Shown piece by piece: positions 1 through 64,000 of a stretch of DNA of 64,000 nucleotides. The stretch is from Clostridia bacterium (lineage in GTDB: Bacteria; Bacillota; Clostridia; Christensenellales; CAG-138): NCBI GenBank assembly GCA_017514685.1, contig JAFWJN010000004.1, positions 46,356 through 110,355 on the forward strand. Reading direction: 5' to 3'. The position numbers and the translations under genes were made by a program. Under the pieces are notes generated by a model. That model searched no databases. It saw only the letters and a program-made list of their open reading frames with translations, and was not told the origin of the DNA. The number at the start of each line of letters is the position of its first letter. The stretch's first letter is position 1.

Positions 1-590
1 ACGATCGCTACAGTGATCAGGGATACAAACAGGATGTTCCTCCTGACCCGCTTGTCTTCCGCAAGGCGATCTTTCGGACGGAAAGCCAGCGCCAGAAGAA
101 CATAAATACCGACTCTGACCGCAAAGAAGAGAACCCATTCCCACTCTTCAATTGGACTGCTTCCGGAATGAACCAGAGAAAGTGTTTCACGGTCATTGAT
201 CCCGTTGAGATTCTGAAGAAGGGGATAAAACTTGTTGCCGACCTGGTATGCGGCAAGACCGGATGAAAAGGCAAGAAGCAGCTCTTCCAGACGCCCTTTC
301 CAGCAGACAACCAGAAACAGAAGATTCAGAAGGTCGATCAGAAGATAGCACGTTACTCGTACAAAAAGCGACGGCACTTCCGTATTGAGAATCGCCAGCA
401 GATAGGCGATTATGATACAGGCGGGCAGCATCATAAGGATGCGGATGACAAATCCGTAACGCTTTTTCAACTGGTTGCAGAACAGGGAGATTGCGAGCTG
501 CGTTTCAAGAAAGGTTAAACCAAGGGCAAAGCCCTCGAAAATATAGGTTCCGAGAAGAGACTGTATGGAACTGATGATTAAATTAATCAT
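1..590 (-). CDS. GHKL-type sensor histidine kinase, partial (3' part beyond the window)
   Basis: The frame stays open from an ATG at 590 to the left edge, about 196 codons, beginning MINLIISSIQ. What is visible is almost entirely hydrophobic, with about five to six membrane segments and short charged loops (KKR, RVRR). This is the usual N-terminal sensor half of AgrC-like GHKL kinases; the HDLKH box and ATPase would lie outside the window. The start overlaps the stop of the upstream LytTR regulator by 8 bp (583-590), so the two are translationally coupled and probably a cognate pair. The kinase assignment rests on this context and on the two complete regulator-kinase pairs elsewhere in the window, because no catalytic motif is in view. 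Confidence 0.75.
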   Translation of the reverse strand, partial: MINLIISSIQSLLGTYIFEGFALGLTFLETQLAISLFCNQLKKRYGFVIRILMMLPACIIIAYLLAILNTEVPSLFVRVTCYLLIDLLNLLFLVVCWKGRLEELLLAFSSGLAAYQVGNKFYPLLQNLNGINDRETLSLVHSGSSPIEEWEWVLFFAVRVGIYVLLALAFRPKDRLAEDKRVRRNILFVSLITVAI

Positions 591-1296
591 AACGCCTGCT
601 TCCCGCATACTGCGCAAAAGCATCGGTAAAAGACTTCTTACGCGGATGACTGATCGGCAGTTCTTCTCTCGCCACGCGGACCATCAGACCGTCAATTTTC
701 TCAACAAAAGCCAGATTGACAAGAAGATAATTGTTGCAGCGCGCAAAGAACTCTTTCGGGAGAGCGTCTTCCACGGCTTTCATTGTCTGATATTGCTGAT
801 AAGTATTGGAATCGGTGTGATAAACACAATGATGACCGCGCACCTCAACGTAGCGGATCCGGTCTGCGGGAAGACGCACAAAACCGCCGTCAGTGCGCAG
901 AAGGATATCATCGTTCTTGGATTGGGGAAGCTTGGAAAGCGCACGGGTGAATTTTAAAGAGAATTCCGGGTAGGAGAATGGCTTGACGATAAAATCGGAA
1001 GCTGCGACATCATAGCCTTTTACCGCATACTGTCGCATGCTGGTGACGAAAATCAGCATTACCTTGTCGTCCTTTTCACGCAGGAGATGACTCGCGTCCA
1101 TGCCGTTCATCATGGGCATCATGATGTCCATATATACAATATCAAAGGATGCTTTATACTGCTCCAGAAAAGTGATGACGTTCGAATAAACCGTCACCTG
1201 CGTGCCGGTTCCGTGTTCTTCTGAATATCGACGGATACAGGATTCCAGATGGTCCGCCTGCTCCTTCTCATCCTCGACAATTGCAATCCTTATCAT
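583..1296 (-). CDS. LytTR-family response regulator
   Basis: The 237-residue protein has a receiver domain (about 1-120) with the acidic pair E8/D9, phosphoacceptor D57 in YMDIMMP, T85 and the conserved K105 in IVKPF. A LytTR DNA-binding domain follows (about 135-235), with the typical YVEVRGHHCVYHT start and a HPRKK stretch near the end. Regulators of this class bind paired direct repeats upstream of target genes. The ribosome site is AGGAG and the next gene is a membrane sensor kinase. The gene is divergent from the lipoprotein-GH3 operon. A direct-repeat element at 1356-1385 lies between the two promoters, so this regulator is the best candidate to control both that operon and itself. Confidence 0.95.
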   Translation of the reverse strand: MIRIAIVEDEKEQADHLESCIRRYSEEHGTGTQVTVYSNVITFLEQYKASFDIVYMDIMMPMMNGMDASHLLREKDDKVMLIFVTSMRQYAVKGYDVAASDFIVKPFSYPEFSLKFTRALSKLPQSKNDDILLRTDGGFVRLPADRIRYVEVRGHHCVYHTDSNTYQQYQTMKAVEDALPKEFFARCNNYLLVNLAFVEKIDGLMVRVAREELPISHPRKKSFTDAFAQYAGSRRYD

Positions 1297-1317
1297 CCGA
1301 TTTCTCCTCTTTCGGTC

Positions 1318-1346
1318 ATGATATCATTCAGTAAAAGAAATGTCAA
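1318..1346 (-). promoter_or_regulatory. Sigma-A promoter of the left-edge LytTR operon
   Basis: Read on the minus strand, TTGACA (1346-1341) and TATCAT (1323-1318) are separated by exactly 17 bp, a near-consensus promoter 22 bp upstream of the regulator ATG. The -35 box lies 9 bp from the edge of the direct-repeat operator at 1356. Confidence 0.8.
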
Positions 1347-1355
1347 GAAAACCGC

Positions 1356-1423
1356 AAGATTACGCTGTATAAGAGCAAGGTTACGTGGTACTTATTGAAT
1401 GAAAGAAACTGTTAGGGTATAAA
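1356..1423 (+). promoter_or_regulatory. Putative LytTR operator and promoter of the first GH3 operon
   Basis: Two direct repeats, AAGATTACG (1356-1364) and AAGGTTACG (1377-1385), are separated by 12 bp, giving the 21-bp periodicity known for LytTR binding sites. Nine bp further on is a -35-like TTGAAT (1395-1400), then 17 bp, then TATAAA (1418-1423). The same layout recurs upstream of 7052, 10234 and 17104. That these are LytTR sites is inferred from spacing and from the neighbouring regulators. Confidence 0.65.
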
Positions 1424-1472
1424 GAAAATGCTAAAGGGAAAAATCCCGAAAAAAGCACAGGAGGGTAAGAAA

Positions 1473-2114
1473 ATGAAAAAGAAGTTTATGCTGGTATTGG
1501 CGGCTGTCATGGTTGCAATCATGATCTTAGCATGTGCAGGCGCAGGAAACGCATCGAAGGGTGAATCCAAGATCAAGGGCGTTTACCTTTCCCCTGCAAA
1601 AGCGGACTACAACAATATGCGTCCGACCTACAATTTCTATCTTTACAACTTCGCACAGAGCGAAGTTACTCTGTATGAGAACGGCACTTACATGGTTATC
1701 GTAACCGATTCCACGTTCTCTGCTGTTGAACTGGCTGAAAGCACCAACGATCATACTGAGAACGAGCGTACCAACCAGATCACGAAGTTCTTCGGCACCT
1801 ATACCGCTGTTGCGAACGAGTTGGACGATGATCTGACCGATGTTACCTTCGCAAAGCCGACCCGCATTGTCAAGAGCTTCGACCAGAGCTACTGGCTTGA
1901 TACCGACAACTGGACCGAGAAGATGGGCAAAGCGACCGCAGAGAAAGAGTATGACGGAACCACCGGCGAAGTCATCGGCGAAGGCACTCCCAAGACTGCT
2001 GCAGACTATCTGGCTGCAAACGCGTTTGACGAAGTTACTCTCTCCGTCAATGAGAAAACAGCATCCCTTGATTTCTACACCTTTGGTGTGAAGACCGGTT
2101 TCTCCCAGAACTAA
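1473..2114 (+). CDS. Extracellular lipoprotein of unknown function
   Basis: The protein has 213 residues with a lipoprotein signal peptide: MKKK, a hydrophobic stretch, then a lipobox ending MILAC with the lipidated Cys at 21. The start at 1473 was preferred over an ATG 45 bp upstream because AGGAGG lies about 8 bp before it and the signal peptide begins there. The mature part is polar and predicted beta-rich (YNFYLYNFAQSEVTLYENG), with no enzymatic motif that I recognise. It is the first gene of an operon with a membrane-anchored GH3, a four-helix protein and a second lipoprotein. A lipoprotein also precedes the GH3 at 32976-35990, so it may be a surface partner of the glycosidase. Confidence 0.8.
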   Translation: MKKKFMLVLAAVMVAIMILACAGAGNASKGESKIKGVYLSPAKADYNNMRPTYNFYLYNFAQSEVTLYENGTYMVIVTDSTFSAVELAESTNDHTENERTNQITKFFGTYTAVANELDDDLTDVTFAKPTRIVKSFDQSYWLDTDNWTEKMGKATAEKEYDGTTGEVIGEGTPKTAADYLAANAFDEVTLSVNEKTASLDFYTFGVKTGFSQN

Positions 2115-2130
2115 TTGGTAGGGTGGAATT

Positions 2131-5007
2131 ATGATGAAACAGTCCAATCTTTGGCGGGGACTGTGCTGCTTCTTTGCACTGCTTCTCTGCCTTACAAGCT
2201 TCGGGGCGGGGTTGGCGTTCCATCGTGAGGGCGACGTCAACCTGTACCTCGGCACATTGCCGCCGGTTCAGGCAGCAACCGAGGATACGACTTATTTCGG
2301 TTCCGCGTACGCCTCCAAGGACGAAATGCGTGCTGCTCTGAAGGATTATCTGATCCGGGACCAGATCGAAGGCAGCGTGCTGCTCCGCAATGAAAACAGC
2401 GCTTTGCCGATCGATCCGGCAGCTTCTGTTACACTGTTCGGCTTTGCCGCAGCGAATCCCGTCTATCACGGCGGTTCCGGCGGTCCTTCCAATACGGGCA
2501 TCAACCTGTATGACGCTCTGAAGGAAGAAGGCATCAAGGTCAACGAGACCGTTTACAACGCGATCACCGCCGCCGGCGGAAACCGGACCAAAACCGGTCT
2601 GATCGGCGAGATCTCAGCATCCGCATATGCGGGCACTGAGAGCAGCTTCGCGCAGTACAAGGATGCGGCGATCTATGTCATGTCCCGTTACGGCGGAGAA
2701 GAGGGCGACCTCAACCACGGTCTGCAGGGCGAATGGCAGGAAGGTCCCGCAGGGGTTCCCGAGCTGGCGCTTCACCAGGAAGAGATCGACACTCTGAACC
2801 TGATCAAGAATGCGGGATTCGGAAAGATCATCGTCGTGCTGAACTCCGGCTACGCGATGGAACTTGATGCACTGAAAGACTACGGCGTGGACGCGATCCT
2901 CTGGGTCGGCTATACCGGAAACTACGGCTTCACGGCAGTGGCAAAGATGATCAAAGGCGAAGCGGATCCTTCCGGACGCAACGTCATCACCTATGCAGCA
3001 AATTCCCTTTCTTCTGCGGCGATGCAGAATGCCGGTGACTTCACGTTCACGAATCTGACCGGTCTCTACAAGAACAAGTACCTGGTGTATGCCGAAGGCA
3101 TCTATCAGGGCTATAAGTACTATGAGACCCGTTACCAGGACCAGGTTCTCGGCGTCAACAACGCGAATTCTTCGAAGGGTGTTTACGCTTCCAAGGACGG
3201 CGCGTGGAACTATGCTGATGAAATGGTCTATACGTTCGGCGCAGGAAAGAGCTACGCTTCCTTCAAGCAGGAACTGGTCTCCGTGAACTGGGACAAGACG
3301 GCGCATCAGGTAACGGCAGAAGTCAAGGTCACCAACGAAGGCGGCTTTGACGGAAAGAGCAAGGATGTCGTACAGCTGTATGTTCAGCTTCCGTGGGAAG
3401 CGGGCCAGGCGGAAAAGAGCGCGATCCAGCTCGTCGACTTTGAGAAGACGAAAGACCTGGCAAAAGGCGAGAGCGATACCGTTACGCTGAACTTCTCCGA
3501 TTACATGTTTGCTACTTACGACAGCAATGCCGATAACGGTGCGGATCCGGGCAAGAAAGGCAGCTATGTCTTTGACGCAGGCGATTATTACTTCGCGATC
3601 GGCAATGACGCGCATGACGCATTGAACAATGTGCTGGCAGCAAGAGGCGTGACCGGCATGTTCGATGCGGAAGGCAATGAAGTTGCGGGCGATGCAGGCA
3701 AAGTCTATAAAGACACGCTTGCGGAACTTGACAACAAGACCTGGGCGGTTTCCCCGTACACGGGCGAAGTGGTCTATAACCACTTTGAAGACCGCGACCT
3801 GAACTACTTCATCCCGGGAACTGTCACGTACATGACCCGCGGTGACTGGAATACGTTCCCCGAACCGGTCCTGAACATCGAAGCGACCGCTGAGATCAAG
3901 GATCTGATGGAGAACTTCCAGTATAAGAAACCTGCTGACGCGCCGGATATCTCGGTTTACAAGTTCAAGCAGGATAACGGCATCTCGTTCATCGAGATGA
4001 AGGACGTCGAATTCGACGACCCGCAGTGGGAGACCTTTATCGACCAGCTGACCGTCGGCGAGCTTTCTCAGATCGTCGGCGACAAGATGGCGCTTGACGC
4101 GATCGAATCGATCGACTTCCCGGCTTACGCGGGCGGTGACGGTCCTGACGGCTATCAGGCAGGCGGCGTTCTGTTTGATGCGGAGATGGTCTGCGCATCC
4201 ACTTTCAATAAAGAACAGATTGAAAAGCGTGGAACCTTCTTCGGTGAGGAGAGCTTCTGGCTCGGCTTCCGCCACACTTATGCACCGGGCGGAAACCTCC
4301 ACCGCACACCGTATTCCGGACGTAGCTTCGAATATTATTCGGAAGATCCGGTCATGTCTTATATCTGCGGTGAACTGCAGAATACGGCAATGGCAAAGAT
4401 GGGTCTCGCGGGCATGTTCAAGCACTTCTGCGGTAACGATCAGGAAACGAACCGTCACGGCGTTGCGACATTCATGACGGAACAGACCTATCGTGAAGGC
4501 CCGCTGAAAGGTTTCGAAGGCGGCTTGTCTAAAGGTCATTCCCTCGGTACAATGACGGCATACAACCGTATCGGCTGCATCCCGACTGCGTCCGACTATG
4601 AGACGATGACAACGGTACTACGTGGTGAATGGGGATTCACGGGCATCAACATGACCGACAGCTCCAAGGACTCCGCTTCCTACATGGGAACCGCAGATGC
4701 GCTTCGTGCAGGAACGAACCAGTTCAACAATGACCCGGGTCGTGTGCCGGAAGCGAATGCGCTCCTCGTCAAGGAAAAAGACGGATTCATCTGGGGTAAG
4801 CTCCGTGAAGTCGCACATTATTATCTCTATTCCATGAGCCGTTCGAACCTCATCAACGGTCTTGCCAAGGAGGTTCCGATCACGAACTACACACCATGGT
4901 GGCAGCCTGCGCTGATTGCACTGAACATCGGGGTTGGCGTTCTGACACTCGGATGTCTGGCGATGTTCCTGTTCACACTGCTCAAAGGCAAGAAGGAGGG
5001 CAAGTAA
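2131..5007 (+). CDS. Membrane-anchored GH3 glycosidase with permuted domains (copy 1)
   Basis: The protein has 958 residues. An N-terminal signal anchor (about 7-30, starting LWRGL) precedes the GH3 C-terminal-type sandwich (EGSVLLRN from residue 80, EGIYQGYKYYETRY near 325) and an Fn3-like domain (about 395-480). Only then comes the TIM-barrel domain (about 630-910) with DGPDGY, HRTPYSG, KHFCGNDQE and nucleophile D843 in INMTDSS. Ordinary GH3 enzymes have the barrel first; this permuted order is known from Ruminococcus albus beta-glucosidase. A C-terminal membrane segment (about 928-951) follows TPWWQ and ends KGKKEGK, suggesting an Nin-Cin enzyme with an extracellular catalytic part. The substrate cannot be read; a beta-glucosidase or related exo-glycosidase is likely. 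Confidence 0.93.
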   Translation: MMKQSNLWRGLCCFFALLLCLTSFGAGLAFHREGDVNLYLGTLPPVQAATEDTTYFGSAYASKDEMRAALKDYLIRDQIEGSVLLRNENSALPIDPAASVTLFGFAAANPVYHGGSGGPSNTGINLYDALKEEGIKVNETVYNAITAAGGNRTKTGLIGEISASAYAGTESSFAQYKDAAIYVMSRYGGEEGDLNHGLQGEWQEGPAGVPELALHQEEIDTLNLIKNAGFGKIIVVLNSGYAMELDALKDYGVDAILWVGYTGNYGFTAVAKMIKGEADPSGRNVITYAANSLSSAAMQNAGDFTFTNLTGLYKNKYLVYAEGIYQGYKYYETRYQDQVLGVNNANSSKGVYASKDGAWNYADEMVYTFGAGKSYASFKQELVSVNWDKTAHQVTAEVKVTNEGGFDGKSKDVVQLYVQLPWEAGQAEKSAIQLVDFEKTKDLAKGESDTVTLNFSDYMFATYDSNADNGADPGKKGSYVFDAGDYYFAIGNDAHDALNNVLAARGVTGMFDAEGNEVAGDAGKVYKDTLAELDNKTWAVSPYTGEVVYNHFEDRDLNYFIPGTVTYMTRGDWNTFPEPVLNIEATAEIKDLMENFQYKKPADAPDISVYKFKQDNGISFIEMKDVEFDDPQWETFIDQLTVGELSQIVGDKMALDAIESIDFPAYAGGDGPDGYQAGGVLFDAEMVCASTFNKEQIEKRGTFFGEESFWLGFRHTYAPGGNLHRTPYSGRSFEYYSEDPVMSYICGELQNTAMAKMGLAGMFKHFCGNDQETNRHGVATFMTEQTYREGPLKGFEGGLSKGHSLGTMTAYNRIGCIPTASDYETMTTVLRGEWGFTGINMTDSSKDSASYMGTADALRAGTNQFNNDPGRVPEANALLVKEKDGFIWGKLREVAHYYLYSMSRSNLINGLAKEVPITNYTPWWQPALIALNIGVGVLTLGCLAMFLFTLLKGKKEGK

Positions 5008-5008
5008 C

Positions 5009-5434
5009 ATGAAGCGGATTTTTGAAAACCGGAAACTCGGCTTTTGGATGACTATTGCCGCTGCATGTATTGCGCTTGGCGGTTCAGTCGCGTATCTGAT
5101 TGCTTATTCACTGACGGCAGACCCGGTTACGGGTGAATGGGACAGAGTGTTCAAATGGACAGTCTTTCTGCTCATGCTTGGCGGCTCATTGATCTCAATC
5201 GGCGGTGAACTGCTGCGGCTGCGCTTCGTTCCGATTCTTTCGGTCGTAGCTTACGGCATTGCGCTCGCAATGCACGCGGTGGAAACCGCGTATCCGCTTG
5301 CGGACGTATTGACGAAGGTGCCTTTCTTCGGAGGAGACCCGAAACTGGCAATTGCCTTCACTGTAATCTTTGCCATTGCGGCAGTCGTTCATACAGCGGC
5401 TGCGTTTATGGAGCATAACACTTTATCAAAATAA
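5009..5434 (+). CDS. Small four-helix membrane protein following GH3
   Basis: The 141-residue protein has four predicted membrane segments (about 11-33, 49-68, 73-93 and 112-134) and a short positively charged N-terminus (MKRIFENRK). It starts one base after the GH3 stop, and its ribosome site (AAGGAGG) lies inside the end of the GH3 gene, so the two are translationally coupled. I do not recognise the family. A protein of the same size and topology (16495-16929) follows the third GH3 in the same way, which suggests a functional link with the membrane-tethered glycosidase, for example assembly, retention or sensing. No catalytic motif is visible. Confidence 0.8.
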   Translation: MKRIFENRKLGFWMTIAAACIALGGSVAYLIAYSLTADPVTGEWDRVFKWTVFLLMLGGSLISIGGELLRLRFVPILSVVAYGIALAMHAVETAYPLADVLTKVPFFGGDPKLAIAFTVIFAIAAVVHTAAAFMEHNTLSK

Positions 5435-5451
5435 ACATCAGGAGGAAAAAC

Positions 5452-6837
5452 ATGAAAAAAATCATTGCACTCATTCTGGCTGCAGTTATGGTGTTTGCGC
5501 TTGTTGCCTGCAGCGGCAGCGCACCCGCGGCTTCCGATAACAAGCCTGCAGCGAATACAGGTTCCGAACCCGCTAAGACGGAAACAAAGGATGAAACACC
5601 GGCAGCGGATACCAAGTCCTATCAGTTTGTTGGCCTTTACGAAGAGACCGGCGACTTTGCGGCAACGATCAACGGCGCATTCCTCTGCAATCTGAATGCA
5701 GACGGTACAGTAGTCATTGACCGTTACAAACTCGCCAACTACAATGCTGCTCCCGCAGCCGAGAATCCAACCTATGAAGCCAACTTCATGACAGGCACAT
5801 GGAAACCAGTTGAAAAGGATGGCATCGCGAGCCTCCAGATCAAAGTCGCTTGCGTAGACAAAGCGGGCAATGAGTCCAATGCAGGTACGTTCTATGCAAA
5901 TGAAATCGCGGGTGAATGGTCCTTTGATCTCAACTTCCCGATCGTAGTCGGTGCCGGTTACACCCGTACCGTTACACTGTCCGGCGGCGAAACCAAGACC
6001 TATGCTGACGGTGACGCATTCATCGATGCATACAAGATGGAATTCAATGCTCCGGAGCATGTCGGTGAATTTGTGGCAGAAGACGGTGCAGTTGCATACC
6101 TCTTCGAGGATGGTACGCTGGCGATTTATGTCAACTTTGCGAAGTCTGTTGAAGGCACATGGTCCAATGCAGACGGCGTCAAAATCGCTCTGAATGGCGA
6201 GGATGTTGAAGTCAAGACGGAAGGCAGCAGCGCTTCCTTCGATTATACCCGCGACCGCGGTGACGGCGAGATGATGACCAGCACGCTGGTCTGCGCAGAT
6301 GTCTCTGCTCTGCCGGCACCCGAAGTGGTAGCTCCCGCAGAAGATGCACCGTATGTAGGCGCAACGATTGATCTCGGTGGATATACGTTCGACCCAACTC
6401 TTGCTCTGAATGCAGACGGCACGGCTGTCCTGAATATTGCTGTTAGCATGAATCTCAAGTGTGAGAAAATTGGCAATGCTGTGGCTTTGACCGAGAATGC
6501 TGACGCTCCTCTTGAGGGGTACGGCGCGCAGATCTTCCAGGGTGTCCCGCATGTATGGCTGCTGAATGATGAAACCAAGACGATGACCGCTCTGAAAGGT
6601 GCATGGACCGATGGCCTCAAGGCGTTCTATGCGGTCGACGAGACAACGATGACAGTCGCTCTTCCGGCATACGGCATGAGTGCAGAAGGCTTCACGTATG
6701 AGCTGTCCGAGGATGGCGCAACGCTGACCGTTACCGCTCCCGAAGAACTGTCTGCAGGCTTCACCCAGGTATGGGGCGGCGCAGGCCTCGCAAAGACCTT
6801 CACGGTGGATGGCAGCAATGTTGCTGAAGCCCAGTAA
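5452..6837 (+). CDS. Large surface lipoprotein, beta-rich
   Basis: The protein has 461 residues with a lipoprotein signal peptide (lipobox ending ALVAC, Cys 20) and an Ala/Pro/Lys/Thr-rich linker to about residue 50, typical of cell-wall-spanning lipoproteins. The rest looks like repeated beta-rich modules (NADGTV, LSEDGATLTV and similar). A segment near residues 155-200 (SFDLNFPIVVGAGYTRTV, then DAFIDAYK) resembles the end of the lipoprotein at 36057-36641 (SFAFDFGIIPGEYMRTV, then DAFIASL), so the two are probably homologous. It has a strong AGGAGG site and is last in the first GH3 operon, followed by a terminator. A binding or accessory role at the surface is inferred. Confidence 0.8.
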   Translation: MKKIIALILAAVMVFALVACSGSAPAASDNKPAANTGSEPAKTETKDETPAADTKSYQFVGLYEETGDFAATINGAFLCNLNADGTVVIDRYKLANYNAAPAAENPTYEANFMTGTWKPVEKDGIASLQIKVACVDKAGNESNAGTFYANEIAGEWSFDLNFPIVVGAGYTRTVTLSGGETKTYADGDAFIDAYKMEFNAPEHVGEFVAEDGAVAYLFEDGTLAIYVNFAKSVEGTWSNADGVKIALNGEDVEVKTEGSSASFDYTRDRGDGEMMTSTLVCADVSALPAPEVVAPAEDAPYVGATIDLGGYTFDPTLALNADGTAVLNIAVSMNLKCEKIGNAVALTENADAPLEGYGAQIFQGVPHVWLLNDETKTMTALKGAWTDGLKAFYAVDETTMTVALPAYGMSAEGFTYELSEDGATLTVTAPEELSAGFTQVWGGAGLAKTFTVDGSNVAEAQ

Positions 6838-6864
6838 TTTGATGGCATAACCGATTTTCAGATC

Positions 6865-6904
6865 GCGGTTTCTCTGCTTTTTGCGGAGAGACCGCTTTCT
6901 TCTT
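6865..6904 (+). terminator. Rho-independent terminator of the first GH3 operon
   Basis: A 10-bp stem with one G-T pair (GCGGTTTCTC / GAGAGACCGC) and an 11-base loop is followed by TTTCTTCTTT, 30 bp after the lipoprotein stop. Confidence 0.75.
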
Positions 6905-6950
6905 TGATGCTTTGGAATTTAACAGATACCAATACTTTTTCCCTGCTGAA

Positions 6951-7018
6951 AAGGTTATGCTGTCATGAAAAAAGGTTACGTGGTATCTGTTGGAAAACAT
7001 GCGAAAAGCAAGTAAAGT
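6951..7018 (+). promoter_or_regulatory. Putative LytTR operator and promoter of the second GH3
   Basis: Direct repeats AAGGTTATG (6951-6959) and AAGGTTACG (6972-6980) have a 12-bp spacer. After 9 bp comes TTGGAA (6990-6995), and after another 17 bp TAAAGT (7013-7018). The layout is identical to that at 1356-1423. Confidence 0.65.
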
Positions 7019-7051
7019 ATCATTAGAAAAATGTAGGAGGATTCCGAAATC

Positions 7052-9994
7052 ATGAAGAAAAAGAAAGGTACTATCTGGGTTGTCCTGACTGCGGTCATGG
7101 GCATTTTTCTTGCAATCTGTATTGCGGCGATCCCGATTACGCAGGGATTTTCAACCGTTATCAACGCTGCTCTGAAAGCGCAGACACAGAAAATCGTCGC
7201 CGATGAGGGCGCCGAGATCTACTATTGGACGGACTATGAAGATCAGCAGGAACTGGTGGATTATGAGGCAGAGCTTTGCCGCCAGATCGAAGGTGAAGGC
7301 GCAGCGCTGCTCGTCAACCGGGACAATGCGCTCCCACTTGCCAAGGACAGCAAGTTTACTCCGTTCTCACAGTCAAGCTACAACCTTCTGTATGGCGGAA
7401 CTGGTTCAGGATCCATGAATGCGGATGATGCGGTTTCTCTTCGCGGTGCTTTAATCCAAGTATTCGGCGAGGATTGCATCAATATGGATCAGTGGAAATT
7501 CTATGCAAGCGCAGGCTATAAGCGTGTCAATGCGGATACCACCGGCGGCAATCAGGGACAGTACCGCATCAACGAGGTTCCGTGGGAGAAGTATTCCGAT
7601 GCATTGAAGAAGACCTGGGCGAACTATGGTGACGTTGCGCTTGTCGTGCTGGCAAGGTCCGGCGGCGAGGGCGCTGATGTTCCGAGCGGTCTCGAATCGC
7701 TGAAGGAATACATGACCGAAGGCGATTATCTGCGCCTTTGCAAGGAAGAAGTCGAGATGTTCGAAAATCTTGAACAGCTCAAAAAAGACGGCGTGTTCAA
7801 AAAGATTGTTGTACTGCTGAACAGCTCGAACGCACTGCAGCTGGACTTTGTTGACAAGTACGGCATTGACGCCGTCCTGTGGATCGGTGATGTCGGCATG
7901 ACCGGATCCCTTGGTGTTGCGGATATCCTCGCAGGCAACGTCAACCCGTCCGGACGCATCGTCGATACATTCTTAAAGGACAATCATTCCACTCCAGCGA
8001 TGGAGAACTTCGGAGCGTATGTCTGGGCAAACGGCGCTGACTATCAGGTAGAAGGCGCCCAGAGCAATGTCGATGCGGGCGTAGCGAAAGCAAACCGTGA
8101 TTATGTTGTCTATCAGGAAGGCATCTATGTCGGGTATCGTTATTTTGAAACTCGATATGAGGATTCCGTCCTCGGTCAGGGCAATTCCGGTGATTGGAAC
8201 TATGACGACTGTGTTGCATTCCCGTTCGGCTATGGCCTGTCCTACACGGACTTTGAGTATTCCAACTTCGCGATTGCTGATGAGGGTGAAACCATTAAGG
8301 TAGACGTTGATGTCAAGAATGTCGGTTCGGTCGATGGCAAGCACACTGTTCAGATTTACTTCCAGAGTCCGTATACTGAGTATGACAAAGCAAATCTTGT
8401 TGAAAAAGCAGCTGTCGAAATCTGCGGCTTTGACAAGAAGATGATTGCTGCAGGCGCTACTGAGCATTTCGAGATTTCGATTGAGAAAGAAGATCTGACA
8501 TCCTATGATGCGAATAACGCCAAGACTTATATTCTCGAAGATGGCGATTATTACTTCACAGTTGGCAAGAATGCACATGATGCAGTCAACAACATCCTTG
8601 CCGCCAAGGGCGCTGCCGTAGATGGCAAAGCGGACCTTGCAAAGGTTTGGACAAACAGCACGTTCGATAAGACCACTTATGCGGTATCTTCCAAGACCGG
8701 CAAACCGATCACCAATCTGTTTGACGATGCCGATCTGAACAAGTATGCCGGCAACGGAGGCCAGACGGTGACTTATCTGTCCCGTCAGGACTGGATCGGA
8801 ACCTATCCGACCACACAGACCCTGTCCATCACTCCTGAGATGTGGGCAGATGGACTGATCGATACCGAAGAAGGTCATAAGGCTATCGTTGAAAAACTGA
8901 AGGCAGCTTACTATGCAGGAGCAACGATGCCGGCCGTCGGTGTTTCAGGCAATCTGAAGGCAAACGATCTGTTCACTATTGCGTACGACGATGCTCAGTG
9001 GGATCAGCTGATTTCCCAGATGCCGTACGATGAGATGACAAACCTTATCTATAACGGCTTCCATATCACGCAGGCTGCTCCGTCAATCGGTCTGCCCGGC
9101 ACCCTGGATGAGAACGGTCCGCAGGGCTTCACAGCTTCCCTGATGGGTGGTGCGAGCGCAATGGCATATACTTCTGAAGACGTTATGGCGGCTACTTATA
9201 ACCGTGAGCTGATTCATGAGATGGGTTCCTGCATCGGCGAGGACTTCCTCCATGCAACCGAACCGGGTGCGGCAACCGTTTACGCGGGACTGTACGGACC
9301 AGGCGCCAACATCCACCGCACGCCTTATTCCGGCCGTAACTTCGAGTACTATTCCGAAGACGGCTGGGTGGCCGGTGAGGTCGCCGCAATCGAGGTTGCC
9401 GCGATCAAAGCAAAGGGCGTTGTAGTATACTGCAAGCACTTCGCTCTGAACGATCAGGAAGAAGGCCGTTACGGTATTGCGACATGGTCCAACGAACAGG
9501 CGATCCGCGAGCTGTACCTGGAAGGCTTTGAAGGCGCGGTCAAGGATGGCGGCGGCAGCGTTATGAGCTCCTTCAACCGTCTCGGCGTTACCTGGAGCGG
9601 CGCAAACCACGGTCTCATGACCGGTATCCTCCGTGATGAGTGGGGCCTTGAAGGCGGCGCGATCACCGACTGCTCCGTGTATGCAAAATATATGGATTAC
9701 CGGTATGGCGTATTGTCCGGTCAGGATCTGTGGGATGGTTACGGCATGGGCATGGCCTCTCTGGACGGTCTGGACAATGATCCGGCAATCGTAACAGCGG
9801 TACAGAAAGCGGCAAAGAATATTGCCTATAACTATACGCATTCTCACGCGATGAACGTCGGAAACGCGGAGATCATTCCGATCACTCCGTGGTGGCAGCT
9901 GGCAATTTACGGCGCAACCGCATTCTTCGGTGTTCTCACCGTACTGTTCCTGGTCCTTGCAATCGTTGCAAAGAAAAAGGCAAAACAGAACTGA
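7052..9994 (+). CDS. Membrane-anchored GH3 glycosidase with permuted domains (copy 2)
   Basis: The protein has 980 residues. A lysine-rich start (MKKKKGT) and signal anchor (about 8-32) precede the sandwich domain (EGEGAALLVNRDNALPL), the EGIYVGYRYFETRY motif, an Fn3-like region (KNVGSVDGKHTVQIYFQ) and, last, the catalytic barrel. The barrel carries ENGPQGF, HRTPYSGRNFEYYSED, KHFALNDQEE and nucleophile D873 in GAITDCS. The C-terminus has TPWWQ, a membrane helix and KKKAKQN, as in copy 1. It is transcribed alone, from an operator-type promoter to a strong terminator, with AGGAGG 10 bp before the ATG. It clearly differs from copy 1 in sequence, so it is an old paralogue rather than a recent duplicate. 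Confidence 0.93.
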   Translation: MKKKKGTIWVVLTAVMGIFLAICIAAIPITQGFSTVINAALKAQTQKIVADEGAEIYYWTDYEDQQELVDYEAELCRQIEGEGAALLVNRDNALPLAKDSKFTPFSQSSYNLLYGGTGSGSMNADDAVSLRGALIQVFGEDCINMDQWKFYASAGYKRVNADTTGGNQGQYRINEVPWEKYSDALKKTWANYGDVALVVLARSGGEGADVPSGLESLKEYMTEGDYLRLCKEEVEMFENLEQLKKDGVFKKIVVLLNSSNALQLDFVDKYGIDAVLWIGDVGMTGSLGVADILAGNVNPSGRIVDTFLKDNHSTPAMENFGAYVWANGADYQVEGAQSNVDAGVAKANRDYVVYQEGIYVGYRYFETRYEDSVLGQGNSGDWNYDDCVAFPFGYGLSYTDFEYSNFAIADEGETIKVDVDVKNVGSVDGKHTVQIYFQSPYTEYDKANLVEKAAVEICGFDKKMIAAGATEHFEISIEKEDLTSYDANNAKTYILEDGDYYFTVGKNAHDAVNNILAAKGAAVDGKADLAKVWTNSTFDKTTYAVSSKTGKPITNLFDDADLNKYAGNGGQTVTYLSRQDWIGTYPTTQTLSITPEMWADGLIDTEEGHKAIVEKLKAAYYAGATMPAVGVSGNLKANDLFTIAYDDAQWDQLISQMPYDEMTNLIYNGFHITQAAPSIGLPGTLDENGPQGFTASLMGGASAMAYTSEDVMAATYNRELIHEMGSCIGEDFLHATEPGAATVYAGLYGPGANIHRTPYSGRNFEYYSEDGWVAGEVAAIEVAAIKAKGVVVYCKHFALNDQEEGRYGIATWSNEQAIRELYLEGFEGAVKDGGGSVMSSFNRLGVTWSGANHGLMTGILRDEWGLEGGAITDCSVYAKYMDYRYGVLSGQDLWDGYGMGMASLDGLDNDPAIVTAVQKAAKNIAYNYTHSHAMNVGNAEIIPITPWWQLAIYGATAFFGVLTVLFLVLAIVAKKKAKQN

Positions 9995-10012
9995 TTACTT
10001 ACCCCTCCTGAC

Positions 10013-10050
10013 AGCATGGAGCCGTCCCGTTTCGGCGGCTCCATGCTTTT
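10013..10050 (+). terminator. Strong rho-independent terminator after the second GH3
   Basis: A perfect 12-bp stem (AGCATGGAGCCG and its complement) is followed by TTTTCTGTTTT, 19 bp after the GH3 stop. Confidence 0.85.
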
Positions 10051-10062
10051 CTGTTTTCGGTA

Positions 10063-10130
10063 AAGCTTGCGTCATCCAGAGGGAAGGTTGTGCGATATCT
10101 GTGGCGGAAAAGGAGACTGTATTTTACTAT
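10063..10130 (+). promoter_or_regulatory. Putative LytTR operator and promoter of the isomerase-like gene
   Basis: AAGCTTGCG (10063-10071) and AAGGTTGTG (10084-10092) are direct repeats with a 12-bp spacer. TACTAT (10125-10130) lies 32 bp after the second repeat, as at the first two operators; an overlapping TATACT (10131-10136) is an alternative -10. No good -35 is visible, as expected for an activator-dependent promoter. It is weaker than sites 1 and 2. Confidence 0.5.
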
Positions 10131-10233
10131 TATACTGAACCGGGAATGAAATGATGTTTGGTTTTGCCTGATAACAGAGAAGAAAGATTTGCCTGCATCT
10201 ATTTGAACCTTAAATATAAACAGGGGAATTCAT

Positions 10234-11082
10234 ATGAGAAAAGCAGTTCAACAGTTGATGCTTGGAAAAGTGATCAAAAGCGAAGAGCAGACTGTGCATG
10301 TGCTGGAACAGATTGCCTTTGCGGGCTATGACGGGATCGAGCTGAACGGGTATATGATCCGGAAAACGCCTGTTTTTGTACGGCTTTTGACCGCCGCTGC
10401 CGGAATGCCGGCAGGCAGAGGCGGCACTTTCGACTGGGCGGCTCTGACACGCAGCGCCCGGCTTTCGGTCGTGGGACTTCATGAGGATCTGGACACTTTG
10501 AAACAGTCCCCGGAAGCGGTGATCCGTAAAGCAAAAGAACTTGGGACCGACCGCGTGATTCTGACAGGGATGTATCAATTCGATTATACGGATCCATCTG
10601 CTCTTGGGCTGTTTTGCGAAGAACTGAACCGCTGCGGCGGGATTCTGGCGAATGAGGGTATCTCCTTTTTGTATCACAATCATAATGTTGAACTGGTCCG
10701 CCTTAGGGATAACGGGGAACGGGCTTACTCTTTTCTCATACGGAATACCGATCCCAGGGCTCTGAATTTTGAGTTTGACAGTTACTGGTTTGCGGACGGG
10801 GGAGCGAATGTTTCCGAATGGATGGAAATGTTGGGAAGTCGTATGCGCTCCTGGCATATCAATGACCGGGGTTCCAGACTGAAAGGAAAGGCGATGACGC
10901 CGATCATCAAAGAAGATTCCATGGAACTCGGATACGGGAATCTCCCGCTTGAGAAATGGACAGAAATTGCCAAATCCAACGGAACGGATACCGTTGTTCT
11001 GGAAAGCCACCGCAATCATATCAATGGCGATCCGCTCAAAAGCATCCGCCTCTCAGCAGCGTTTATCAACCGGATGTTCTGA
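10234..11082 (+). CDS. Sugar phosphate isomerase/epimerase-like TIM-barrel protein
   Basis: The 282-residue protein belongs to the xylose-isomerase-like TIM-barrel superfamily (AP_endonuc_2 fold). Visible family features are YDGIELNGY near the start, FLYHNHNVEL, FEFDSYW, a metal-site HIND and VVLESH near the end; the Glu/Asp/His residues normally bind a divalent metal. Such enzymes isomerise or epimerise sugars or their oxidised derivatives in the cytoplasm. The gene stands alone between a terminator and a two-component operon and has a LytTR-type operator, so it probably processes a sugar released by the surface glycosidases. Other members cleave C-glycosides with a beta subunit, but no such subunit is next to it. 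The exact substrate is unknown. Confidence 0.82.
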   Translation: MRKAVQQLMLGKVIKSEEQTVHVLEQIAFAGYDGIELNGYMIRKTPVFVRLLTAAAGMPAGRGGTFDWAALTRSARLSVVGLHEDLDTLKQSPEAVIRKAKELGTDRVILTGMYQFDYTDPSALGLFCEELNRCGGILANEGISFLYHNHNVELVRLRDNGERAYSFLIRNTDPRALNFEFDSYWFADGGANVSEWMEMLGSRMRSWHINDRGSRLKGKAMTPIIKEDSMELGYGNLPLEKWTEIAKSNGTDTVVLESHRNHINGDPLKSIRLSAAFINRMF

Positions 11083-11111
11083 CAGGATACGGATACATAG
11101 TTGTTTTTCGT

Positions 11112-11140
11112 TTGACAGTCCTTTTGTTTTGCGATATGAT
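11112..11140 (+). promoter_or_regulatory. Consensus sigma-A promoter of the second two-component operon
   Basis: TTGACA (11112-11117), a 17-bp spacer and TATGAT (11135-11140) lie 20 bp before the regulator ATG. The untranslated leader is short but contains an AGGGGGA ribosome site. Confidence 0.8.
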
Positions 11141-11160
11141 GCAATCAGGGGGAGAAATCA

Positions 11161-11874
11161 ATGATTCCGGTTGCAATCGTAGAAGACAGTGCAGAGGAGC
11201 GTGCGCGGATCCGCGCATGTCTTTCGTATGTGGAAAGCACAACGGATGCTGCTTTTGATGTGCATGAATTTCCAAGCGGACTGGAGTTTCTCGGAAGCAT
11301 AGACGGCCCGGTCCCGTTTGATCTTGTTTTTATGGACATCGACATGCCGGGTATGAACGGCATGGAAACCGCGCGTGCGCTCAGAACGGCAGACTCTGCG
11401 GTACTTCTGATTTTTGTTACGAATATGGCGCAATACGCGATATCGGGGTATGAAGTGGATGCCCTTGATTTCATACTGAAACCCATCAACAAGTATTCCT
11501 TTGCCATTAAAATGAAGCGCGCTCTCACGCGCATTCCCCAGAAAAACGAAGATTATTTTACAGTCCGTACCGACGGTGAGACCCGTTCCGTACGGATTTC
11601 GTCGATTCGCTGGATCGATGTTTCAGGACATTATGTGGTGTATCATACAACAGACGGTGACATCACCGAATATACAACTCTGAAAGAAGCGTTCACGCGG
11701 ATCAACCGCAGTTCCTTTACGTTTATCAACCGGAGCTGCCTTGTAAACATGCGTTATGTAGATGCCGTTTCCAAGGAGACAGTGACCATGGGCAATACAA
11801 AACTGGACATTTCCCGCCCGCAGAAGAAAGCTTTCCTGACCGCAATGTCCGATTATCTGGGAGGCAAGGTATGA
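11161..11874 (+). CDS. LytTR-family response regulator (second pair)
   Basis: The 237-residue protein has a receiver domain with the acidic pair E8/D9, phosphoacceptor D59 in FMDIDMP, a Thr in FVTNM and the conserved Lys in FILKPI. The LytTR DNA-binding domain (about 135-235) begins WIDVSGHYVVYHT and ends with SRPQKK. It overlaps the kinase gene by 4 bp (ATGA). It is closely similar in layout to the regulators at 583 and 38190. The promoter is consensus-like and has no direct-repeat element, so its own expression is probably not strongly activator-dependent. Likely targets are the operator-bearing promoters on either side. Confidence 0.95.
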   Translation: MIPVAIVEDSAEERARIRACLSYVESTTDAAFDVHEFPSGLEFLGSIDGPVPFDLVFMDIDMPGMNGMETARALRTADSAVLLIFVTNMAQYAISGYEVDALDFILKPINKYSFAIKMKRALTRIPQKNEDYFTVRTDGETRSVRISSIRWIDVSGHYVVYHTTDGDITEYTTLKEAFTRINRSSFTFINRSCLVNMRYVDAVSKETVTMGNTKLDISRPQKKAFLTAMSDYLGGKV

Positions 11875-13135
11875 CTTTCAATTTCGCAAAAGCAGCTTTC
11901 ATGATCGAGATTCTTGTTGCGGAGCTGATTTTTCTGTTTCCGGCGGAAAAAAGGCCTTTGTTTCCGTTGCGCTATGCCGGCCTGTTTTTACTGTGTATTG
12001 TGATCGGAGGTTTTTTCCCGATCGAGTATACCGACGGCCTGCTTGCCCAGTTTCTGATGTTCTTTCTGATGTTTCTCATCACAGTCGGCGCAATGGCGCT
12101 GTGCTTTTCGGTTTCCTTTTCCGTTCTGATCTCCTGCTGCGTTGCGGGGTATGCGGTGGAGCATATCGCATTTCATATTGTTAAAATCGCGCAGCATTAC
12201 GGCTTCTTGCAGAATGCATCAGCAGGATCGATTCAAGCGAGAACACTTGCCGAGTTTGCCCTGTTCCCGTTGATCTATCTTCTGTTCTTTCTGACGATCG
12301 GTCTGTACACCTGGAAAAATCAAAGCATTAAAAAAACCGACCGAAGATTTCATTATCTGTCTTTTGCCATTGTCTTTATCTGCATCGGGCTGACCAGAAT
12401 CGCAACCTATTTCGGGGACGACGGGTCTGTCACGGTTTCTCTGTACGCGATCACAGCCTGCCTGATGGCGCTGGTTGTTCAACTGGTATTGTCCAAAGCG
12501 GTTTCTTTGAAGAAAGAGAATGATACGATCCGTCTTCTGTGGCAGGAGGACCGCAGACAGTTTGCGCTCAGCAAGGCAACGATCGACACGATCAACATCA
12601 AGTATCATGACTTGAAGCACAAACTGAGCAATATGAACCTGCCCAAGGAGGAGGTCGATTCGATCAAGGATGCGGTACGTGTTTACGGAAGCCGGATCCG
12701 GACCGGAAACGAAGCGCTTGATGTTCTGCTGACAGAGAACAGTCTCCGGTGTGGGGAACAGGGAATTACTCTTACTTATACAGGCAACGGCGCTGATTTT
12801 TCTTTCATGAATGTCATGGATGTTTATTCCCTGTTCGGAAATGCGGTGTCCAATGCCGTTGAAGCGGTGCAGAAGCTGTCCGATCCCGAAAAGAAGGTGA
12901 TCGATATCCTGTCGGAGCGCCGCGGGGAGATGATCAACGTGACCGTGACCAATTTTTTTCAGGCACGCTGCAGATCGAGGACGGCGTTCCCGTCACGTCC
13001 AAAGCAGAGGAGCAGGGATTCCATGGCTTCGGCGTGCGGTCCATGCAGCTCATCGCGGAAAAGTACGGTGGACATTTACAGGTGAAGACCGACGGAGACC
13101 TGTTCATCTTAAGCGTTTATCTGATGCAGGCATAA
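11871..13135 (+). CDS. GHKL sensor histidine kinase with a -1 frameshift at a T7 tract
   Basis: The N-terminal half is membrane-embedded (about six helices to residue 210), followed by a coiled linker, the phosphoacceptor box YHDLKHKL (H246) and the N-box FGNAVSNAVEAV. At VTNFF the frame runs into seven T's (12953-12959). The original frame then gives unrelated residues and stops at 13085. The -1 frame continues with SGTLQIEDG, HGFGVRSMQLIAEKYGGHL and LFILSVYLMQA to a stop at 13135, which aligns without a gap to the end of the kinase at 36835-38193. The glycine-rich ATP lid is therefore only made after a -1 shift. The cause could be a homopolymer read error (T8 expected), a real mutation, slipped-strand switching or programmed frameshifting. 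Confidence 0.85.
12953..12959 (+). other. T7 tract, in-phase slippery heptamer at the kinase frameshift
   Basis: In the upstream frame the bases read AAT TTT TTT CAG, so T TTT TTT fits the X XXY YYZ pattern of -1 slippery sites. A shift here joins the two halves of the kinase exactly. I did not find an obvious strong stem or pseudoknot immediately downstream. Confidence 0.6.
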
Positions 13136-13190
13136 TCATTAGCAACATATCCATTCTGATTTTTCACTATTCTTACAATTCGTGCGAAAA

Positions 13191-13227
13191 AAACGGCAGT
13201 TCATTCTAGGAACAGCCGTTTCTTTTA
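13191..13227 (+). terminator. Rho-independent terminator after the frameshifted kinase
   Basis: AAACGGCAGTTC pairs with GAACAGCCGTTT with one mismatch around a 7-base loop, followed by CTTTTA. It separates the two-component operon from the third GH3. Confidence 0.7.
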
Positions 13228-13255
13228 TTGACATTGTATTCTAATCTTGTAAAAA
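13228..13255 (+). promoter_or_regulatory. Promoter of the third GH3 operon
   Basis: A perfect TTGACA (13228-13233), a 16-bp spacer and a weak TAAAAA (13250-13255) lie 34 bp before the GTG start. No AAGGTTACG-type repeat is present, unlike the promoters of GH3 copies 1 and 2. Confidence 0.6.
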
Positions 13256-13289
13256 AGGGGAGTACCCTGAAGAATAAGGAGGAAATGAA

Positions 13290-16200
13290 GTGAAAAGAAC
13301 CGGTCTTTGGCGAGGATTAACAAGCTTAATGTGCTTCCTCCTCGCACTCTCGATGATCGCGGGACAGGCGCTGGAAGCAAACGCCCAGACGATCGACACG
13401 TATATGGGAACCCAGTCGGAAAGAACCGTTTCCGATGGAGCGCTCTATGACAAGTTCAAGCCTTCCGATGAAGTACTGAATGCAGATGGAACAGGCAATT
13501 CGCATGCTCTGATCCAGAAAGCAATCGATCTGAACCGTGAGCAGGCATACGAAGGCTCGGTGCTGCTGAAGAATGAAAACAACGTTCTTCCTCTGGCATC
13601 CGGCGCAAACGTAACTCTGCTCGGCATCCGCTCTCATAAGCCTGTTCTCGGAAGCGCATTCGGCGTGAAAGTATGGGGCCCTGTCATCAACCTCGAACAG
13701 GCACTGCGTGACAGCAAGACCAATTTTGCCAACACGATCGCGGACTCGGCTTCCACAAACTGGCAGACAGGCGAAGTCACCATCGGTCTGACGATGAATG
13801 CCTGGACAGGCGACGAATTCGATTTTGACGGCGCAGGATACAACCTGAACCAGACAATGATCGACATTTACGAAAAGCTCCTCGAAACCTATCATCATGA
13901 GTACAATGAAGGCGCTGAGGAAAGATTTGATCCGCGTGAGCCCAGCGTTGCGGACATCGCGGCAGTCAACGCCAACTACAAAGACAGCTTCAAGCAGTAC
14001 GGCGACGCGGCGATCGTTGTGATCTCCCGTGCATCCGGTGAATCCCATGACTATCTGCCCGGCGGCGTTGTCGAAGGACTCGGCATGGATGAACCTCTGG
14101 CACTGTCTCAGAACGAGCGTGACGCAATCGCGCTTGCGAAGGAAGCATCCGATAAGGTCATCGTTCTGGTTAACAGCTCCGCTTCTGTTGAAATCGCGGA
14201 ACTGAAGAACGATCCCGAGATCGACGCGATCCTGTGGATCGGCGCACCCGGTGCCTACGGCATGCTGGGCGTAGCGGATATCCTCTGCGGCAAAGTCAGC
14301 CCGAGCGGCGGTCTCTTCGACATTTTTGCGGCGAAGAACATGAGCGCACCCGCAATGCAGAACATGGGCAACTTCGGTTATACCAATGCTGCGGAACTCA
14401 TTACTCGTGGCGGCGGCACATTCGGCGGAAACACCGGCCGCTATATCATGGAAGCAGAAGGCATCTATGTCGGATATCGCTACTATGAGACCCGTTACTA
14501 CGATACAGTCGTAGGACAGGGCAACGCCAAGAGCAAGACCGGTGCCTATGCATCGACCGGTGACTGGAACTACGACGAGGAAGTTGCCTACGGTTTCGGC
14601 TACGGCCTTTCCTACACGACCTTTGATTTCGCATTTGACGGAGATCCGGTTTTCGACGTACAGAAGAACAAGAACGGTTCCGTCAATGCTTACGCAACCT
14701 TTAATGTAAAGGTTACCAATACCGGCAGCGTGGCTGGCAAGACTCCGGTCCAGATCTACGGACAGGCTCCTTATACGCTCGGCGGGATTGAGAAGAGCGC
14801 GATCCAGCTTCTGAACTATGAAAAGACGAAGCTGCTGCAGCCCGGTGAATCCGAGACCGTTGCGGTCAAGGTTGACCTCGAATACATCGCTTCCTACGAC
14901 AGCTCTCTGAACAACGGCGAGGGCGGTTACATCCTGGATCCCGGCGCATATTACTTTGCTGTCGGCAATGGCGCTCATGACGCGCTGAACAATGTAATGG
15001 TCAAGCAGGGACTGAACGTTGCGGGAAATGCAGATCTCGCCTATCAGAAAGATATCGACGAGAGCTTCCTCTCCAGAACAGCGTTCTCCGTGTCCAAGAC
15101 CGGTGAAAAGATCACGAACCAGCTGCCGTATTCCGACTGGAACTATTATCAGCCCGGCGAAGTCACCTACCTCTCCCGTGCGGACTGGGCAGGCACCTGG
15201 CCGAAGACCTATGATCAGATGACCCTGACCAATCAGGAATTCATCGATCTTCTGAACGGCAAATACTACACCATCGCTAAGAACGACGATACTTCCTCCG
15301 TCATTTGGGAAGAAGGAAACGGCACGAAGTTCTATGAGATGTGGGGCGAAGACTACAACAGCGAGAAGTGGGAAGAGCTCATCAACAACATGACGCTGGA
15401 AGAAGCCATGTATCTGGCTACCTACGGCGGTCCGTCGATCCCCGGCGCATCGACGATCGGTACCGTTGAAACCTATATGACCGAGAACGCAGGCAACGGC
15501 GTTGCCGTTTCCCTGAACGCGTCCAAGGATACTTCCGCTCCGTGGGCGATCCCCGTGGAAGATCCGAACGGCACGTGGCATCCCGAAGTGTTCGGAAACA
15601 GCCCGCTGACTGCTTCGACCTTCAATCCGGATCTGTGCTACAGACTCGGCGCATTCGTCGGTGAAGAGTCTCTGTTCGCAGGAATTCCGATCCTCTGGGG
15701 CCCCGGTCTCAACACGCACCGTCATGCTTATAACGGCCGTAACGGCGAATACTATTCCGAGGATCCGATCCTCTCCGGTGTCACCGCTATGGAATTCGCG
15801 ATCGGCGCTCTGAAGTACGGTCTGATCGCAGCTCCGAAGCACTATGCGTTCAATGACCAGGAAACCAACCGTTCCGGCGTTGCTCCTTACATGACAGAGC
15901 AGCGTGCCCGTGAAGTTGAGCTCCGTGCTTATCAGTATGCTTTTGAAGCGACCAAGTACGATACCGATTCGTTTGATCAGGGTATGCGCGGTCTGATGGT
16001 CTCCTTCTCGAAGATCGGTCCCATCGAATGCACCGCATCCGTCGGTCTGATGACCAACATTCTTGCGAAGGAATGGGGCTTCCGCGGTTACGCGGTCACC
16101 GATATCTACGATGACTTCGATATCTACGGTGCTGTTATCACTTCCGGTACGACCTGCTACGATACACGCGGCATGTCCGGCTTCTACACCAACACGACAC

Positions 16201-16493
16201 TCGACGGCGGCCGCTTCGCAGGCCAGATCGACGGCTCTAACGTCGACGCTCACGTCTTTGACGGCGACCTCAAGGCACAGGAAGCAATCAAGGCATCCGT
16301 GCACAAGATCCTGTTCGCAATGAGCCAGTCGAACCTGATGAACCGCTATGACGCTTCCACCCGCGTTGAGAAGCTGCCCGTCGCATGGAGAACCGCTTAT
16401 CAGGCAGCGGAATGGGGCTTCGGTGCCCTGGGCGTTCTGTTCGCCATTCTCTATGTCGTTGCCAAACTGAACAAGAAGAAGGAGGAAAACTAA
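13290..16493 (+). CDS. Membrane-anchored GH3 glycosidase with permuted domains (copy 3)
   Basis: This is the longest copy, 1067 residues. The GTG start is set by AAGGAGG 6 bp upstream and by the signal anchor (LWRGLTSLMCFLLAL) that follows. The order is sandwich domain (YEGSVLLKNENNVLPL; EGIYVGYRYYETRY), Fn3-like domain (TNTGSVAGKTPVQIYGQ), then barrel with THRHAYNGRNGEYYSED, KHYAFNDQETNR and nucleophile D938 in AVTDIYDD. A C-terminal helix (about 1040-1062) ends in NKKKEEN. The early motif DTYMGT matches LYLGT in copy 1 and TSYFGT in copy 4. The sandwich domain carries an insertion near residues 150-230 not seen in the other copies. The next gene is a four-helix membrane protein, as in operon 1. 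Confidence 0.93.
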   Translation: MKRTGLWRGLTSLMCFLLALSMIAGQALEANAQTIDTYMGTQSERTVSDGALYDKFKPSDEVLNADGTGNSHALIQKAIDLNREQAYEGSVLLKNENNVLPLASGANVTLLGIRSHKPVLGSAFGVKVWGPVINLEQALRDSKTNFANTIADSASTNWQTGEVTIGLTMNAWTGDEFDFDGAGYNLNQTMIDIYEKLLETYHHEYNEGAEERFDPREPSVADIAAVNANYKDSFKQYGDAAIVVISRASGESHDYLPGGVVEGLGMDEPLALSQNERDAIALAKEASDKVIVLVNSSASVEIAELKNDPEIDAILWIGAPGAYGMLGVADILCGKVSPSGGLFDIFAAKNMSAPAMQNMGNFGYTNAAELITRGGGTFGGNTGRYIMEAEGIYVGYRYYETRYYDTVVGQGNAKSKTGAYASTGDWNYDEEVAYGFGYGLSYTTFDFAFDGDPVFDVQKNKNGSVNAYATFNVKVTNTGSVAGKTPVQIYGQAPYTLGGIEKSAIQLLNYEKTKLLQPGESETVAVKVDLEYIASYDSSLNNGEGGYILDPGAYYFAVGNGAHDALNNVMVKQGLNVAGNADLAYQKDIDESFLSRTAFSVSKTGEKITNQLPYSDWNYYQPGEVTYLSRADWAGTWPKTYDQMTLTNQEFIDLLNGKYYTIAKNDDTSSVIWEEGNGTKFYEMWGEDYNSEKWEELINNMTLEEAMYLATYGGPSIPGASTIGTVETYMTENAGNGVAVSLNASKDTSAPWAIPVEDPNGTWHPEVFGNSPLTASTFNPDLCYRLGAFVGEESLFAGIPILWGPGLNTHRHAYNGRNGEYYSEDPILSGVTAMEFAIGALKYGLIAAPKHYAFNDQETNRSGVAPYMTEQRAREVELRAYQYAFEATKYDTDSFDQGMRGLMVSFSKIGPIECTASVGLMTNILAKEWGFRGYAVTDIYDDFDIYGAVITSGTTCYDTRGMSGFYTNTTLDGGRFAGQIDGSNVDAHVFDGDLKAQEAIKASVHKILFAMSQSNLMNRYDASTRVEKLPVAWRTAYQAAEWGFGALGVLFAILYVVAKLNKKKEEN

Positions 16494-16494
16494 T

Positions 16495-16929
16495 ATGAAA
16501 AACTTCCGTATCGGCTCCTGGCTGAACCTGTTTGCAGCCGTCGCGGGGATCGTAGGACTGATCGCGCTGATCGTGTCCAACAGTATCTCCTCCGCTTATG
16601 CTCTGAAAAGTGCCGGTCTCGTTACCGTAATGGCAATCGGCGGAATCCTGCTCGCGCTTGTGGCAATCTGGTCTCCCACGAAGTTCGGAAACCATGATTT
16701 CATCAGCACCGCAGCTGTTGTCGGAGCAATCGCTCTGTTCTCGGCAGTCATCGGCGCGATGATCCTCGAGCGCATCCTGATGATCGCAGGTCTGTTCTCC
16801 TATAACTCACAGAACATGACCGGCTGGAGCGTGTTCTACGCGATCGTTGTCTGCGCTGTCGCGCTTGTGATCGCAAACGTTGCGCTGATCATCGGAGCAT
16901 TCACCAAGTCTGTCAAAGAAAAAGCATAA
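16495..16929 (+). CDS. Small four-helix membrane protein following GH3 (second example)
   Basis: The 144-residue protein has four predicted membrane helices (about 9-28, 40-60, 70-98 and 110-135) and a KSVKEKA tail. It starts one base after the GH3 stop, with AAGGAGG inside the GH3 end, exactly as at 5009. Sequence similarity to the 141-residue protein is low, but size, topology, position and coupling match. No family or catalytic motif is recognised. It may be a membrane partner of the anchored glycosidase. Confidence 0.8.
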   Translation: MKNFRIGSWLNLFAAVAGIVGLIALIVSNSISSAYALKSAGLVTVMAIGGILLALVAIWSPTKFGNHDFISTAAVVGAIALFSAVIGAMILERILMIAGLFSYNSQNMTGWSVFYAIVVCAVALVIANVALIIGAFTKSVKEKA

Positions 16930-16942
16930 TACAGATAAACAG

Positions 16943-16975
16943 ACAAGGAGCCGCCCGATCAGTGCGGCTCCTTGT
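16943..16975 (+). terminator. Hairpin terminator after the third GH3 operon
   Basis: A perfect 12-bp stem (ACAAGGAGCCGC and complement) with a 9-base loop starts 13 bp after the stop. The following sequence is not T-rich, so termination efficiency is uncertain. Confidence 0.6.
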
Positions 16976-17005
16976 GATTGATTCCGGGAAGAAAGACAGC
17001 ATACA

Positions 17006-17074
17006 CAGATTACGCTGTAAAAAGTTGAGTTTATGCGGTTTTGATTGTAGTTCTTCGCCGGAATATGGTATTGT
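17006..17074 (+). promoter_or_regulatory. Putative LytTR operator and promoter of the GH2-transporter operon
   Basis: CAGATTACG (17006-17014) and GAGTTTATG (17027-17035) are direct repeats with a 12-bp spacer. Nine bp on is TTGTAG (17045-17050), then 18 bp, then TATTGT (17069-17074). The first repeat plus its flanking CTGTA is identical to the one upstream of 1473. Confidence 0.6.
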
Positions 17075-17103
17075 AAAATCAGAATAAAAGGATGGAGACA
17101 GTT

Positions 17104-19035
17104 ATGCGAGCAGCGATCAACCTTATGAACAACTGGTGCTTTACCGGCTTTGACGGTAAACCGGTTTCGGTCAATCTTCCCCATACCTGGAATGCAGTTG
17201 ACGGACAGGACGGAGGCAACGATTATAAGCGCGGAGAGTGCAAATATGAAAAGACATTTGCGCGTCCTGCGTTTGATCCGGAAAAGCAGTGCGTTTATCT
17301 TCAGTTTGACGGCGTGAATTCTTCCGCCCGCGTTCTTCTGAACGGATCGGAAGTCTGCACGCATGACGGCGGATATTCGACCTTCCGGAAAGACGTCACA
17401 GCTCTTTTACAGGAGGAGAACAGCCTTACCGTTTATGTCGACAACAGTGTCAATGACCGGGTTTATCCTCAGAAAGCGGACTTTACGTTCTACGGCGGTA
17501 TTTACCGCGAAGTACAGCTTCTGATCGTCAGCAAATCTCATTTCGATCTGGATTATTACGGAGGAAACGGAATCCAGGTGGAAGCAAAACCTGTTGAAGG
17601 ATATCAGAAGGGAAGCGTCCGCGTACGGACATGGTTTACATCCGGAGAGCCGAAGGTCGTTCTTCTGGACGCAGATGGGAAGGAAGTCGCTTCCGGGGCA
17701 GGAAACGACATTACCCTGTCGATTGAAAAGGTTCATCTCTGGAACGGACGCAAGGATCCGTATCTGTATACCGCGAAAGCCGTTCTGACGGAAAACGGAG
17801 AGGCCGCGGATGAGGTATCCGTCCGTTTCGGCGTGCGTGATTTCCATTATCATCCCAAAACGGGATTCTATCTCAACGGAAAAAGTTATCCCCTACGCGG
17901 CGTATCACGTCATCAGGACCGGAAAGGCCTCGGCAATGCAATCACCAATGAAATGCATAAAGAGGATATGGATATCATCTGCGACATCGGCGCGAATACG
18001 ATCCGTCTCGCGCACTATCAGCACGCGCAGTATTTCTATGATCTGTGCGATGAACGCGGCATGGTCGTCTGGGCGGAGATTCCCTATATTTCCGAGCATA
18101 TGCCTAACGGCAGAGAAAATACGATCAGCCAGATGAAAGAACTGATCACGCAGAATTACAATCATCCGTCGATCGTCTGCTGGGGTGTATCAAACGAAAT
18201 CACAATCAGCACAAAGGATAAGGCGGATATGCTGGACAATCACCGCGTGCTCAACGATCTCTGCCATAAAATGGATCCGACGCGCTTTACGACGCTTGCC
18301 TGCTACGCAATGTGCGGACCGTTCAATAAAGTCGCGCATATCACCGATACGGTTTCGTGGAACCTGTATCTTGGCTGGTATGTTCCGGGCATGTGGCTGA
18401 ATGATGTCTGGATGCGTTTCTTCCATATGGTCTATCCGGACCGCTGCCTGGGCTATTCCGAGTACGGATGCGAAGGCATGCCGAACCTGCATTCCTCTCA
18501 TCCGAGAAGAGGAGATCACACCGAGGAATATCAGGCAAAATATCATGAGTATATGCTGAAATGCTTCGAGCGCAATCCTTACATGTGGGCTACGCATGTC
18601 TGGAACATGTTCGATTTCGCGGCCGACGCCCGCAATCAGGGCGGCGAACCCGGCATGAATCATAAAGGACTTGTCACGTTTGACCGCAAGACAAAGAAAG
18701 ACAGTTTCTATCTGTATAAAGCCTGGTGGTCGGATGAACCGTTCGTCCACATCTGCTCCAAGCGCTTTGTCGAGCGCACGGAGGACAAGATTGCGGTGAA
18801 GGTTTATTCTAACCAGAACCAGATCACTCTATATGTCAACGGCGATAAGTTCGAAACGAAGTACGGCAGTCATGTATTTACTTTTACAGTCCCGATGAGC
18901 GCCAATCTCGAAATCAAAGCGGCCGGCGGGGAGTGCAGCGATACCGCTTCTTTCCGCAAGGTCAGCAAAGCAAATCCTGCCTACACCTTAAAAGAGGCAG
19001 GCGACAAGGGCGCGAACTGGACCAATCAAGAATAA
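17104..19035 (+). CDS. GH2 family glycosidase (beta-galactosidase/beta-glucuronidase type), cytoplasmic
   Basis: The 643-residue protein has no signal peptide. The order is jelly-roll domain (about 1-150; NLPHTWNAVDG, YEKTF), Ig-like domain (about 170-255; HLWNGRKDPYLY, FGVRDF) and TIM barrel (about 260-550; LRGVSRHQDRKGLG). The acid/base is E365 in WGVSNE and the nucleophile E453 in GYSEYG. It is short for the family because it lacks the extra C-terminal domains of large beta-galactosidases. The start at 17104 was chosen over 17092 because GGAGA lies 6 bp before it. It is followed by a sugar symporter, so the pair probably imports and hydrolyses a beta-linked oligosaccharide or glycoside. 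Beta-galactosidase versus glucuronidase cannot be decided here. Confidence 0.92.
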   Translation: MRAAINLMNNWCFTGFDGKPVSVNLPHTWNAVDGQDGGNDYKRGECKYEKTFARPAFDPEKQCVYLQFDGVNSSARVLLNGSEVCTHDGGYSTFRKDVTALLQEENSLTVYVDNSVNDRVYPQKADFTFYGGIYREVQLLIVSKSHFDLDYYGGNGIQVEAKPVEGYQKGSVRVRTWFTSGEPKVVLLDADGKEVASGAGNDITLSIEKVHLWNGRKDPYLYTAKAVLTENGEAADEVSVRFGVRDFHYHPKTGFYLNGKSYPLRGVSRHQDRKGLGNAITNEMHKEDMDIICDIGANTIRLAHYQHAQYFYDLCDERGMVVWAEIPYISEHMPNGRENTISQMKELITQNYNHPSIVCWGVSNEITISTKDKADMLDNHRVLNDLCHKMDPTRFTTLACYAMCGPFNKVAHITDTVSWNLYLGWYVPGMWLNDVWMRFFHMVYPDRCLGYSEYGCEGMPNLHSSHPRRGDHTEEYQAKYHEYMLKCFERNPYMWATHVWNMFDFAADARNQGGEPGMNHKGLVTFDRKTKKDSFYLYKAWWSDEPFVHICSKRFVERTEDKIAVKVYSNQNQITLYVNGDKFETKYGSHVFTFTVPMSANLEIKAAGGECSDTASFRKVSKANPAYTLKEAGDKGANWTNQE

Positions 19036-19053
19036 GGGGGAAAACAGGGAATC

Positions 19054-20853
19054 ATGGAAACCAATCATGCAGTCAACCGCGCAAAGCAGTGGCAGATCGC
19101 GCTGTTCCCGTTTAATAACGCGGCAACCAACGTCTACTTTGCGTTCTACACCTACTTTACGTATTATGCGATCATGTATCTGTCCGGCTCAACGGCAGCC
19201 GCTCTGGGCGGAGCAGTCGCGAGCGCGGCGGTCGTTCTGGCGATCAGCACGTTCAACTCTTTGTTTGCTCCTCTGATGAGGATCTTTGACGGTATTACCG
19301 ACCCGATCTGCGGCGGCCTTATGGACCGTACCGCTACCAAAATCGGTAAATTCCGCCCGTTCATGATCATCGGCAACTGCCTTTTGGCGCTGTCCCTGAT
19401 CCTGATGATGGTGGTTTTCCGCGGACTTCCCGATTCCGTCGGCTGGCTCCGCTGGGTCGTCTACATTGTGAGCTATGTTGTTTACGTTATCGGTTACACC
19501 GCTCAGTGCGCCTGCACCAAGGCCGGCCAGACTTGTCTGACCAATGACCCCAAACAGCGCAGCCAGTTCGTTATCTGGAACATGATCGGCATGATCGGTT
19601 CGATCGTTCTGATCAACGTCATGGCGGGCGGCGTTCTTACCAACGAAGCCATCTGCGCAAAGGGAACCATTACCTATATCGTGAACGGGGAAGAGACCAT
19701 GCTGCGCGGCGCGGCATACGGCCCGCAGTTCTATAACATCATGGTTCCGTTCGTTATCATCCTTTCCGGTATTTATACCGCTCTTGCGGTTGCGGCCATC
19801 TCCGAAAAGGACCGTCCCGAATTCTGGGGCGTTTCCGAAAAGCCCGCGAAGTTCAAGGATTATATCGGCATTCTGAAGGGAAACAAGGAGATCCGCTGGC
19901 TGGTGCTTTCCGCCGGTCTCAACAAGCTTGCTTCCACCGTCGCGACCTCCGGGACCGTGGCATTCCTGGTCTACGGCTGTCTGATGGGCGACTATAACGG
20001 ACTGTTCATTCCGTTCTACGCACTGTGCTTCATCTTCATGGGAATCTTCTTCCTCTGGGGAAGCAAAACCGCGGGACAGAAAGGCCAGAAGCGAGGCGTG
20101 GCGCAGTTTACGGCATTCGCGTTCCTGTTCTATATCGGCGTTCTGATCCTGCTGTGCCTGTACAATCATGAGAATCCCGCCACCTGGCTTTCCCTCTACA
20201 CGACCGACGGCGGTTTCCGCATCACGATCAACCTGTATACGATTCTGTTCATCGTCTTCTATGGCTGCGGCTACGGCGCGTTTAACTGCTGCGACAACCT
20301 GACGATCCCGATGGTTGCCGACTGCACCGACTATGAGACCTACCGTTCCGGCAACTATGTTCCGGGCATCATGGGAACCGTGTTCAGCCTGGTGGACAAG
20401 CTGATCTCGTCCCTGCAGACGCTGCTTCTGCAGATCTTCATCGTCTTCCTGGTACCGGGACTCAACGCTCTTCCGGCGGAAGGAACTCCCTACATGCCGG
20501 GCATGAAGCTCTCCGCAATCATCTGCTTCTGCCTGCTGCCGATGGCTTCCTGGCTGGTTACGATCTTCTGCATGACGCGCTACTCGCTGTCCGGCAGAAA
20601 GATGCAGGAAGTCCAGGCGGTCAACGCAGTCCGTAAGGCGGCTGTCCAGGGCGGCATGTCCATGGAGGAAGCGATGGCGACCTGGCAGACCATTGATCAG
20701 GTTCCCGCAGAATACGTGCATCCGATCAAGGAAAGCGGCAAGAAAGAATCGATCTTTGACAAACTGTATCAGAAGTTCTTCACGAAGACCGAGAACGTTT
20801 CCGGCGTTCCGAGCGCAAATGCCATTGAGATTCCGGAACAGTACCGCAAATAA
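19054..20853 (+). CDS. GPH-family (MFS-like) glycoside:cation symporter
   Basis: The 599-residue membrane protein has about 12 helices. The start region (PFNNAATNVYFAFYTYFTYYA), DGITDPICGGLMDRT and KIGKFRPFM are hallmarks of the glycoside-pentoside-hexuronide symporter family, which brings sugars or glycosides in with Na+ or H+. It is longer than usual (about 450-500), with an extended loop near residue 210 and a hydrophilic C-terminal tail of about 80 residues. The GH2 gene ends 18 bp upstream and the two form one operon ending in a terminator. It likely supplies the GH2 substrate. Confidence 0.9.
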   Translation: METNHAVNRAKQWQIALFPFNNAATNVYFAFYTYFTYYAIMYLSGSTAAALGGAVASAAVVLAISTFNSLFAPLMRIFDGITDPICGGLMDRTATKIGKFRPFMIIGNCLLALSLILMMVVFRGLPDSVGWLRWVVYIVSYVVYVIGYTAQCACTKAGQTCLTNDPKQRSQFVIWNMIGMIGSIVLINVMAGGVLTNEAICAKGTITYIVNGEETMLRGAAYGPQFYNIMVPFVIILSGIYTALAVAAISEKDRPEFWGVSEKPAKFKDYIGILKGNKEIRWLVLSAGLNKLASTVATSGTVAFLVYGCLMGDYNGLFIPFYALCFIFMGIFFLWGSKTAGQKGQKRGVAQFTAFAFLFYIGVLILLCLYNHENPATWLSLYTTDGGFRITINLYTILFIVFYGCGYGAFNCCDNLTIPMVADCTDYETYRSGNYVPGIMGTVFSLVDKLISSLQTLLLQIFIVFLVPGLNALPAEGTPYMPGMKLSAIICFCLLPMASWLVTIFCMTRYSLSGRKMQEVQAVNAVRKAAVQGGMSMEEAMATWQTIDQVPAEYVHPIKESGKKESIFDKLYQKFFTKTENVSGVPSANAIEIPEQYRK

Positions 20854-20874
20854 TTGATCTCAGAATCAAAACAG

Positions 20875-20907
20875 CAGCCGCCCTTTTCGGGCGGCTGTTC
20901 CGTTTTT
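20875..20907. terminator. Bidirectional terminator between the symporter and the flavoprotein gene
   Basis: A 9-bp GC-rich stem (CAGCCGCCC / GGGCGGCTG) is followed by TTCCGTTTTT on the plus strand and, less clearly, a T-rich run on the minus strand. The flanking genes converge on it. Confidence 0.75.
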
Positions 20908-20927
20908 GGAAAGATTCTGTTTTTTGA

Positions 20928-22985
20928 TTACAGTTTCATGGCGATGTCCCAGGCTTTCCAGATAACGGTCCTGAGGTTCCCGACCCGGTCTGCATCGCCG
21001 ACAACATGGATGTTTCCGCCTTTTTTCACGAGAGGAGCGGGATCGTATCCTGCCGACAGGATCACGCTGTCTCCTTCGAGGGAGAACGTACGGTCTTCCC
21101 GCTTTGCGTATACGCTCACGCCGGTATCCGTGATCTCTTTCACGGTGGTTTCCAGATAAACGGGCACCTGGTTCGTTTCAAAGAAATCCCTTAAATAGCT
21201 GGAGTTCGCGAGGCAGACCCCTTTTGCGGCGATCAGATCGTTTTTCATCTCGACAATTACGGGCTTCTTCCCTTTCAGATACAGATCGTACGCGATTTCA
21301 CATCCGGTCAGCCCTCCGCCGATGACGATTACGTTCTCGCCGACGGACCGGGTGCCGTTCAGATAGTCGCAGGCTTCGATCGCCTTCTCGATTCCGGGAA
21401 CGGGAATGCGCCGGGGGATGGCGCCGGTCGCGATCACGAAGGCGTCCGCCTGGATTGACGACAGATCCGATACTTCCGTGTTCAGATGCACCTCGATGGG
21501 AAGCGACTCGATCTGCCTGCGGTACCATTCGATCAGGGCGCGGTCGTTTTCCTTGAAAGAAGGCGCCGCGGCCGCGATGAAAACGCCGCCGAGCCGGTCG
21601 CTCTTCTCGTACAGGGTAACGTTATGTCCCCGCAGCGCGGCGATCCGCGCAGTTTCCATTCCGCCGATTCCGCCACCGATGACTGCGATCTTCTTTGGAG
21701 CGGCAGCGGGACGGATCCGGTACTTTTTGGATTGCATGGTACGCGGGTTCAGAGCGCAGCGCGCCATTCCGGAGGTATCGGCAAGCGACTGATCGTTAGC
21801 GACTCCCTGATAATGTGCCATGTTGAAACATCCGTTGTGGCAGCAGATACAGGGCATGATCTCTTCTTCTTTTCCCTTTAACAACTTCGTGATCCATTCG
21901 GGATCGACTAAAAATTGTCTTGCCATGCCAACGGCATCGATTTGCCCTTTTTCAATGGCTTCCGCTCCGGTTTTGGGATCCATGCGTCCCGCGCAAACCA
22001 CGGGAATATGAACCAGCGGACGGATATGCGCGACATCTTCCAGATTGCAGGCCTTTGGCATATAGGCCGGGGGATGCGCCCAGTACCAGGCATCATATGT
22101 TCCGTTGTCACAGTTGAGCATATCGTATCCGGCTTCCTCCAGATAGCGGACCGCTTTTTCACTTTCCTCCATGTCCCGGCCGACTTCCGTATATGATTCT
22201 CCCGGAAGAGCGCCCCTTTGGAAATCTTTCGTCTTGGAGACAACGGAATAGCGGAGCGAGACGGGGAAGTCGTTTCCACAGACTGCTTTGATCTCTTTTA
22301 CGATCCGGACCGGGAGCCGGTAACGGTTTTCAAAGGAACCGCCCCATTCGTCCGTACGGTGATTCGTATACCCGTAAGTGAACTGGTCAAGAAGATACCC
22401 TTCATGGACCGCGTGGATCTCGACTCCGTCGACCCCTGCTTCTTTGCACAGCTTTGCGGTCTTCGCAAAGGCGGAGATAATGTCCTCAATCTCGGGAACG
22501 GTCAGAGCCCGGCATTGGATGCCGTCCGCCCAGCGGGAAGGAAGTTCACTCGGGGAAGCGCAAAGATAGGAAGCGTCAACGAATGGCTTTGCGAGCGTTC
22601 CGAGCAGTTTGTTTTTCAGCAGCAGGACAAGCGAGTCGGTGATCGCAAAGGAACGACCGAATCCCGCGGTCAGCTGCACAAACAGTTTCGCGCCGGTTTT
22701 GTGAAATTCGGTCATATATGATTTCAGCTCGCGGAACATGCCCGGATTCTGCCAGAGCCAGCGTCCCAGAATCGGGTCTTTCAGCGGGGCGATCCCCGGG
22801 ATGATAAGGCCGACATTGTTTTTTGCGCGTTCCATGAAAAAGGCTGCGGCTTCCTTGTCAAAATGATTCGGTTCCATCCAGCCGAAGAGGGATGTTCCGC
22901 CCATCGGAAGCAGGACGATCCGGTTTTTGATCTCCACATTACCGATCTTCCAGGGTGTGAAAAGAGACTTGTATTTCGGATTCAA
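20928..22985 (-). CDS. NADH:flavin oxidoreductase, old-yellow-enzyme/2,4-dienoyl-CoA reductase (BaiCD-like) type
   Basis: The 685-residue protein has an N-terminal FMN TIM barrel (YKSLFTPWKIGNVEIKNRIV; GVDGVEIHAVHEGYLLDQF), a Cys cluster (CICCHNGC plus RCALNP) for a 4Fe-4S centre, then FAD (IGGGIGGMETARIAA) and NAD(P) (IGGGLTGCEIAYD) binding regions. This is the FadH/enoate-reductase architecture, which reduces activated C=C bonds. The TTG start is supported by AAAGGAGG 8 bp upstream; the frame extends further but overlaps the promoter. The gene is convergent with the GH2-symporter operon. A role in reducing aglycones freed by the glycosidases, or fatty or bile acids, is possible but not shown. 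Confidence 0.9.
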   Translation of the reverse strand: MNPKYKSLFTPWKIGNVEIKNRIVLLPMGGTSLFGWMEPNHFDKEAAAFFMERAKNNVGLIIPGIAPLKDPILGRWLWQNPGMFRELKSYMTEFHKTGAKLFVQLTAGFGRSFAITDSLVLLLKNKLLGTLAKPFVDASYLCASPSELPSRWADGIQCRALTVPEIEDIISAFAKTAKLCKEAGVDGVEIHAVHEGYLLDQFTYGYTNHRTDEWGGSFENRYRLPVRIVKEIKAVCGNDFPVSLRYSVVSKTKDFQRGALPGESYTEVGRDMEESEKAVRYLEEAGYDMLNCDNGTYDAWYWAHPPAYMPKACNLEDVAHIRPLVHIPVVCAGRMDPKTGAEAIEKGQIDAVGMARQFLVDPEWITKLLKGKEEEIMPCICCHNGCFNMAHYQGVANDQSLADTSGMARCALNPRTMQSKKYRIRPAAAPKKIAVIGGGIGGMETARIAALRGHNVTLYEKSDRLGGVFIAAAAPSFKENDRALIEWYRRQIESLPIEVHLNTEVSDLSSIQADAFVIATGAIPRRIPVPGIEKAIEACDYLNGTRSVGENVIVIGGGLTGCEIAYDLYLKGKKPVIVEMKNDLIAAKGVCLANSSYLRDFFETNQVPVYLETTVKEITDTGVSVYAKREDRTFSLEGDSVILSAGYDPAPLVKKGGNIHVVGDADRVGNLRTVIWKAWDIAMKL

Positions 22986-23021
22986 AGAGTTAACCTCCTT
23001 TGAAAAACAGTTTCTGATAGT

Positions 23022-23050
23022 ATTATAGGAAAAGCGGAAAACCGTGTCAA
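23022..23050 (-). promoter_or_regulatory. Consensus sigma-A promoter of the flavoprotein gene
   Basis: On the minus strand TTGACA (23050-23045) and TATAAT (23027-23022) are separated by exactly 17 bp. Both boxes are a perfect match, 36 bp before the TTG start. Confidence 0.9.
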
Positions 23051-23090
23051 GAATTGTCAAAACAGTGTAAAATAATTTGGGCTTAAACGC

Positions 23091-23119
23091 TTGCGCACAC
23101 AGCCAAAAAAGAATATAAT
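23091..23119 (+). promoter_or_regulatory. Promoter of the cytidylate-kinase-like gene
   Basis: TTGCGC (23091-23096), a 17-bp spacer and a perfect TATAAT (23114-23119) precede the AGGAG ribosome site. Confidence 0.75.
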
Positions 23120-23164
23120 AATAAAGATAAAAGACAGATACCGGATATGGAGGAGCGAAAAACT

Positions 23165-23770
23165 GTGAAGTATTCGATTGTGACGATCAGCCGCCAGTTC
23201 GGGAGCGGCGGAAGAAGTATCGGCAAGAAACTGGCCGAGCGTCTGGGATTTACCTATTACGACAAGGAACTGGTCAAACAGGTTTCCCTGGCGACCGGCT
23301 TTGCGCCCGATTATATAGAGGAAAAAGGAGAATACGCGCAAAGCCGCAGCCGCCTGTCCTACCTGTTTACCACGACAGGGACCGCAGGCGTGATGAACGG
23401 CATGTCCGCTGCCGATTATCTTTACACGATGCAGAGAAAAGTGATCCTGGACATCGCGGAAAAAGGAAACTGCGTGATCGTCGGAAGATGCGCGGATTAC
23501 ATTCTGCGGGAACGGGATGACGTTCTCAACGCGTTTATCCACGCGCCGAAGGAGTACCGTGCTGAGCGCATCGTAAGACTGTACGGCGAATCGGAACAGA
23601 CTCCTTTCAAGCGGCTGGACGATAAGGACGGTAAGCGCCGCGTCAATTATGAGCATTTCACAGGGAGAACATGGGGCGCATCCGAAAACTATGATATTTC
23701 GGTCAATACCGAAGCGATCGGCGAAGATGCCTGCGTAGAGCTTCTTTACCGGATCGTTCTTGGAAAATAG
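23165..23770 (+). CDS. Cytidylate kinase-like family protein
   Basis: The 201-residue protein has a P-loop-like start, ISRQFGSGGRSIGKKLAERL, followed by YYDKELV and VIVGRCADYIL, the pattern of the cytidylate-kinase-like family (Cytidylate_kin2) widespread in Clostridia. The GTG start is preferred to an ATG 18 bp upstream because GGAGGAG overlaps that ATG and lies 9 bp before the GTG. Members resemble nucleotide kinases, but their substrate is not firmly known and they are distinct from the essential Cmk. It is a single-gene unit with its own promoter and terminator. Confidence 0.85.
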   Translation: MKYSIVTISRQFGSGGRSIGKKLAERLGFTYYDKELVKQVSLATGFAPDYIEEKGEYAQSRSRLSYLFTTTGTAGVMNGMSAADYLYTMQRKVILDIAEKGNCVIVGRCADYILRERDDVLNAFIHAPKEYRAERIVRLYGESEQTPFKRLDDKDGKRRVNYEHFTGRTWGASENYDISVNTEAIGEDACVELLYRIVLGK

Positions 23771-23795
23771 CAGGATCAGATCAGATATTTTTCAG

Positions 23796-23832
23796 GCCAT
23801 GGAGGCAGAACACGCTTCCATGGCTGTTTTTT
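23796..23832 (+). terminator. Rho-independent terminator
   Basis: The stem GCCATGGAGG / CTTCCATGGC is followed by TGTTTTTTG. It ends the cytidylate-kinase-like unit just before the histidine operon promoter. Confidence 0.8.
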
Positions 23833-23856
23833 GCCGTAAAATATAGGAAAACAGCG

Positions 23857-23888
23857 TTGACTTTAGCATGCTAATGTGTTAGCATGAT
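23857..23888 (+). promoter_or_regulatory. Histidine operon promoter with overlapping palindromic operator boxes
   Basis: TTGACT (23857-23862), a 17-bp spacer and TAGCAT (23880-23885) form the promoter. The spacer contains the perfect palindrome TTAGCATGCTAA (23863-23874). A second box, TTAGCATGAT (23879-23888), lies 16 bp later and covers the -10. Such an overlap is expected for a repressor, and the first gene of the operon encodes a TrpR-fold repressor-like protein. The binding assignment is inferred. Confidence 0.7.
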
Positions 23889-23946
23889 GAAGTATTCAAA
23901 AATCGGAATGCTGAAGAAAGGATGATCCTTCGGGATCGAAAGAGAC

Positions 23947-24261
23947 ATGAGCAGGGAACAGATAAAAGAATCTCTTGCAAACCTGTACCGGGCAATCACA
24001 ATGATTGAGAACGAGGATGAGATGGAGGCCTTTTTGACAGACCTCTGCACGATCAAGGAACTGCAGGATATGGCACAGAGACTCAGCGCGGCAAAAATGC
24101 TGAAAAACGGTGAGAACTATCTGAACATCGCATCCGAGATCGGAATCAGCACAGCCACGATCAGCCGTGTCAGCAGGGCGCTGAACTACGGGACCGGCGG
24201 ATATGATATGGTTCTGGAAAAACTGAAGGAAGATGCGAAAGCCCCGGAGGAGGAAGCATGA
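23947..24261 (+). CDS. YerC/YecD-type TrpR-superfamily regulator, probable histidine operon repressor
   Basis: The 104-residue all-helical protein shows the TrpR/YerC pattern: an N-terminal helical region (LANLYRAITMIENEDEMEAFLTDL), TIKELQDMAQRLSAAKML, and a helix-turn-helix NIASEIGISTATISRVSRAL. TrpR-fold regulators are dimers that bind palindromes when a small ligand is bound. A YerC-like gene at the head of his operons in Firmicutes has been proposed as the histidine regulator, and the palindromic TTAGCATG boxes over this promoter fit autoregulation. It overlaps hisZ by 4 bp. A small GATCC-TTCG-GGATC hairpin (23924-23937) sits just before its start. Confidence 0.85.
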   Translation: MSREQIKESLANLYRAITMIENEDEMEAFLTDLCTIKELQDMAQRLSAAKMLKNGENYLNIASEIGISTATISRVSRALNYGTGGYDMVLEKLKEDAKAPEEEA

Positions 24262-25211
24262 ACCGGATTCTGAATGCGCTGGACAAAACGGAGCGCATCA
24301 TCTTTGAGCTGAGGAGCCTGTATCTGGAATACGGCTATCAGCGGTATAAAATGGATATCTTTGAGGATTACGATCTGTACGGAAGAAACAGCGGATTTCT
24401 GGTATCAGACCGGCTGATCACCTTCACGGACGGGAACGGAAAACTGAAAGCTCTGAAACCGGACGTAACGCTGTCGGTGATCCTGAACAGCAGGGATCTG
24501 CAGGATGGAGTGGAGAAGTTCTGCTACAACGAAAGCGTATACCGGATGGATGCGGACGGCGTTTTCCGGGAGATCGATCAGACCGGGATCGAGTGCATCG
24601 GACGGGTGGATGAAGCTTGTCTGGAGGAAGTTCTGACGCTTGCGGCAAAGAGCCTTCAGCAGCTTTCTCCCGATTATGTTCTTTCCTTGTCGGAACTGAC
24701 GATCCTTTCGTTCCTGATCGGAAGAGCTTCCGGATCCACGGACGCATCCGTGAAAACAGAGACGGAGAAAGCATATCTTACGGCGCTGCAGAGAAGAAGC
24801 AGAGACGGAATGAAGGCGGCGGCACAGGCGGCGAATGCAGGCGAAAAGGACGAAAACATGCTGATCGCGCTGATCGACCTTCCGCAGGATAATGAAAAAG
24901 CGCTCGGCATTCTGAAGGTTCTTCTGGAACAGCAGGAAGAGAACGGAACAGAAGACAAAGCCGAAGCGCTGAAAGCGTTCCGCCGGCTGGAACAGACGCT
25001 TTCCGCACTGGAAAAAGCAGGATACGCGACGGAACTGGATTTTTCCATTCCGGGCGATACGCGTTACTACAACGGGATCGTATTCAAAGGCTTTTTAGAA
25101 GGAGTTCCGGAGAGCGTGCTTTCCGGAGGACAGTATGACGGCCTGATGCGGAGCATGGGCATGAAAGCGAACGCGGCGGGGTTTGCGGTCTATCTGGATC
25201 GCCTCCCGTAG
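24258..25211 (+). CDS. hisZ: ATP phosphoribosyltransferase regulatory subunit HisZ
   Basis: The 317-residue protein is a class-II tRNA-synthetase-like domain related to HisRS but lacking the anticodon-binding part. Signs are YQRYKMDIFEDYDLY, FTDGNGKLKALKPDVTLSV, and near the end DTRYYNGIVFKGF and SGGQYDGLM. It forms a hetero-octamer with the short HisG and gives histidine feedback control of the first pathway step. The presence of hisZ next to a short hisG is diagnostic of the HisGS type. It overlaps the regulator gene upstream by 4 bp, and hisG follows after 15 bp. Confidence 0.93.
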   Translation: MNRILNALDKTERIIFELRSLYLEYGYQRYKMDIFEDYDLYGRNSGFLVSDRLITFTDGNGKLKALKPDVTLSVILNSRDLQDGVEKFCYNESVYRMDADGVFREIDQTGIECIGRVDEACLEEVLTLAAKSLQQLSPDYVLSLSELTILSFLIGRASGSTDASVKTETEKAYLTALQRRSRDGMKAAAQAANAGEKDENMLIALIDLPQDNEKALGILKVLLEQQEENGTEDKAEALKAFRRLEQTLSALEKAGYATELDFSIPGDTRYYNGIVFKGFLEGVPESVLSGGQYDGLMRSMGMKANAAGFAVYLDRLP

Positions 25212-25226
25212 AAAGAGGAATCTGTC

Positions 25227-25865
25227 ATGAGTGAATGGATCAGCGTCGCCCTCCCGAAAGGGCGGCTTGGAGATAAAGTCTACCGGATGTTTGCCCGCGC
25301 GGGCTATCCCAATGACGAAATCGAAAAAGAAGGAAGACAGCTGGTGTTTGAAAGCCCGGAATGCGGCGTCCGGTATTTTCTGGTCAAGCCGTCGGACGTT
25401 CCGATGTACGTGGAACGGGGCGCGGCGGATATCGGGGTCTGCGGATCGGATATTCTGATGGAATATGAGCCGGATGTCTATGAACTGCTGGACCTGAAGA
25501 CCGGGATCTGCCGCATGGCGGTCGCGGCAAAGGAGAATTTTGCGGATGACTGCTCCAGGGCACTGAAGGTCGCGACCAAGTTTCCGAAAACCGCACGCGA
25601 TTATTATGGAAAAAAAGGCCGGAAGATCGATGTGATCCGGCTGAGCGGATCGATCGAACTGGCGCCGGTACTGGGACTGTCCGACGTGATCGTGGACATC
25701 GTCGAGACCGGAACGACATTAAGAGAGAACCATCTGAAAGTTTTCGATACGGTGGCACCCATCAGCGCCAGGCTGATCGCGAACCGGGCGGCGTTCCGGT
25801 TCAAACGGACGAAAATCGAAGAACTGACCGAACAGCTGCGCAGGCAGACGGAGGAACGGAAATGA
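25227..25865 (+). CDS. hisG: ATP phosphoribosyltransferase catalytic subunit (short form) HisG
   Basis: The 212-residue protein starts the pathway by joining ATP and PRPP. Family motifs visible are LPKGRLGDKVYRMF, GAADIGVCGSDIL, VATKFP and the PRPP-binding loop DIVETGTTLREN (about residue 155). It lacks the C-terminal ACT-like regulatory domain of the long HisG, which explains the need for HisZ. It overlaps hisD by 4 bp (ATGA). Confidence 0.96.
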   Translation: MSEWISVALPKGRLGDKVYRMFARAGYPNDEIEKEGRQLVFESPECGVRYFLVKPSDVPMYVERGAADIGVCGSDILMEYEPDVYELLDLKTGICRMAVAAKENFADDCSRALKVATKFPKTARDYYGKKGRKIDVIRLSGSIELAPVLGLSDVIVDIVETGTTLRENHLKVFDTVAPISARLIANRAAFRFKRTKIEELTEQLRRQTEERK

Positions 25866-27142
25866 TTACGATCTACCGGTGCGGGGAAATCCCCGAGGAA
25901 GAGATTTTTGCAAGAAACGAGGCGCTGCCGGATGTATCCGGTACGGTAGCCGGGATCATAGCGGAGGTAAAGGAGAGGAAAGACGCCGCGCTGCTGGAGT
26001 ATACAGAGCGGTTCGACGGTGTCAGGCTCAGTTCGATCCGGGTCACGGATGAGGAATTCGCGGAAGCAGAAGCAAAAGCGGACGCAAGGATGAAGGAAGT
26101 CCTGCAAAAAGCCGCACTGGCCATCACGGCATTCCATAAGGAACAGAAACGGAGCGGTTTCCTGCTGAATGAAAAAAAGGGCGTCGTGACCGGGCAGAAG
26201 GTGGTTCCGCTCAGTCGCGTCGGACTGTATGTACCCGGCGGTACCGCGGCATATCCGTCGACCGTGCTGATGGACTCGATCCCGGCAAAGATCGCCGGAG
26301 TCGGAGAGCTGGTCATGGTCACGCCTCCTCAGAAAGACGGGAAGGTCAATCCCGTGATCCTGCTTGCGGCAAAGATCGCCGGAGTGGACGCCGTGTATAA
26401 GGTAGGCGGAGCACAGGCAATCGCGGCGCTGGCTTACGGGACGGAAACGATCGGCCGGGCGGATAAGATCGTCGGCCCCGGAAACGCGTATGTCGCCGAA
26501 GCAAAACGGCAGATTTACGGTCAGGCGGGGATCGATATGATCGCCGGCCCGTCCGAGATCCTGATCGTGGCGGACGGAAAAAGCAATCCGGCCTATGTCG
26601 CCGCCGATCTGCTGTCCCAGGCGGAGCACGATAAAAACGCGAGCGCAGTCTTGGTAACGGAATCGGAAGCGCTGGCAAACGCGGTGCAGGAAGAACTGGA
26701 ACGGCAGCTGAAAACGCTTCCTCGCGAAGCGATCGCAAGGGTATCCGTTGACAAAAACGGAAAGATTATCGTGACGGATTCGATCGAAACGGCGATCGGA
26801 ATCTCGAACCGGATCGCGCCGGAACATCTGGAACTCTGTCTGGATAATCCGTTTGACTATTTGGACGCTGTCAGAAATGCAGGCTCCGTTTTTCTGGGAA
26901 GAAACTGCCCGGAAGCATTCGGAGACTACATGGCGGGTCCCAATCATACGCTCCCGACCGGGGGAACGGCACGGTTCTCAAGTCCGCTGTCCGTGGATGA
27001 CTTTGTCAAGAAGATCCAGTACACCTATTTTTCCAAAGAGGCGTTTTTGAACATTGCCGAAGATGTGGCGTACTTTGCGGAGAAAGAAGGACTGTCCGCA
27101 CATGCGAGAAGCGCGCTGATCCGGAAAGGAGAACTGTCATGA
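25862..27142 (+). CDS. hisD: Histidinol dehydrogenase HisD
   Basis: The 426-residue enzyme makes the last two NAD-dependent oxidations from histidinol to histidine and needs zinc. Clear motifs are RVGLYVPGGTAAYPSTVLM, KVGGAQAIAALAYGTE, VGPGNAYVAEAKRQ, AGPSEILIVADG, SQAEHD and GPNHTLPTGGTARF. Length is normal for the family. It overlaps hisG and hisC by 4 bp each. In this operon hisD stands third although its reaction is last. Confidence 0.97.
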   Translation: MITIYRCGEIPEEEIFARNEALPDVSGTVAGIIAEVKERKDAALLEYTERFDGVRLSSIRVTDEEFAEAEAKADARMKEVLQKAALAITAFHKEQKRSGFLLNEKKGVVTGQKVVPLSRVGLYVPGGTAAYPSTVLMDSIPAKIAGVGELVMVTPPQKDGKVNPVILLAAKIAGVDAVYKVGGAQAIAALAYGTETIGRADKIVGPGNAYVAEAKRQIYGQAGIDMIAGPSEILIVADGKSNPAYVAADLLSQAEHDKNASAVLVTESEALANAVQEELERQLKTLPREAIARVSVDKNGKIIVTDSIETAIGISNRIAPEHLELCLDNPFDYLDAVRNAGSVFLGRNCPEAFGDYMAGPNHTLPTGGTARFSSPLSVDDFVKKIQYTYFSKEAFLNIAEDVAYFAEKEGLSAHARSALIRKGELS

Positions 27143-28203
27143 GCGTATATCTGTCCCGGCAGTACGCAGCCTTGAAACCTTACGTCCCCGGCGAGCAGCC
27201 GAGAGACAGAAAGTATCTGAAACTGAATACGAACGAGTCTCCGTTTGCGCCTTCTCCCAAAGCTGTGCAGTACGCGGCGGAGGCAGCGAAGGGACTGAAC
27301 CTGTATTCGGACCCGACCTGTCTGAAGATGCGGGAAGCGCTTGCAGATCACTTCGGACTGGATGTTTCAGAAGTGACCGTGACCAACGGATCGGATGAAG
27401 GACTCTATTTTGCCTTTTCCGCTTACTGCGATCCCCAAAGACCTGCCGTATTTCCGGACATCACTTACGGCTTTTATCCGGTGTTCGCGGAAAGAATGCA
27501 GATCCCGTACCGGGAGATCCCGGTAAAGGAAGATTTTTCCATCGATCCGGAGGACTATATGAGCGACAGCGCGACTGTCGTGATCGCGAATCCCAACGCG
27601 CTGACAGGACTTCTGCTTCCGCTGGATGCGATCGCTTCCATCGCGGAGGCAAACCCGCATCAGGTGGTCGTGATTGACGAAGCGTATGTGGATTTCGGAA
27701 ACGACAGCGCCGTCTCCCTGATCCGCCGGTACCCGAACCTGCTGATCACCGGAACATTCTCCAAGTCCAGATCCCTGGCAGGAGGACGTCTCGGTTTTGT
27801 CGCGGGGGACAGGGAACTGATCCAAGATATCGAGATGCTGCGCTACTCCTCCAATCCGTATAACGTGAACAGCATGACGCTGGCTGCGGGAATCGGGGCG
27901 CTGGAGGATGAAGCGTATACGAAGCGGAACTGCGAAGAGATCGTGAAAAACCGGGAAGACCTGAAACAGGAACTGAAAGCGCTCGGGTTTACGGTGACGG
28001 ATTCGAAAGCGAACTTTGTGTTCGCGTCACATCCTGCTCTGCCTAGCGGAACGCTGTATGAGAAACTGAAAGAGAAGGGCGTCCTGGTCCGGCACTTCCG
28101 TCTGGAGAAGATCAAAGACTACAGCCGTATCACGATCGGAACCAAGGAGCAGATGAAGGAACTGCTCACAAAGATCAGAGAAATCCTGGAGGAAACAAAA
28201 TGA
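27139..28203 (+). CDS. hisC: Histidinol-phosphate aminotransferase HisC
   Basis: The 354-residue PLP-dependent class-I/II aminotransferase converts imidazole-acetol phosphate to histidinol phosphate. NTNESPFAPSPK near the start, TNGSDE, VIANPNALTG, VVIDEAYVDFG and the PLP lysine K209 in GTFSKSRSLAG are all present. NPNALTG replaces the common NPNNPTG, a tolerated variant. It overlaps hisD and hisB by 4 bp. Confidence 0.95.
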   Translation: MSVYLSRQYAALKPYVPGEQPRDRKYLKLNTNESPFAPSPKAVQYAAEAAKGLNLYSDPTCLKMREALADHFGLDVSEVTVTNGSDEGLYFAFSAYCDPQRPAVFPDITYGFYPVFAERMQIPYREIPVKEDFSIDPEDYMSDSATVVIANPNALTGLLLPLDAIASIAEANPHQVVVIDEAYVDFGNDSAVSLIRRYPNLLITGTFSKSRSLAGGRLGFVAGDRELIQDIEMLRYSSNPYNVNSMTLAAGIGALEDEAYTKRNCEEIVKNREDLKQELKALGFTVTDSKANFVFASHPALPSGTLYEKLKEKGVLVRHFRLEKIKDYSRITIGTKEQMKELLTKIREILEETK

Positions 28204-28790
28204 GAACCGCGGATATCAATCGTACAACAAAGGAAACGGCGATCAACCTGAGCCTGACTCTGGAAGGAACCGGGAAGGCGGACATCTGCACCGGCGTCGG
28301 ATTTCTGGACCACATGCTGACGCTGTTTGCGCATCACGGAAGATTCGACCTTGCCCTGACCTGCAAGGGGGATACTTTTGTGGATGACCATCACACTACG
28401 GAAGACATCGGCATTGCGCTCGGGCAGGCTTTTGCCACGGCGCTCGGAACCAAAGAAGGCATCACGCGCTACGGCAGCACGATCCTTCCGATGGATGAAG
28501 CGCTGATCCTGACCGCCGTGGATCTTTCCGGAAGGGCGCACTTAAGCTACGGACTGGACATTCCGACCCAAAAAGTCGGAACCTTTGATACCGAGCTTGT
28601 GAAAGAGTTTTTCCTGGGATTTGTCCGGAACTGCGCCTGCACGCTGCACATCCGCCAGCTGGACGGGGAGAATTCGCATCACATCATCGAGGGCTGCTTT
28701 AAGTCGTTCGCGAGAAGCCTCAAAGAAGCGGTGAAGGTGGATCCGGATTATCCAGATGAGATTCCTTCCACGAAAGGAAGCCTGAAATGA
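28200..28790 (+). CDS. hisB: Imidazoleglycerol-phosphate dehydratase HisB
   Basis: The 196-residue single-domain dehydratase has metal-binding histidine motifs GFLDHMLTLFAHHG, DDHHTTEDIGIALG and, near the end, ENSHHIIEGCFKSFARSL. There is no fused phosphatase domain as in enteric HisB; that activity is supplied by the PHP gene at the end of the operon. It overlaps hisC and hisH by 4 bp. Confidence 0.97.
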   Translation: MRTADINRTTKETAINLSLTLEGTGKADICTGVGFLDHMLTLFAHHGRFDLALTCKGDTFVDDHHTTEDIGIALGQAFATALGTKEGITRYGSTILPMDEALILTAVDLSGRAHLSYGLDIPTQKVGTFDTELVKEFFLGFVRNCACTLHIRQLDGENSHHIIEGCFKSFARSLKEAVKVDPDYPDEIPSTKGSLK

Positions 28791-29398
28791 TCGCGATCGT
28801 GGACTACGGGGTCGGAAATCTGTTTTCCCTGAAAAGCTCTTTTGCGGCGGTCGGATCTTTCGCCGTGGTCAGCAGTGATCCAAAGGTTTTGAAAAATGCG
28901 GACAAGCTGGTGCTTCCGGGGGTCGGAGCGTTCCGCGACGCGGCCGATAAACTGAAGAGGACCGGATTGTTCGGGCTGGTCAAAGAAGAGGCGGAAAAAG
29001 GAAAACCGCTCCTCGGGATCTGTCTCGGGATGCAGATGCTGTTCGAAAAAAGCTTTGAGGACGGAGAGTACGAAGGCCTTTCCCTGCTGTCCGGAAAGGT
29101 ACGTTCGATCGGGGAAGTGATCCCGAAGGAACTGAAGATTCCGCAGATCGGGTGGAACGGCCTGCGGTTTGTCAAAGAGAGCCCGCTGTTTTACGGAATC
29201 CCGGAGGGAAGTTATGTTTACTTCGTGCATTCCTACAGCGCAATGAATTCCACGGATGTCATCGCTGAAACGGAGTACGGAGCATTTCTGACCGCCGCGG
29301 CCGGAAGAGCCAACGTGTACGGATGCCAGTTCCATCCGGAAAAAAGCGGTGAGACCGGATTGAAAATACTGAAGAATTTTGCGGAGGAAATCCGATGA
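28787..29398 (+). CDS. hisH: Imidazole glycerol phosphate synthase glutaminase subunit HisH
   Basis: This 203-residue class-I glutamine amidotransferase provides ammonia for HisF. The catalytic triad is visible: C79 in LGICLGMQ, with H183 and E185 in CQFHPEKSG. VDYGVGNLFSLK and VLPGVGAFRDA are typical. It overlaps hisB and hisA by 4 bp; hisA separates it from its partner hisF. Confidence 0.97.
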   Translation: MIAIVDYGVGNLFSLKSSFAAVGSFAVVSSDPKVLKNADKLVLPGVGAFRDAADKLKRTGLFGLVKEEAEKGKPLLGICLGMQMLFEKSFEDGEYEGLSLLSGKVRSIGEVIPKELKIPQIGWNGLRFVKESPLFYGIPEGSYVYFVHSYSAMNSTDVIAETEYGAFLTAAAGRANVYGCQFHPEKSGETGLKILKNFAEEIR

Positions 29399-30138
29399 TC
29401 ATTTATCCTGCAATTGATTTATATAACGGTCAGGCGGTCCGGCTGCTGCAGGGCCGGTATGAAGACGTGACCGTTTACAGCACCCAGCCGCAGGAAGTAG
29501 CGGCATCCTTTTTCGAAGCCGGAGCGGATCATCTGCATCTGGTGGATTTAAACGGAGCAAAAGATGGAACAACACCGAATTTCGGGACGGTGATGAAGAT
29601 TGTCGAAACGGTGAATACCCTTGCGGATCTGAGCGGCAGAAAACATATGTTCGTGGAGATCGGAGGAGGAATCCGGAGTTTTCAGACGGCGGAAGCGTAT
29701 CTGAATGCCGGATGCGACCGGGTCATTTTGGGAACGGCCGCTGTGGAGGACGAAGCTCTGTTAAAGAGTTTGGTCGAGCGGTTCGGGGACGCGATCGCAG
29801 TCGGCGCGGATCTGAGGAACGGAGAAGTCGCGATCAAAGGCTGGACGGAAAGTTCCGGCATTTCCATGGATGATTTCTTTGAGAAAATGGTGAACTGGAA
29901 GATCAGGACCGTGATCTGTACGGACATTTCCAAGGATGGAGCGATGGAAGGAACTTCGCTCTCGCTCTACCGGCATATCCGGGAACGGTACGGGATCGAA
30001 CTGATCGCCTCCGGAGGGGTCACTGATCTGATGGATGTTTTCCGTCTGAAGGAGCTCGGCGTGGAAGGCGCGATCATCGGGAAAGCGCTGTACAGCGGAA
30101 AACTGGATCTGAAAGAAGCAATTGAGGCTGCGAAATGA
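29395..30138 (+). CDS. hisA: Phosphoribosylformimino-AICAR-phosphate isomerase HisA
   Basis: The 247-residue beta/alpha barrel has acid-base residue D8 in YPAIDLYNGQAVRL, the phosphate loops IGGGIRS and IASGGVTD, and a second catalytic Asp region (GADLRNGEVAIKGW). It catalyses the Amadori isomerisation in the pathway. It overlaps hisH and hisF by 4 bp. Confidence 0.97.
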   Translation: MIIYPAIDLYNGQAVRLLQGRYEDVTVYSTQPQEVAASFFEAGADHLHLVDLNGAKDGTTPNFGTVMKIVETVNTLADLSGRKHMFVEIGGGIRSFQTAEAYLNAGCDRVILGTAAVEDEALLKSLVERFGDAIAVGADLRNGEVAIKGWTESSGISMDDFFEKMVNWKIRTVICTDISKDGAMEGTSLSLYRHIRERYGIELIASGGVTDLMDVFRLKELGVEGAIIGKALYSGKLDLKEAIEAAK

Positions 30139-30893
30139 TTACAAAACGGATCATCCCCTGTCTGGATGTGAAAAACGGCAGAGTGGTGAAAGGAATCAAT
30201 TTCAAAGGGCTGAGGGATGTAGCGGATCCTGCAGCGCTCGCGGAGTATTACAGCGGGGCCGGCGCGGATGAGCTTGTCTTCTATGACATCACCGCATCCG
30301 CCGAGGGACGTGCTCTCTTTACCGAAGTGCTGACACGGACGGCGGAGAGAGTATTCATTCCCCTGACCGTGGGCGGAGGAATCAACAGCACGGACGACTT
30401 TGACCGGGTTTTAAAATGCGGCGCCGATAAGGTCAGCGTCAACTCCGGGGCAATCAAAGACCCGTCTCTGATCAAAACCGCCGCTCTGCGCTACGGAAGC
30501 CAGTGCGTCGTGCTGTCGGTGGATATCAAGCGTGTGGACCATACCTTCCGGGTCTTTGCCAAGGGAGGCAGGGTCGATACCGGGATCGAGGCCATCGGCT
30601 GGATCAGAGAAGGCGTGAAAAACGGCGCGGGCGAGATCGTCGTCAACTCGATGGATACCGACGGCGTGAAGCAGGGATTTGACACGGAACTGCTGCAGCA
30701 GGTCTGCGATGCCGTGCGGGTGCCCGTGATCGCATCCGGCGGCGCGGGAAAAGCAGAGGACTTCATCGATCTGTTCAAAAAGGTTCCGGATGTTGACGCG
30801 GGGTTGGCGGCTTCCGTGTTTCATTTCGGAGAAGTTAAAATCGGTGATTTGAAAAAAAGGATGCAAATGGAAGGCATCCCGGCAAGGATTTGA
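30135..30893 (+). CDS. hisF: Imidazole glycerol phosphate synthase cyclase subunit HisF
   Basis: The 252-residue beta/alpha barrel has catalytic D11 in [15 protein letters not shown] and a second Asp near 130 in LSVDIKR, phosphate loops VGGGIN and IASGGAGK, and NSMDTDG. It forms the synthase with HisH, releasing AICAR to purine synthesis. It overlaps hisA by 4 bp; the next gene starts 18 bp after its stop. Confidence 0.97.
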
Positions 30894-30910
30894 AAGAGGG
30901 GAAAGACACG

Positions 30911-31561
30911 ATGATTCAACCGGAAGAACTGAAATTTGACAGCAAAGGCCTGATCCCGGCGGTGGTAACCGACGCAGTGACGAAGCGTGTGCTGATGGTC
31001 GCGTACATGAACAGGGAAAGCCTGAAGATCTCCATGGAGAAGGAACTCTGCTGCTTCTATAGCCGGTCCCGCAATGAGCTGTGGCTCAAAGGAGAGACCA
31101 GCGGAAACTACCAGCATATCGTTTCGATCACAACGGACTGCGACAGGGATACGCTTCTGATCTCCGTGATCCCGGACGGTCCGGCATGTCATCTCGGGAC
31201 GGAAAGCTGCTTTGAGTATCCTGTCTTTGAATCTGAGTCGAACGGCGCGTTTTCAATGGAAGCGCTGATGGAGCTCATCAAGGGAAGAAAAACCGATCCG
31301 AAAGAGGGATCGTATACGACCTATCTGTTCCAGAAGGGGCTGGACAAGATCCTGAAAAAAGTCGGCGAGGAAAGCACGGAAGTGATCATCGCGGCAAAAG
31401 CGCAGGACCGGAAGGAAACGGTTTACGAAATCGCGGACCTGGCATATCATGTCCTTGTCCTGATGGCCGAGGCGGGGATTGAAGTGAAGGATATTCTTAA
31501 GGAACTTGCCGGACGTCACGTGATCGATCATAAGATCAAACAGGAGAAAATGACCTCATGA
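30911..31561 (+). CDS. hisI: Bifunctional phosphoribosyl-AMP cyclohydrolase / phosphoribosyl-ATP pyrophosphatase HisIE
   Basis: The 216-residue fusion has a HisI domain first (about 1-110; [36 protein letters not shown] with the zinc cysteines and histidine) and a HisE domain second (about 120-210; [28 protein letters not shown]). It performs steps two and three. The ATG at 30911 was chosen because GAGGGGA precedes it at good distance; an in-frame TTG at 30890 overlapping hisF is less likely. Confidence 0.95.
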
Positions 31562-32343
31562 GAAAGATCGATCTGCATATGCATACCTGCTTCTGCGACG
31601 GAAAAGATACGCCGGAGGAAATGATCCTGAGCGCGATCGCAAAAGGAATGGAGGCGGTAGGCGTCTGTATCCACAGCCATACGGCTTTTGATGAAAGCTA
31701 CTGCGCAAGTCCGGAAGGAATCAGAGAGTTTCTCGGGCAGATGAAGCGGCTGAAAAAAACATACGGGGAGAAGATCCGGATCTTTGCAGGCCTGGAACAG
31801 GATCTTTATTCGGACACGGGACCGGAAGGGTTTGATTATCTGATCGGATCGGTGCATTATCTGAAGATCTGTGAGAACTATTATCCGGTCGATCACAGCG
31901 CGGAAGTGCTTGGAAGGATTGCTGAGGACCATTTCGGAGGAGACTGGATCGGACTGGCGCGGGCATACTTTGAGGAGACTTCCTCTGTTCTGGAAGTGAC
32001 AGGAGCGGATCTGATCGGGCATCTGGATCTGGTGACCAAATTCAACGAGGGAAACCGCTTTTTCGATGAAACTGACCCGGGGTATCTGGAAGCGGCGGAA
32101 AAGTGCATTGACGCACTGATCCCCTGCGGGAAACCGTTTGAGATCAATACCGGTGCGATGTCAAGAGGATACCGGACTTCTCCGTATCCGGGAAGCGCGC
32201 TATGCAGCCGGATCATAGAAAAAGGAGGGATCTTCCTTCTCAGCAGCGATGCACATAAAAAGGAGGATCTGATGTACGGGTTTGACCGGTATGCTTCGAT
32301 ACCGGACGACCGGGCATATGATTCGATCATGAAACGAAAATAA
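31558..32343 (+). CDS. hisK: PHP-family histidinol-phosphatase
   Basis: The 261-residue protein has a PHP domain with metal ligands in [50 protein letters not shown] and SSDAH. This is the Gram-positive HisJ/HisK-type histidinol-phosphate phosphatase and replaces the phosphatase domain missing from HisB. With it every dedicated enzyme of histidine synthesis is encoded in this operon. It overlaps hisIE by 4 bp. Confidence 0.92.
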
Positions 32344-32350
32344 AGACAGG

Positions 32351-32830
32351 ATGGAAAACAGGAAGACCATGGGAAAAGTCTTAGCAGTCTGCATCAGTGA
32401 AAAAAAGGGGACCATCAAGCATCCGGTTTCTGAAATCGTCCTCCGGACAAAGCACGGCATTGAAGGAGACGCTCACGCGGGCGACTGGCACAGACAGGTC
32501 AGCCTTCTGGCTACGGAGAGCATTGAACCGATGCGCGAAAAACTCAGAGAAAAAGAGACCGGGAAGCAGGATCCTCTGCTGTCGCTTCCTGCCGGCGCGT
32601 TTGCGGAGAATATTCTGACGGAAGGGATAGAACTGAAATCGCTCCCGGTCGGAACGAGGCTTCAGGTCGGTGGAGCAGTACTGCGTGTGACGCAGATCGG
32701 CAAGGAATGTCATGCGGACTGCGCGATCCGAAGGGCGGTCGGAGACTGCGTGATGCCGAGGGACGGCATTTTCGCGATCGTTGAACAGGACGGAACCGTT
32801 CAGCCCGGGGATCCGGTCATGGTACTGTGA
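32351..32830 (+). CDS. MOSC-domain protein
   Basis: The 159-residue protein is a stand-alone MOSC domain: GKVLAVCISEKKGT, HGIEGDAHAG, PAGAFAENILTEGI and the conserved cysteine in QIGKECH. MOSC domains bind molybdenum cofactor or handle sulfur in cofactor biosynthesis. The start could be the ATG at 32351 or 32369; neither has an ideally spaced ribosome site, and the domain begins at the second. It is last in the histidine operon, 7 bp after the phosphatase, with no obvious metabolic link. Confidence 0.85.
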   Translation: MENRKTMGKVLAVCISEKKGTIKHPVSEIVLRTKHGIEGDAHAGDWHRQVSLLATESIEPMREKLREKETGKQDPLLSLPAGAFAENILTEGIELKSLPVGTRLQVGGAVLRVTQIGKECHADCAIRRAVGDCVMPRDGIFAIVEQDGTVQPGDPVMVL

Positions 32831-32859
32831 AGGACGAAAAACAAATAGTATTCTGCTCT

Positions 32860-32884
32860 GCCGCTGATGCGGCTTTTTCTTTTA
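32860..32884 (+). terminator. Terminator of the histidine operon
   Basis: The short GC stem GCCGC-TGAT-GCGGC is followed by TTTTTCTTTT, 29 bp after the MOSC gene. Confidence 0.75.
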
Positions 32885-32910
32885 TGCGGGATGGAATGGT
32901 ATTTGCCCCG

Positions 32911-32959
32911 AAAGAGAAAAAGCCGGGCGGCATTTCCTTTGTTGGAATGCCGTCCGGCT
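32911..32959 (-). terminator. Terminator of the minus-strand GH3 operon
   Basis: A long stem (about 15 bp, AGCCGG.CGGCATT arms) sits 16 bp beyond the GH3 stop and is followed on the minus strand by TTTTTCTCTTTC. Confidence 0.85.
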
Positions 32960-32975
32960 GAGGGAGGAGACTGAG

Positions 32976-35900
32976 TTATACGGCTGTCTGGAGCGCGAAT
33001 GCCAATGCCGGACCCCATTCGGTGATCAGCATGAAAATCAGGTATCCGAGAAGCGCAGCTGCGATTGCCCATACGACGATACGGATGATCCATACAGTAC
33101 GTTTGGACAGTTTCTTTTGTTCGGGATAACATCCGAGCAGGACTTCCATCGTTCCATATGCGACGAAGATCAGTTCCATCAGATAGAGTGCACCGAGCAG
33201 CAGTTTCCAGACCGGGAATCCTGCACTGCCACCCATGCCGACGGCGATGCTGTTCGCGGCGAGGTACAGCTGATTCTTCGCAGCGGCTCGGAGACCGGCC
33301 TGTCCGCCTTTGGAAGAAAGCGTTTCCGCATTGTAAGATGTCTGAGCCATGGAGCAGACCATATCGCATCCCGCGGCGATTGCCTGTTCCGCTTCCTTTT
33401 CATTCAGGGACTGCGCGTCGGTGATAATGCCGCCTGTGAAGCCCCATTCATTACGCAGCACGCCTGTATTGAGAGACCAGTCACCCGGGCAGATACGGTA
33501 GCCTGTACGGCCCATGGAGCTCATGATGCTTGATGCTTTTCCGTTTACGACCGGAAGTTCAAATGCCTTGAGGTAGATCTCGCGCAGGCACTGTTCTGTC
33601 GCGTACGTGCCGAGACGGCCATTCGCGCCGCGGTTGGTATCCTGATCGTTGAACGCGAAGTGCTTCAGGGTAGGCTGTACGCCGTTGGTTTTTGCTGCCT
33701 TAACGGTTTCTGTTGCCATGAGGCCGCTCATCACACCGTCTTCGGAATAGTATTCAAAGTTGCGGGCAGAATAAGCCGTGCGGTGAATGTTGACGGCAGG
33801 CGCCCACCAGTGCACCGCGCCTTTCATCGCGAACTCGGTCGAGACAAGGCGTCCGAATTCATATGCCAGTTCTTTGTTCCAGGTTGCGCCAAGCAGGTTT
33901 TCGTCGGTAAACTGGTATCCTTCACCGCCGGAAACGTAGTCGATCATGCCCTGCGGGCCGTCCAGGAAGTGCGTTTCGGGTTTGCCGACAGAATCAACCG
34001 CTCCGCTGCCCCAGCCGGCCTGACCGGCAAGAGCTGCTGTTTCATTCTGGGGAAGCTGGTCCAGAAGCTTATCCCACTGTTCATCGTTGTAGTCAAGTCC
34101 CGCGACATCTGCAAGCGTCAGTCCGTTCTTGGCGCCGTAAGTGACCGCGCTCCAGGAAGCGTCATCCCGTCCGATTGGCGCACCTGCGGCATCCCAGCCT
34201 TCGGAAAGCAGTCCCTGATAGACATTCTCAGGAATCTCATGCGTGTAAACCGTTCCGTTTGCGTCAGTCGTTTCACTCTTGCCCGACATGGTATCGGCCG
34301 CATACCGCAGTCCGTCGTTTTCCATAACGCTCCAGTCGGAACGGGAGAGATAGACCGCATCGGAAAGATAAGCATGATCGAATAGGTTCTCAATCTTTTC
34401 ACCGGTCACAGCAGTATCTAAAAGTCTGGTTTCCTTTTCGGTATGGGTGGCGACAAGAGCAGCATCTCCGTCAACCGCAGCGCCCTTTGCGGCAAGGATA
34501 TTGTTGACTGCGCTGTGCGCATCCTTGGCCAGCGTCAGATAATAATCACCGGCTTCGAGAATATAGGTTCCGTTGCCGAACGAATCGTAGCTCTTCATGT
34601 CGCTGACGTTCAGAGTCAGGGTCAGGGCTTCGCTTTCACCCGGGGCAAGCAGCTTCGTCTTTGCAAAATCCGCGAGGTTTACGCTTGACTTTTCCACGCG
34701 GTTATCGATATCGTACCGGGTATACGGTGCCTGGTAGTACAGCTCGACAACATCTTTGCCGGCGATCAATCCGCTGTTGGTTACCTTGACGGAAACAGAG
34801 ATATTGCCGTTTTCATCCGGGTCGGAGGCGGTAAAGTCACTCCAGTCAAAGGCAGTGTAGGAAAGCCCAAAGCCGAACGGCGCGAACACAGTGCTATCAT
34901 AGTTATAATCACCCGCGTTGCCCTGTCCGAGAACAGCGTCCTCGTAGCGTGTTTCATAATACTTGTAGCCGACATAAATTCCTTCGGCATAGTTCATATA
35001 ACTGTAGGTTCCGCCGACGCCGCTTGTGGTGCTGTCAATCAGTTCACCGTTTTTCGTGAAGCGGAAATCGGAGAAGTTCTGCATCGCCGGAGCGGAGAAA
35101 TTGTCGTATACATAGGTATCGACATTTCTGCCGGAAGGATTGATTTCACCGGTCAGCAGTTTACCGAGCACCTGTACGCCGTCTTTGCCGGTACCGGATA
35201 CCCACAGGACCGCATCAATGTCGTAATCGTTCATGAAATCCATCTGCATCGCGTTGGTTGTATGCAGAACAACAATGACTTTACTGAAGTTGGCGGTTAC
35301 TTCTGTCAGAAGATCGCGCTCTTCCGCCGTCAGTTCCAGATAGCCTTTGGCATCATCGCCGCCGAAACGGCCCATGTGACGGGGAAGATCTCCGCCTTCG
35401 CTGCCACCGCGGGACAGGACGACAATCGCCGCGTCGCTATAATCTTTGTAACTTGCCTTGACGGTATCCGTGTATTCACTGATCGGAACTTCATCGATAG
35501 CCCAGGTGCCGGCGATTCCGCCGTTGCCGAGGTTCGCGCCGATGCCCCACGCGGTGTGCTTCGACTGCTTATAGAACTTCCGAAGCTCAGTGTTGATCTC
35601 AAGTCCTGCGTCCTGCAGGCTCTCGAGAAACACGGTATCTTTCGTTCCGGTGATCTTTTCCTTGGTCATCCAGATCTGCGCGGTCTGGCCGAAAACGGAA
35701 ACTTTATTACCCTTTTGAAGCGGCAGCACGTTTTCATCGTTTTTCAGAAGAACGGTTCCTTCGGAAACGATTTCGAGCTCCAGTGCTTTCTGCGCTTCCA
35801 GCAGCTCTTCTTCGGTCATCGTAATTTCAACGCCGGAGCCTTTCTTGCCGCCGATCGTGCCGAAGTAACTTGTCAAAGCGCGTTCCCATGTAAAGGCGTA

Positions 35901-35990
35901 ACTCGTCGCAAAGACATTCGCCAGCACGAGCAATACGACAACGATGCACCAGATGGAAAGCCGAAGTTTTCTGTTCGGAGTTTTTTTCAT
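32976..35990 (-). CDS. Membrane-anchored GH3 glycosidase with permuted domains (copy 4)
   Basis: The protein has 1004 residues. A signal anchor (about 9-32) and TSYFGT motif precede the sandwich domain (SEGTVLLKNDENVLPL; EGIYVGYKYYETRY), an Fn3-like region (TNSGLIAGKDVVELYYQ) and the barrel with LDGPQGM, HRTAYSARNFEYYSED, KHFAFNDQDTNR and nucleophile D858 in GIITDAQS. Unlike the other copies it has two C-terminal membrane helices (about 910-940 and 960-990) with a basic loop KKLSKRT between them, so the tail may end outside. The ribosome site is GAGG 9 bp before the ATG. The operon is lipoprotein, hairpin, GH3, with a GHKL-LytTR pair divergent from it. Confidence 0.93.
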   Translation of the reverse strand: MKKTPNRKLRLSIWCIVVVLLVLANVFATSYAFTWERALTSYFGTIGGKKGSGVEITMTEEELLEAQKALELEIVSEGTVLLKNDENVLPLQKGNKVSVFGQTAQIWMTKEKITGTKDTVFLESLQDAGLEINTELRKFYKQSKHTAWGIGANLGNGGIAGTWAIDEVPISEYTDTVKASYKDYSDAAIVVLSRGGSEGGDLPRHMGRFGGDDAKGYLELTAEERDLLTEVTANFSKVIVVLHTTNAMQMDFMNDYDIDAVLWVSGTGKDGVQVLGKLLTGEINPSGRNVDTYVYDNFSAPAMQNFSDFRFTKNGELIDSTTSGVGGTYSYMNYAEGIYVGYKYYETRYEDAVLGQGNAGDYNYDSTVFAPFGFGLSYTAFDWSDFTASDPDENGNISVSVKVTNSGLIAGKDVVELYYQAPYTRYDIDNRVEKSSVNLADFAKTKLLAPGESEALTLTLNVSDMKSYDSFGNGTYILEAGDYYLTLAKDAHSAVNNILAAKGAAVDGDAALVATHTEKETRLLDTAVTGEKIENLFDHAYLSDAVYLSRSDWSVMENDGLRYAADTMSGKSETTDANGTVYTHEIPENVYQGLLSEGWDAAGAPIGRDDASWSAVTYGAKNGLTLADVAGLDYNDEQWDKLLDQLPQNETAALAGQAGWGSGAVDSVGKPETHFLDGPQGMIDYVSGGEGYQFTDENLLGATWNKELAYEFGRLVSTEFAMKGAVHWWAPAVNIHRTAYSARNFEYYSEDGVMSGLMATETVKAAKTNGVQPTLKHFAFNDQDTNRGANGRLGTYATEQCLREIYLKAFELPVVNGKASSIMSSMGRTGYRICPGDWSLNTGVLRNEWGFTGGIITDAQSLNEKEAEQAIAAGCDMVCSMAQTSYNAETLSSKGGQAGLRAAAKNQLYLAANSIAVGMGGSAGFPVWKLLLGALYLMELIFVAYGTMEVLLGCYPEQKKLSKRTVWIIRIVVWAIAAALLGYLIFMLITEWGPALAFALQTAV

Positions 35991-36014
35991 TTTCGATTAC
36001 CTCACACTCTTTTG

Positions 36015-36040
36015 AAAAAGGGCCTATTGGATAGGCCCTT
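36015..36040 (-). terminator. Intercistronic terminator/attenuator between lipoprotein and GH3
   Basis: A perfect 10-bp stem (AAGGGCCTAT / ATAGGCCCTT, 3-base loop) lies 17 bp after the lipoprotein stop on the minus strand and is followed by TTTTTC. It should reduce transcription into the GH3, giving more lipoprotein than enzyme. Alternatively it protects the lipoprotein mRNA 3' end after processing. Confidence 0.7.
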
Positions 36041-36056
36041 ATTACTGTTCGTTTGC

Positions 36057-36641
36057 TTATTCTTTCGGAAGGGATGCGATGAATGCATCCAGTGTATCGA
36101 ACTGTACGGAAGCGCTTCCGGCCATGTCAACAGTGCGCATATACTCTCCGGGGATAATGCCGAAGTCGAACGCAAAGCTGAAACCGCCGTCGCTTTCCTC
36201 ATACAGCGTGTAGGTGTACTTATGATCCAGCAGATCGTCATATGTGCTGGCACCCTCAAGCGGCGTTTCCTTACGCATGGTCAGCGTGATTTCCTTACCG
36301 TCCTCGGTATCTTCAGCTGTCCAGAAGCCGTAGAATGTGAATGCGCGTCCGCCGTAACCTGCCTGTTTGCCGCAGACGGAGCCGTCTTCGTACAGATTGA
36401 TCAGAAAATCATAAACGATATTATACTGCGGATCGCCCATATCCCAGTGACCTGTAAACTGATAAGCAATGGCTTTATTCCAGTCGGTCGCGGTCCACTC
36501 TTTGTAGTGTGCCCAGTCGATTGCAGCGGGTTCCGCCACGGCCTCGGTCTTGGCTTCGGTCCCTGCAGAACTGCCGCAGCCGGTCAGGATAAACAGCAGA
36601 CAAAGCATCATGGAAATGATGGATAAAACACGTGATTTCAT
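36057..36641 (-). CDS. Surface lipoprotein paired with GH3 copy 4
   Basis: The 194-residue protein has a lipoprotein signal peptide (FILTGC lipobox, Cys 22) and a short Ala/Glu/Thr linker. The mature part is aromatic and beta-rich (FTGHWDMGDPQYNIVYDFLINLYEDG). Its end (SFAFDFGIIPGEYMRTV and DAFIASL) resembles a segment of the lipoprotein at 5452-6837. It has no catalytic motif that I know. It is the first gene of the GH3 copy 4 operon, behind an operator-like promoter. A substrate-binding or enzyme-partner role is inferred from the recurring lipoprotein-GH3 pairing. Confidence 0.8.
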   Translation of the reverse strand: MKSRVLSIISMMLCLLFILTGCGSSAGTEAKTEAVAEPAAIDWAHYKEWTATDWNKAIAYQFTGHWDMGDPQYNIVYDFLINLYEDGSVCGKQAGYGGRAFTFYGFWTAEDTEDGKEITLTMRKETPLEGASTYDDLLDHKYTYTLYEESDGGFSFAFDFGIIPGEYMRTVDMAGSASVQFDTLDAFIASLPKE

Positions 36642-36673
36642 TGATTTCTTCCTCCCAATTTTTTCTTGCTTTC

Positions 36674-36719
36674 AGTATATTTAAAATGAAGATAAAAAGG
36701 TTGAAAACTGCATAATCTC
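36674..36719 (-). promoter_or_regulatory. Putative LytTR half-operator and promoter of the minus-strand lipoprotein-GH3 operon
   Basis: On the minus strand GAGATTATG (36719-36711) matches the proximal repeat of the other operators and is followed after 31 bp by TATACT (36679-36674). The expected distal repeat 21 bp upstream is degenerate (TTAATTTGT). An inverted repeat GTTGAAAA / TTTTCAAC (36700-36707 and 36724-36731) flanks the half-site. This is the weakest of the five sites. Confidence 0.45.
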
Positions 36720-36779
36720 AAGTTTTTCAACACAAATTAAACTATTATTGGAAAAAAGAGAGAGGAAGAGAAAACACGG

Positions 36780-36807
36780 TTGCCTGAATGGATGTTTTTG
36801 GTATAAA
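36780..36807 (+). promoter_or_regulatory. Promoter of the third two-component operon
   Basis: TTGCCT (36780-36785), a 16-bp spacer and TATAAA (36802-36807) precede a good ribosome site (GGAGGTG) and the ATG at 36835. Confidence 0.6.
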
Positions 36808-36834
36808 ATAATTAGTATTAATGGAGGTGCGCTT

Positions 36835-38193
36835 ATGTTGGAATGGGTGTCAGTCTTATATGGAAAATATACACTGCAATTATTCCTGAATGGAATCCCG
36901 TTTCTGATTTTCGTGTTTTCTTCATCCCTGTTTTCCCTCCCGCTTCAAAAGCGAGGAAGGCTCTGGCAACGTGCCCTGTTCGGAACATTTCTCTATATCG
37001 CCATATTTACAGGAATCGCGGTTCTTCGTACCGACTATGATTCTTTCGCCGTCCGCAACACGGTCCGTGTAGCACTGTATTTTTTGATTTTACCGTATCT
37101 GATGGTGGCAATCAAAGAGTCTTTTTCCAGAATCATGCTTTGTTGGTGCGGAGCTGTCGCGGCAACGGAATGCGCTTCCAAGTCTTTCACGCTGCTTTTG
37201 AATCTGCTGGGAAAAAATGATCTGGAAACGAATTCTCTGTTTGCAGACTCGAACATGGGGCGAGATATTCTGATTCAGTATGCAATCACGTTTGCAATCT
37301 GCTTCCTGTTATACTGGATCTTCGGACGCAAGGACGCAACTGCCCATGATCGTATTTCGGCTCGCAGCATTACGGTCCTTTCCTTTGCATCCACAACTGT
37401 GCTTGCTGTCGCAAGTTGTCTGATTCGTGAATTTGAAACGGAATCGCTGATATTGTATCGCATTAATACGGTTCTGCTTGTAGGAATCGGATTATTGATC
37501 CTGTTTTTCCGAAGCGGTATTCTGACGCAGAATCAGTATCGTTCGGAACTGAATCTGATGGAGAATGTGATCACTCAGGAACGCAAGCAGTTCGATTCGA
37601 TCAAAGACAACATGGATTTTATCAACATGAAGTGCCATGATCTCAAACATCAGCTGGCCAACTTCGAAGGCCGCCTTTCCAGTGAGGAGATCGCGTCTTT
37701 GTCACGGACGATAGAGATCTACGATCAAACCCCGCATACCGGAAACGATACGCTGGATGTCGTGCTGTACGAAAAGTCTCTGATCTGCCAGGAGAAAGGG
37801 ATTTCCTTGTCCTGTCTGGCGGATGGGGAAGCTTTGTCGTTTATGGGAAGGACGCATCTTTATTCGCTTATGAACAATGCGCTCAGCAACGCAATCGAAG
37901 CAGCAGGACAGGTGTCCGATCCCGAACGGCGGGTCGTGAGTCTCACGACCGAAAAGAAAGAAGGCGTTCTGATCGAGGTGACCAATTACTTTGCGGTGCA
38001 GCCGGAAGTAAAGGACGGGATTCTTGCAACTACGAAAAAGGATAAAGCCCATCATGGACTCGGAATGCGAAGCATGCGCTACGTAGCGGGCTTGTACGGC
38101 GGAACAGTCACATATACGGTGGAAGAAGACATCTTCCTTCTTTCCATCCGGTTTCCCAAGGACGCAAAACTGAAAAAGGAGGGAGCGGCATGA
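36835..38193 (+). CDS. GHKL sensor histidine kinase (third pair, intact)
   Basis: The 452-residue protein has about six membrane helices in the first 215 residues, then a coiled-coil linker, the phosphoacceptor box CHDLKHQL (H268), the N-box LMNNALSNAIEAA and the ATP lid HHGLGMRSMRYVAGLYGG near the end. It is the AgrC/HisKA-like GHKL architecture, usually tuned to peptides or other extracellular ligands. The start at 36835 is chosen for GGAGGTG just upstream; a frame extension to 36748 would overlap the promoter. It overlaps its LytTR regulator by 4 bp and is divergent from lipoprotein-GH3 copy 4. It serves as the intact reference for the frameshifted kinase at 11871. Confidence 0.93.
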   Translation: MLEWVSVLYGKYTLQLFLNGIPFLIFVFSSSLFSLPLQKRGRLWQRALFGTFLYIAIFTGIAVLRTDYDSFAVRNTVRVALYFLILPYLMVAIKESFSRIMLCWCGAVAATECASKSFTLLLNLLGKNDLETNSLFADSNMGRDILIQYAITFAICFLLYWIFGRKDATAHDRISARSITVLSFASTTVLAVASCLIREFETESLILYRINTVLLVGIGLLILFFRSGILTQNQYRSELNLMENVITQERKQFDSIKDNMDFINMKCHDLKHQLANFEGRLSSEEIASLSRTIEIYDQTPHTGNDTLDVVLYEKSLICQEKGISLSCLADGEALSFMGRTHLYSLMNNALSNAIEAAGQVSDPERRVVSLTTEKKEGVLIEVTNYFAVQPEVKDGILATTKKDKAHHGLGMRSMRYVAGLYGGTVTYTVEEDIFLLSIRFPKDAKLKKEGAA

Positions 38194-38921
38194 TCCGGAT
38201 TGCCTTAGTCGAGGACAGAGATGCGGATGCGGAACGTCTCAGTTCGCATCTGGAACGTTTCGGTCGTGAGAACGGCGAAGCGTTCTCCATCGTGCGTTTT
38301 ACAAATCCGATCTCATTTTTAGAACCATATACCGCTGACTATGATCTGGTAATCATGGACATTCAGATGCCGCACATGAACGGGATGGAGGCGGCATACC
38401 GTCTGCGTGAAATGGACGAAGATGTGCTGCTGATGTTTGTGACAAGCATGACGCAGTATGCCATCGAAGGATATGAGGTCAAAGCCTCAAATTATATCGT
38501 CAAACCGGTTTCCTATCCGGATTTTGCACTGAAAATGAAAAAACTTTTCCGGTCGAAAATCAACCGGGGCGACGCGATCGTTCTGAAAACCGATATGGGG
38601 CAGATCCGTATCGCTCCGGATAAGATCCGGTACCTGGAATCCGTCGGACATAACGTAATTTACCATACATTGCAGGGCGATTATTCCCAGTTCCAGTCTC
38701 TCACCAATGCTGCCGCCCCGCTCGAAGAGAAGGGATTCTGCCGCATCAACAGCTGCTATGTTGTGAATCTCGCATTTGTCAAAAGCATTCGGGGATACGA
38801 TGCGATTCTGGATGAAGGGACGCTTAAGATCTCACAGCCGCGCAAAAAAGCGGTTGCCCGCGCTTTTTCGCAATTCGATCTCAAAAAAGAACAATCGGGG
38901 AACAATCCTCCCTCAAATTAG
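38190..38921 (+). CDS. LytTR-family response regulator (third pair)
   Basis: The 243-residue protein has a receiver domain with E8/D9, phosphoacceptor D57 in IMDIQMP, FVTSM and the Lys in YIVKPVSYP. The LytTR domain (about 130-235) starts YLESVGHNVIYHT and ends with SQPRKK. It is most similar to the regulator at 583 (MIRIA.VED, SMTQYA.EGY, VKP.SYP). A strong terminator follows. It probably governs the divergent lipoprotein-GH3 operon and perhaps the other operator-bearing promoters. Confidence 0.95.
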   Translation: MIRIALVEDRDADAERLSSHLERFGRENGEAFSIVRFTNPISFLEPYTADYDLVIMDIQMPHMNGMEAAYRLREMDEDVLLMFVTSMTQYAIEGYEVKASNYIVKPVSYPDFALKMKKLFRSKINRGDAIVLKTDMGQIRIAPDKIRYLESVGHNVIYHTLQGDYSQFQSLTNAAAPLEEKGFCRINSCYVVNLAFVKSIRGYDAILDEGTLKISQPRKKAVARAFSQFDLKKEQSGNNPPSN

Positions 38922-38950
38922 GTAAGTTTTTGCTTTGCTTTTGAGCACGT

Positions 38951-38981
38951 AAAAAATCCGGCGAAATACGCCGGATTTTTT
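38951..38981. terminator. Rho-independent terminator, probably bidirectional
   Basis: A perfect inverted repeat AAAAAATCCGGCG / CGCCGGATTTTTT with a 5-base loop ends the third two-component operon. On the minus strand it also has a T run and may end the M15 peptidase gene. Confidence 0.85.
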
Positions 38982-39041
38982 GTCAAAGATGAGAATCATA
39001 GCAGACTCTTTTGTGAGCGTTTCGTCACAGAACCCGGATGC

Positions 39042-39935
39042 CTACCAGTCGAGCACTTTATAAAAATGCTGATAGTCGGTTTCCCCTTTGAAATGTCCTC
39101 CCCATTTCCATCCGTAGGAAGTAAATACCTTGTAGCAGTAATCGCTTTCATCGATCATGCCGGGAAGCTTTTGCTTCCGGTCCAGATACGGTCTGGAATT
39201 TTCCGGAGCGATGCTTCCGTCCGGACGGATGTAGGGATTCATCATGGGGTTGATATCGATCGCAACGCCATAGGCGTGCTTGGAAAATTTCTTGGTTCCG
39301 GTGACCGGCCGGCAGCAGAACGCGGAAGTGTTGTTGGCTGCCATGGAGATATTGTCATCGAATGCTTCTCCGTAGTCATCCAGGAGATTGACGGAAGCAA
39401 GCGGGTAGGATGCCTTGTATAGTTTATAGAAGATCTTCAGAACATCATCGACCACGCGCTTATGAACGATCAGCGCACCTGAATGCTCGATGCCGTCAAA
39501 GTCAACGTACAAAACAGAAACATATCTTAAATCAGTGATTTTGACTGGGCACTTTTTGGGGTCTTCCGGGAATGTGGAGCCGATGATGTACTCTTTTAAA
39601 GCGTCGGTCAACGGACCGTACCAGAAAGCCTCGTTTTCAGGATGAAAAGTCATTTTTTCGGGACGGAACGGATCGGGCGTCGGGGTCGGAACGGGGGTCG
39701 GTGTCGGCTCGGGAGTCGGTTCAGGCGTCGGAACGGGAGTCGGCGTCGGGGAAGGGACCGCGCTCGCGGGAGGCTCCGAAGGGGCAAGGGTAATTTCAAC
39801 CGCGACAACCGGCGCCTGCGAAACCGGTGCAGACGGGTCAGCGGCGGAAGCGGATTCCGCTTCCGGAATATGGGATTGTGTGCAGCCCGAAAAGACAAAA
39901 AGCAGCGCGGACAGCATTAGGATCACTCGTTTCAT
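39042..39935 (-). CDS. M15-family D-Ala-D-Ala carboxypeptidase-like lipoprotein
   Basis: The 297-residue protein has a lipoprotein signal (FVFSGC lipobox, Cys 18), then about 50 residues of Ala/Ser/Pro followed by a Pro-Thr-rich spacer (to about 90), and a C-terminal peptidase domain. Zinc residues of the M15 family are visible: H220 and D227 in SKHAYGVAIDINP, and H290 in DYQHFY. Such enzymes trim peptidoglycan stem peptides outside the cell. The ATG at 39935 is set by the signal peptide. There is no ribosome site, and the -10 box lies 7 bp before the ATG, so the mRNA may be leaderless. Confidence 0.9.
   Translation of the reverse strand: MKRVILMLSALLFVFSGCTQSHIPEAESASAADPSAPVSQAPVVAVEITLAPSEPPASAVPSPTPTPVPTPEPTPEPTPTPVPTPTPDPFRPEKMTFHPENEAFWYGPLTDALKEYIIGSTFPEDPKKCPVKITDLRYVSVLYVDFDGIEHSGALIVHKRVVDDVLKIFYKLYKASYPLASVNLLDDYGEAFDDNISMAANNTSAFCCRPVTGTKKFSKHAYGVAIDINPMMNPYIRPDGSIAPENSRPYLDRKQKLPGMIDESDYCYKVFTSYGWKWGGHFKGETDYQHFYKVLDW
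39675..39751 (-). repeat. Pro-Thr-rich spacer repeat inside the M15 lipoprotein
   Basis: Degenerate CGTCGG/GGTCGG hexamer-like units encode alternating PTP, PEP and PVP triplets. This low-complexity tract probably spans the cell wall and is prone to length changes. It is protein-coding and not a CRISPR array. Confidence 0.8.
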
Positions 39936-39942
39936 GTAGCAG

Positions 39943-39971
39943 ATTGTATCATACAGGCACCGCTTCAGCAA
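39943..39971 (-). promoter_or_regulatory. Promoter of the M15 lipoprotein, predicted leaderless
   Basis: On the minus strand TTGCTG (39971-39966), a 17-bp spacer and TACAAT (39948-39943) end 7 bp before the ATG (39935). Transcription would start at or next to the first codon. Confidence 0.6.
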
Positions 39972-40093
39972 GTATCCGCGGCAGGAATCTGCGGCGTGAA
40001 TTCCGTTTGCTTTCTGCTTTTCAGTGTATCTTCTCTGTGCTATACTATATTTTAACAATTTGCAGAAACACTGCTGAAGGAGGAAACATCCGC

Positions 40094-40846
40094 ATGATCA
40101 TTGTCCGAAAGATCCAGATCCCGCAGCTTCCGACGCAGAAGCCGAGAAGGCTCTATGTCTATCTTCCCAAAGAATATAACCTCTCCGACCGGATGTATCC
40201 CGTTCTTTATATGTTTGACGGTCATAACGTCTTCTATGACAGTCACGCAACCTATGGAAAGAGCTGGGGGATGAAGGAGTATCTGGAAAAGACCCGTCTT
40301 CCGCTGATCGTTGTGGGAGTCGAGTGCAATCCGGAAGGATATAAAAGGATTTCGGAGTATTCCCCGTGGGATGAAAAAGCGCCCCGCCCGATCGGTCCCA
40401 TACAGGGACTCGGAAAGGTCACTATGGACTGGATTACCGAAGAACTGAAGCCTGAGATCGACCGCACTTACCGGACGCTGCCGGACCGGGAGCATACCCT
40501 GATCGCCGGAAGCTCGATGGGCGGCATTATGTCCCTGTACGCTGTGACCGCATACAATCAGGTGTTCTCCCGCGCTGCCGCGCTGTCGCCTGTTCTCTGG
40601 TACGGTCAGAAACGCATCGGGGAAATGATTCAGAAACAGCCGCTTTCAAAACCGACCCGGGTCTATCTGGATTACGGAACAGGGGAGGCGGATAAAAAAA
40701 GAGGAGACCTGGACGCGTTGTTTGCTACCGCGCGCAAGCTGACGCGCGCCGGCGCGGATGTGGATGCGCGGGTTGTACCGGACGCGATGCACAGCGAAGC
40801 ATACTGGGAGCAGCGGATCCCGATCTTCCTTCCGTACCTTCTCTGA
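40094..40846 (+). CDS. Alpha/beta hydrolase, esterase D/Fes-like
   Basis: The 250-residue cytoplasmic protein has RRLYVYLPKEY, YPVLYMFDGHNVFYD and the nucleophile elbow GSSMGG with S141, the pattern of the putative esterase family of iron-siderophore and acetyl/feruloyl esterases. A C-terminal DAMHSEAYW likely carries the catalytic His. The start at 40094 follows AAGGAGG by 10 bp, with TATACT at 40041-40046 upstream. It is followed after 33 bp by a second hydrolase, so the two form an operon. Possible substrates are acylated sugars, but this is not shown. Confidence 0.85.
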   Translation: MIIVRKIQIPQLPTQKPRRLYVYLPKEYNLSDRMYPVLYMFDGHNVFYDSHATYGKSWGMKEYLEKTRLPLIVVGVECNPEGYKRISEYSPWDEKAPRPIGPIQGLGKVTMDWITEELKPEIDRTYRTLPDREHTLIAGSSMGGIMSLYAVTAYNQVFSRAAALSPVLWYGQKRIGEMIQKQPLSKPTRVYLDYGTGEADKKRGDLDALFATARKLTRAGADVDARVVPDAMHSEAYWEQRIPIFLPYLL

Positions 40847-40879
40847 CGGAAGAAGCGAAGATCAGACAGGGAAGACCAT

Positions 40880-41536
40880 ATGGAAAAAATTGGAGAAAGA
40901 TTACTGGTCTGCGGCAGCACTGACGCAGAGAATATACTGCTGATGCCCATGGACCTTCGTGAAATGCAGGACGCTCCCCTCTACGAACAGATGCTGAGCA
41001 ATCAGGCGAAGATCCCTTTTTCCCTTCTCCTGTACCGGATCGACGACTGGAACATGGAACTGTCTCCGTGGCCGGCTCCGCCGGTATACGGAAAAGAACC
41101 TTTTTCCGGAGGAGCGGAACAGACGCTGGAAACGATCCGGAAAGAAGCGGATCCCTTTTTCCAGAACAGAAATGTCCTGATCGGAGGGTACTCCCTGGCC
41201 GGTTTTTTCGCTCTCTGGGCAGCATATCAGACCGATCTGTTCACAGGCGTGGCCGCGGTATCTCCCTCACTCTGGTATCCGGGATGGATCCCGTATGCCG
41301 AAGCGAATCCAATCAGAGCGAAAGCGGTCTATCTCAGCCTCGGGGAAAGGGAAGAGAAAACAAAGCATCCGGTTCTGTCGGCGGTCGGAGACGGCGTCCG
41401 CCGTCAGGAAGAGTTGCTGAAAAAGAGCGACGTTTTGACCACACTGGAATGGAATCCGGGCGGACACTTTCAGGATCCGGTGCAAAGAACGGTGAAGGGA
41501 TTCTTCTGGCTTTTGAACACACTTTCGGAAAAATGA
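40880..41536 (+). CDS. Alpha/beta hydrolase-fold protein
   Basis: The 218-residue protein has a nucleophile elbow GGYSLAG with S105, followed by AAVSPSLWYPGW, and near the end NPGGHFQDP with a candidate catalytic His. The elbow and SPSLWYPG resemble the upstream esterase (AALSPVLWYG), suggesting an old tandem duplication with strong divergence. The long acidic N-terminal part has no recognised domain. No ideal terminator follows, only a weak CGGTTG/CAACCG hairpin near 41551. Confidence 0.75.
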   Translation: MEKIGERLLVCGSTDAENILLMPMDLREMQDAPLYEQMLSNQAKIPFSLLLYRIDDWNMELSPWPAPPVYGKEPFSGGAEQTLETIRKEADPFFQNRNVLIGGYSLAGFFALWAAYQTDLFTGVAAVSPSLWYPGWIPYAEANPIRAKAVYLSLGEREEKTKHPVLSAVGDGVRRQEELLKKSDVLTTLEWNPGGHFQDPVQRTVKGFFWLLNTLSEK

Positions 41537-41681
41537 TGCTCAAAGCGGTTGCTTTGCCGGATTCAACCGGAAAAAACAACTGATGGTAGGAAGAGTTTTT
41601 GCAGGAGTCGATTCCTTCTTTTGCCTCAAGATGGTATCATAAGGGCAGCAGAAAAAACGGGGGCCCTCATGAAGGGAATTT

Positions 41682-42989
41682 ATGACAATGGATGAGAATC
41701 TGAAAATAAAAAATGTTTTTACCAACCGGAATTACAGGCTCGTTTTTTTCGGAGCGCTGGTTTCGGAGATGGGAAGCGTTCTGTATAGTTTTGCGGTCAG
41801 TTTCTATATCCTGGAGATCAGCGGAAACAATGCCTTTCTGCAGGGTTTGTATCTGGCAATCTGCGGAATCGTTCTGCTGCTGTTCACCCCGGTGGGCGGG
41901 GTAATAGGAGACCGGTATCACAGAGGAAAGATCATGTTCCTCTGTGACTATCTCAAAGGCGGGATTATTGTCGCAGCAGCTGTTATGATGATGCTTTTAC
42001 CGGAACCCGGTGCACACATTGCGATCCTGTTCGTTTCCGGAATCATAGGCAACGCGGTCAGCGGAGTCTTTTCACCGGCTGCCGGAGCGATCCTGCCGAA
42101 AATCGTGGAGATGGAGCAGATTCAGCAGGGCAACGCGTATTTTTCTGTCCGGAGCTCTCTGCAGAGTATCTTCGGGGTCGTCCTTGCCGGAATTCTGTAT
42201 GCGGCGCTGCCGATCAATCTGCTGTTTATCATTGTCGGAATCTGTTATGTTCTTTCCGGTGTTTCGGAAATGTTCATCCGGTATGAACATGTACCGTCAG
42301 AAGAAAGACTGACCATCCGCCTTGCACTGTCGGACATGAAGGACGGACTTTTCTATCTGAGACAGAAGAAGGAGATCCTCGCCATGATGGTGGCGGCTTT
42401 GTTTATCAACTTCTTTGCGTCTCCGATCTGGGGCAATTTTATTCCCTATTTTATCAAAACGGACATCGCTCCGGCACCTTCTTATCTGTTTGACCGGCTG
42501 CTGACACCGGAACTGTGGTCGTCAGTCTTCAGCGTGCTGATGGGAATCAGTTCTCTTCTGGCGTCGATTCTGATCAGCGGAGGAAAGCCGCGGGAAAAAG
42601 TCGGTCATCTGATCGTACGCAGAATCTGCGGGATGGCGGCAATCATTATTGCATTGACAGCTTCCTATGGAATCCTGGTAAGCGGAAAAGTTTCCCTCAA
42701 TGCATTCCTGCTCCTGTTCTGCCTCGGGTGTTTTCTCATGGGCTTTGTGCTGGTTTTCATTAATATTCCTCTCAATACCGTCCTGATGCGCGTTGTGGAT
42801 GAGAAAATGCTGAGCAAGGTATCCAGTTTCATCAGCGTGCTTTCCCAGGGCTTGGTTCCGATTGCTTCCGTAATTGCCGGAGCTGTGCTGCAAGGCCTTG
42901 GAATCCTATGGCTTCTGATCATTTGCGCGGCGGGCTTTACCGTAACAGCAGTTCTGATGATTTTTAATAAAGATATCAGGAACATCTGA
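41682..42989 (+). CDS. MFS transporter, drug-efflux type
   Basis: The 435-residue membrane protein has about 12 helices. The conserved loop after helix 2 is GGVIGDRYHRGKIMFLCDYLKG, typical of the DHA-type major facilitators, and NRNYRLVFFGALVSEMGSVLYSFAVSFYIL at the start resembles macrolide-efflux-like members. The substrate cannot be read. The ATG at 41682 has AAGGGA 7 bp upstream. A terminator-like hairpin follows. Confidence 0.88.
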   Translation: MTMDENLKIKNVFTNRNYRLVFFGALVSEMGSVLYSFAVSFYILEISGNNAFLQGLYLAICGIVLLLFTPVGGVIGDRYHRGKIMFLCDYLKGGIIVAAAVMMMLLPEPGAHIAILFVSGIIGNAVSGVFSPAAGAILPKIVEMEQIQQGNAYFSVRSSLQSIFGVVLAGILYAALPINLLFIIVGICYVLSGVSEMFIRYEHVPSEERLTIRLALSDMKDGLFYLRQKKEILAMMVAALFINFFASPIWGNFIPYFIKTDIAPAPSYLFDRLLTPELWSSVFSVLMGISSLLASILISGGKPREKVGHLIVRRICGMAAIIIALTASYGILVSGKVSLNAFLLLFCLGCFLMGFVLVFINIPLNTVLMRVVDEKMLSKVSSFISVLSQGLVPIASVIAGAVLQGLGILWLLIICAAGFTVTAVLMIFNKDIRNI

Positions 42990-43013
42990 AAGAGCACAAA
43001 AAGCAGCGGTTGC

Positions 43014-43049
43014 AAAGCACGGCCTGTTTCAAAAGCAGCTGTGCTTTTT
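43014..43049 (+). terminator. Probable terminator after the MFS gene
   Basis: AAAGCAC pairs with GTGCTTT across a 20-base loop, followed by TTC. Neighbouring A-rich arms could lengthen the stem. It lies just upstream of TATAAT (43067-43072), the likely -10 of the next gene. Confidence 0.5.
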
Positions 43050-43129
43050 CGTTGCTTTCTGTTCGATATAATGATAACATGAGATTGCAGCGAATCGGAA
43101 TTTGCAGAATTAACGCAGGGAGTTTTTTT

Positions 43130-43939
43130 ATGAATATCGATGTAAAAAAGCCGGTGGAAAATCCTAAACTTAGCGCCTTGCTTAACGAATTCAAGAATTG
43201 TAATGATACAAACCGTCAGGATCTGCAGGAGAAAATAGCCGAAGAACTCGCGATGAATTCTCATTTGCTTGCGATAGTTGATCTTGACGAAGATAAGATT
43301 GAGAAAAAAGGCGATAATACTGTTGTATTCAAAGAAGGAACACATATCTTTTTTGTAATGATGAAAGATTCAAACGACAGAGATTATCTGGCAGTATATA
43401 CAGATTGGAAAGAGATCGGAAAGAGCGGAGAGTATGATAATACCAAGGTTAATACATTCATTCTTTCTTTTGATGATATGGCCGCTATCACGAAAGGCAA
43501 AGCAGGCATTGTAATAAACCCATTCAGTGATAAATATGTGATTTCGCCCGAAAATGTCAATCACATGAAAAAACATAAGGATATTGTAACGAAAGGTTAT
43601 TCAGAAAACGTAGTTGAGAAAGACACAGCCGTAAAAATTGGCGATCCGGCAGATTATCCGACAGAAATGGTTGAAGCGATTAAAGCATACGCAAAGACAA
43701 ATAAGAGTATCATTTCAATCTGGTTAAAGCTGATGATCAGGGAAAATGAGAAGAGCTTTTTGCTGATTGTCGATTTTAAAGGCGATATGAATGCAGCGTT
43801 TTCGTCAATCGCTAAGGTAGCTAACATGCATAATCATAGTGGATTGCCGATTGATATGATTCCCTTTGCGGATACATTTGGTCAAAGTGCAGCCAGAGGA
43901 GAACCATTTTACAAACGAAAGAAAGGATTGTTTTGGTAA
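43130..43939 (+). CDS. SseB-like protein (enhanced serine sensitivity family)
   Basis: The 269-residue protein has an N-terminal SseB domain (LLAIVDLDED, YLAVYTDWKEIGK, AGIVINPFSD) and a C-terminal SseB_C-like domain ending in GLPIDMIPFADTFGQSAARGEPFYKR. The start at 43130 (MNIDVKKP) is preferred because CAGGGAG precedes it and the upstream frame overlaps the promoter. SseB proteins have no settled function; they occur in secretion and polymorphic-toxin neighbourhoods. Base composition is visibly more AT-rich than the flanks, as in the next gene, suggesting the pair arrived together. Confidence 0.85.
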   Translation: MNIDVKKPVENPKLSALLNEFKNCNDTNRQDLQEKIAEELAMNSHLLAIVDLDEDKIEKKGDNTVVFKEGTHIFFVMMKDSNDRDYLAVYTDWKEIGKSGEYDNTKVNTFILSFDDMAAITKGKAGIVINPFSDKYVISPENVNHMKKHKDIVTKGYSENVVEKDTAVKIGDPADYPTEMVEAIKAYAKTNKSIISIWLKLMIRENEKSFLLIVDFKGDMNAAFSSIAKVANMHNHSGLPIDMIPFADTFGQSAARGEPFYKRKKGLFW

Positions 43940-43958
43940 TCATCGAAAGGAAATCATT

Positions 43959-44657
43959 ATGGATACATTAGATAATAATAAAAGAAAAGAAACAACTGCA
44001 GAAGACGGAAGAAAAGCAATTGAAATTGAAGTGCCGGATGATGATGCGGTCAGTGCTGTCGGTTGGGATGCGATAACTGCTGAATGCTTAAGAAGATATC
44101 CAAATCAGAAAGAGCCTAAGCACTATGGTACCGTTCATCCATGGTATTTAGGCGGTCCTGATCCGCTTGATGGAATGGATGTATATGACGGAGGAGATTA
44201 TTGGCATTTTGTGACATATGGTTTGTCTGAATTATACGACAAAGTAAGTGAAGATCCCGAGTGGAGCGGATATGGAATGGAATTCACTTATAAACTGAAA
44301 AAAGACACTTATGATGATTTGGAGAAGGAAATAAGTTGTGTTTGGAACATATTACAGACGATTGCTAAAATTACTTTTTCCAACGGAACGTTGTTTCTGG
44401 CAAATCAAATGATATATACAGGGCAAACTGAAGGGATTGATGCAAAACAAAAATCTAAGCTAACAGGGTTTATAACAATTCCCGATACAGAATTAAACAC
44501 AATTGAGACCCCCAATGGCAGAGTTGAATTTGTGGAATTCATTGGCGCAACGAACGAAGAACTCTTAGCAATCAAAAACAGAGAGATAAACGTTCAAAGC
44601 CTGTATGAAAAGATAGGCAGCGATATAACAGATTATAATCGTGATTCAGTTATCTAA
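43959..44657 (+). CDS. Suppressor-of-fused (SUFU) domain protein
   Basis: The 232-residue protein matches the bacterial SUFU pattern: WDAITAECLRRYP, the HYGTVHPWYLGGPDPLDGM region, YWHFVTYGLSELY, SGYGMEFTYKL and the late ITIPDTELNTI. Bacterial SUFU proteins often act as immunity proteins against polymorphic toxins. No toxin gene is seen here, so it could be an orphan immunity gene. AAGGAAATC precedes the ATG. It lies 19 bp after the SseB gene and shares its AT-rich composition. A T-less hairpin GATAAAT/ATTTATC (44714-44731) follows. Confidence 0.85.
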   Translation: MDTLDNNKRKETTAEDGRKAIEIEVPDDDAVSAVGWDAITAECLRRYPNQKEPKHYGTVHPWYLGGPDPLDGMDVYDGGDYWHFVTYGLSELYDKVSEDPEWSGYGMEFTYKLKKDTYDDLEKEISCVWNILQTIAKITFSNGTLFLANQMIYTGQTEGIDAKQKSKLTGFITIPDTELNTIETPNGRVEFVEFIGATNEELLAIKNREINVQSLYEKIGSDITDYNRDSVI

Positions 44658-44850
44658 ATATTATAGAAGAGAAAACAAACAACTGTTTGCCGTGGATCAA
44701 AGGGTAACACATAGATAAATCACTATTTATCGGAAACTGGAAAAATTTGATGCATTCGGAATTGCAGATGCATATGGGTGATACCGGTTTTGGCCAGTCA
44801 TTCTTATGATAGAAACGCGAATCGTTACTGAGGAGTCAAAGGAGGAGAGC

Positions 44851-45723
44851 ATGAAGCGAATCATTGCATACATTCTGGCATTTTGCGCCGTTTTTTCTCT
44901 TATCGGGTGCGGAAAAGGAGACGACAAATCTTCCGATGACCCCAAGGCCTTGGAGAATATCGTCGAGGAGATCGCGGTGGATTACGGCACTTACGGTTCT
45001 GAAGCAAAAGACAGGATCGGTCAGCTTTTGAAGGATCTGTCGGATGCAGATGAGGGCATAGGATCACGGTGGAAGGAAATCATGGATTTGTGGAGTTCTG
45101 ATGAACTCGGCCGGCCGCTCCACTATGATATCCTGCCGGACGGTCTCCCGGATACGGACGAACTTTGCATCGTTGTCCTCGGTTTTCAGCTGAATCCCGA
45201 CGGAACAATGAGGCAGGAACTGATCGAACGCCTTACCGTTGCTCTGGAAAGTGCGAAGAAGTATCCGAGCGCATATATTGTCTGCACGGGAGGCGGAACT
45301 GCTTCCGAGAACGAATCCGCTTCGGAAGCCGGTGAAATGGCAAAGTGGCTGATCGGGCAGGGCGTTGAGAAGAACCGTGTCATCGTGGAAGACAATTCCA
45401 TCACAACCGCCCAGAATGCCATCTTCACCTATGACATCCTGACGTCTCTCTATCCGTCCGTAAAGAAACTTGCGATCGTGTCGAGCGATTACCACATCGC
45501 GACCGGAGAACTGCTTTTCAAAGCCGAATCAATTCTCAGGGCAAATGCGCCGGGCAATGAAAAACTTGAAGTGATTTCCAACGCCGCCTGGAAAGCCCCT
45601 TCCGGGTCACTCTCGGCCATGTTCCAGGCCGGAGCGCTCATAGAGTTGTTCGGAGACATCGAAACAGCTTTCGATATTTATTATGATAATTATGACATTC
45701 ACAGTCTGCCGCCGCTTCATTGA
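44851..45723 (+). CDS. DUF218 (YdcF/SanA-like) lipoprotein
   Basis: The 290-residue protein has a lipoprotein signal (SLIGC, Cys 20). A helical segment is followed by a DUF218 domain from about 125: IVVLGFQLNPDGTM, RLTVALESAKKYPSAYIVCTGG, ESASEAGEMAKWLIGQGV, VIVEDNSITTAQNAIFTYDIL and AIVSSDYHIATGELLF. DUF218 proteins are linked to envelope and vancomycin tolerance, but the reaction is unknown. The start at 44851 follows GGAGGAGAG; an ATG 45 bp upstream lacks a ribosome site. A NUDIX gene follows after 32 bp. Confidence 0.88.
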   Translation: MKRIIAYILAFCAVFSLIGCGKGDDKSSDDPKALENIVEEIAVDYGTYGSEAKDRIGQLLKDLSDADEGIGSRWKEIMDLWSSDELGRPLHYDILPDGLPDTDELCIVVLGFQLNPDGTMRQELIERLTVALESAKKYPSAYIVCTGGGTASENESASEAGEMAKWLIGQGVEKNRVIVEDNSITTAQNAIFTYDILTSLYPSVKKLAIVSSDYHIATGELLFKAESILRANAPGNEKLEVISNAAWKAPSGSLSAMFQAGALIELFGDIETAFDIYYDNYDIHSLPPLH

Positions 45724-45755
45724 GAAAACCATTCGGAGTTTGATGAGGTAAAAGT

Positions 45756-46217
45756 ATGACAGGATATATGGCAGAAATGCGCAAGTTGGTTGGACACAAA
45801 ACGATTATTCAGTGCGCCGCCAGCATCATTTGTGTTGATGAAAGCGGACGTGTTTTGCTGGGGAAACGTTCGGATAATCACATGTGGGGATATTCAGGTG
45901 GTGCAATTGAAATTGATGAATATGTCGAAGAGTGCGCCAAAAGAGAATTGTTTGAAGAGATGGGGCTGGTCGCAGAAGAACTTGAATTCTTTTGCGTGAA
46001 TTCGGGACCGGAAGCTCATTATATCTACCCAAATGGAGACGAAGTTTCAAACTTCGAAATCGTCTATGTTTGCAGGAAATGGCATGGTGAACCGAAATCT
46101 CAAGACGGCGAAATGGAAGATTTACGGTTTTTTTCAGTCAGTGAAATAGTTCTTTCCGAAATCTCTCCACCAATACGTTCCGTCGTCGAGAAGTATATAT
46201 CACAAGCATACGTGTAG
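45756..46217 (+). CDS. NUDIX hydrolase
   Basis: The 153-residue protein carries a complete Nudix box, GGAIEIDEYVEECAKRELFEEMGL in pattern (G, five residues, E, seven residues, RE-x-x-EE-x-G; about residues 48-71), which binds Mg and cleaves nucleoside diphosphate derivatives. LLGKRSDNHMWGYSGG just before it is typical of MutT-like proteins. The specific substrate is unknown. It is probably co-transcribed with the DUF218 gene. Confidence 0.92.
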   Translation: MTGYMAEMRKLVGHKTIIQCAASIICVDESGRVLLGKRSDNHMWGYSGGAIEIDEYVEECAKRELFEEMGLVAEELEFFCVNSGPEAHYIYPNGDEVSNFEIVYVCRKWHGEPKSQDGEMEDLRFFSVSEIVLSEISPPIRSVVEKYISQAYV

Positions 46218-46307
46218 ATTCCGGTTTGCCGAGATATCATTAGGTTGACGTTTGTGAGAATGGCTTAATAGAAAAACGAATGCTGCAATAATTGAGAGCA
46301 AAACATG

Positions 46308-46347
46308 CCCCTCGTACAAATCGTCAGATTTGCGCGAGGGGTGTTTT
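46308..46347. terminator. Convergent terminator between NUDIX and XRE genes
   Basis: CCCCTCG pairs with CGAGGGG and an inner AAATC with GATTT, followed by TGTTTTC on the plus strand. It can serve both converging genes. Confidence 0.75.
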
Positions 46348-46357
46348 CTCGGATAGT

Positions 46358-46903
46358 CTATACTGTTGTCTCGGGATTCCCGTTTGCTTTGTCAAGATAG
46401 CGTCGAATTACTTTCACCATCTTTTCGTTATGGAAGTTTGCCTCAATTTCGTCCAGATCCACGGTACGTCCCGAAAGGATTCCTTGGATCAGCACCTCCG
46501 CATACATGACTTCTCGGGTCATAGGATCCTTTAGGTAGGTCAAAAGGTCAATATTCATTTTTTCGTTGATTCCCTCGATCATGCCTACGAAAAAAGTACA
46601 GTCTTCACCAAAAAGCTTTCCTATGCTTTCTATATACTGAAAGCCGGTTATAACATCCTCGAGCCTCATAAGTCTGCGCTCGGTTGCCGCGAGACTTCCT
46701 CCGTTGAGCAGCTTATCTGCTGTTGTATTCAGGATATCGCACAAATCGAGAAGAATACCGGTATCGGGAAGTGTATCGCCGTTTTCCCATTTTGAGACGG
46801 CCTGAAAAGAAATGTTCAGCTTCTCTGCCAGTTCTTTCTGCGTCATTCCCGCAGTTTTCCGCAAATGCTGGATATACTGTCCAATTTTCAAAGTGTCCAT
46901 CAT
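46358..46903 (-). CDS. XRE-family helix-turn-helix regulator
   Basis: The 181-residue protein has a classic N-terminal HTH (about 6-62; IGQYIQHLRKTAGMTQKELA, NISFQAVSKWENG, PDTGILLDLCDIL). The C-terminal 115 residues show no known sensor motif and look helical (MNIDLLTYLKDPMTREVMYAEVLI). AAAGGAGT precedes two adjacent ATGs; the first is taken. Targets are unknown and it may act on its own promoter region. Confidence 0.9.
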   Translation of the reverse strand: MMDTLKIGQYIQHLRKTAGMTQKELAEKLNISFQAVSKWENGDTLPDTGILLDLCDILNTTADKLLNGGSLAATERRLMRLEDVITGFQYIESIGKLFGEDCTFFVGMIEGINEKMNIDLLTYLKDPMTREVMYAEVLIQGILSGRTVDLDEIEANFHNEKMVKVIRRYLDKANGNPETTV

Positions 46904-47220
46904 ATACTCCTTTGTTGTTTCTTATTCTTACGGCCCGTGATTACATGATAATACAGGAAAAACGATTCGTAAATAACGAGAAAATTGAGAAAATTCAACT
47001 TTCGGTAGAAAATTCTGGGAAAATCTGTTCGCCCTTTTGAAACGCGCAGGCGCTGCAGAAATGACATCACATCTAACGATTGCAAAAAAGCTCCTCATAT
47101 GAAGAGGAGCTTTTGAGCTGGATGACTGAAAAGCCGGTGCCATCTGTTTCACTGTCTGCTTTCGGCTGTCCACAGGAAAGGATAGCCGTAGGGCATCAGC
47201 GTTGAATTTTTGGAGAATAC
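46904..47220. other. Intergenic region with a minus-strand terminator
   Basis: The left half is AT-rich and holds the promoter region of the XRE gene, with a possible -10 TATTAT on the minus strand near 46950 but no convincing -35. At 47084-47114 a hairpin (AAAAAGCTCCTC / GAGGAGCTTTT arms) has a T6 run on the minus strand and terminates the hydrolase-carboxypeptidase operon. I see no gene in the remaining 100 bp. Confidence 0.6.
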
Positions 47221-47967
47221 TTATGCTTCCTTCAGAAGATTCCTGATTGTCTGCACATATTCGCCGGGATGATTGATGGAGAATTCACCGTGATATAAGC
47301 CCGGAATCAAGTTTTTTCTGCTGTTTGGAACAGCCCCGGCAATCGCGTCCAAAGAACGTAGAATCTGACCGGTTTCCTTCGCTCCCGCATAGAGGTGGAG
47401 CAATGCGCTTGTTTCGGAAAGAGACGGCTTAAGGGAATATGAAGTGTTTGCCTTCATGAATGCAATCATATCACTCTTTTTGATTGCGCAGGTATCGCGA
47501 TAATAATCCTCAAACAGGGATGGCTGCATATGGAGAGATTGGAACTGCATCATTGCAAAGGATCTGTTTCGGATGAGTCCGTAGCTGCTGCCGAACGCCG
47601 GACCGATCAGAGCGTTTGTGATTCTGGAAGGAAGGACTGCCGCACTTTCCACGATTGCGAAGCGGCAGAGATCTTTCCTCTGTGAGAGCATTTCCAAAAG
47701 CACCTGTCCTCCGAGAGACAATCCTCCGATCAGCAGAACGTTTCCGCCAAGGTGTTCATCAATGAACGCAATGATTTCCGCGGTGTTGTCTTCGATGGTG
47801 GTAAACGGACGGTCACTTCCCGCGTGACCATCCAGAATCGGCAAAATGACATGATAATCCGACTGAAGATCCTGCGCTTCCTCCCGGTAATTCCACCAGG
47901 ATAATCCTCCGCCGTGCAGAAGCAGGATCGTTTCGGAGTTCCCTGCACCGTACTCTATATACCGCAT
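47221..47967 (-). CDS. Alpha/beta-fold hydrolase
   Basis: The 248-residue protein has the oxyanion-hole motif LLLHGGGLSWWNY, the nucleophile elbow GGLSLGG with S84, and a late His in GLYHGEF. It is of the general alpha/beta hydrolase type (esterase, thioesterase or lactonase); the substrate is not predictable. It lies 25 bp after the M32 carboxypeptidase and is probably the second gene of that operon. The minus-strand terminator at 47084-47114 ends it. Confidence 0.88.
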   Translation of the reverse strand: MRYIEYGAGNSETILLLHGGGLSWWNYREEAQDLQSDYHVILPILDGHAGSDRPFTTIEDNTAEIIAFIDEHLGGNVLLIGGLSLGGQVLLEMLSQRKDLCRFAIVESAAVLPSRITNALIGPAFGSSYGLIRNRSFAMMQFQSLHMQPSLFEDYYRDTCAIKKSDMIAFMKANTSYSLKPSLSETSALLHLYAGAKETGQILRSLDAIAGAVPNSRKNLIPGLYHGEFSINHPGEYVQTIRNLLKEA

Positions 47968-47992
47968 AAGCCGATTCCCTCTTTCAGCGCTC

Positions 47993-49501
47993 TCAGGAAA
48001 GATGATACAGTCCGGAGAATTTTGCTGTCAGATACTTCGTATAGTAGGAAGGATCAAACGGAGCGCCGAAAGCCTGTTCCATCAGATCTTTCGGGTCAAG
48101 ACGGCAGCCGTACCGATAGATCCGTTCTGTCAGCCAGTCCATGATCGGCTGCAGATTTCCTTCTTTAACGAATGCCCAGATGTCCAGCTCCTGTTCCATT
48201 TTAGCCAGAAGCTGCGCGCCGTAAGCGCTTCCGATGGCATAAGAGGGGAAGTAACCGAAACTGCCGCCGGACCAGTGGGAATCCTGCAATACGCCGTGTG
48301 TATCGTCCGGAACTTCGACGCCGAGATACTCACGGTACAGTTTATTCCATGCCTCCGGAAGGTCGCAGGCTTTCAAAGACCCGTCAAACAGCTTCTTTTC
48401 CAGCTCATAACGGACCATGACATGGAGCGCATAGGTCAGTTCGTCCGCTTCCGTGCGGATCAGGGACGGTTCCGCCTTGTTGACGGCAAGGTAGAACATA
48501 TGCGGGGTGACGCCTTCCAGCTGTGCGGGGAACAGTTCCTTCAGTTTTGGGAAGATGGATTCAATGAACGGCTCGCTCCGGCCGATGATGTTTTCATAGA
48601 AACGGGACTGGGATTCATGCACGCCCATGCTGACGCCGGTCCCGAGAGGGGAACGGGCGATTTCATCCGCGATGTTCAGCTCATAAGTGGCATGACCGGC
48701 TTCGTGGATAACACTGTACATAGAGCTCTGCATCGCGTTCTCATAGTAATGGGTGGTGATGCGGACATCATTCTTCGTAAAGTCGGTTGTAAACGGATGT
48801 TCTACCTCTCCGCATGCGGTACGCTCGGGATCCATGCGCATGACTTGCATGAGATAGCGGGTCAGTTCGCGCTGCTTGTCAAGCGGATAGGGCTGATCCA
48901 GAAATGATGTATCCGGCTGGTAGCCGTTTTTCTGAATCGCTTCAATCAGGGGAACAAGCGCGGAGCGCACCTGCAGGAAGAACCGGTCAGCGGTCTCGGT
49001 CGTAAGCCCTTTCTCGTACTGATCGAGCAGGGTATCGTAAACCGGCGCGTCGGGCTTATAGTAAAGAGCAAAACGTTTTGTCGTTTCGATCAGCTTTTCC
49101 AGATGGGGAAGGAATGAGGCAAAGTCATTGTTGAGCTTGGCCTTCTGCCAGGCATTGAAAGCAGCCGTCTGATCGATCTGCGCCTGAACGTATTCGTCCA
49201 CGGGAATACAGGCGATGCGTTCCCGTTCTTCATTGGTGCGTTTTGCTTCGCAGAGCGTGATTTCGTCGACCTCGTCCGGATGGAGAAGGATCTCATTCAT
49301 CGCGGACAGGAACGATTCATCTGTCTGAAGCCGGTATTCCGCTTCGGAAAGCAGGCCGAGTGTATCTCCGACCAGTTCCGCCGCGGCGGGGGGCATGACC
49401 GTTTCCATGTCGTAGTACATGATGCCCATGGCGTGTCCGTAGGCACGGATTTTTTCCAGCTGTTCTTTGAAGAGCCGGATGCTGTCTTCAATGGAATTCA
49501 T
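47993..49501 (-). CDS. M32-family metallocarboxypeptidase (carboxypeptidase Taq)
   Basis: The 502-residue protein has the zinc site H266-E267-A-G-H270 in SVIHEAGHATYE. Other family signatures are GMGVHESQSRFYEN (about 295-310), GVTPHMFY, IRTEADELTYALHVMVRYELEK and DTHGVLQDSHWSGGSFGYFPSYAIGS. M32 enzymes remove C-terminal residues from cytoplasmic peptides. AAGGAGA precedes the ATG and a consensus-type promoter with an overlapping palindrome lies upstream. Confidence 0.96.
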   Translation of the reverse strand: MNSIEDSIRLFKEQLEKIRAYGHAMGIMYYDMETVMPPAAAELVGDTLGLLSEAEYRLQTDESFLSAMNEILLHPDEVDEITLCEAKRTNEERERIACIPVDEYVQAQIDQTAAFNAWQKAKLNNDFASFLPHLEKLIETTKRFALYYKPDAPVYDTLLDQYEKGLTTETADRFFLQVRSALVPLIEAIQKNGYQPDTSFLDQPYPLDKQRELTRYLMQVMRMDPERTACGEVEHPFTTDFTKNDVRITTHYYENAMQSSMYSVIHEAGHATYELNIADEIARSPLGTGVSMGVHESQSRFYENIIGRSEPFIESIFPKLKELFPAQLEGVTPHMFYLAVNKAEPSLIRTEADELTYALHVMVRYELEKKLFDGSLKACDLPEAWNKLYREYLGVEVPDDTHGVLQDSHWSGGSFGYFPSYAIGSAYGAQLLAKMEQELDIWAFVKEGNLQPIMDWLTERIYRYGCRLDPKDLMEQAFGAPFDPSYYTKYLTAKFSGLYHLS

Positions 49502-49526
49502 AGCAGTCTCCTTCAGGTTTTTCTAT

Positions 49527-49560
49527 CCGATATTCTATCGGAAAAGAAAACAGATGTCAA
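49527..49560 (-). promoter_or_regulatory. Promoter of the carboxypeptidase operon with a palindrome over the -10
   Basis: On the minus strand TTGACA (49560-49555), a 17-bp spacer and TAGAAT (49537-49532) form a near-consensus promoter. The perfect palindrome CCGATA-TTC-TATCGG (49527-49541) covers the -10 and could be a repressor site or an mRNA 5' hairpin. Confidence 0.7.
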
Positions 49561-49914
49561 TTTTCCGGGAACAGGACAGGCGTCTGCGCGGGAGAGAAAA
49601 GCACGGAATGCGGCAGTTCGGGATGATTCTCCGGGATTACCTGTATATTACGTGAAGTTCGCAATTTTTCTACATTTTCCGGGAGGTTTGGTTCTTCCTT
49701 TCGGGTCATAATTTGTGCATAATATATGATAAATAATCTTGGATAAAAAGACTTCACCGGCTCCGTTACGAAGACAATGTCCGGAAAAAGCAAAGGCTGT
49801 GTTGTTCAGAAACAAGATTGTGAGTTATGTGTTGCATGAGAACTGCAGATTGAGTACAAGATAATATGGATACAATTAAAAAGAGAACCTGATGTCAGGT
49901 TTTTTAGGAGAACG
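49561..49914. other. Intergenic region upstream of the MacAB-like operon, with a leader hairpin
   Basis: No coding sequence is evident. The sequence becomes AT-rich after 49660. Several -10-like boxes (TATGAT near 49725, GATAAT and TACAAT near 49862-49874) occur, but none has a good -35. At 49886-49905 AACCTGA pairs with TCAGGTT (2-base loop) and is followed by six T's, directly before the AGGAG site of the exporter gene. This looks like an intrinsic terminator or attenuator in the leader. Confidence 0.5.
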
Positions 49915-51423
49915 ATGATGGCAAAGAAGAAAAAGAGAAAAATCTGGCTGTGGATCCTGCTGCTGGTTCTGGCGGCAGCACTGGTATCCGGGTATTTTTA
50001 TATCCGGAATCAGGTCAAAAATCTGGCACAGCCGAATTATGAGCTTTATCAGGTGAAACCGGGTACGGTGACGCGCACGATTACTTCAAGCGGACTGCTG
50101 GAAAGCGCGGATACTCTTTCCGTCAAGGCGGAAAGCGGGATCGAGGTGGAAGAGGTATACTTTGAACGCGGGGACGCGGTAAAGGAAGGCGAAGTGCTGC
50201 TCCGGTATGACGTGGAGTCCGTTTCCGACCGGATCGACGCGCTGTACAGCGAGCTTTCTTCCCTTGATTCACAAATCATGCGCCGCAGAACGCGTGATAC
50301 GATCACTTCGCCGACTTCCGGAAGAGTGAAGGAAATCTATGTTCAGCCGGGCGACGATCTGGAGACGGTCATGAAGGAAAAAGGAGCCCTGATGCTTCTT
50401 TCTTCTGACGAGAAAATGCAGCTGAAGCTGCAGACCGAAGAAAAGCTTACGATCGGAAAAACGATGACGGTGACATATGAAGGCGGAAAGCAGACCGGTA
50501 CGGTCGCCAATGTGATCGAGGGAGGATATCTGATCACTTTACCGGATAACAATGTCCCGATCGGCGCGGAGGCAACGGTTTCGGACCGTGACAAAACATA
50601 CGGCTCCGCGACGCTGGAAGTGCATGCCCCGATCTATGTATACGGAACAGACGGAACAGTTGAAGCGGTCAGCGTATCGGTCAACCAGAGCGTACGGATG
50701 GGCGGAAAGCTGCTCGTCCTTGCCGACAAGCCCGCCGACCCGGCGTATGCGGACGCGGTCAAATCGCGCGAAGAAAAAGCGGATGAGATCCAGAGACTCT
50801 ATGAAATGCAGAAAAATCCTGTTCTGACGGCTCCGGAAAGCGGCATTGTCGCCGAAGTGTTTGCGGCTAAGGGAAGCACGCTGACCGCAGCGGTCTCCGG
50901 TGAAGATCCGGCTGCTTTTACGCTTCATACCGGCGGCGCCGTCAAGATGCGCGTCGCGGTGGATGAGCTCGATATCGGGATCGTGTCGCTCGGCCAGCCT
51001 GCCGTGATCACGCTTGACGCTTTTTCGGGAGAAAGCTTTGACGCGGAGGTAACGCATATCTCTCTGCTCGGCACGGCGTCCGGGAGCATCACCACTTACG
51101 CAGTGGAACTGACTCTCTCCGGGGATGAACGGCTTCTGGAAGGAATGAACGGAAGCGCGGTCATCGTAGCCCAGAAGCATGAGAATGTGCTGCTGCTCCC
51201 CGTAGATGCGATCCATGAGGATGAGACCGGCGTCTATGTCTATGTCAAACTCGGCGAAGAGGCGGAACGCCGTGAAATCAAAACAGGATTGTCGGACGGC
51301 TCAGTCGCGGAGATTCTGAGCGGCTTGAAAGAAGGCGATGTTGTGCAGTATCTGAGCAGCAGCTATGTCAGTATTGTCGACCGTTACAACCAGATGAGGA
51401 ACGGCGGGTTCGGAGGAAACTGA
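49915..51423 (+). CDS. HlyD/MacA-like periplasmic-adaptor-type subunit of an ABC exporter
   Basis: The 502-residue protein has a basic N-terminus and one membrane helix (about 9-28). Lipoyl-like half-motifs follow (VKAESGIEVEEVYFERGDAVKEGEVLL; TSPTSGRVKEIYVQPGDDL), with a short coiled coil between them and beta-barrel domains after (ITSSG, LPVDAIHEDETGVYVYV). This is the membrane-fusion protein of MacAB-type systems, which in Gram-positives works with the ABC pair downstream to export peptides or drugs. A second lipoyl-like pair in the middle makes it longer than usual. Two adjacent ATGs follow AGGAG; the next gene starts one base after the stop. Confidence 0.9.
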   Translation: MMAKKKKRKIWLWILLLVLAAALVSGYFYIRNQVKNLAQPNYELYQVKPGTVTRTITSSGLLESADTLSVKAESGIEVEEVYFERGDAVKEGEVLLRYDVESVSDRIDALYSELSSLDSQIMRRRTRDTITSPTSGRVKEIYVQPGDDLETVMKEKGALMLLSSDEKMQLKLQTEEKLTIGKTMTVTYEGGKQTGTVANVIEGGYLITLPDNNVPIGAEATVSDRDKTYGSATLEVHAPIYVYGTDGTVEAVSVSVNQSVRMGGKLLVLADKPADPAYADAVKSREEKADEIQRLYEMQKNPVLTAPESGIVAEVFAAKGSTLTAAVSGEDPAAFTLHTGGAVKMRVAVDELDIGIVSLGQPAVITLDAFSGESFDAEVTHISLLGTASGSITTYAVELTLSGDERLLEGMNGSAVIVAQKHENVLLLPVDAIHEDETGVYVYVKLGEEAERREIKTGLSDGSVAEILSGLKEGDVVQYLSSSYVSIVDRYNQMRNGGFGGN

Positions 51424-51424
51424 T

Positions 51425-52111
51425 ATGGCGGAGAAGAAACCGATCATCATCATGAATGATGTGTCGAAGATCTACCATGTCGGCGGAGAAGAGGTGCGGG
51501 CGCTGGATCATGCAAGCCTGACCGTATACGAAGGAGAATTCGTCGCGATCATAGGACCCTCCGGCAGCGGAAAGTCCACCCTGATGAATATCATGGGATG
51601 TCTGGATACCGCGGATTCCGGTTCCTATATTCTCGACGGGCAGGAGATTGATGATTATTCGGAGCAAGAACTTGCGAAGGTGCGGAACCGGAAGATCGGA
51701 TTCGTGTTCCAGAATTTCAACCTGCTTTCGCGTTTGACCGCTGAAGGCAATGTGGAACTTCCGCTGATCTATCAGCGACTGGGTCATGGGGAACGGAAAC
51801 GCCGTGTACAAGCTGCGCTGGAGCGCGTCGGCCTTACGGCCCGCGCCGAACACAAGCCGACCGAACTGTCCGGCGGACAGCAACAGCGTGTTGCTGTTGC
51901 AAGAGCCCTCGCAACCAATCCTTCCATTCTGCTTGCCGACGAGCCGACGGGAAACCTCGACTCGAAAACCGGAGACGACATCATGGCTCTGTTCCATAAA
52001 CTGCATGAAAGCGGTGCAACGATTGTTCTGATCACGCACAATGAGGAGCTTGCCAAGCAGGCACAGCGCGTGATCCGCATCATGGACGGACATGTAACGG
52101 AGGTGCGCTGA
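51425..52111 (+). CDS. MacB-type ABC transporter ATPase
   Basis: The 228-residue protein has Walker A GPSGSGKST (44-52), Q-loop FVFQNFNLL (about 94-102), signature LSGGQQQR (148-155), Walker B ILLADEP (about 168-174) and H-loop LITHNEE. It belongs to the LolD/FtsE/MacB subfamily that pairs with FtsX-like permeases. It begins one base after the adaptor gene and ends one base before the permease gene, so the three are tightly coupled. Confidence 0.97.
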   Translation: MAEKKPIIIMNDVSKIYHVGGEEVRALDHASLTVYEGEFVAIIGPSGSGKSTLMNIMGCLDTADSGSYILDGQEIDDYSEQELAKVRNRKIGFVFQNFNLLSRLTAEGNVELPLIYQRLGHGERKRRVQAALERVGLTARAEHKPTELSGGQQQRVAVARALATNPSILLADEPTGNLDSKTGDDIMALFHKLHESGATIVLITHNEELAKQAQRVIRIMDGHVTEVR

Positions 52112-52112
52112 T

Positions 52113-53282
52113 ATGCTGATTCAAAGTATTATTATGGCATGGGAATCGGTGCGGTCAAACAAGCTTCGTTCTTTTCTGACCATGCTGGGAATCATCATCG
52201 GCGTCATGGCGCTTGTGGTCATGGTATCGCTGGTCAACGGCGCGACCGGTGTCGTGACCAGTGAGATCTCCAACCTCGGAAACGATCTTCTGAATGTCTC
52301 CGTCCGGGATGACAAGGGAAGTCCTTTAAGACTTCAGGATCTCAATGAGCTTGCCTCGGATGAAACGATCCGGTATGCAGCACCGACGGGATCGATGTAC
52401 ACGACGGCCAAGCACGGTTATTCGGACATCAATGCGTCGGTTACCGGCGCAACGGCGGCATATTTCGTGATCGAAGGCATGGAACTCGAAGCCGGACGCC
52501 TGATTAAAACCGTGGATGTGGAAAACGCGGCTTATGTCGCAGTGCTTTCCCATGACGCGGCGGAATCGCTCTTCTCGGGAGAGGAGGCCATCGGAAAAAC
52601 GATCACGCTCGGAGGAAGGAGTTTCCGAGTCATCGGAACGCTGAAAGAGGATGATTCCCTGATGAGCGCGATGTTCTCCTCCAATTCGATCTATATCCCG
52701 TATACGGTCGAGTCGCGCATGGCGGGTCAGCCGTACATCTCCTCGTTTGCGGTCGCTGCGGCAGGGGATACCGGTGCAGCAGAGCAGGCGGTGGCGGATT
52801 ATCTTCTGAACCGGTTCGCCCAGGACGATGACTCGTTCCAGATCATCAACATGTCGAGCATTTCGTCCGCGATGGATACGGTCACGGGAATGCTGTCGCT
52901 GCTCCTCGGAGGCATTGCGGCAATCTCCCTGCTGGTCGGCGGAATCGGAATCATGAACATCATGCTGGTTTCCGTCACCGAACGGACCAAGGAAATCGGT
53001 ATCCGCAAGGCGATCGGCGCCGGACGCGGAACGATCCTGATGCAGTTTTTGATCGAGGCACTCATGCTGGCCCTGTTCGGCTGTGTATTCGGACTGCTCC
53101 TGTCGGCGCTGATCCTGATGATCGTCAGCATGATCGCAGGTTCGATCACATTCACGATGTCCCCGGACGTTGTGATCCTGGCGGTCGTCTTCTCCAGCGC
53201 GATCGGTCTGATTTTCGGCCTGTATCCCGCAAACCAGGCGGCAAAGAAGCATCCGATCGAAGCGCTCCGCTATGAAGGCTGA
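52113..53282 (+). CDS. MacB-like FtsX-domain ABC permease
   Basis: The 389-residue permease has an N-terminal helix (about 20-45), a large extracellular MacB-type domain (about 50-260) and three C-terminal helices. It shows the family motifs SNKLRSFLTMLGIIIGVMALV, GIMNIMLVSVTERTKEIGIRKAIGA and, at the end, GLYPANQAAKKHPIEALRYE. It forms the exporter with the ATPase and adaptor upstream. A GAGCTCCC/GGGAGCTC hairpin follows. Confidence 0.96.
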   Translation: MLIQSIIMAWESVRSNKLRSFLTMLGIIIGVMALVVMVSLVNGATGVVTSEISNLGNDLLNVSVRDDKGSPLRLQDLNELASDETIRYAAPTGSMYTTAKHGYSDINASVTGATAAYFVIEGMELEAGRLIKTVDVENAAYVAVLSHDAAESLFSGEEAIGKTITLGGRSFRVIGTLKEDDSLMSAMFSSNSIYIPYTVESRMAGQPYISSFAVAAAGDTGAAEQAVADYLLNRFAQDDDSFQIINMSSISSAMDTVTGMLSLLLGGIAAISLLVGGIGIMNIMLVSVTERTKEIGIRKAIGAGRGTILMQFLIEALMLALFGCVFGLLLSALILMIVSMIAGSITFTMSPDVVILAVVFSSAIGLIFGLYPANQAAKKHPIEALRYEG

Positions 53283-53316
53283 GAACCGGCAGATCAAATA
53301 ATACAGCACAAAGACA

Positions 53317-53351
53317 GAGCTCCCTTGATCGATTTTCGGTTCCGGGAGCTC
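53317..53351 (+). terminator. Probable terminator of the MacAB-like operon
   Basis: A perfect 8-bp inverted repeat (GAGCTCCC / GGGAGCTC) with a 19-base loop starts 34 bp after the stop. Only weakly T-rich sequence follows. Confidence 0.5.
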
Positions 53352-53452
53352 ATATGATATAAAAAGATGGTTTTCTTTGACAGAAAGCCTGTTTCATGAT
53401 ATTCTTATTAGAAAGTATCATTGAAGTACTTTGGTCATTTTTCGGAGGTTTT

Positions 53453-54814
53453 ATGAGAATCATTATCGTCGGATGCGGAAAAGTCGGCTCCATGCTGACG
53501 GTGAAGCTGGCGGAAGAAGGGCATGACATTACTGTCATCGACCAGAATGAAAAGGTCATTGAACAGATCAGCAACACGGTCGATGTCATCGGGTACGTCG
53601 GAAACGGAGCGGTCATCTCCTCTCTGGAGTCCGCCGGTGTTGCGGAAACCGATCTGCTCCTTGCCATGACATCTTCCGACGAGATCAACCTTATGACCTG
53701 CCTGATCGCGAGCAAGCTGGGAGCGCGGCATACGATCGCGCGCGTCCGGAACCCGGAATACGCGGAAAATACCGCTCTGTTCAACGAATCGTTCGGAATC
53801 TCCATGACGATCAATCCGGAAAAGCAGCTTGCGGGGGAGATCGCGAGAATCATCCGGTTCCCGAGCGCGACCCGCGTGGAAATGTTCGCAAAAGGACGTG
53901 CGGAACTGGTATCCTGCCGGTTGAACGCAAACAACCCGGCGGTCGGCCTGAAACTGTTCGAACTGCCTCAGAAACTGGGAGTCAAGGTGCTTGTCTGCGC
54001 GGTGCAGCGCCGTGATGAGGTCTTTATCCCGACCGGCGGATTCGAACTGCAGACAGGCGATGAACTGTACATGACGGGGGCTCCCAAGGAAGTGGAGAAA
54101 GCGTTCCGGAAAATGGGAATGCTGGTCAACCCAATCCGAAATGTCATGATCGCGGGCGGAGGAAAAATCAGCTACTATCTGGCACAGAATCTGGAAGACC
54201 GTTTTCATGTCAAGATTATCGAAAAGGAAGAAGCCCGAGCTGATGAGATGGCCAATTCTCTTCCGAATTCCGTCATTCTGCACGGAGACGCGCAGGATCA
54301 TGAGCTGCTGCTGGAAGAAGGGCTTTCCAATATAGACGCGTTTGTCGCGCTGACAAGCCTGGATGAAGGAAATATCCTTTCCTCTATGTACGCAAAGCAG
54401 TGCGGAGTGAAAACCGTTATCTGCAAGGTCAATACCGATCATCTAAGAGGACTGACCAGAAACGCGGGCATCGACTCGATCGTAAACGCGAAAACCATGA
54501 CGGCCAATACGGTCGTACGTGTCGTCCGCGCCTATGCTGCCGGCGGAAGCGACAGCAACGTGCTGACGCTGTACCGGATCGCAGATGAAAAAGCGGAACT
54601 TCTGGAGTTTGCAGCCAGTGAAGACATGTCCCGACTGATTGGAATCCCGTTTAAGGACCTGAAACTGAAAAAGAATATTCTGATCGCATGCCTTGTCCGG
54701 AAAAACAAGGCGATCATTCCCGGCGGTGCGGACTGCATCGAACCGGGAGACCGGGTTTTGGTCGTCACCGCAGGACAGCGTCTGAAGGAACTTTCGGGCA
54801 TTCTGGAGGGCTGA
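53453..54814 (+). CDS. trkA: Trk system potassium uptake regulatory protein TrkA
   Basis: The 453-residue cytoplasmic protein has two RCK units: a first NAD-binding fold with VGCGKVGSMLTVKLAEEG followed by a TrkA_C region, and a second with MIAGGGKISYYLAQNLE. This double-RCK layout is typical of TrkA. It gates the TrkH channel in response to nucleotides. The start at 53453 follows GGAGG by 4 bp; the frame extends upstream but has no ribosome site there. trkH begins one base after the stop. Confidence 0.95.
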   Translation: MRIIIVGCGKVGSMLTVKLAEEGHDITVIDQNEKVIEQISNTVDVIGYVGNGAVISSLESAGVAETDLLLAMTSSDEINLMTCLIASKLGARHTIARVRNPEYAENTALFNESFGISMTINPEKQLAGEIARIIRFPSATRVEMFAKGRAELVSCRLNANNPAVGLKLFELPQKLGVKVLVCAVQRRDEVFIPTGGFELQTGDELYMTGAPKEVEKAFRKMGMLVNPIRNVMIAGGGKISYYLAQNLEDRFHVKIIEKEEARADEMANSLPNSVILHGDAQDHELLLEEGLSNIDAFVALTSLDEGNILSSMYAKQCGVKTVICKVNTDHLRGLTRNAGIDSIVNAKTMTANTVVRVVRAYAAGGSDSNVLTLYRIADEKAELLEFAASEDMSRLIGIPFKDLKLKKNILIACLVRKNKAIIPGGADCIEPGDRVLVVTAGQRLKELSGILEG

Positions 54815-54815
54815 C

Positions 54816-56273
54816 ATGAACCGGAGAATGATCTTTCGAACAATCGGACAGATCCTGATTGCGGAAGCGATGCTGATGCTCCCATCAGTCGCTGTAGGGC
54901 TGATTTACCGGGAGCGGGCGACCTTGGCTTTTCTGCCGGCAATCGGACTTCTGGCGCTGTTCGGAACGGCGGGCTTGCTGGTCAAGCCGAAAACCAAACT
55001 GATCTTCGCAAAAGAAGGGTATGTGATCGTGGCGGCAGCCTGGATCCTGCTGTCCGTGTTCGGGGCGATTCCGTTCCGGATCGCAGGAGGATTCGGCAAC
55101 TACTGGAACTGTTTCTTTGAAATTGCGTCCGGTTTCTCTACCACGGGAGCCTCGATTCTGACGAACATCGATATTCTTCCCAAGTGCATTCTCTTCTGGA
55201 GAAGTTTCAGCCACTGGGTCGGCGGTATGGGCGTTCTGGTGTTTATCCTTGCCGTCATGCCGAAAACGGAGGACCGGTCGCTGCATCTGATGCGTGCGGA
55301 AGTACCGGGACCGGTAGTCGGCAAACTTGTTCCGAGCATCCGCAGGACAGCGAACATCCTTTACGGAGTCTATACCGGCATGACGATCCTGCTGGTGATT
55401 CTGCTCATGATTGGCGGGATGCCTCTTTACGACTCGCTCTGCTATGCGTTCGGAACGGCCGGAACCGGAGGTTTCGGAATTACCAACGCCGGCGTTTCCG
55501 CATATGGCAGCGCATATATCGAAGTTGTGATCGCAATCTTCATGCTTCTGTTCGGCGTCAACTTCAACCTGTATTATTTTATTTTGATCCGGAAAGTCAA
55601 GGACGCGATCAGTTCGGAAGAACTGCATGTATACCTGGGAATTATCGGCGCATCTGTTCTTGCGATTGCGGTGAACACGTATCATTTATACCAGAACATC
55701 GGGGAAACGCTCCGATACTCTTTCTTCCAGGTTACAACCATTATTTCCACGACAGGATTCGCAACCGCTGACTTTGCCAACGACTGGCCTGCTTTTTCCC
55801 AGATGATCCTGGTGCTCTTAATGTTCTCAGGCGCGTGCGCGGGTTCGACGGGCGGCGGCATGAAGGTTTCCAGACTGATTCTTCTGGTCAAGACAGGGAT
55901 TCAGGAGATCCGTAAAACGATTCATCCGAGAGCCGTTCCGGTCGTGCATCTGGAAAAGAAGCCGGCAAGTCAGCCGCTTCTCCGGACGACGCTGGTCTTC
56001 TTTGCCATCTACATGTTCTGCCTGACCGTTTCCACGCTTCTGCTGTCATTGGAAGAACCTGATCTGGTGACGAACTTTACCGCATCACTGGCGTGTCTGA
56101 GCAATATCGGTCCGGGACTGGGGAAAGTCGGTCCGACCGGCAATTACGCGTTCTATTCCAGTCCGGCCAAGATCATGCTGGCGCTGGAGATGCTGATGGG
56201 ACGTCTTGAACTGTTCCCGATCTTCATCCTGTTCAGCGCGCCTCTCTATGAACTGAAAAATAAAGTTGCCTGA
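54816..56273 (+). CDS. trkH: Potassium uptake protein TrkH
   Basis: The 485-residue membrane protein shows four pore-loop repeats, each with the filter glycine: GFSTTGASIL, GTAGTGGFGITN, ISTTGFATAD and CLSNIGPGLG. It also has SHWVGGMGVLVF and GRLELFPIFILF at the end, as in TrkH-type channels rather than the shorter KtrB. It works with the TrkA directly upstream. A bidirectional terminator separates it from the converging ktr operon. Confidence 0.95.
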   Translation: MNRRMIFRTIGQILIAEAMLMLPSVAVGLIYRERATLAFLPAIGLLALFGTAGLLVKPKTKLIFAKEGYVIVAAAWILLSVFGAIPFRIAGGFGNYWNCFFEIASGFSTTGASILTNIDILPKCILFWRSFSHWVGGMGVLVFILAVMPKTEDRSLHLMRAEVPGPVVGKLVPSIRRTANILYGVYTGMTILLVILLMIGGMPLYDSLCYAFGTAGTGGFGITNAGVSAYGSAYIEVVIAIFMLLFGVNFNLYYFILIRKVKDAISSEELHVYLGIIGASVLAIAVNTYHLYQNIGETLRYSFFQVTTIISTTGFATADFANDWPAFSQMILVLLMFSGACAGSTGGGMKVSRLILLVKTGIQEIRKTIHPRAVPVVHLEKKPASQPLLRTTLVFFAIYMFCLTVSTLLLSLEEPDLVTNFTASLACLSNIGPGLGKVGPTGNYAFYSSPAKIMLALEMLMGRLELFPIFILFSAPLYELKNKVA

Positions 56274-56345
56274 TTGATCACAGAATTCGAAAAGACAATC
56301 CTGCGTTCTGAATAGAATTTGCTTGGCAAATGAAAAAACAAAAAC

Positions 56346-56385
56346 GGCATCTGAGAACTTTGGAAAGGTTCTAAGATGCCTTTTT
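56346..56385. terminator. Bidirectional terminator between the two potassium operons
   Basis: The stem GGCATCTGAGAAC / GTTCTAAGATGCC (one mismatch) has TTTTT on the plus side and an A5 run before it, giving T5 on the minus strand. Confidence 0.85.
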
Positions 56386-56410
56386 CATGCTTTTTTTGTC
56401 CGGTAAAAGA

Positions 56411-56725
56411 TCAGTTTAGAAATTTGACAGCTGTTCCATAGGCGATTACTTCCGCCGCACCCTGCATGATTGCGGAAGAAGCATAGCGGATATTAACGAC
56501 TGCGTCGGCGCCCATTGCCTCGGCTTCTGCCACCATGCGCTTTGTTGCCAGCGCACGGGCTTCATTCATCATCTCATTGTATGCTTTCAGCTCTCCGCCG
56601 ATCAGGGTTTTCAGACTTTGGGTGATATCCTTTCCGATGTTCTTTGACTGGATTGTGCTTCCTTTGACGAGTCCCAGCATTTCCAGTTGTTTTCCGGTAA
56701 TGTAATCAGTATTTACTAAGATCAT
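56411..56725 (-). CDS. YbjQ/UPF0145 family protein
   Basis: The 104-residue protein matches the YbjQ family: ILVNTDYITGKQLEMLGLVKGSTIQSKNIGKD, then EARALATKRMVAEAEAMGADAVVNIRY and AYGTAVKF. Members form pentameric rings and were once called heavy-metal-binding domains; the function is unresolved. The start at 56725 follows GGAGGAG; the longer frame is rejected. It overlaps the upstream small membrane gene by 20 bp and ends the ktr operon. Confidence 0.92.
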   Translation of the reverse strand: MILVNTDYITGKQLEMLGLVKGSTIQSKNIGKDITQSLKTLIGGELKAYNEMMNEARALATKRMVAEAEAMGADAVVNIRYASSAIMQGAAEVIAYGTAVKFLN

Positions 56726-56957
56726 CTTCTTCTCCTCCTTTGATCTCTTTGATTCGCTGGACACAGAGTCCTATCATAACCGCGCCTAAGACTGCGGGGA
56801 TGATTCCCAATATCCATTTCAGAACAGCGCTGTCGATTAGGACAACAAAAATTCCGAAATAGAGAATAAAGTATGCGATAATGATTGCCGTGATGATGAT
56901 TGCGGAAATCGTCTTTTTTCGGTGCATTTTCTTTTTGTCCGGCATGGTGGAACTCAT
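56706..56957 (-). CDS. Small two-helix membrane protein
   Basis: The 83-residue protein has a basic N-terminus (DKKKMHRKK), two hydrophobic helices (about 17-40 and 45-66) and an acidic tail (KGGEEDDLSKY). No family is recognised. It lies between ktrA and the YbjQ gene and overlaps the latter by 20 bp, so it is translated as part of the operon. A link with potassium transport or with the YbjQ ring is possible from position alone. Confidence 0.7.
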   Translation of the reverse strand: MSSTMPDKKKMHRKKTISAIIITAIIIAYFILYFGIFVVLIDSAVLKWILGIIPAVLGAVMIGLCVQRIKEIKGGEEDDLSKY

Positions 56958-56984
56958 AAGAAAACCTCTTCGAAACCGTATTTC

Positions 56985-57632
56985 TCAGGACAGATGGCGG
57001 AGATCTTTCTTCTTTGCGACAACCAGCAGCGTGGCGTCTTCCGAAATCGGAACGTTGGGATCGGGACTTGTGCTTGGAGGCGCGTTATCCTGCAGGATCG
57101 AAACCACATTGACATCATACTGGTTGCGGAGCCGCAGTTTGGAAAGCGTTTTTCCGACCCATTCGGCTCTGGGCTTCATCCGCACGACGCAAAGGTCTTC
57201 GTCCAGATTGTAATACTCCAGGAAATTGGAGGAAAGAATCTTCCGGGCGGTGGAGAAAGCAACTTCTTTTTCCGGATAGATGATCTCATCCGCACCGACG
57301 CGCTTCAAGATCTCGCCCATCCGTTCGGAAGCGGCTTTGGCAATCACGCGGGGGACACCGAGTTCTTTCGCAACCATGACACACATGATGGATGCTTCAA
57401 GACTGCTTCCCATCGTCACCACAACGATATCCATATCCGCAAGTCCGAGCGCTTTGATGGCATCCGCATCTGTCAGATCCGCGATTACGGCGGAACTGGC
57501 CAGAGAAGAGAGCTGGTTGATGGTTTCACCATCACCGTCCGCAATTAAGAGGTCCGCACCATACGAGGAAAGCTGCTCCGCAATGTATCTGCCGAACCGT
57601 CCCATACCGAGAACCGCAATAGATTTATTCAT
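56985..57632 (-). CDS. ktrA: Ktr potassium uptake regulatory subunit KtrA
   Basis: The 215-residue protein has a single RCK_N domain (AVLGMGRFGRYIAEQLSSYG; VVVTMGSSLEASIMCVMVAKELG) and one RCK_C domain (about 140-215). This is the KtrA form, half the length of the TrkA at 53453. Octameric rings of KtrA control KtrB and commonly bind ATP/ADP and c-di-AMP. It lies 25 bp after ktrB in the same operon. Confidence 0.95.
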   Translation of the reverse strand: MNKSIAVLGMGRFGRYIAEQLSSYGADLLIADGDGETINQLSSLASSAVIADLTDADAIKALGLADMDIVVVTMGSSLEASIMCVMVAKELGVPRVIAKAASERMGEILKRVGADEIIYPEKEVAFSTARKILSSNFLEYYNLDEDLCVVRMKPRAEWVGKTLSKLRLRNQYDVNVVSILQDNAPPSTSPDPNVPISEDATLLVVAKKKDLRHLS

Positions 57633-57657
57633 ATAAACCTCCCAGAAAATGAATCCG

Positions 57658-59028
57658 TTATCCGACGTAGAAACGACCGTCCGAATGCCGGATGTAATTT
57701 TTACGCTGATCGTCCTGACCGAAGAACAGAGCGATCGAGATCGGCCCGATGCGGCCGAGATACATGGCGATTATGACCAGAATCCTTCCGGCTGGGGAGA
57801 GAATCTGCGTGATCCCGCGGGAGAGTCCGACGGTTCCGGTCGCACTGAACATTTCATACAGGGTATCCACTAGGGAAAAATGATCGGTGAGCAGAAGTCC
57901 GAAAACCATGACCACGGTAACCAGAAGACTGAAGGACACGATGGCGGTGGATTTCTGTACTAACTCACTTGAAACATGCCGTCCGAACAGAAGCGTTTCT
58001 TTCCTGTTCCGGATATAGGAGACGGCGTTCAATACGATGATGAACACCGTAACGGTTTTGACACCGCCCGCGGTTCCCATGGGGGAGCCGCCGATAAACA
58101 TCCAGATACATCCCAAAAGCGAGGAAGGTTCCGTCAGGCCTGACTGTGGAATGGCGCAGAATCCGGCGGTGCGGAAGGTGACGGACTGGAACAGGCTGTG
58201 AAGGAGTTTTTCCCCAAAGGAGAAGGAGCCGATCGTTGCGGGATTGTTCTTTTCAAATAGAAAGACCAAAACCGCTCCGGATGCAATCAGAGCTGCCGTC
58301 AGCAGCAGGACCGTTCTGGAATGCTCCGATAAGCGCTTGTCCTCTCTGGACGCGTATTTTCCGAAATGGGAAACGGATGTGGAGATGTCAAACCAGACGA
58401 AATATCCGAGACCGCCGACGATGATCAGCAGCATTGTGACGATGAGAACCCAGGGATCATGCGCAAACGGAATCAGACTGTCCGGTCCCAGAATATCGAT
58501 ACCGGCATTGCAGAAAGCCGAAATTGAATGGAAGACCGAGAACCAGATGCCCTTCGGAACGTTATATTTCGGGATAAAGGCAAACGCATACAGGACAGCC
58601 CCGATTCCTTCCACGGTAAAAACGCCTTTGATCACCTGAAGCAGAAAGCGAAGAAGACCCTGCGTGGAACTGAGATTGAAAGAGTCACGGAGCAGAACAC
58701 GGTCTTTCAGTAAGAATTTTTTCCGGAGCAGCAGAAGGACAGAGGAAGAAACGGCGACGATCCCGAGACCTCCGAGCTGGATCAGAAGAAGGATCACGAT
58801 TTTTCCGAACAGGGACCAGTGAGAATAGGTGTCGACTACGACGAGCCCGGTCACGCAGACCGATGTCGCGGAGGTAAACAGCGCCGTCAGAAAGGAAGTG
58901 TGTTCACCGGAAGCGGTGGAGAAAGGAAGCAGAAGCAGCAGAGTGCCGATAATAATCACACCCAGAAAGCCCAGAGGAATGATCTGGGCCGAGGTCAGTT
59001 TCAGCTGGTTTTTCTTCTTTGCTTCCAT
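57658..59028 (-). CDS. ktrB: Ktr potassium uptake channel subunit KtrB
   Basis: The 456-residue membrane protein has four pore loops: TSATSVCVTGL, SAFCNAGIDI, VTFRTAGFCAI and SATGTVGLSRG. It also has GGSPMGTAGGVKTVT, matching KtrB of Firmicutes. It is a Na-dependent potassium uptake channel with KtrA. The promoter (TTGCGC/TATAAT) lies about 27 bp upstream. No c-di-AMP riboswitch fits in the short leader. Confidence 0.95.
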   Translation of the reverse strand: MEAKKKNQLKLTSAQIIPLGFLGVIIIGTLLLLLPFSTASGEHTSFLTALFTSATSVCVTGLVVVDTYSHWSLFGKIVILLLIQLGGLGIVAVSSSVLLLLRKKFLLKDRVLLRDSFNLSSTQGLLRFLLQVIKGVFTVEGIGAVLYAFAFIPKYNVPKGIWFSVFHSISAFCNAGIDILGPDSLIPFAHDPWVLIVTMLLIIVGGLGYFVWFDISTSVSHFGKYASREDKRLSEHSRTVLLLTAALIASGAVLVFLFEKNNPATIGSFSFGEKLLHSLFQSVTFRTAGFCAIPQSGLTEPSSLLGCIWMFIGGSPMGTAGGVKTVTVFIIVLNAVSYIRNRKETLLFGRHVSSELVQKSTAIVSFSLLVTVVMVFGLLLTDHFSLVDTLYEMFSATGTVGLSRGITQILSPAGRILVIIAMYLGRIGPISIALFFGQDDQRKNYIRHSDGRFYVG

Positions 59029-59040
59029 CGTTTCTTTTCA

Positions 59041-59083
59041 ACCTGTTTTAATATATTATACCTTTTGAAACAGGTCAGCGCAA
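59041..59083 (-). promoter_or_regulatory. ktr operon promoter flanked by an inverted repeat
   Basis: On the minus strand TTGCGC (59083-59078), a 17-bp spacer and TATAAT (59060-59055) form the promoter. The perfect 8-bp inverted repeat ACCTGTTT / AAACAGGT (59041-59048 and 59068-59075) brackets the -10 and may be a regulator site. Confidence 0.65.
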
Positions 59084-59188
59084 CATATTCAGAGTAATCT
59101 AATAGTAGAGCATAACGAAGCAACGCTTTTAAAATAGTGGAATGAAACTTTCTCAAGCTTTTTCCGCTGTCGGGAAAGCCTGAAAAAC

Positions 59189-59647
59189 TCAGTGAATGTC
59201 GATCCAGATGCCGGTGTCCCGCATAACAGAACCGGGAACAGATCGGTAGAAGCGCTGCGATTCTTCGTTCGCTGCTGTCAGAGCAATCAGGGTATCGATT
59301 CCTCTTTCCTTTAACATGCTCCGCAGTGTGTTCAGAAGTTTCTGCGCGACTCCTTTGTGACGGCAGCTTTTCAGAACGCAGATCCAGTCCAGATAGGCTT
59401 TCGTAGACCCGTCAAAACGGCTGCTGATCATGGAGGAGTCGATTCTTCCGATAACTTCCTGATCGGCATACGCAAGAAGAGAGATGGAATCCGAAAAAGC
59501 GGGATCCTCGAAACTGCGGCGCACGCTGTCTATGTACGCTTCGTCGATTGTCCACCCTCAGAAGTCTTCTTCCTTCCGGAGCGCATTTTCGAACTGAATG
59601 ACATCATCGATTCTGTCTTTTGTGTATGGTTTGATTTCTATTTCCAC
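59189..59647 (-). pseudogene. GNAT acetyltransferase interrupted by an in-frame TGA
   Basis: The full reading frame would have 152 codons from a GTG at 59647 (GAGGAGG 5 bp upstream; VEIEIKPYTKD) to 59189. Codon 30 is TGA (59560-59558), between KEEDF and GWTIDEAYIDSV. Downstream the protein is a clear GNAT fold (YADQEVIGRIDSS, LDWICVLKSCRHKGVAQKLLNTL, ANEESQRFYRS). A single TGG-to-TGA change would explain it. The part from an internal ATG at 59524 (111 residues) lacks the first strands and is unlikely to work well. It is either a recent pseudogene or a sequence error. Confidence 0.75.
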
Positions 59648-59680
59648 TTGTTCCTCCTCATGCACAGCATTCTTTTCCTG

Positions 59681-60349
59681 TTATGCGAATAACAGGGAAG
59701 AGTACAGCGCCAGCAAGAAATCATACACCCCATGCAACAAGATCAGAGAAAGCATAGAGAAATTTTTGATCTTGTATCTGACCAGACAGAAGATGAAGCC
59801 GAGGATTGCCGTGATGCAGACCTGGAGAATATTCCCGATCAGGATGTGAAACAATCCAAACAGTACAGACGACAGTATGATCGCCGCCCATTCGTTTTGG
59901 AAGATGTTTTTCAGCTTGGAGTAGAGAAAACCCCGGAACACGATTTCTTCAACAGCGCCTACCGCAACGATAAAGTAGAACAGCTCGTAGGCAAACTGCC
60001 ATACTTTGGTAAACCGGCTGCCGTTGTCAACGAGCGAACCGAAACCGAGCAGGTACGGAACCCAAAAATATGCGGAAGCCATTATCAATCCGGCAATGAC
60101 CCCGAGCGCGATCTGCGTTCCGACCTTTTCTTTGGAAAACCGTAGAACGGGATCTTTTTCTTTGGTCAGAAGCATGATGACCACGGGTACCAGCGCAATC
60201 AGCCAGTATGAGACCGGCATGAGGATCATTCTTCCGATCAAAGGAAGGCTCATCATGACATGCCGGTTCAGCATGATCACGCCAAAGCATCCCGCAAGCG
60301 CTCCGGCATAACCGAGAACTGCCAGAATCATTTCTCTTTTTTTGTTCAT
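59681..60349 (-). CDS. CPBP-family intramembrane metalloprotease
   Basis: The 222-residue protein has about seven membrane helices and the CPBP/Abi motifs: GAVEEIVFRGFLYSKL (glutamates and Arg), LFGLFHIL and HGVYDF. These residues form the active site in Rce1-like proteases. Bacterial members serve in bacteriocin self-immunity or membrane protein processing. The start at 60349 follows AAGGAAAAC; the frame upstream lacks support. The next upstream gene encodes an ICMT-like protein; in eukaryotes Rce1 and ICMT act in the same CAAX pathway. Confidence 0.88.
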   Translation of the reverse strand: MNKKREMILAVLGYAGALAGCFGVIMLNRHVMMSLPLIGRMILMPVSYWLIALVPVVIMLLTKEKDPVLRFSKEKVGTQIALGVIAGLIMASAYFWVPYLLGFGSLVDNGSRFTKVWQFAYELFYFIVAVGAVEEIVFRGFLYSKLKNIFQNEWAAIILSSVLFGLFHILIGNILQVCITAILGFIFCLVRYKIKNFSMLSLILLHGVYDFLLALYSSLLFA

Positions 60350-60404
60350 ATTGTTTTCCTTTTTGCTGCAGGATAAGAAACTCGAGTCTGTTTGCATGCC
60401 TGTT

Positions 60405-61076
60405 TTACCATACAAACGGAATCACTTTGTATTTCACTCTTTTTTTATATTCGGAATAACCTTCCAGTCCTTTTTCCAGCACCTGCTCCTCATTTTTCAT
60501 CCGCATCGCGATGATGGGAATATAGAAGAGCAGAATCGCGAAGGAAACCGGTGAGCCGAGAATGATTCCCATGGACAAGAACAGGAACAGCGTCGCCGAG
60601 TACATCGGGTGGCGGACGATTCCATACAGCCCGGTATCGATTACCTTCTGGTGTTCCTGCACTTCAATTGTCCTGGAAAGATAGGTGTTTTCTCTCAGGA
60701 CTTCGGCATACATAGCGTAAGCAAGCAGAAACACGACGGTTCCGATCGCGACTGCCCATTTGGGCAGGACAAGCCACTGAAAACGGAAATTCAGCCCGGC
60801 CACGATAAACGCGGCGAGAAACATGATTCCGCTGAATGCAATAACAGCCTTCTGTTCCTTTTCTTCTTCTTTTGCGTTCAGACGTTTCTTCAGCAGTTCG
60901 GGATTTTTGAACATCATCACAAGTCCCGCGACAAACATCGGAACAAACAAAACGAGGATGAAGATCCAGCCGTTCGGGTATCGGATGGTTCCGGCAGGTA
61001 TAAAAAGGAGCGCTCCGACCAGTATCAGGCCGAACAGAAATTTACCGATTGCCTGAATAAACAGTTTTTTTGTCAT
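60405..61076 (-). CDS. Isoprenylcysteine carboxyl methyltransferase (ICMT)-like membrane protein
   Basis: The 223-residue protein has about five to six membrane helices. The conserved C-terminal core is TGLYGIVRHPMYSATLFL and NEEQVLEKGLEGYSEYKKRVKYKVIPFVW in pattern, as in ICMT/PEMT-like methyltransferases that bind SAM at the membrane. The substrate in bacteria is unknown. It lies 55 bp upstream of the CPBP protease gene on the same strand. Confidence 0.88.
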   Translation of the reverse strand: MTKKLFIQAIGKFLFGLILVGALLFIPAGTIRYPNGWIFILVLFVPMFVAGLVMMFKNPELLKKRLNAKEEEKEQKAVIAFSGIMFLAAFIVAGLNFRFQWLVLPKWAVAIGTVVFLLAYAMYAEVLRENTYLSRTIEVQEHQKVIDTGLYGIVRHPMYSATLFLFLSMGIILGSPVSFAILLFYIPIIAMRMKNEEQVLEKGLEGYSEYKKRVKYKVIPFVW

Positions 61077-61109
61077 TCCATTTCCTCCATTAATCCGGCA
61101 GATTTATCG

Positions 61110-61760
61110 TTATCTGGTTGCTTTCAGCGTATATGTTGCGTCCCAGCATTTTAGAACGGTGATGCAGGAGAACCCCGCGGCCAGCAGCGCTTCCGTTTCA
61201 TGACCAACGGTCAAAGGCGTATCATAGTGGTAGAACTCATTGTCCTGTATTCCCTGTTCCTTTTTTAGGCGGAGCAATTCTGAACGGTGAAACAGTTCTT
61301 CCTCTTCCGATGCAGAAAAATAATCTGTCAAGATGAAATACCCACCCGGCTTCAGCGCTTTCCAAACTTTGCTGTATAACGGGATTTTCTCTTCCTTCGT
61401 AAAATGATGGAGCGATTCCACAGATACCGCCGCGTCAAATGTGCGCTCTTCCAAAGGCACATCAAAATAAGAACCTGCTATTAAAGTCAGCGATTTATCC
61501 GGAAATTTTCCGCGAAGGACATCCAGCATTGCCTGTGAAAGATCGATCCCGGTGATTTTCGCTGTAGGAACTATTTCGAAATAGTGCTCTAGCTCCAGCC
61601 CTGTACCGCATCCCAGATCCAAAATATTGGTATCAGCGTTCCGGGGAAGGCAGGCGGCGGTAAATGGATAAAATTCTGACGCCGAATCAATACATGTCAG
61701 CTGATGCTCCTCATATCCGTCCAGCCGCGCATCAAAAAAATCCCGCATTTTTTCAAGCAT
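61110..61760 (-). CDS. Class I SAM-dependent methyltransferase
   Basis: The 216-residue protein has motif I ILDLGCGTGLELEHY (about 46-60), the acidic GIDLSQAMLDVLRGKFP, SVESLHHFTKEEK and WKALKPGGYFILTDYF, the usual small-molecule methyltransferase fold. The substrate is not predictable. It is 34 bp upstream of the ICMT-like gene, and its own ribosome site (GAGGAA) is adequate. Confidence 0.93.
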   Translation of the reverse strand: MLEKMRDFFDARLDGYEEHQLTCIDSASEFYPFTAACLPRNADTNILDLGCGTGLELEHYFEIVPTAKITGIDLSQAMLDVLRGKFPDKSLTLIAGSYFDVPLEERTFDAAVSVESLHHFTKEEKIPLYSKVWKALKPGGYFILTDYFSASEEEELFHRSELLRLKKEQGIQDNEFYHYDTPLTVGHETEALLAAGFSCITVLKCWDATYTLKATR

Positions 61761-61785
61761 ACTTTATTCCTCACAAAACTGGAAT

Positions 61786-62325
61786 TTAATTACCCAATTC
61801 AGCGGTATATATTTCCTCTACGGGAAAAGATATTTTTACCAGTCCAATAGAAACAAATTTACCGCTCATTTTCTTGAACTCGTGTAAAATCAGGTTGCTT
61901 GCTTTATAAAAAACTTCTTCATCATCATCTTTTGTAAGAGCCAAAGTACAATGCGGCACCCACCTGTTTGGGCGATACCATTCATATCCAGCCGCATCAA
62001 AACCTTTCAGGTGTTCACATAATTCTCTCTGAAATCGATACATGCCATCATTCATTATCGGTGAGGCAAAAACAGTCTTTGTATCAGAGAACATTCCAAC
62101 GGATCCTATGTATGCCGGCATCTGCTGGTGTGATTGCGCAAATTCAGCCAGTTTTTCTATACATTTCTGCTCATCAACATCATTGAAACAAGTCAATGTC
62201 AGATGCGGCCTTGTTTTCCATTCCAAAAACCTTGTACTCAATTTCCTATCGGCCACTGATTGTGCCAAATTCGCAAGATTTTGCTCTGTTTCTTTGTCGA
62301 AATATAATTCTATTGCATATTGCAT
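61786..62325 (-). CDS. 2H phosphoesterase (2'-5' RNA ligase-like)
   Basis: The 179-residue protein has the two H-x-T motifs of the 2H superfamily: H41-L-T43 in RPHLTLTCF and H125-C-T127 in VPHCTLAL. Such proteins cleave or form 2'-5' or cyclic phosphodiester bonds in RNA or small molecules. Spacing and length are typical of stand-alone bacterial members. GAGGAGAGG precedes the ATG. Confidence 0.88.
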   Translation of the reverse strand: MQYAIELYFDKETEQNLANLAQSVADRKLSTRFLEWKTRPHLTLTCFNDVDEQKCIEKLAEFAQSHQQMPAYIGSVGMFSDTKTVFASPIMNDGMYRFQRELCEHLKGFDAAGYEWYRPNRWVPHCTLALTKDDDEEVFYKASNLILHEFKKMSGKFVSIGLVKISFPVEEIYTAELGN

Positions 62326-62407
62326 GCTTTCCTCTCCTCAAACTGGAATTTGTCAGTATCCCTTATAAATCCTTCCCATGCTTCATTTGGAATTCATTTA
62401 GTTTTTA

Positions 62408-62923
62408 TTATAATTCCAGGATAGCGGGCATCTCTTCTCCGGGTTTATCCTTAAAGTATTGAGGCTGTTCGACAAAACCAAATGAAGCATACAGCTTCTT
62501 TGCTGTTTCATTTTCAGGCTCATAACTCAGCCAGCAATACTTCTTTTTACCGCTTGGCCAGGTTCGAATGAACTCTAAAGCCAGCTCCATTGCTTTTCTT
62601 CCGTATCCTCTGCCCTGATATCTTTTATCGATCATCAGTCTCCAGATGCAATAATTGTCAAAAATGAAATCCGGATCTCCTTCTTCTCTTTCTTCTTCAG
62701 AGGCCCCGCAGCCGATCATCAAAAAGCCAACAGGTTTGCCGTTACGGCATATGGCGAAAGGATAAGGAGGATAACCGTTCGTCAAAGCGACATATGCTTC
62801 CGCTAAAGAGCACATATTGGATGCTACGAATTCCTTTTGTTTTCTGTTTACATTCAACCCAAATAGTACTTTCACATAATTTTTATAAGTGATCTTTTCT
62901 AACGTGATAATATCTTTTTTCAT
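62408..62923 (-). CDS. GNAT-family N-acetyltransferase (Blt/Bat-like)
   Basis: The 171-residue protein shows the acetyl-CoA loop YQGRGYGRKAMELALEFI (about 110-127), the preceding strand IWRLMIDK, and late ETAKKLYASFGFVE. PFAICRNGKPVGFLMIG and NYCIWRLMIDKRYQG resemble the spermine/spermidine or diamine acetyltransferase subgroup (BltD-like); the substrate remains uncertain. GGAGGTG precedes the ATG. Confidence 0.9.
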   Translation of the reverse strand: MKKDIITLEKITYKNYVKVLFGLNVNRKQKEFVASNMCSLAEAYVALTNGYPPYPFAICRNGKPVGFLMIGCGASEEEREEGDPDFIFDNYCIWRLMIDKRYQGRGYGRKAMELALEFIRTWPSGKKKYCWLSYEPENETAKKLYASFGFVEQPQYFKDKPGEEMPAILEL

Positions 62924-62992
62924 TCGCTGAACACCTCCGCAGATCCGAATTTATCACCTTCGTTTTGCCATCTTTATGACAGCATATATATG

Positions 62993-63724
62993 TCACAGCA
63001 AAACGCTGTCACCATTTGCAGAGAGCTGTTTAATCTTACCGTTGTGTACGATGTACGCCTCACCTCTTAGTTCCTCAATGCCGTCTTTAACCAGTATGTA
63101 GCTGCCGTCTGTAATGTAACAGAAAGTTCTCCCCATACTGTCAGGCAATATTATCTCGTTGATATAGTTGAGGCCGTCCAGGGTTCTGTCTTTCCAATAG
63201 TTATAATGTGGCAAGATCGTTGTCTTTGTGAGACCGAGCCCGGTCAGGAATCTTTTATACTCGGGATCGACCGCCTCACCGTCCTCCTCGGGGGCGGCAT
63301 AAACGGTTTCAGCGCAGTTCATGCTTCCGGCGCTGATTGCCCAAATGACACCGTCATAGTCTTTCAGCAGATCACCAAGCGCGATATCCCTGAAATAACG
63401 ATTCTGCGACGGCGTGTGTCCGCCGCCGAGAATGATGAAATTCGCTTCCTGAATCAGCTCTTTTGCCTGAGAAGCGTTCCTATCGTCCACGCAGATAAAG
63501 CTCTCGAACTGAAATCCCGAATACTCAAAGCCATCTTTGGTATCGTTGGCGATAAAATCGTTGAACTCGAAGTCGTCGGGGCCGTCGCTGAAGTAAAGCG
63601 CACGGCACGGATCAGGAAACATTTTCTGCATTTCATCTATTAAATGGTTGTCAGGAATCATCTCGGATTTATCTTCGCACCCCGTTCTGTCTCTGAACGT
63701 GTTGCCTGTCAAAAAAAGGATCAT
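62993..63724 (-). CDS. Peptidase S51 (PepE-like) family protein
   Basis: The 243-residue protein shows IILGGGHTPSQNRYF (about 97-111) and the nucleophile region WAISAGSMN with S131, characteristic of the S51 dipeptidase E/cyanophycinase family. PHYNYWKDR carries a candidate His. These are cytoplasmic Ser hydrolases acting on Asp-X dipeptides or related peptides. AAGGAGG precedes the ATG at good spacing. Confidence 0.9.
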   Translation of the reverse strand: MILFLTGNTFRDRTGCEDKSEMIPDNHLIDEMQKMFPDPCRALYFSDGPDDFEFNDFIANDTKDGFEYSGFQFESFICVDDRNASQAKELIQEANFIILGGGHTPSQNRYFRDIALGDLLKDYDGVIWAISAGSMNCAETVYAAPEEDGEAVDPEYKRFLTGLGLTKTTILPHYNYWKDRTLDGLNYINEIILPDSMGRTFCYITDGSYILVKDGIEELRGEAYIVHNGKIKQLSANGDSVLL

Positions 63725-63838
63725 ACTTAACCTCCTTCGCTTTACAGCTTCAATACAGATTTGTCAGTTTATTGTCTGATTATCAATACCACTGTCTCAA
63801 TAGAATGTTCAAGAAGGAATATATCGACAAATTCCGAT

Positions 63839-64000
63839 TTATCGATGTCCCGACAAATGCGAAGTTGTCTGTTTATGCAGAACGCAGTTATATCGAACTG
63901 CTGGCCCGTCAGGGTATTCAATGACGATCTTCTCCTCCGAAAAGCCGCATTTGCGGTAGAAACCAATCGAATCATCATCCGTTTGGGCTTTGACGCATTC
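63839..64000 (-). CDS. GNAT-family acetyltransferase, partial (C-terminal end only)
   Basis: An open frame enters from the right edge and ends with TAA at 63841-63839. The 53 visible residues read KAQTDDDSIGFYRKCGFSEE in part, then IVIEYPDGPAVRYNCVLHK. The D..SIGFYRKCGF pattern is the last helix and strand of GNAT enzymes. The rest of the gene is outside the window. Confidence 0.75.
   Translation of the reverse strand, partial: ECVKAQTDDDSIGFYRKCGFSEEKIVIEYPDGPAVRYNCVLHKQTTSHLSGHR

What the first reader, a model, noticed from the sequence alone, without database searches (positions are those of the whole stretch)
1356..36719. A shared direct-repeat operator at five glycosidase promoters
Upstream of 1473, 7052, 10234, 17104 and (minus strand) 36641 I find copies of A/C/G-AG-N-TTAYG-like 9-mers. 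Four are pairs with exactly 12 bp between them (21-bp period): AAGATTACG/AAGGTTACG, AAGGTTATG/AAGGTTACG, AAGCTTGCG/AAGGTTGTG and CAGATTACG/GAGTTTATG. The fifth has one good half (GAGATTATG). The -10 box lies 31-33 bp after the proximal repeat at all five; at three of them a TTGnnn -35 lies 9 bp after it. The 21-bp spacing is that of LytTR sites, and three LytTR regulators lie among these genes, but the 9-mer differs from the common ACNGTTNAT-like site. It defines a coherent regulon of surface glycosidases, lipoproteins, a GH2-symporter pair and an isomerase.
Basis: partly seen in the sequence, partly recalled or inferred. Interest (0 to 1): 0.85.

Follow-up and report, generated by a model that had tools for sequence, protein, structure and literature searches.

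The report
LytTR operator controlling a glycosidase regulon
A Clostridia-type bacterium carries the same paired DNA switch in front of about nine groups of genes, mostly for surface enzymes that cut sugars and esters, and comparison with relatives points to one neighbouring two-component regulator as the protein that throws it.

Summary
The fifth (36719) has one good half; its other half is doubtful. The conserved half is longer than described, about 13 bp (nARnTTRYGCkGT), with a 21-bp period, TTG 9 bp after it and a -10 at 31-33 bp.

A model of six sites, searched in 23 congeneric genomes, gave 14 further hits at E<=0.01, all in the four genomes that hold one response regulator, RR A (window 583-1296), or its ortholog, and none in the other 19. 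Most precede orthologous genes. One such genome, G020, shows no ortholog of the window's other two LytTR regulators. Homologs of two target genes in genomes without RR A lack the site. So the regulon is best assigned to RR A, without binding data.

It also covers a GH78, esterases, an ABC exporter and a candidate ~85-nt sRNA with an anti-Shine-Dalgarno stretch. All nine LytTR regulators of this genome neighbour a long GH3. Architecture: canonical LytTR; content: unusual.

The parts
1356..1385 (+). Operator s1: direct repeat AAGATTACG-12-AAGGTTACG
   Evidence: training site of R1; sites before the orthologous lipoprotein in G020 and G002
1418..1423 (+). -10 TATAAA of s1 (TTGAAT 9 bp after the proximal repeat)
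   Evidence: counted
1473..2114 (+). Lipoprotein gene, no Pfam family; first gene of the s1 unit
2131..5007 (+). GH3a, permuted order (GH3_C, Fn3-like, GH3_N), hydrophobic segments at both ends seen by eye
583..1296 (-). RR A: receiver + LytTR domain; proposed regulator; divergent from s1
   Evidence: orthologs 81/81/61% in G020, G005, G002
1..565 (-). Approximate 5' part of HK A (GHKL-like kinase); its start was not determined; the rest lies upstream of the window at L039:19232-19999
   Evidence: frame runs off L039 into the window; extent inferred
6951..6980 (+). Operator s2: AAGGTTATG-12-AAGGTTACG
   Evidence: site before the GH3b ortholog in G020
7013..7018 (+). -10 TAAAGT of s2
   Evidence: counted
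7052..9994 (+). GH3b, permuted GH3
10063..10092 (+). Operator s3: AAGCTTGCG-12-AAGGTTGTG
   Evidence: sites before the isomerase in G002, G005, G020
10234..11082 (+). Xylose-isomerase-like TIM barrel protein (AP_endonuc_2)
11161..11874 (+). RR B: receiver + LytTR, downstream of the s3 isomerase
   Evidence: best match among the compared RRs of G002, G005, G020 is 42% and not reciprocal
11871..13085 (+). HK B: GHKL-type kinase; reading frame changes inside the ATPase domain in this assembly
13290..16493 (+). GH3c, permuted GH3; no R1 or R2 hit directly upstream
17006..17035 (+). Operator s4: CAGATTACG-12-GAGTTTATG
   Evidence: sites before GH2 in G005, G020; none before the 78% identical GH2 of G009
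17092..19035 (+). GH2 (nearest NCBIfam model beta-glucuronidase LacZ4, below its cut-off); likely start 17104
19054..20853 (+). GPH/MFS-type sugar symporter
36711..36719 (-). s5: single good half GAGATTATG; doubtful distal half TAATTTGTG at 36739-36731 (11-bp spacer)
   Evidence: not hit by R1 or R2
36057..36641 (-). Lipoprotein gene upstream of GH3d, no Pfam family
32976..35990 (-). GH3d, permuted GH3
36748..38193 (+). HK C, GHKL kinase
38190..38921 (+). RR C: receiver + LytTR
49793..49822 (+). Further operator AAGGCTGTG-12-AAGATTGTG, not in the R1 training set
   Evidence: R1 E=2.9e-4
49915..53282 (+). HlyD-type fusion protein, ABC ATPase and MacB/FtsX-type permease behind the 49793 site

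Best explanation
The repeats are the operator of one LytTR two-component system, HK A/RR A. Phosphorylated RR A would bind the two 13-bp half-sites on one face of the helix and help RNA polymerase at the promoter just downstream, switching on a dispersed regulon of surface enzymes (permuted GH3s, GH78, GH2 with a sugar symporter, esterases), an isomerase, an ABC exporter and probably a small RNA. In this strain the s3 unit also carries a second LytTR system (RR B/HK B), so TCS A may sit above it. Shown here: the sites, their geometry, their place before orthologous genes in relatives, and their co-occurrence with RR A. Inferred: binding by RR A, activation rather than repression, the inducing signal, the operon extents and the sRNA transcript.
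For: Four perfect pattern matches in the genome, all upstream of genes. Model R1 (6 sites of this genome): 14 non-training hits at E<=0.01, all in the 4 genomes with RR A or its ortholog, 0 in the other 19 of 23. Of the 14, 12 lie just upstream of a same-strand gene and 2 before sRNA-like units. Sites stand before orthologs of the s1 lipoprotein, GH3b, isomerase, GH2, GH78 and an esterase-like lipoprotein. G020 (90% complete) has two RRs in this search, the RR A ortholog and a C51-type one, and keeps the sites. Three isomerase and three GH2 homologs in genomes without RR A have no site: best 20-site score -9.3 to 0.0, against 32.3-37.5 for the seven such genes in genomes with RR A; with a six-site matrix from this genome alone, the five of these seven that lie in other genomes score 23.4-31.8 and the four no-RR-A genes rescored 0.5-4.6. 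Above a score of 27 only 12-bp spacing occurs in held DNA. HK B is frame-shifted. Geometry matches LytTR promoters in print (PMC6193735, passages).
Against: No binding, expression or transcript-start data. The four genomes share target genes and may be one clade, so co-occurrence is not independent evidence. In most genomes only 150 first-look candidates were scored, so absence is not exhaustive. With the later model R2, five genomes without RR A give one hit each at E 0.004-0.006 (G007, G008, G019, G021, G004), three of them covering only the proximal half and promoter and G007's having a 13-bp spacer. An 11-bp-spaced place in coding sequence (L041:3879) scores 26.0, as high as the weaker accepted sites. 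RR C is the closest paralog here (46%), so cross-binding is possible; G005 has three other LytTR-type hits. G020 is a draft. Several homologs without the site follow closely on another gene, where no site is expected. The sRNA is seen in 2 of 4 genomes and the two RNAs share only a CU-rich stretch and a terminator. 20 of the 24 R2 hits at E<=1e-3 are its own training sites.
Confidence: 0.8

Rival explanations
1. Each of the three window regulators reads its own neighbouring subset: RR A s1 and s2, RR B s3 and s4, RR C s5, with similar sites because the regulators are paralogs.
For: Each regulator lies near a site. A paralogous module (C51 type) has its own operator, ACGGTTCATGC repeated at 21 bp before its GH3, in G000, G020, G019 and less exactly G002, so paralogs can own distinct sites. 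s5 is weak against the common model.
Against: s3 and s4 type sites are kept in G005 and G020, where no RR B ortholog was found; RR B's kinase is frame-shifted here. Only s5 fits this rival better.
Confidence: 0.12
2. A LytTR operator read mainly by another regulator, or by several paralogs at once (cross-talk within the LytTR set).
For: Nine LytTR regulators in the genome; a GGTT core in both the A-type and the C51-type sites; a G007 hit with R2 at E=0.004 without RR A.
Against: G009 and G019 have other LytTR-type regulators but no RR A ortholog and no R1 hit at E<=0.01, and the GH2 of G009 lacks the site.
Confidence: 0.06
3. Chance or recent duplication of promoter DNA rather than a functional operator.
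For: At loose stringency the pattern is rarer than its control.
Against: Sites lie on four contigs of this genome (C10, C20, C45, C52) before different genes, keep the repeats while the bases between -35 and -10 vary (column counts), and R1 hits at E<=0.01 fall only in genomes with RR A.
Confidence: 0.02

Closest known systems
VirR/VirS regulon of Clostridium perfringens (VirR boxes)
   Same: Two imperfect direct repeats just upstream of the -35, same face of the helix, several targets, and a regulatory RNA (VR-RNA) in the regulon (PMC2838878, passages). The VirR box core GTTnTnC (recalled) fits GTTATGC here.
   Different: Targets there are toxin genes and others; here surface glycosidases, esterases and a symporter. 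Orthology of RR A to VirR was not tested.
AgrA of Staphylococcus aureus with RNAIII
   Same: LytTR regulator binding direct repeats upstream of promoters with suboptimal spacers (PMC4227749, passages); drives an RNA (recalled).
   Different: Quorum-peptide system; peptide genes beside TCS A were not searched for. The -35/-10 spacer at s1 and s2 is 17 bp (counted).
LytTR regulatory systems HdrRM/BrsRM of Streptococcus mutans
   Same: 9-bp repeats, mostly 12 bp apart (minority 11 or 13), 4-11 bp upstream of the -35, sequences diverging from the LytTR consensus (PMC6193735, passages).
   Different: Those are regulator plus membrane-inhibitor pairs; here receiver-LytTR proteins with GHKL kinases.
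Gram-positive PUL Ros-7 of Roseburia intestinalis with a LytTR response regulator
   Same: A LytTR response regulator and a histidine kinase listed with a glycosidase locus (PMC5320581, passages).
   Different: GH25, GH43 and GH51, one locus, no operator described in the passages seen; here permuted GH3s and a dispersed regulon with a defined site.

Membership tests
LytTR direct-repeat operator | Two direct repeats of about 9 bp, 12 bp apart (minority 11 or 13) | tested here: met
   Four window pairs and all 20 aligned sites of A3, which were chosen for it; s5 not met at 12 bp
LytTR direct-repeat operator | Repeats lie 4-11 bp upstream of the -35 | tested here: met
   TTG begins 9 bp after the proximal 9-mer: T 18/20, T 16/20, G 17/20 at columns 42-44 of A3
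LytTR direct-repeat operator | Repeat fits the broad LytTR consensus [TA][AC][CA]GTTN[AG][TG] (recalled) | tested here: inconclusive
   Mean 5.85 of 9 (distal) and 6.45 of 9 (proximal) over 20 sites; position 8 departs in all (Y for R)
LytTR direct-repeat operator | A LytTR regulator co-occurs with the site | tested here: met
   R1 hits at E<=0.01 in 4 of 4 genomes with RR A or ortholog, 0 of 19 without; R2 gives five weak exceptions at E 0.004-0.006
LytTR direct-repeat operator | The regulator binds the repeats in vitro | not testable with these tools
   none
Receiver-LytTR response regulator (AgrA/VirR/ComE kind) | Receiver domain plus C-terminal LytTR domain over curated cut-offs | tested here: met
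   RR A, B, C: PF00072 and PF04397
VirR regulon | Orthology of the regulator to VirR | not tested
   VirR was not fetched or compared
Anti-Shine-Dalgarno sRNA | Free-standing promoter and terminator with an unpaired CCUCC stretch | tested here: met
   L041:8320-8425 and L079:673-805; fold z -7.52 and -6.11 (the L079 stretch also includes a further hairpin), CU-rich part unpaired in the predicted fold; sequence only, no transcript shown
Anti-Shine-Dalgarno sRNA | Known Rfam family | tested here: not met
   No Rfam match over gathering score at either place

The most novel reading that the evidence does not exclude
In these Clostridia, LytTR two-component systems and long, domain-permuted GH3 enzymes form a paralogous family of matched modules, each with its own direct-repeat operator, working as a Gram-positive counterpart of sensor-enzyme polysaccharide loci; one of them (TCS A) has become a hub that also drives a small RNA with an anti-Shine-Dalgarno stretch and a second such module (TCS B).
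Probability: 0.35. Interest if true: 0.7.

Novelty: new variant of a known kind. Interest (0 to 1): 0.5.

Why it matters
LytTR regulators are best known from quorum sensing, competence, bacteriocins and toxins. A LytTR operator running a dispersed set of surface glycosidases, in a genome where nine LytTR systems each sit beside a long GH3, would give such Clostridia a sensor class for glycan or glycoside use that can be tested directly, and the site model predicts regulon members from sequence.

Tried and rejected
Loose pattern search (up to 2 mismatches) gave fewer real than control hits and was dropped as evidence. Of its eleven 1-mismatch hits four were kept (C20:43032, C20:96149, C45:131209, C10:72259), being intergenic with a -10 at the right distance; the other seven (C9, C15, C42, C45:29896, C49, C52:66601, C60) lie in or across open frames.

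DNA similarity search with the G000 sRNA found no homolog in G002, G005 or G020, only short matches at E 0.15 or worse. A duplex scan of its CU-rich part against 340 ORF starts in held DNA gave generic Shine-Dalgarno pairing, regulon genes ranking from 8 to 228; no target is claimed. First in-frame starts were used and the s1 gene was not among the starts matched, so the ranks are rough.

The distal half of s5 was tested at 11, 12 and 13 bp and is not claimed. An antisense ORF at L042:10339-13626 was sent to Pfam by mistake and matched nothing; the GH3 is on the other strand. In one search the G015 isomerase row was read at the wrong place; redid it (257 bp held upstream, best score -5.0). Operators of the C61, C5, C52 and C2 modules were looked for by eye without a clear result. 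A comparison of the regulators with solved structures was not used further.

Full report
Observation. All five places were read and scanned. Four are pairs with exactly 12 bp between the 9-mers; the fifth is a single half. In the draft genome (2,373,337 bases, 61 contigs, 82.6% complete) the pattern AGNTTRYG-N13-AGNTTRYG has four perfect matches, exactly the four in the window. With two mismatches it is rarer than the reversed control (96+76 against 127+83), so only tight matches count. In 218,046 held bases, period 21 has 4 exact pairs and all other periods from 8 to 129 together have 2.

Better motif and more members. Aligning 20 sites from three genomes gives a half of about 13 bp, nARnTTRYGCkGT. 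Further sites in this genome: before a GH78 lipoprotein (L039:16676, C20) and an esterase-like secreted protein (L040:9209, C45), both used to train R1; before a HlyD/ABC/MacB-type operon (window 49793, R1 E=2.9e-4, not trained on); and before an esterase-phosphatase-BD-FAE lipoprotein cluster (C52:25132, R2 E=1.6e-4, not trained on, though its G002 counterpart was). A tyrosine-phosphatase-like lipoprotein (L039:15306) is weaker: R1 does not find it at E<=1, but R2, trained with it, hits upstream of its counterpart in G002 (C284, E=0.006). A C61 lipoprotein (R2 E=0.06) and s5 are doubtful. One unit is an sRNA candidate. In held DNA the two-part score at 12-bp spacing has 11 places of 21 or more (nine of them training sites) and then drops to 10.7; at 11 bp one place reaches 26.0, in coding sequence, and s5 follows at 17.4; at 13 bp the best is 17.0.

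Cross-species test. R1 was built from six sites of this genome only. In the 23 genomes of the genus it gives 20 hits at E<=0.01: 6 training sites and 14 others, in G000 (2), G002 (5), G005 (2) and G020 (5). The other 19 genomes have none; at E<=0.05 one partial hit appears in G019 (positions 32-74) and one more in G020. In most genomes only 150 first-look candidates were scored. RR A orthologs (61-81%) occur in G002, G005 and G020. The out-of-sample sites stand before the orthologs of the s1 lipoprotein (G020, G002), GH3b (G020), isomerase (G002, G005, G020), GH2 (G005, G020), GH78 (G020, G002) and an esterase-like lipoprotein (G002). R2 (20 sites) gives 24 hits at E<=1e-3, only in those four genomes; 20 are training sites, two are the near-identical G005 copies and two are new (G000:C52:25132, G002:C184:9687). 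Against it, at E 0.004-0.006 R2 also hits G007, G008, G019, G021 and G004 once each; G008, G019 and G004 match only from position 27 or later, and the G007 place has a 13-bp spacer. These look like background but were not studied further.

Which regulator. G020 (90% complete) has two RR hits at E<=1e-20 in a search with RR A that recovers all nine LytTR regulators of G000: the RR A ortholog and one 70% identical to the C51 regulator; neither is an ortholog of RR B or RR C. It still has s1, s2, s3, s4 and GH78 type sites. Homologs of two targets in genomes without RR A were then examined: isomerases of G018, G015 and G001 (52-56%) and GH2s of G009 (78%), G001 (52%) and G018 (54%, partial). Their best 20-site scores upstream (up to 350 bp; 257 bp for G015) run from -9.3 to 0.0, against 32.3-37.5 for the seven isomerase and GH2 genes in genomes with RR A; five of those seven are training sites of that matrix and the two of G005 are near-identical to G020's. 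A matrix from six sites of this genome gives 23.4-31.8 for the five such genes of G002, G005 and G020, and 0.5-4.6 for the four no-RR-A genes rescored. Several of these no-site genes follow closely on another gene, so a site just upstream was not expected there. A second GH2 in this genome (C50, 50%) also has no site. RR B's kinase changes frame inside its ATPase domain here. RR A is the best candidate; RR C may read s5.

Small RNA candidate. At C10:72258 the site and a -10 (L041:8320, TAAGAT) are followed by no gene of 80 or more residues on that strand but, within about 50 nt containing CCUUCCUCCUUUUU, by a hairpin and T-run pointing the same way. R1, not trained on it, gives E=0.005. In G002 a site beside TCS A (C269:617, R1 E=3.6e-4) is followed in the same way by CUCCUCCUUUUUU and a terminator, between the end of the upstream frame (573) and the HK A stop (820). 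A frame of some 500 residues opens on that strand in G002, antisense to HK A; I take it as non-coding. No such unit was recognised among the G005 and G020 hits, and Rfam has no match at the two places. It is a prediction in 2 of 4 genomes.

Wider pattern. All 9 LytTR genes of this genome lie within about 4 kb of a long GH3 (frames of 955-1177 aa), and of 15 Fn3-like matches all 10 in long frames are so placed while the 5 in shorter frames (799-849 aa; domain order not tested) are not near a LytTR hit on their contigs. Nine of the 10 long ones show the order GH3_C, Fn3, GH3_N; the C51 one was identified by tblastn and the Fn3 model. Of the 80 best loci kept from other organisms (the scan had more), 12 match the RR profile's first sequence at 33% or more over at least 190 residues; 9 of these 12 (L114, L115, L117, L118, L119, L121, L122, L123, L132) have a related GH3 in the held DNA, up to about 7 kb away, and none of the other 68 does at E<=1e-8. 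L118 (a 3.5-kb contig titled Listeria valentina) and L123 (a Bifidobacterium MAG) may be misassigned. The C51-type module has its own operator, ACGGTTCATGC repeated at 21 bp, in G000, G020, G019 and less exactly G002, so modules seem to differ in site; for the C61, C5, C52 and C2 modules no operator was found.

Literature (passages only, no paper read whole). Architecture agrees with LytTR promoters (PMC6193735, PMC4227749, PMC2838878). A LytTR response regulator in a Roseburia glycosidase locus is listed in PMC5320581. Searches for LytTR with 'glycoside hydrolase family 3' (0 papers), 'anti-Shine-Dalgarno' and 'small RNA' (0), 'beta-glucosidase' (10 listed), 'glycoside hydrolase' and 'two-component' (16 listed) and PUL terms (60 papers, 12 listed) showed no description of this regulon by title and start of abstract; most subscription papers are not in that library.

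Function guess. GH3, GH78 (rhamnosidase), GH2 with a GPH symporter, a BD-FAE esterase and an isomerase suggest use of plant glycosides or decorated plant glycans; this is inference from family names. No tool named the host taxon; the best relatives fetched are mostly Clostridia.

Noticed in passing
G000 contigs C2, C5, C20, C51, C52, C61: All 9 LytTR response regulators neighbour a long GH3, and all 10 long GH3s neighbour a LytTR system; the 5 shorter GH3s do not.
   Followed up: partly
L041:8259-8425 (G000:C10) and L079:610-805 (G002:C269): Operator plus promoter before a short terminator-ended stretch with an anti-Shine-Dalgarno CU-rich part: candidate sRNA.
   Followed up: partly
L042:10326-10460 and the same region in G020, G019, G002: A different LytTR-like operator, ACGGTTCATGC at 21-bp period, before the C51-type GH3.
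   Followed up: partly
window 12900-13100: HK B changes reading frame inside its ATPase domain; a decayed gene or an assembly error.
   Followed up: partly
L080:8327-12160 (G002:C54) against window 32976-36747: GH3d is 85% conserved in G002 and its lipoprotein looks alike by eye, but the adjacent response regulator is only 45% like RR C, as if the regulator had been exchanged.
   Followed up: no
window 5009-5434, 16495-16929; L042:13589, L043:16823, L046:13671: Small membrane proteins of about 130-160 aa sit next to long GH3 genes; the two tested have no Pfam family.
   Followed up: no
L196 (G007:C93:4123-4192): R2 hit at E=0.004 with a 13-bp spacer before a gene, in a genome without RR A.
   Followed up: partly
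L039:9962-10172 and L039:8548-8640: raiA RNA and a TPP riboswitch upstream of the window.
   Followed up: no
window 20928-23060 (-): Old-yellow-enzyme-like flavin oxidoreductase beside the GH2-symporter unit; could act on released plant aglycones (speculative).
   Followed up: no
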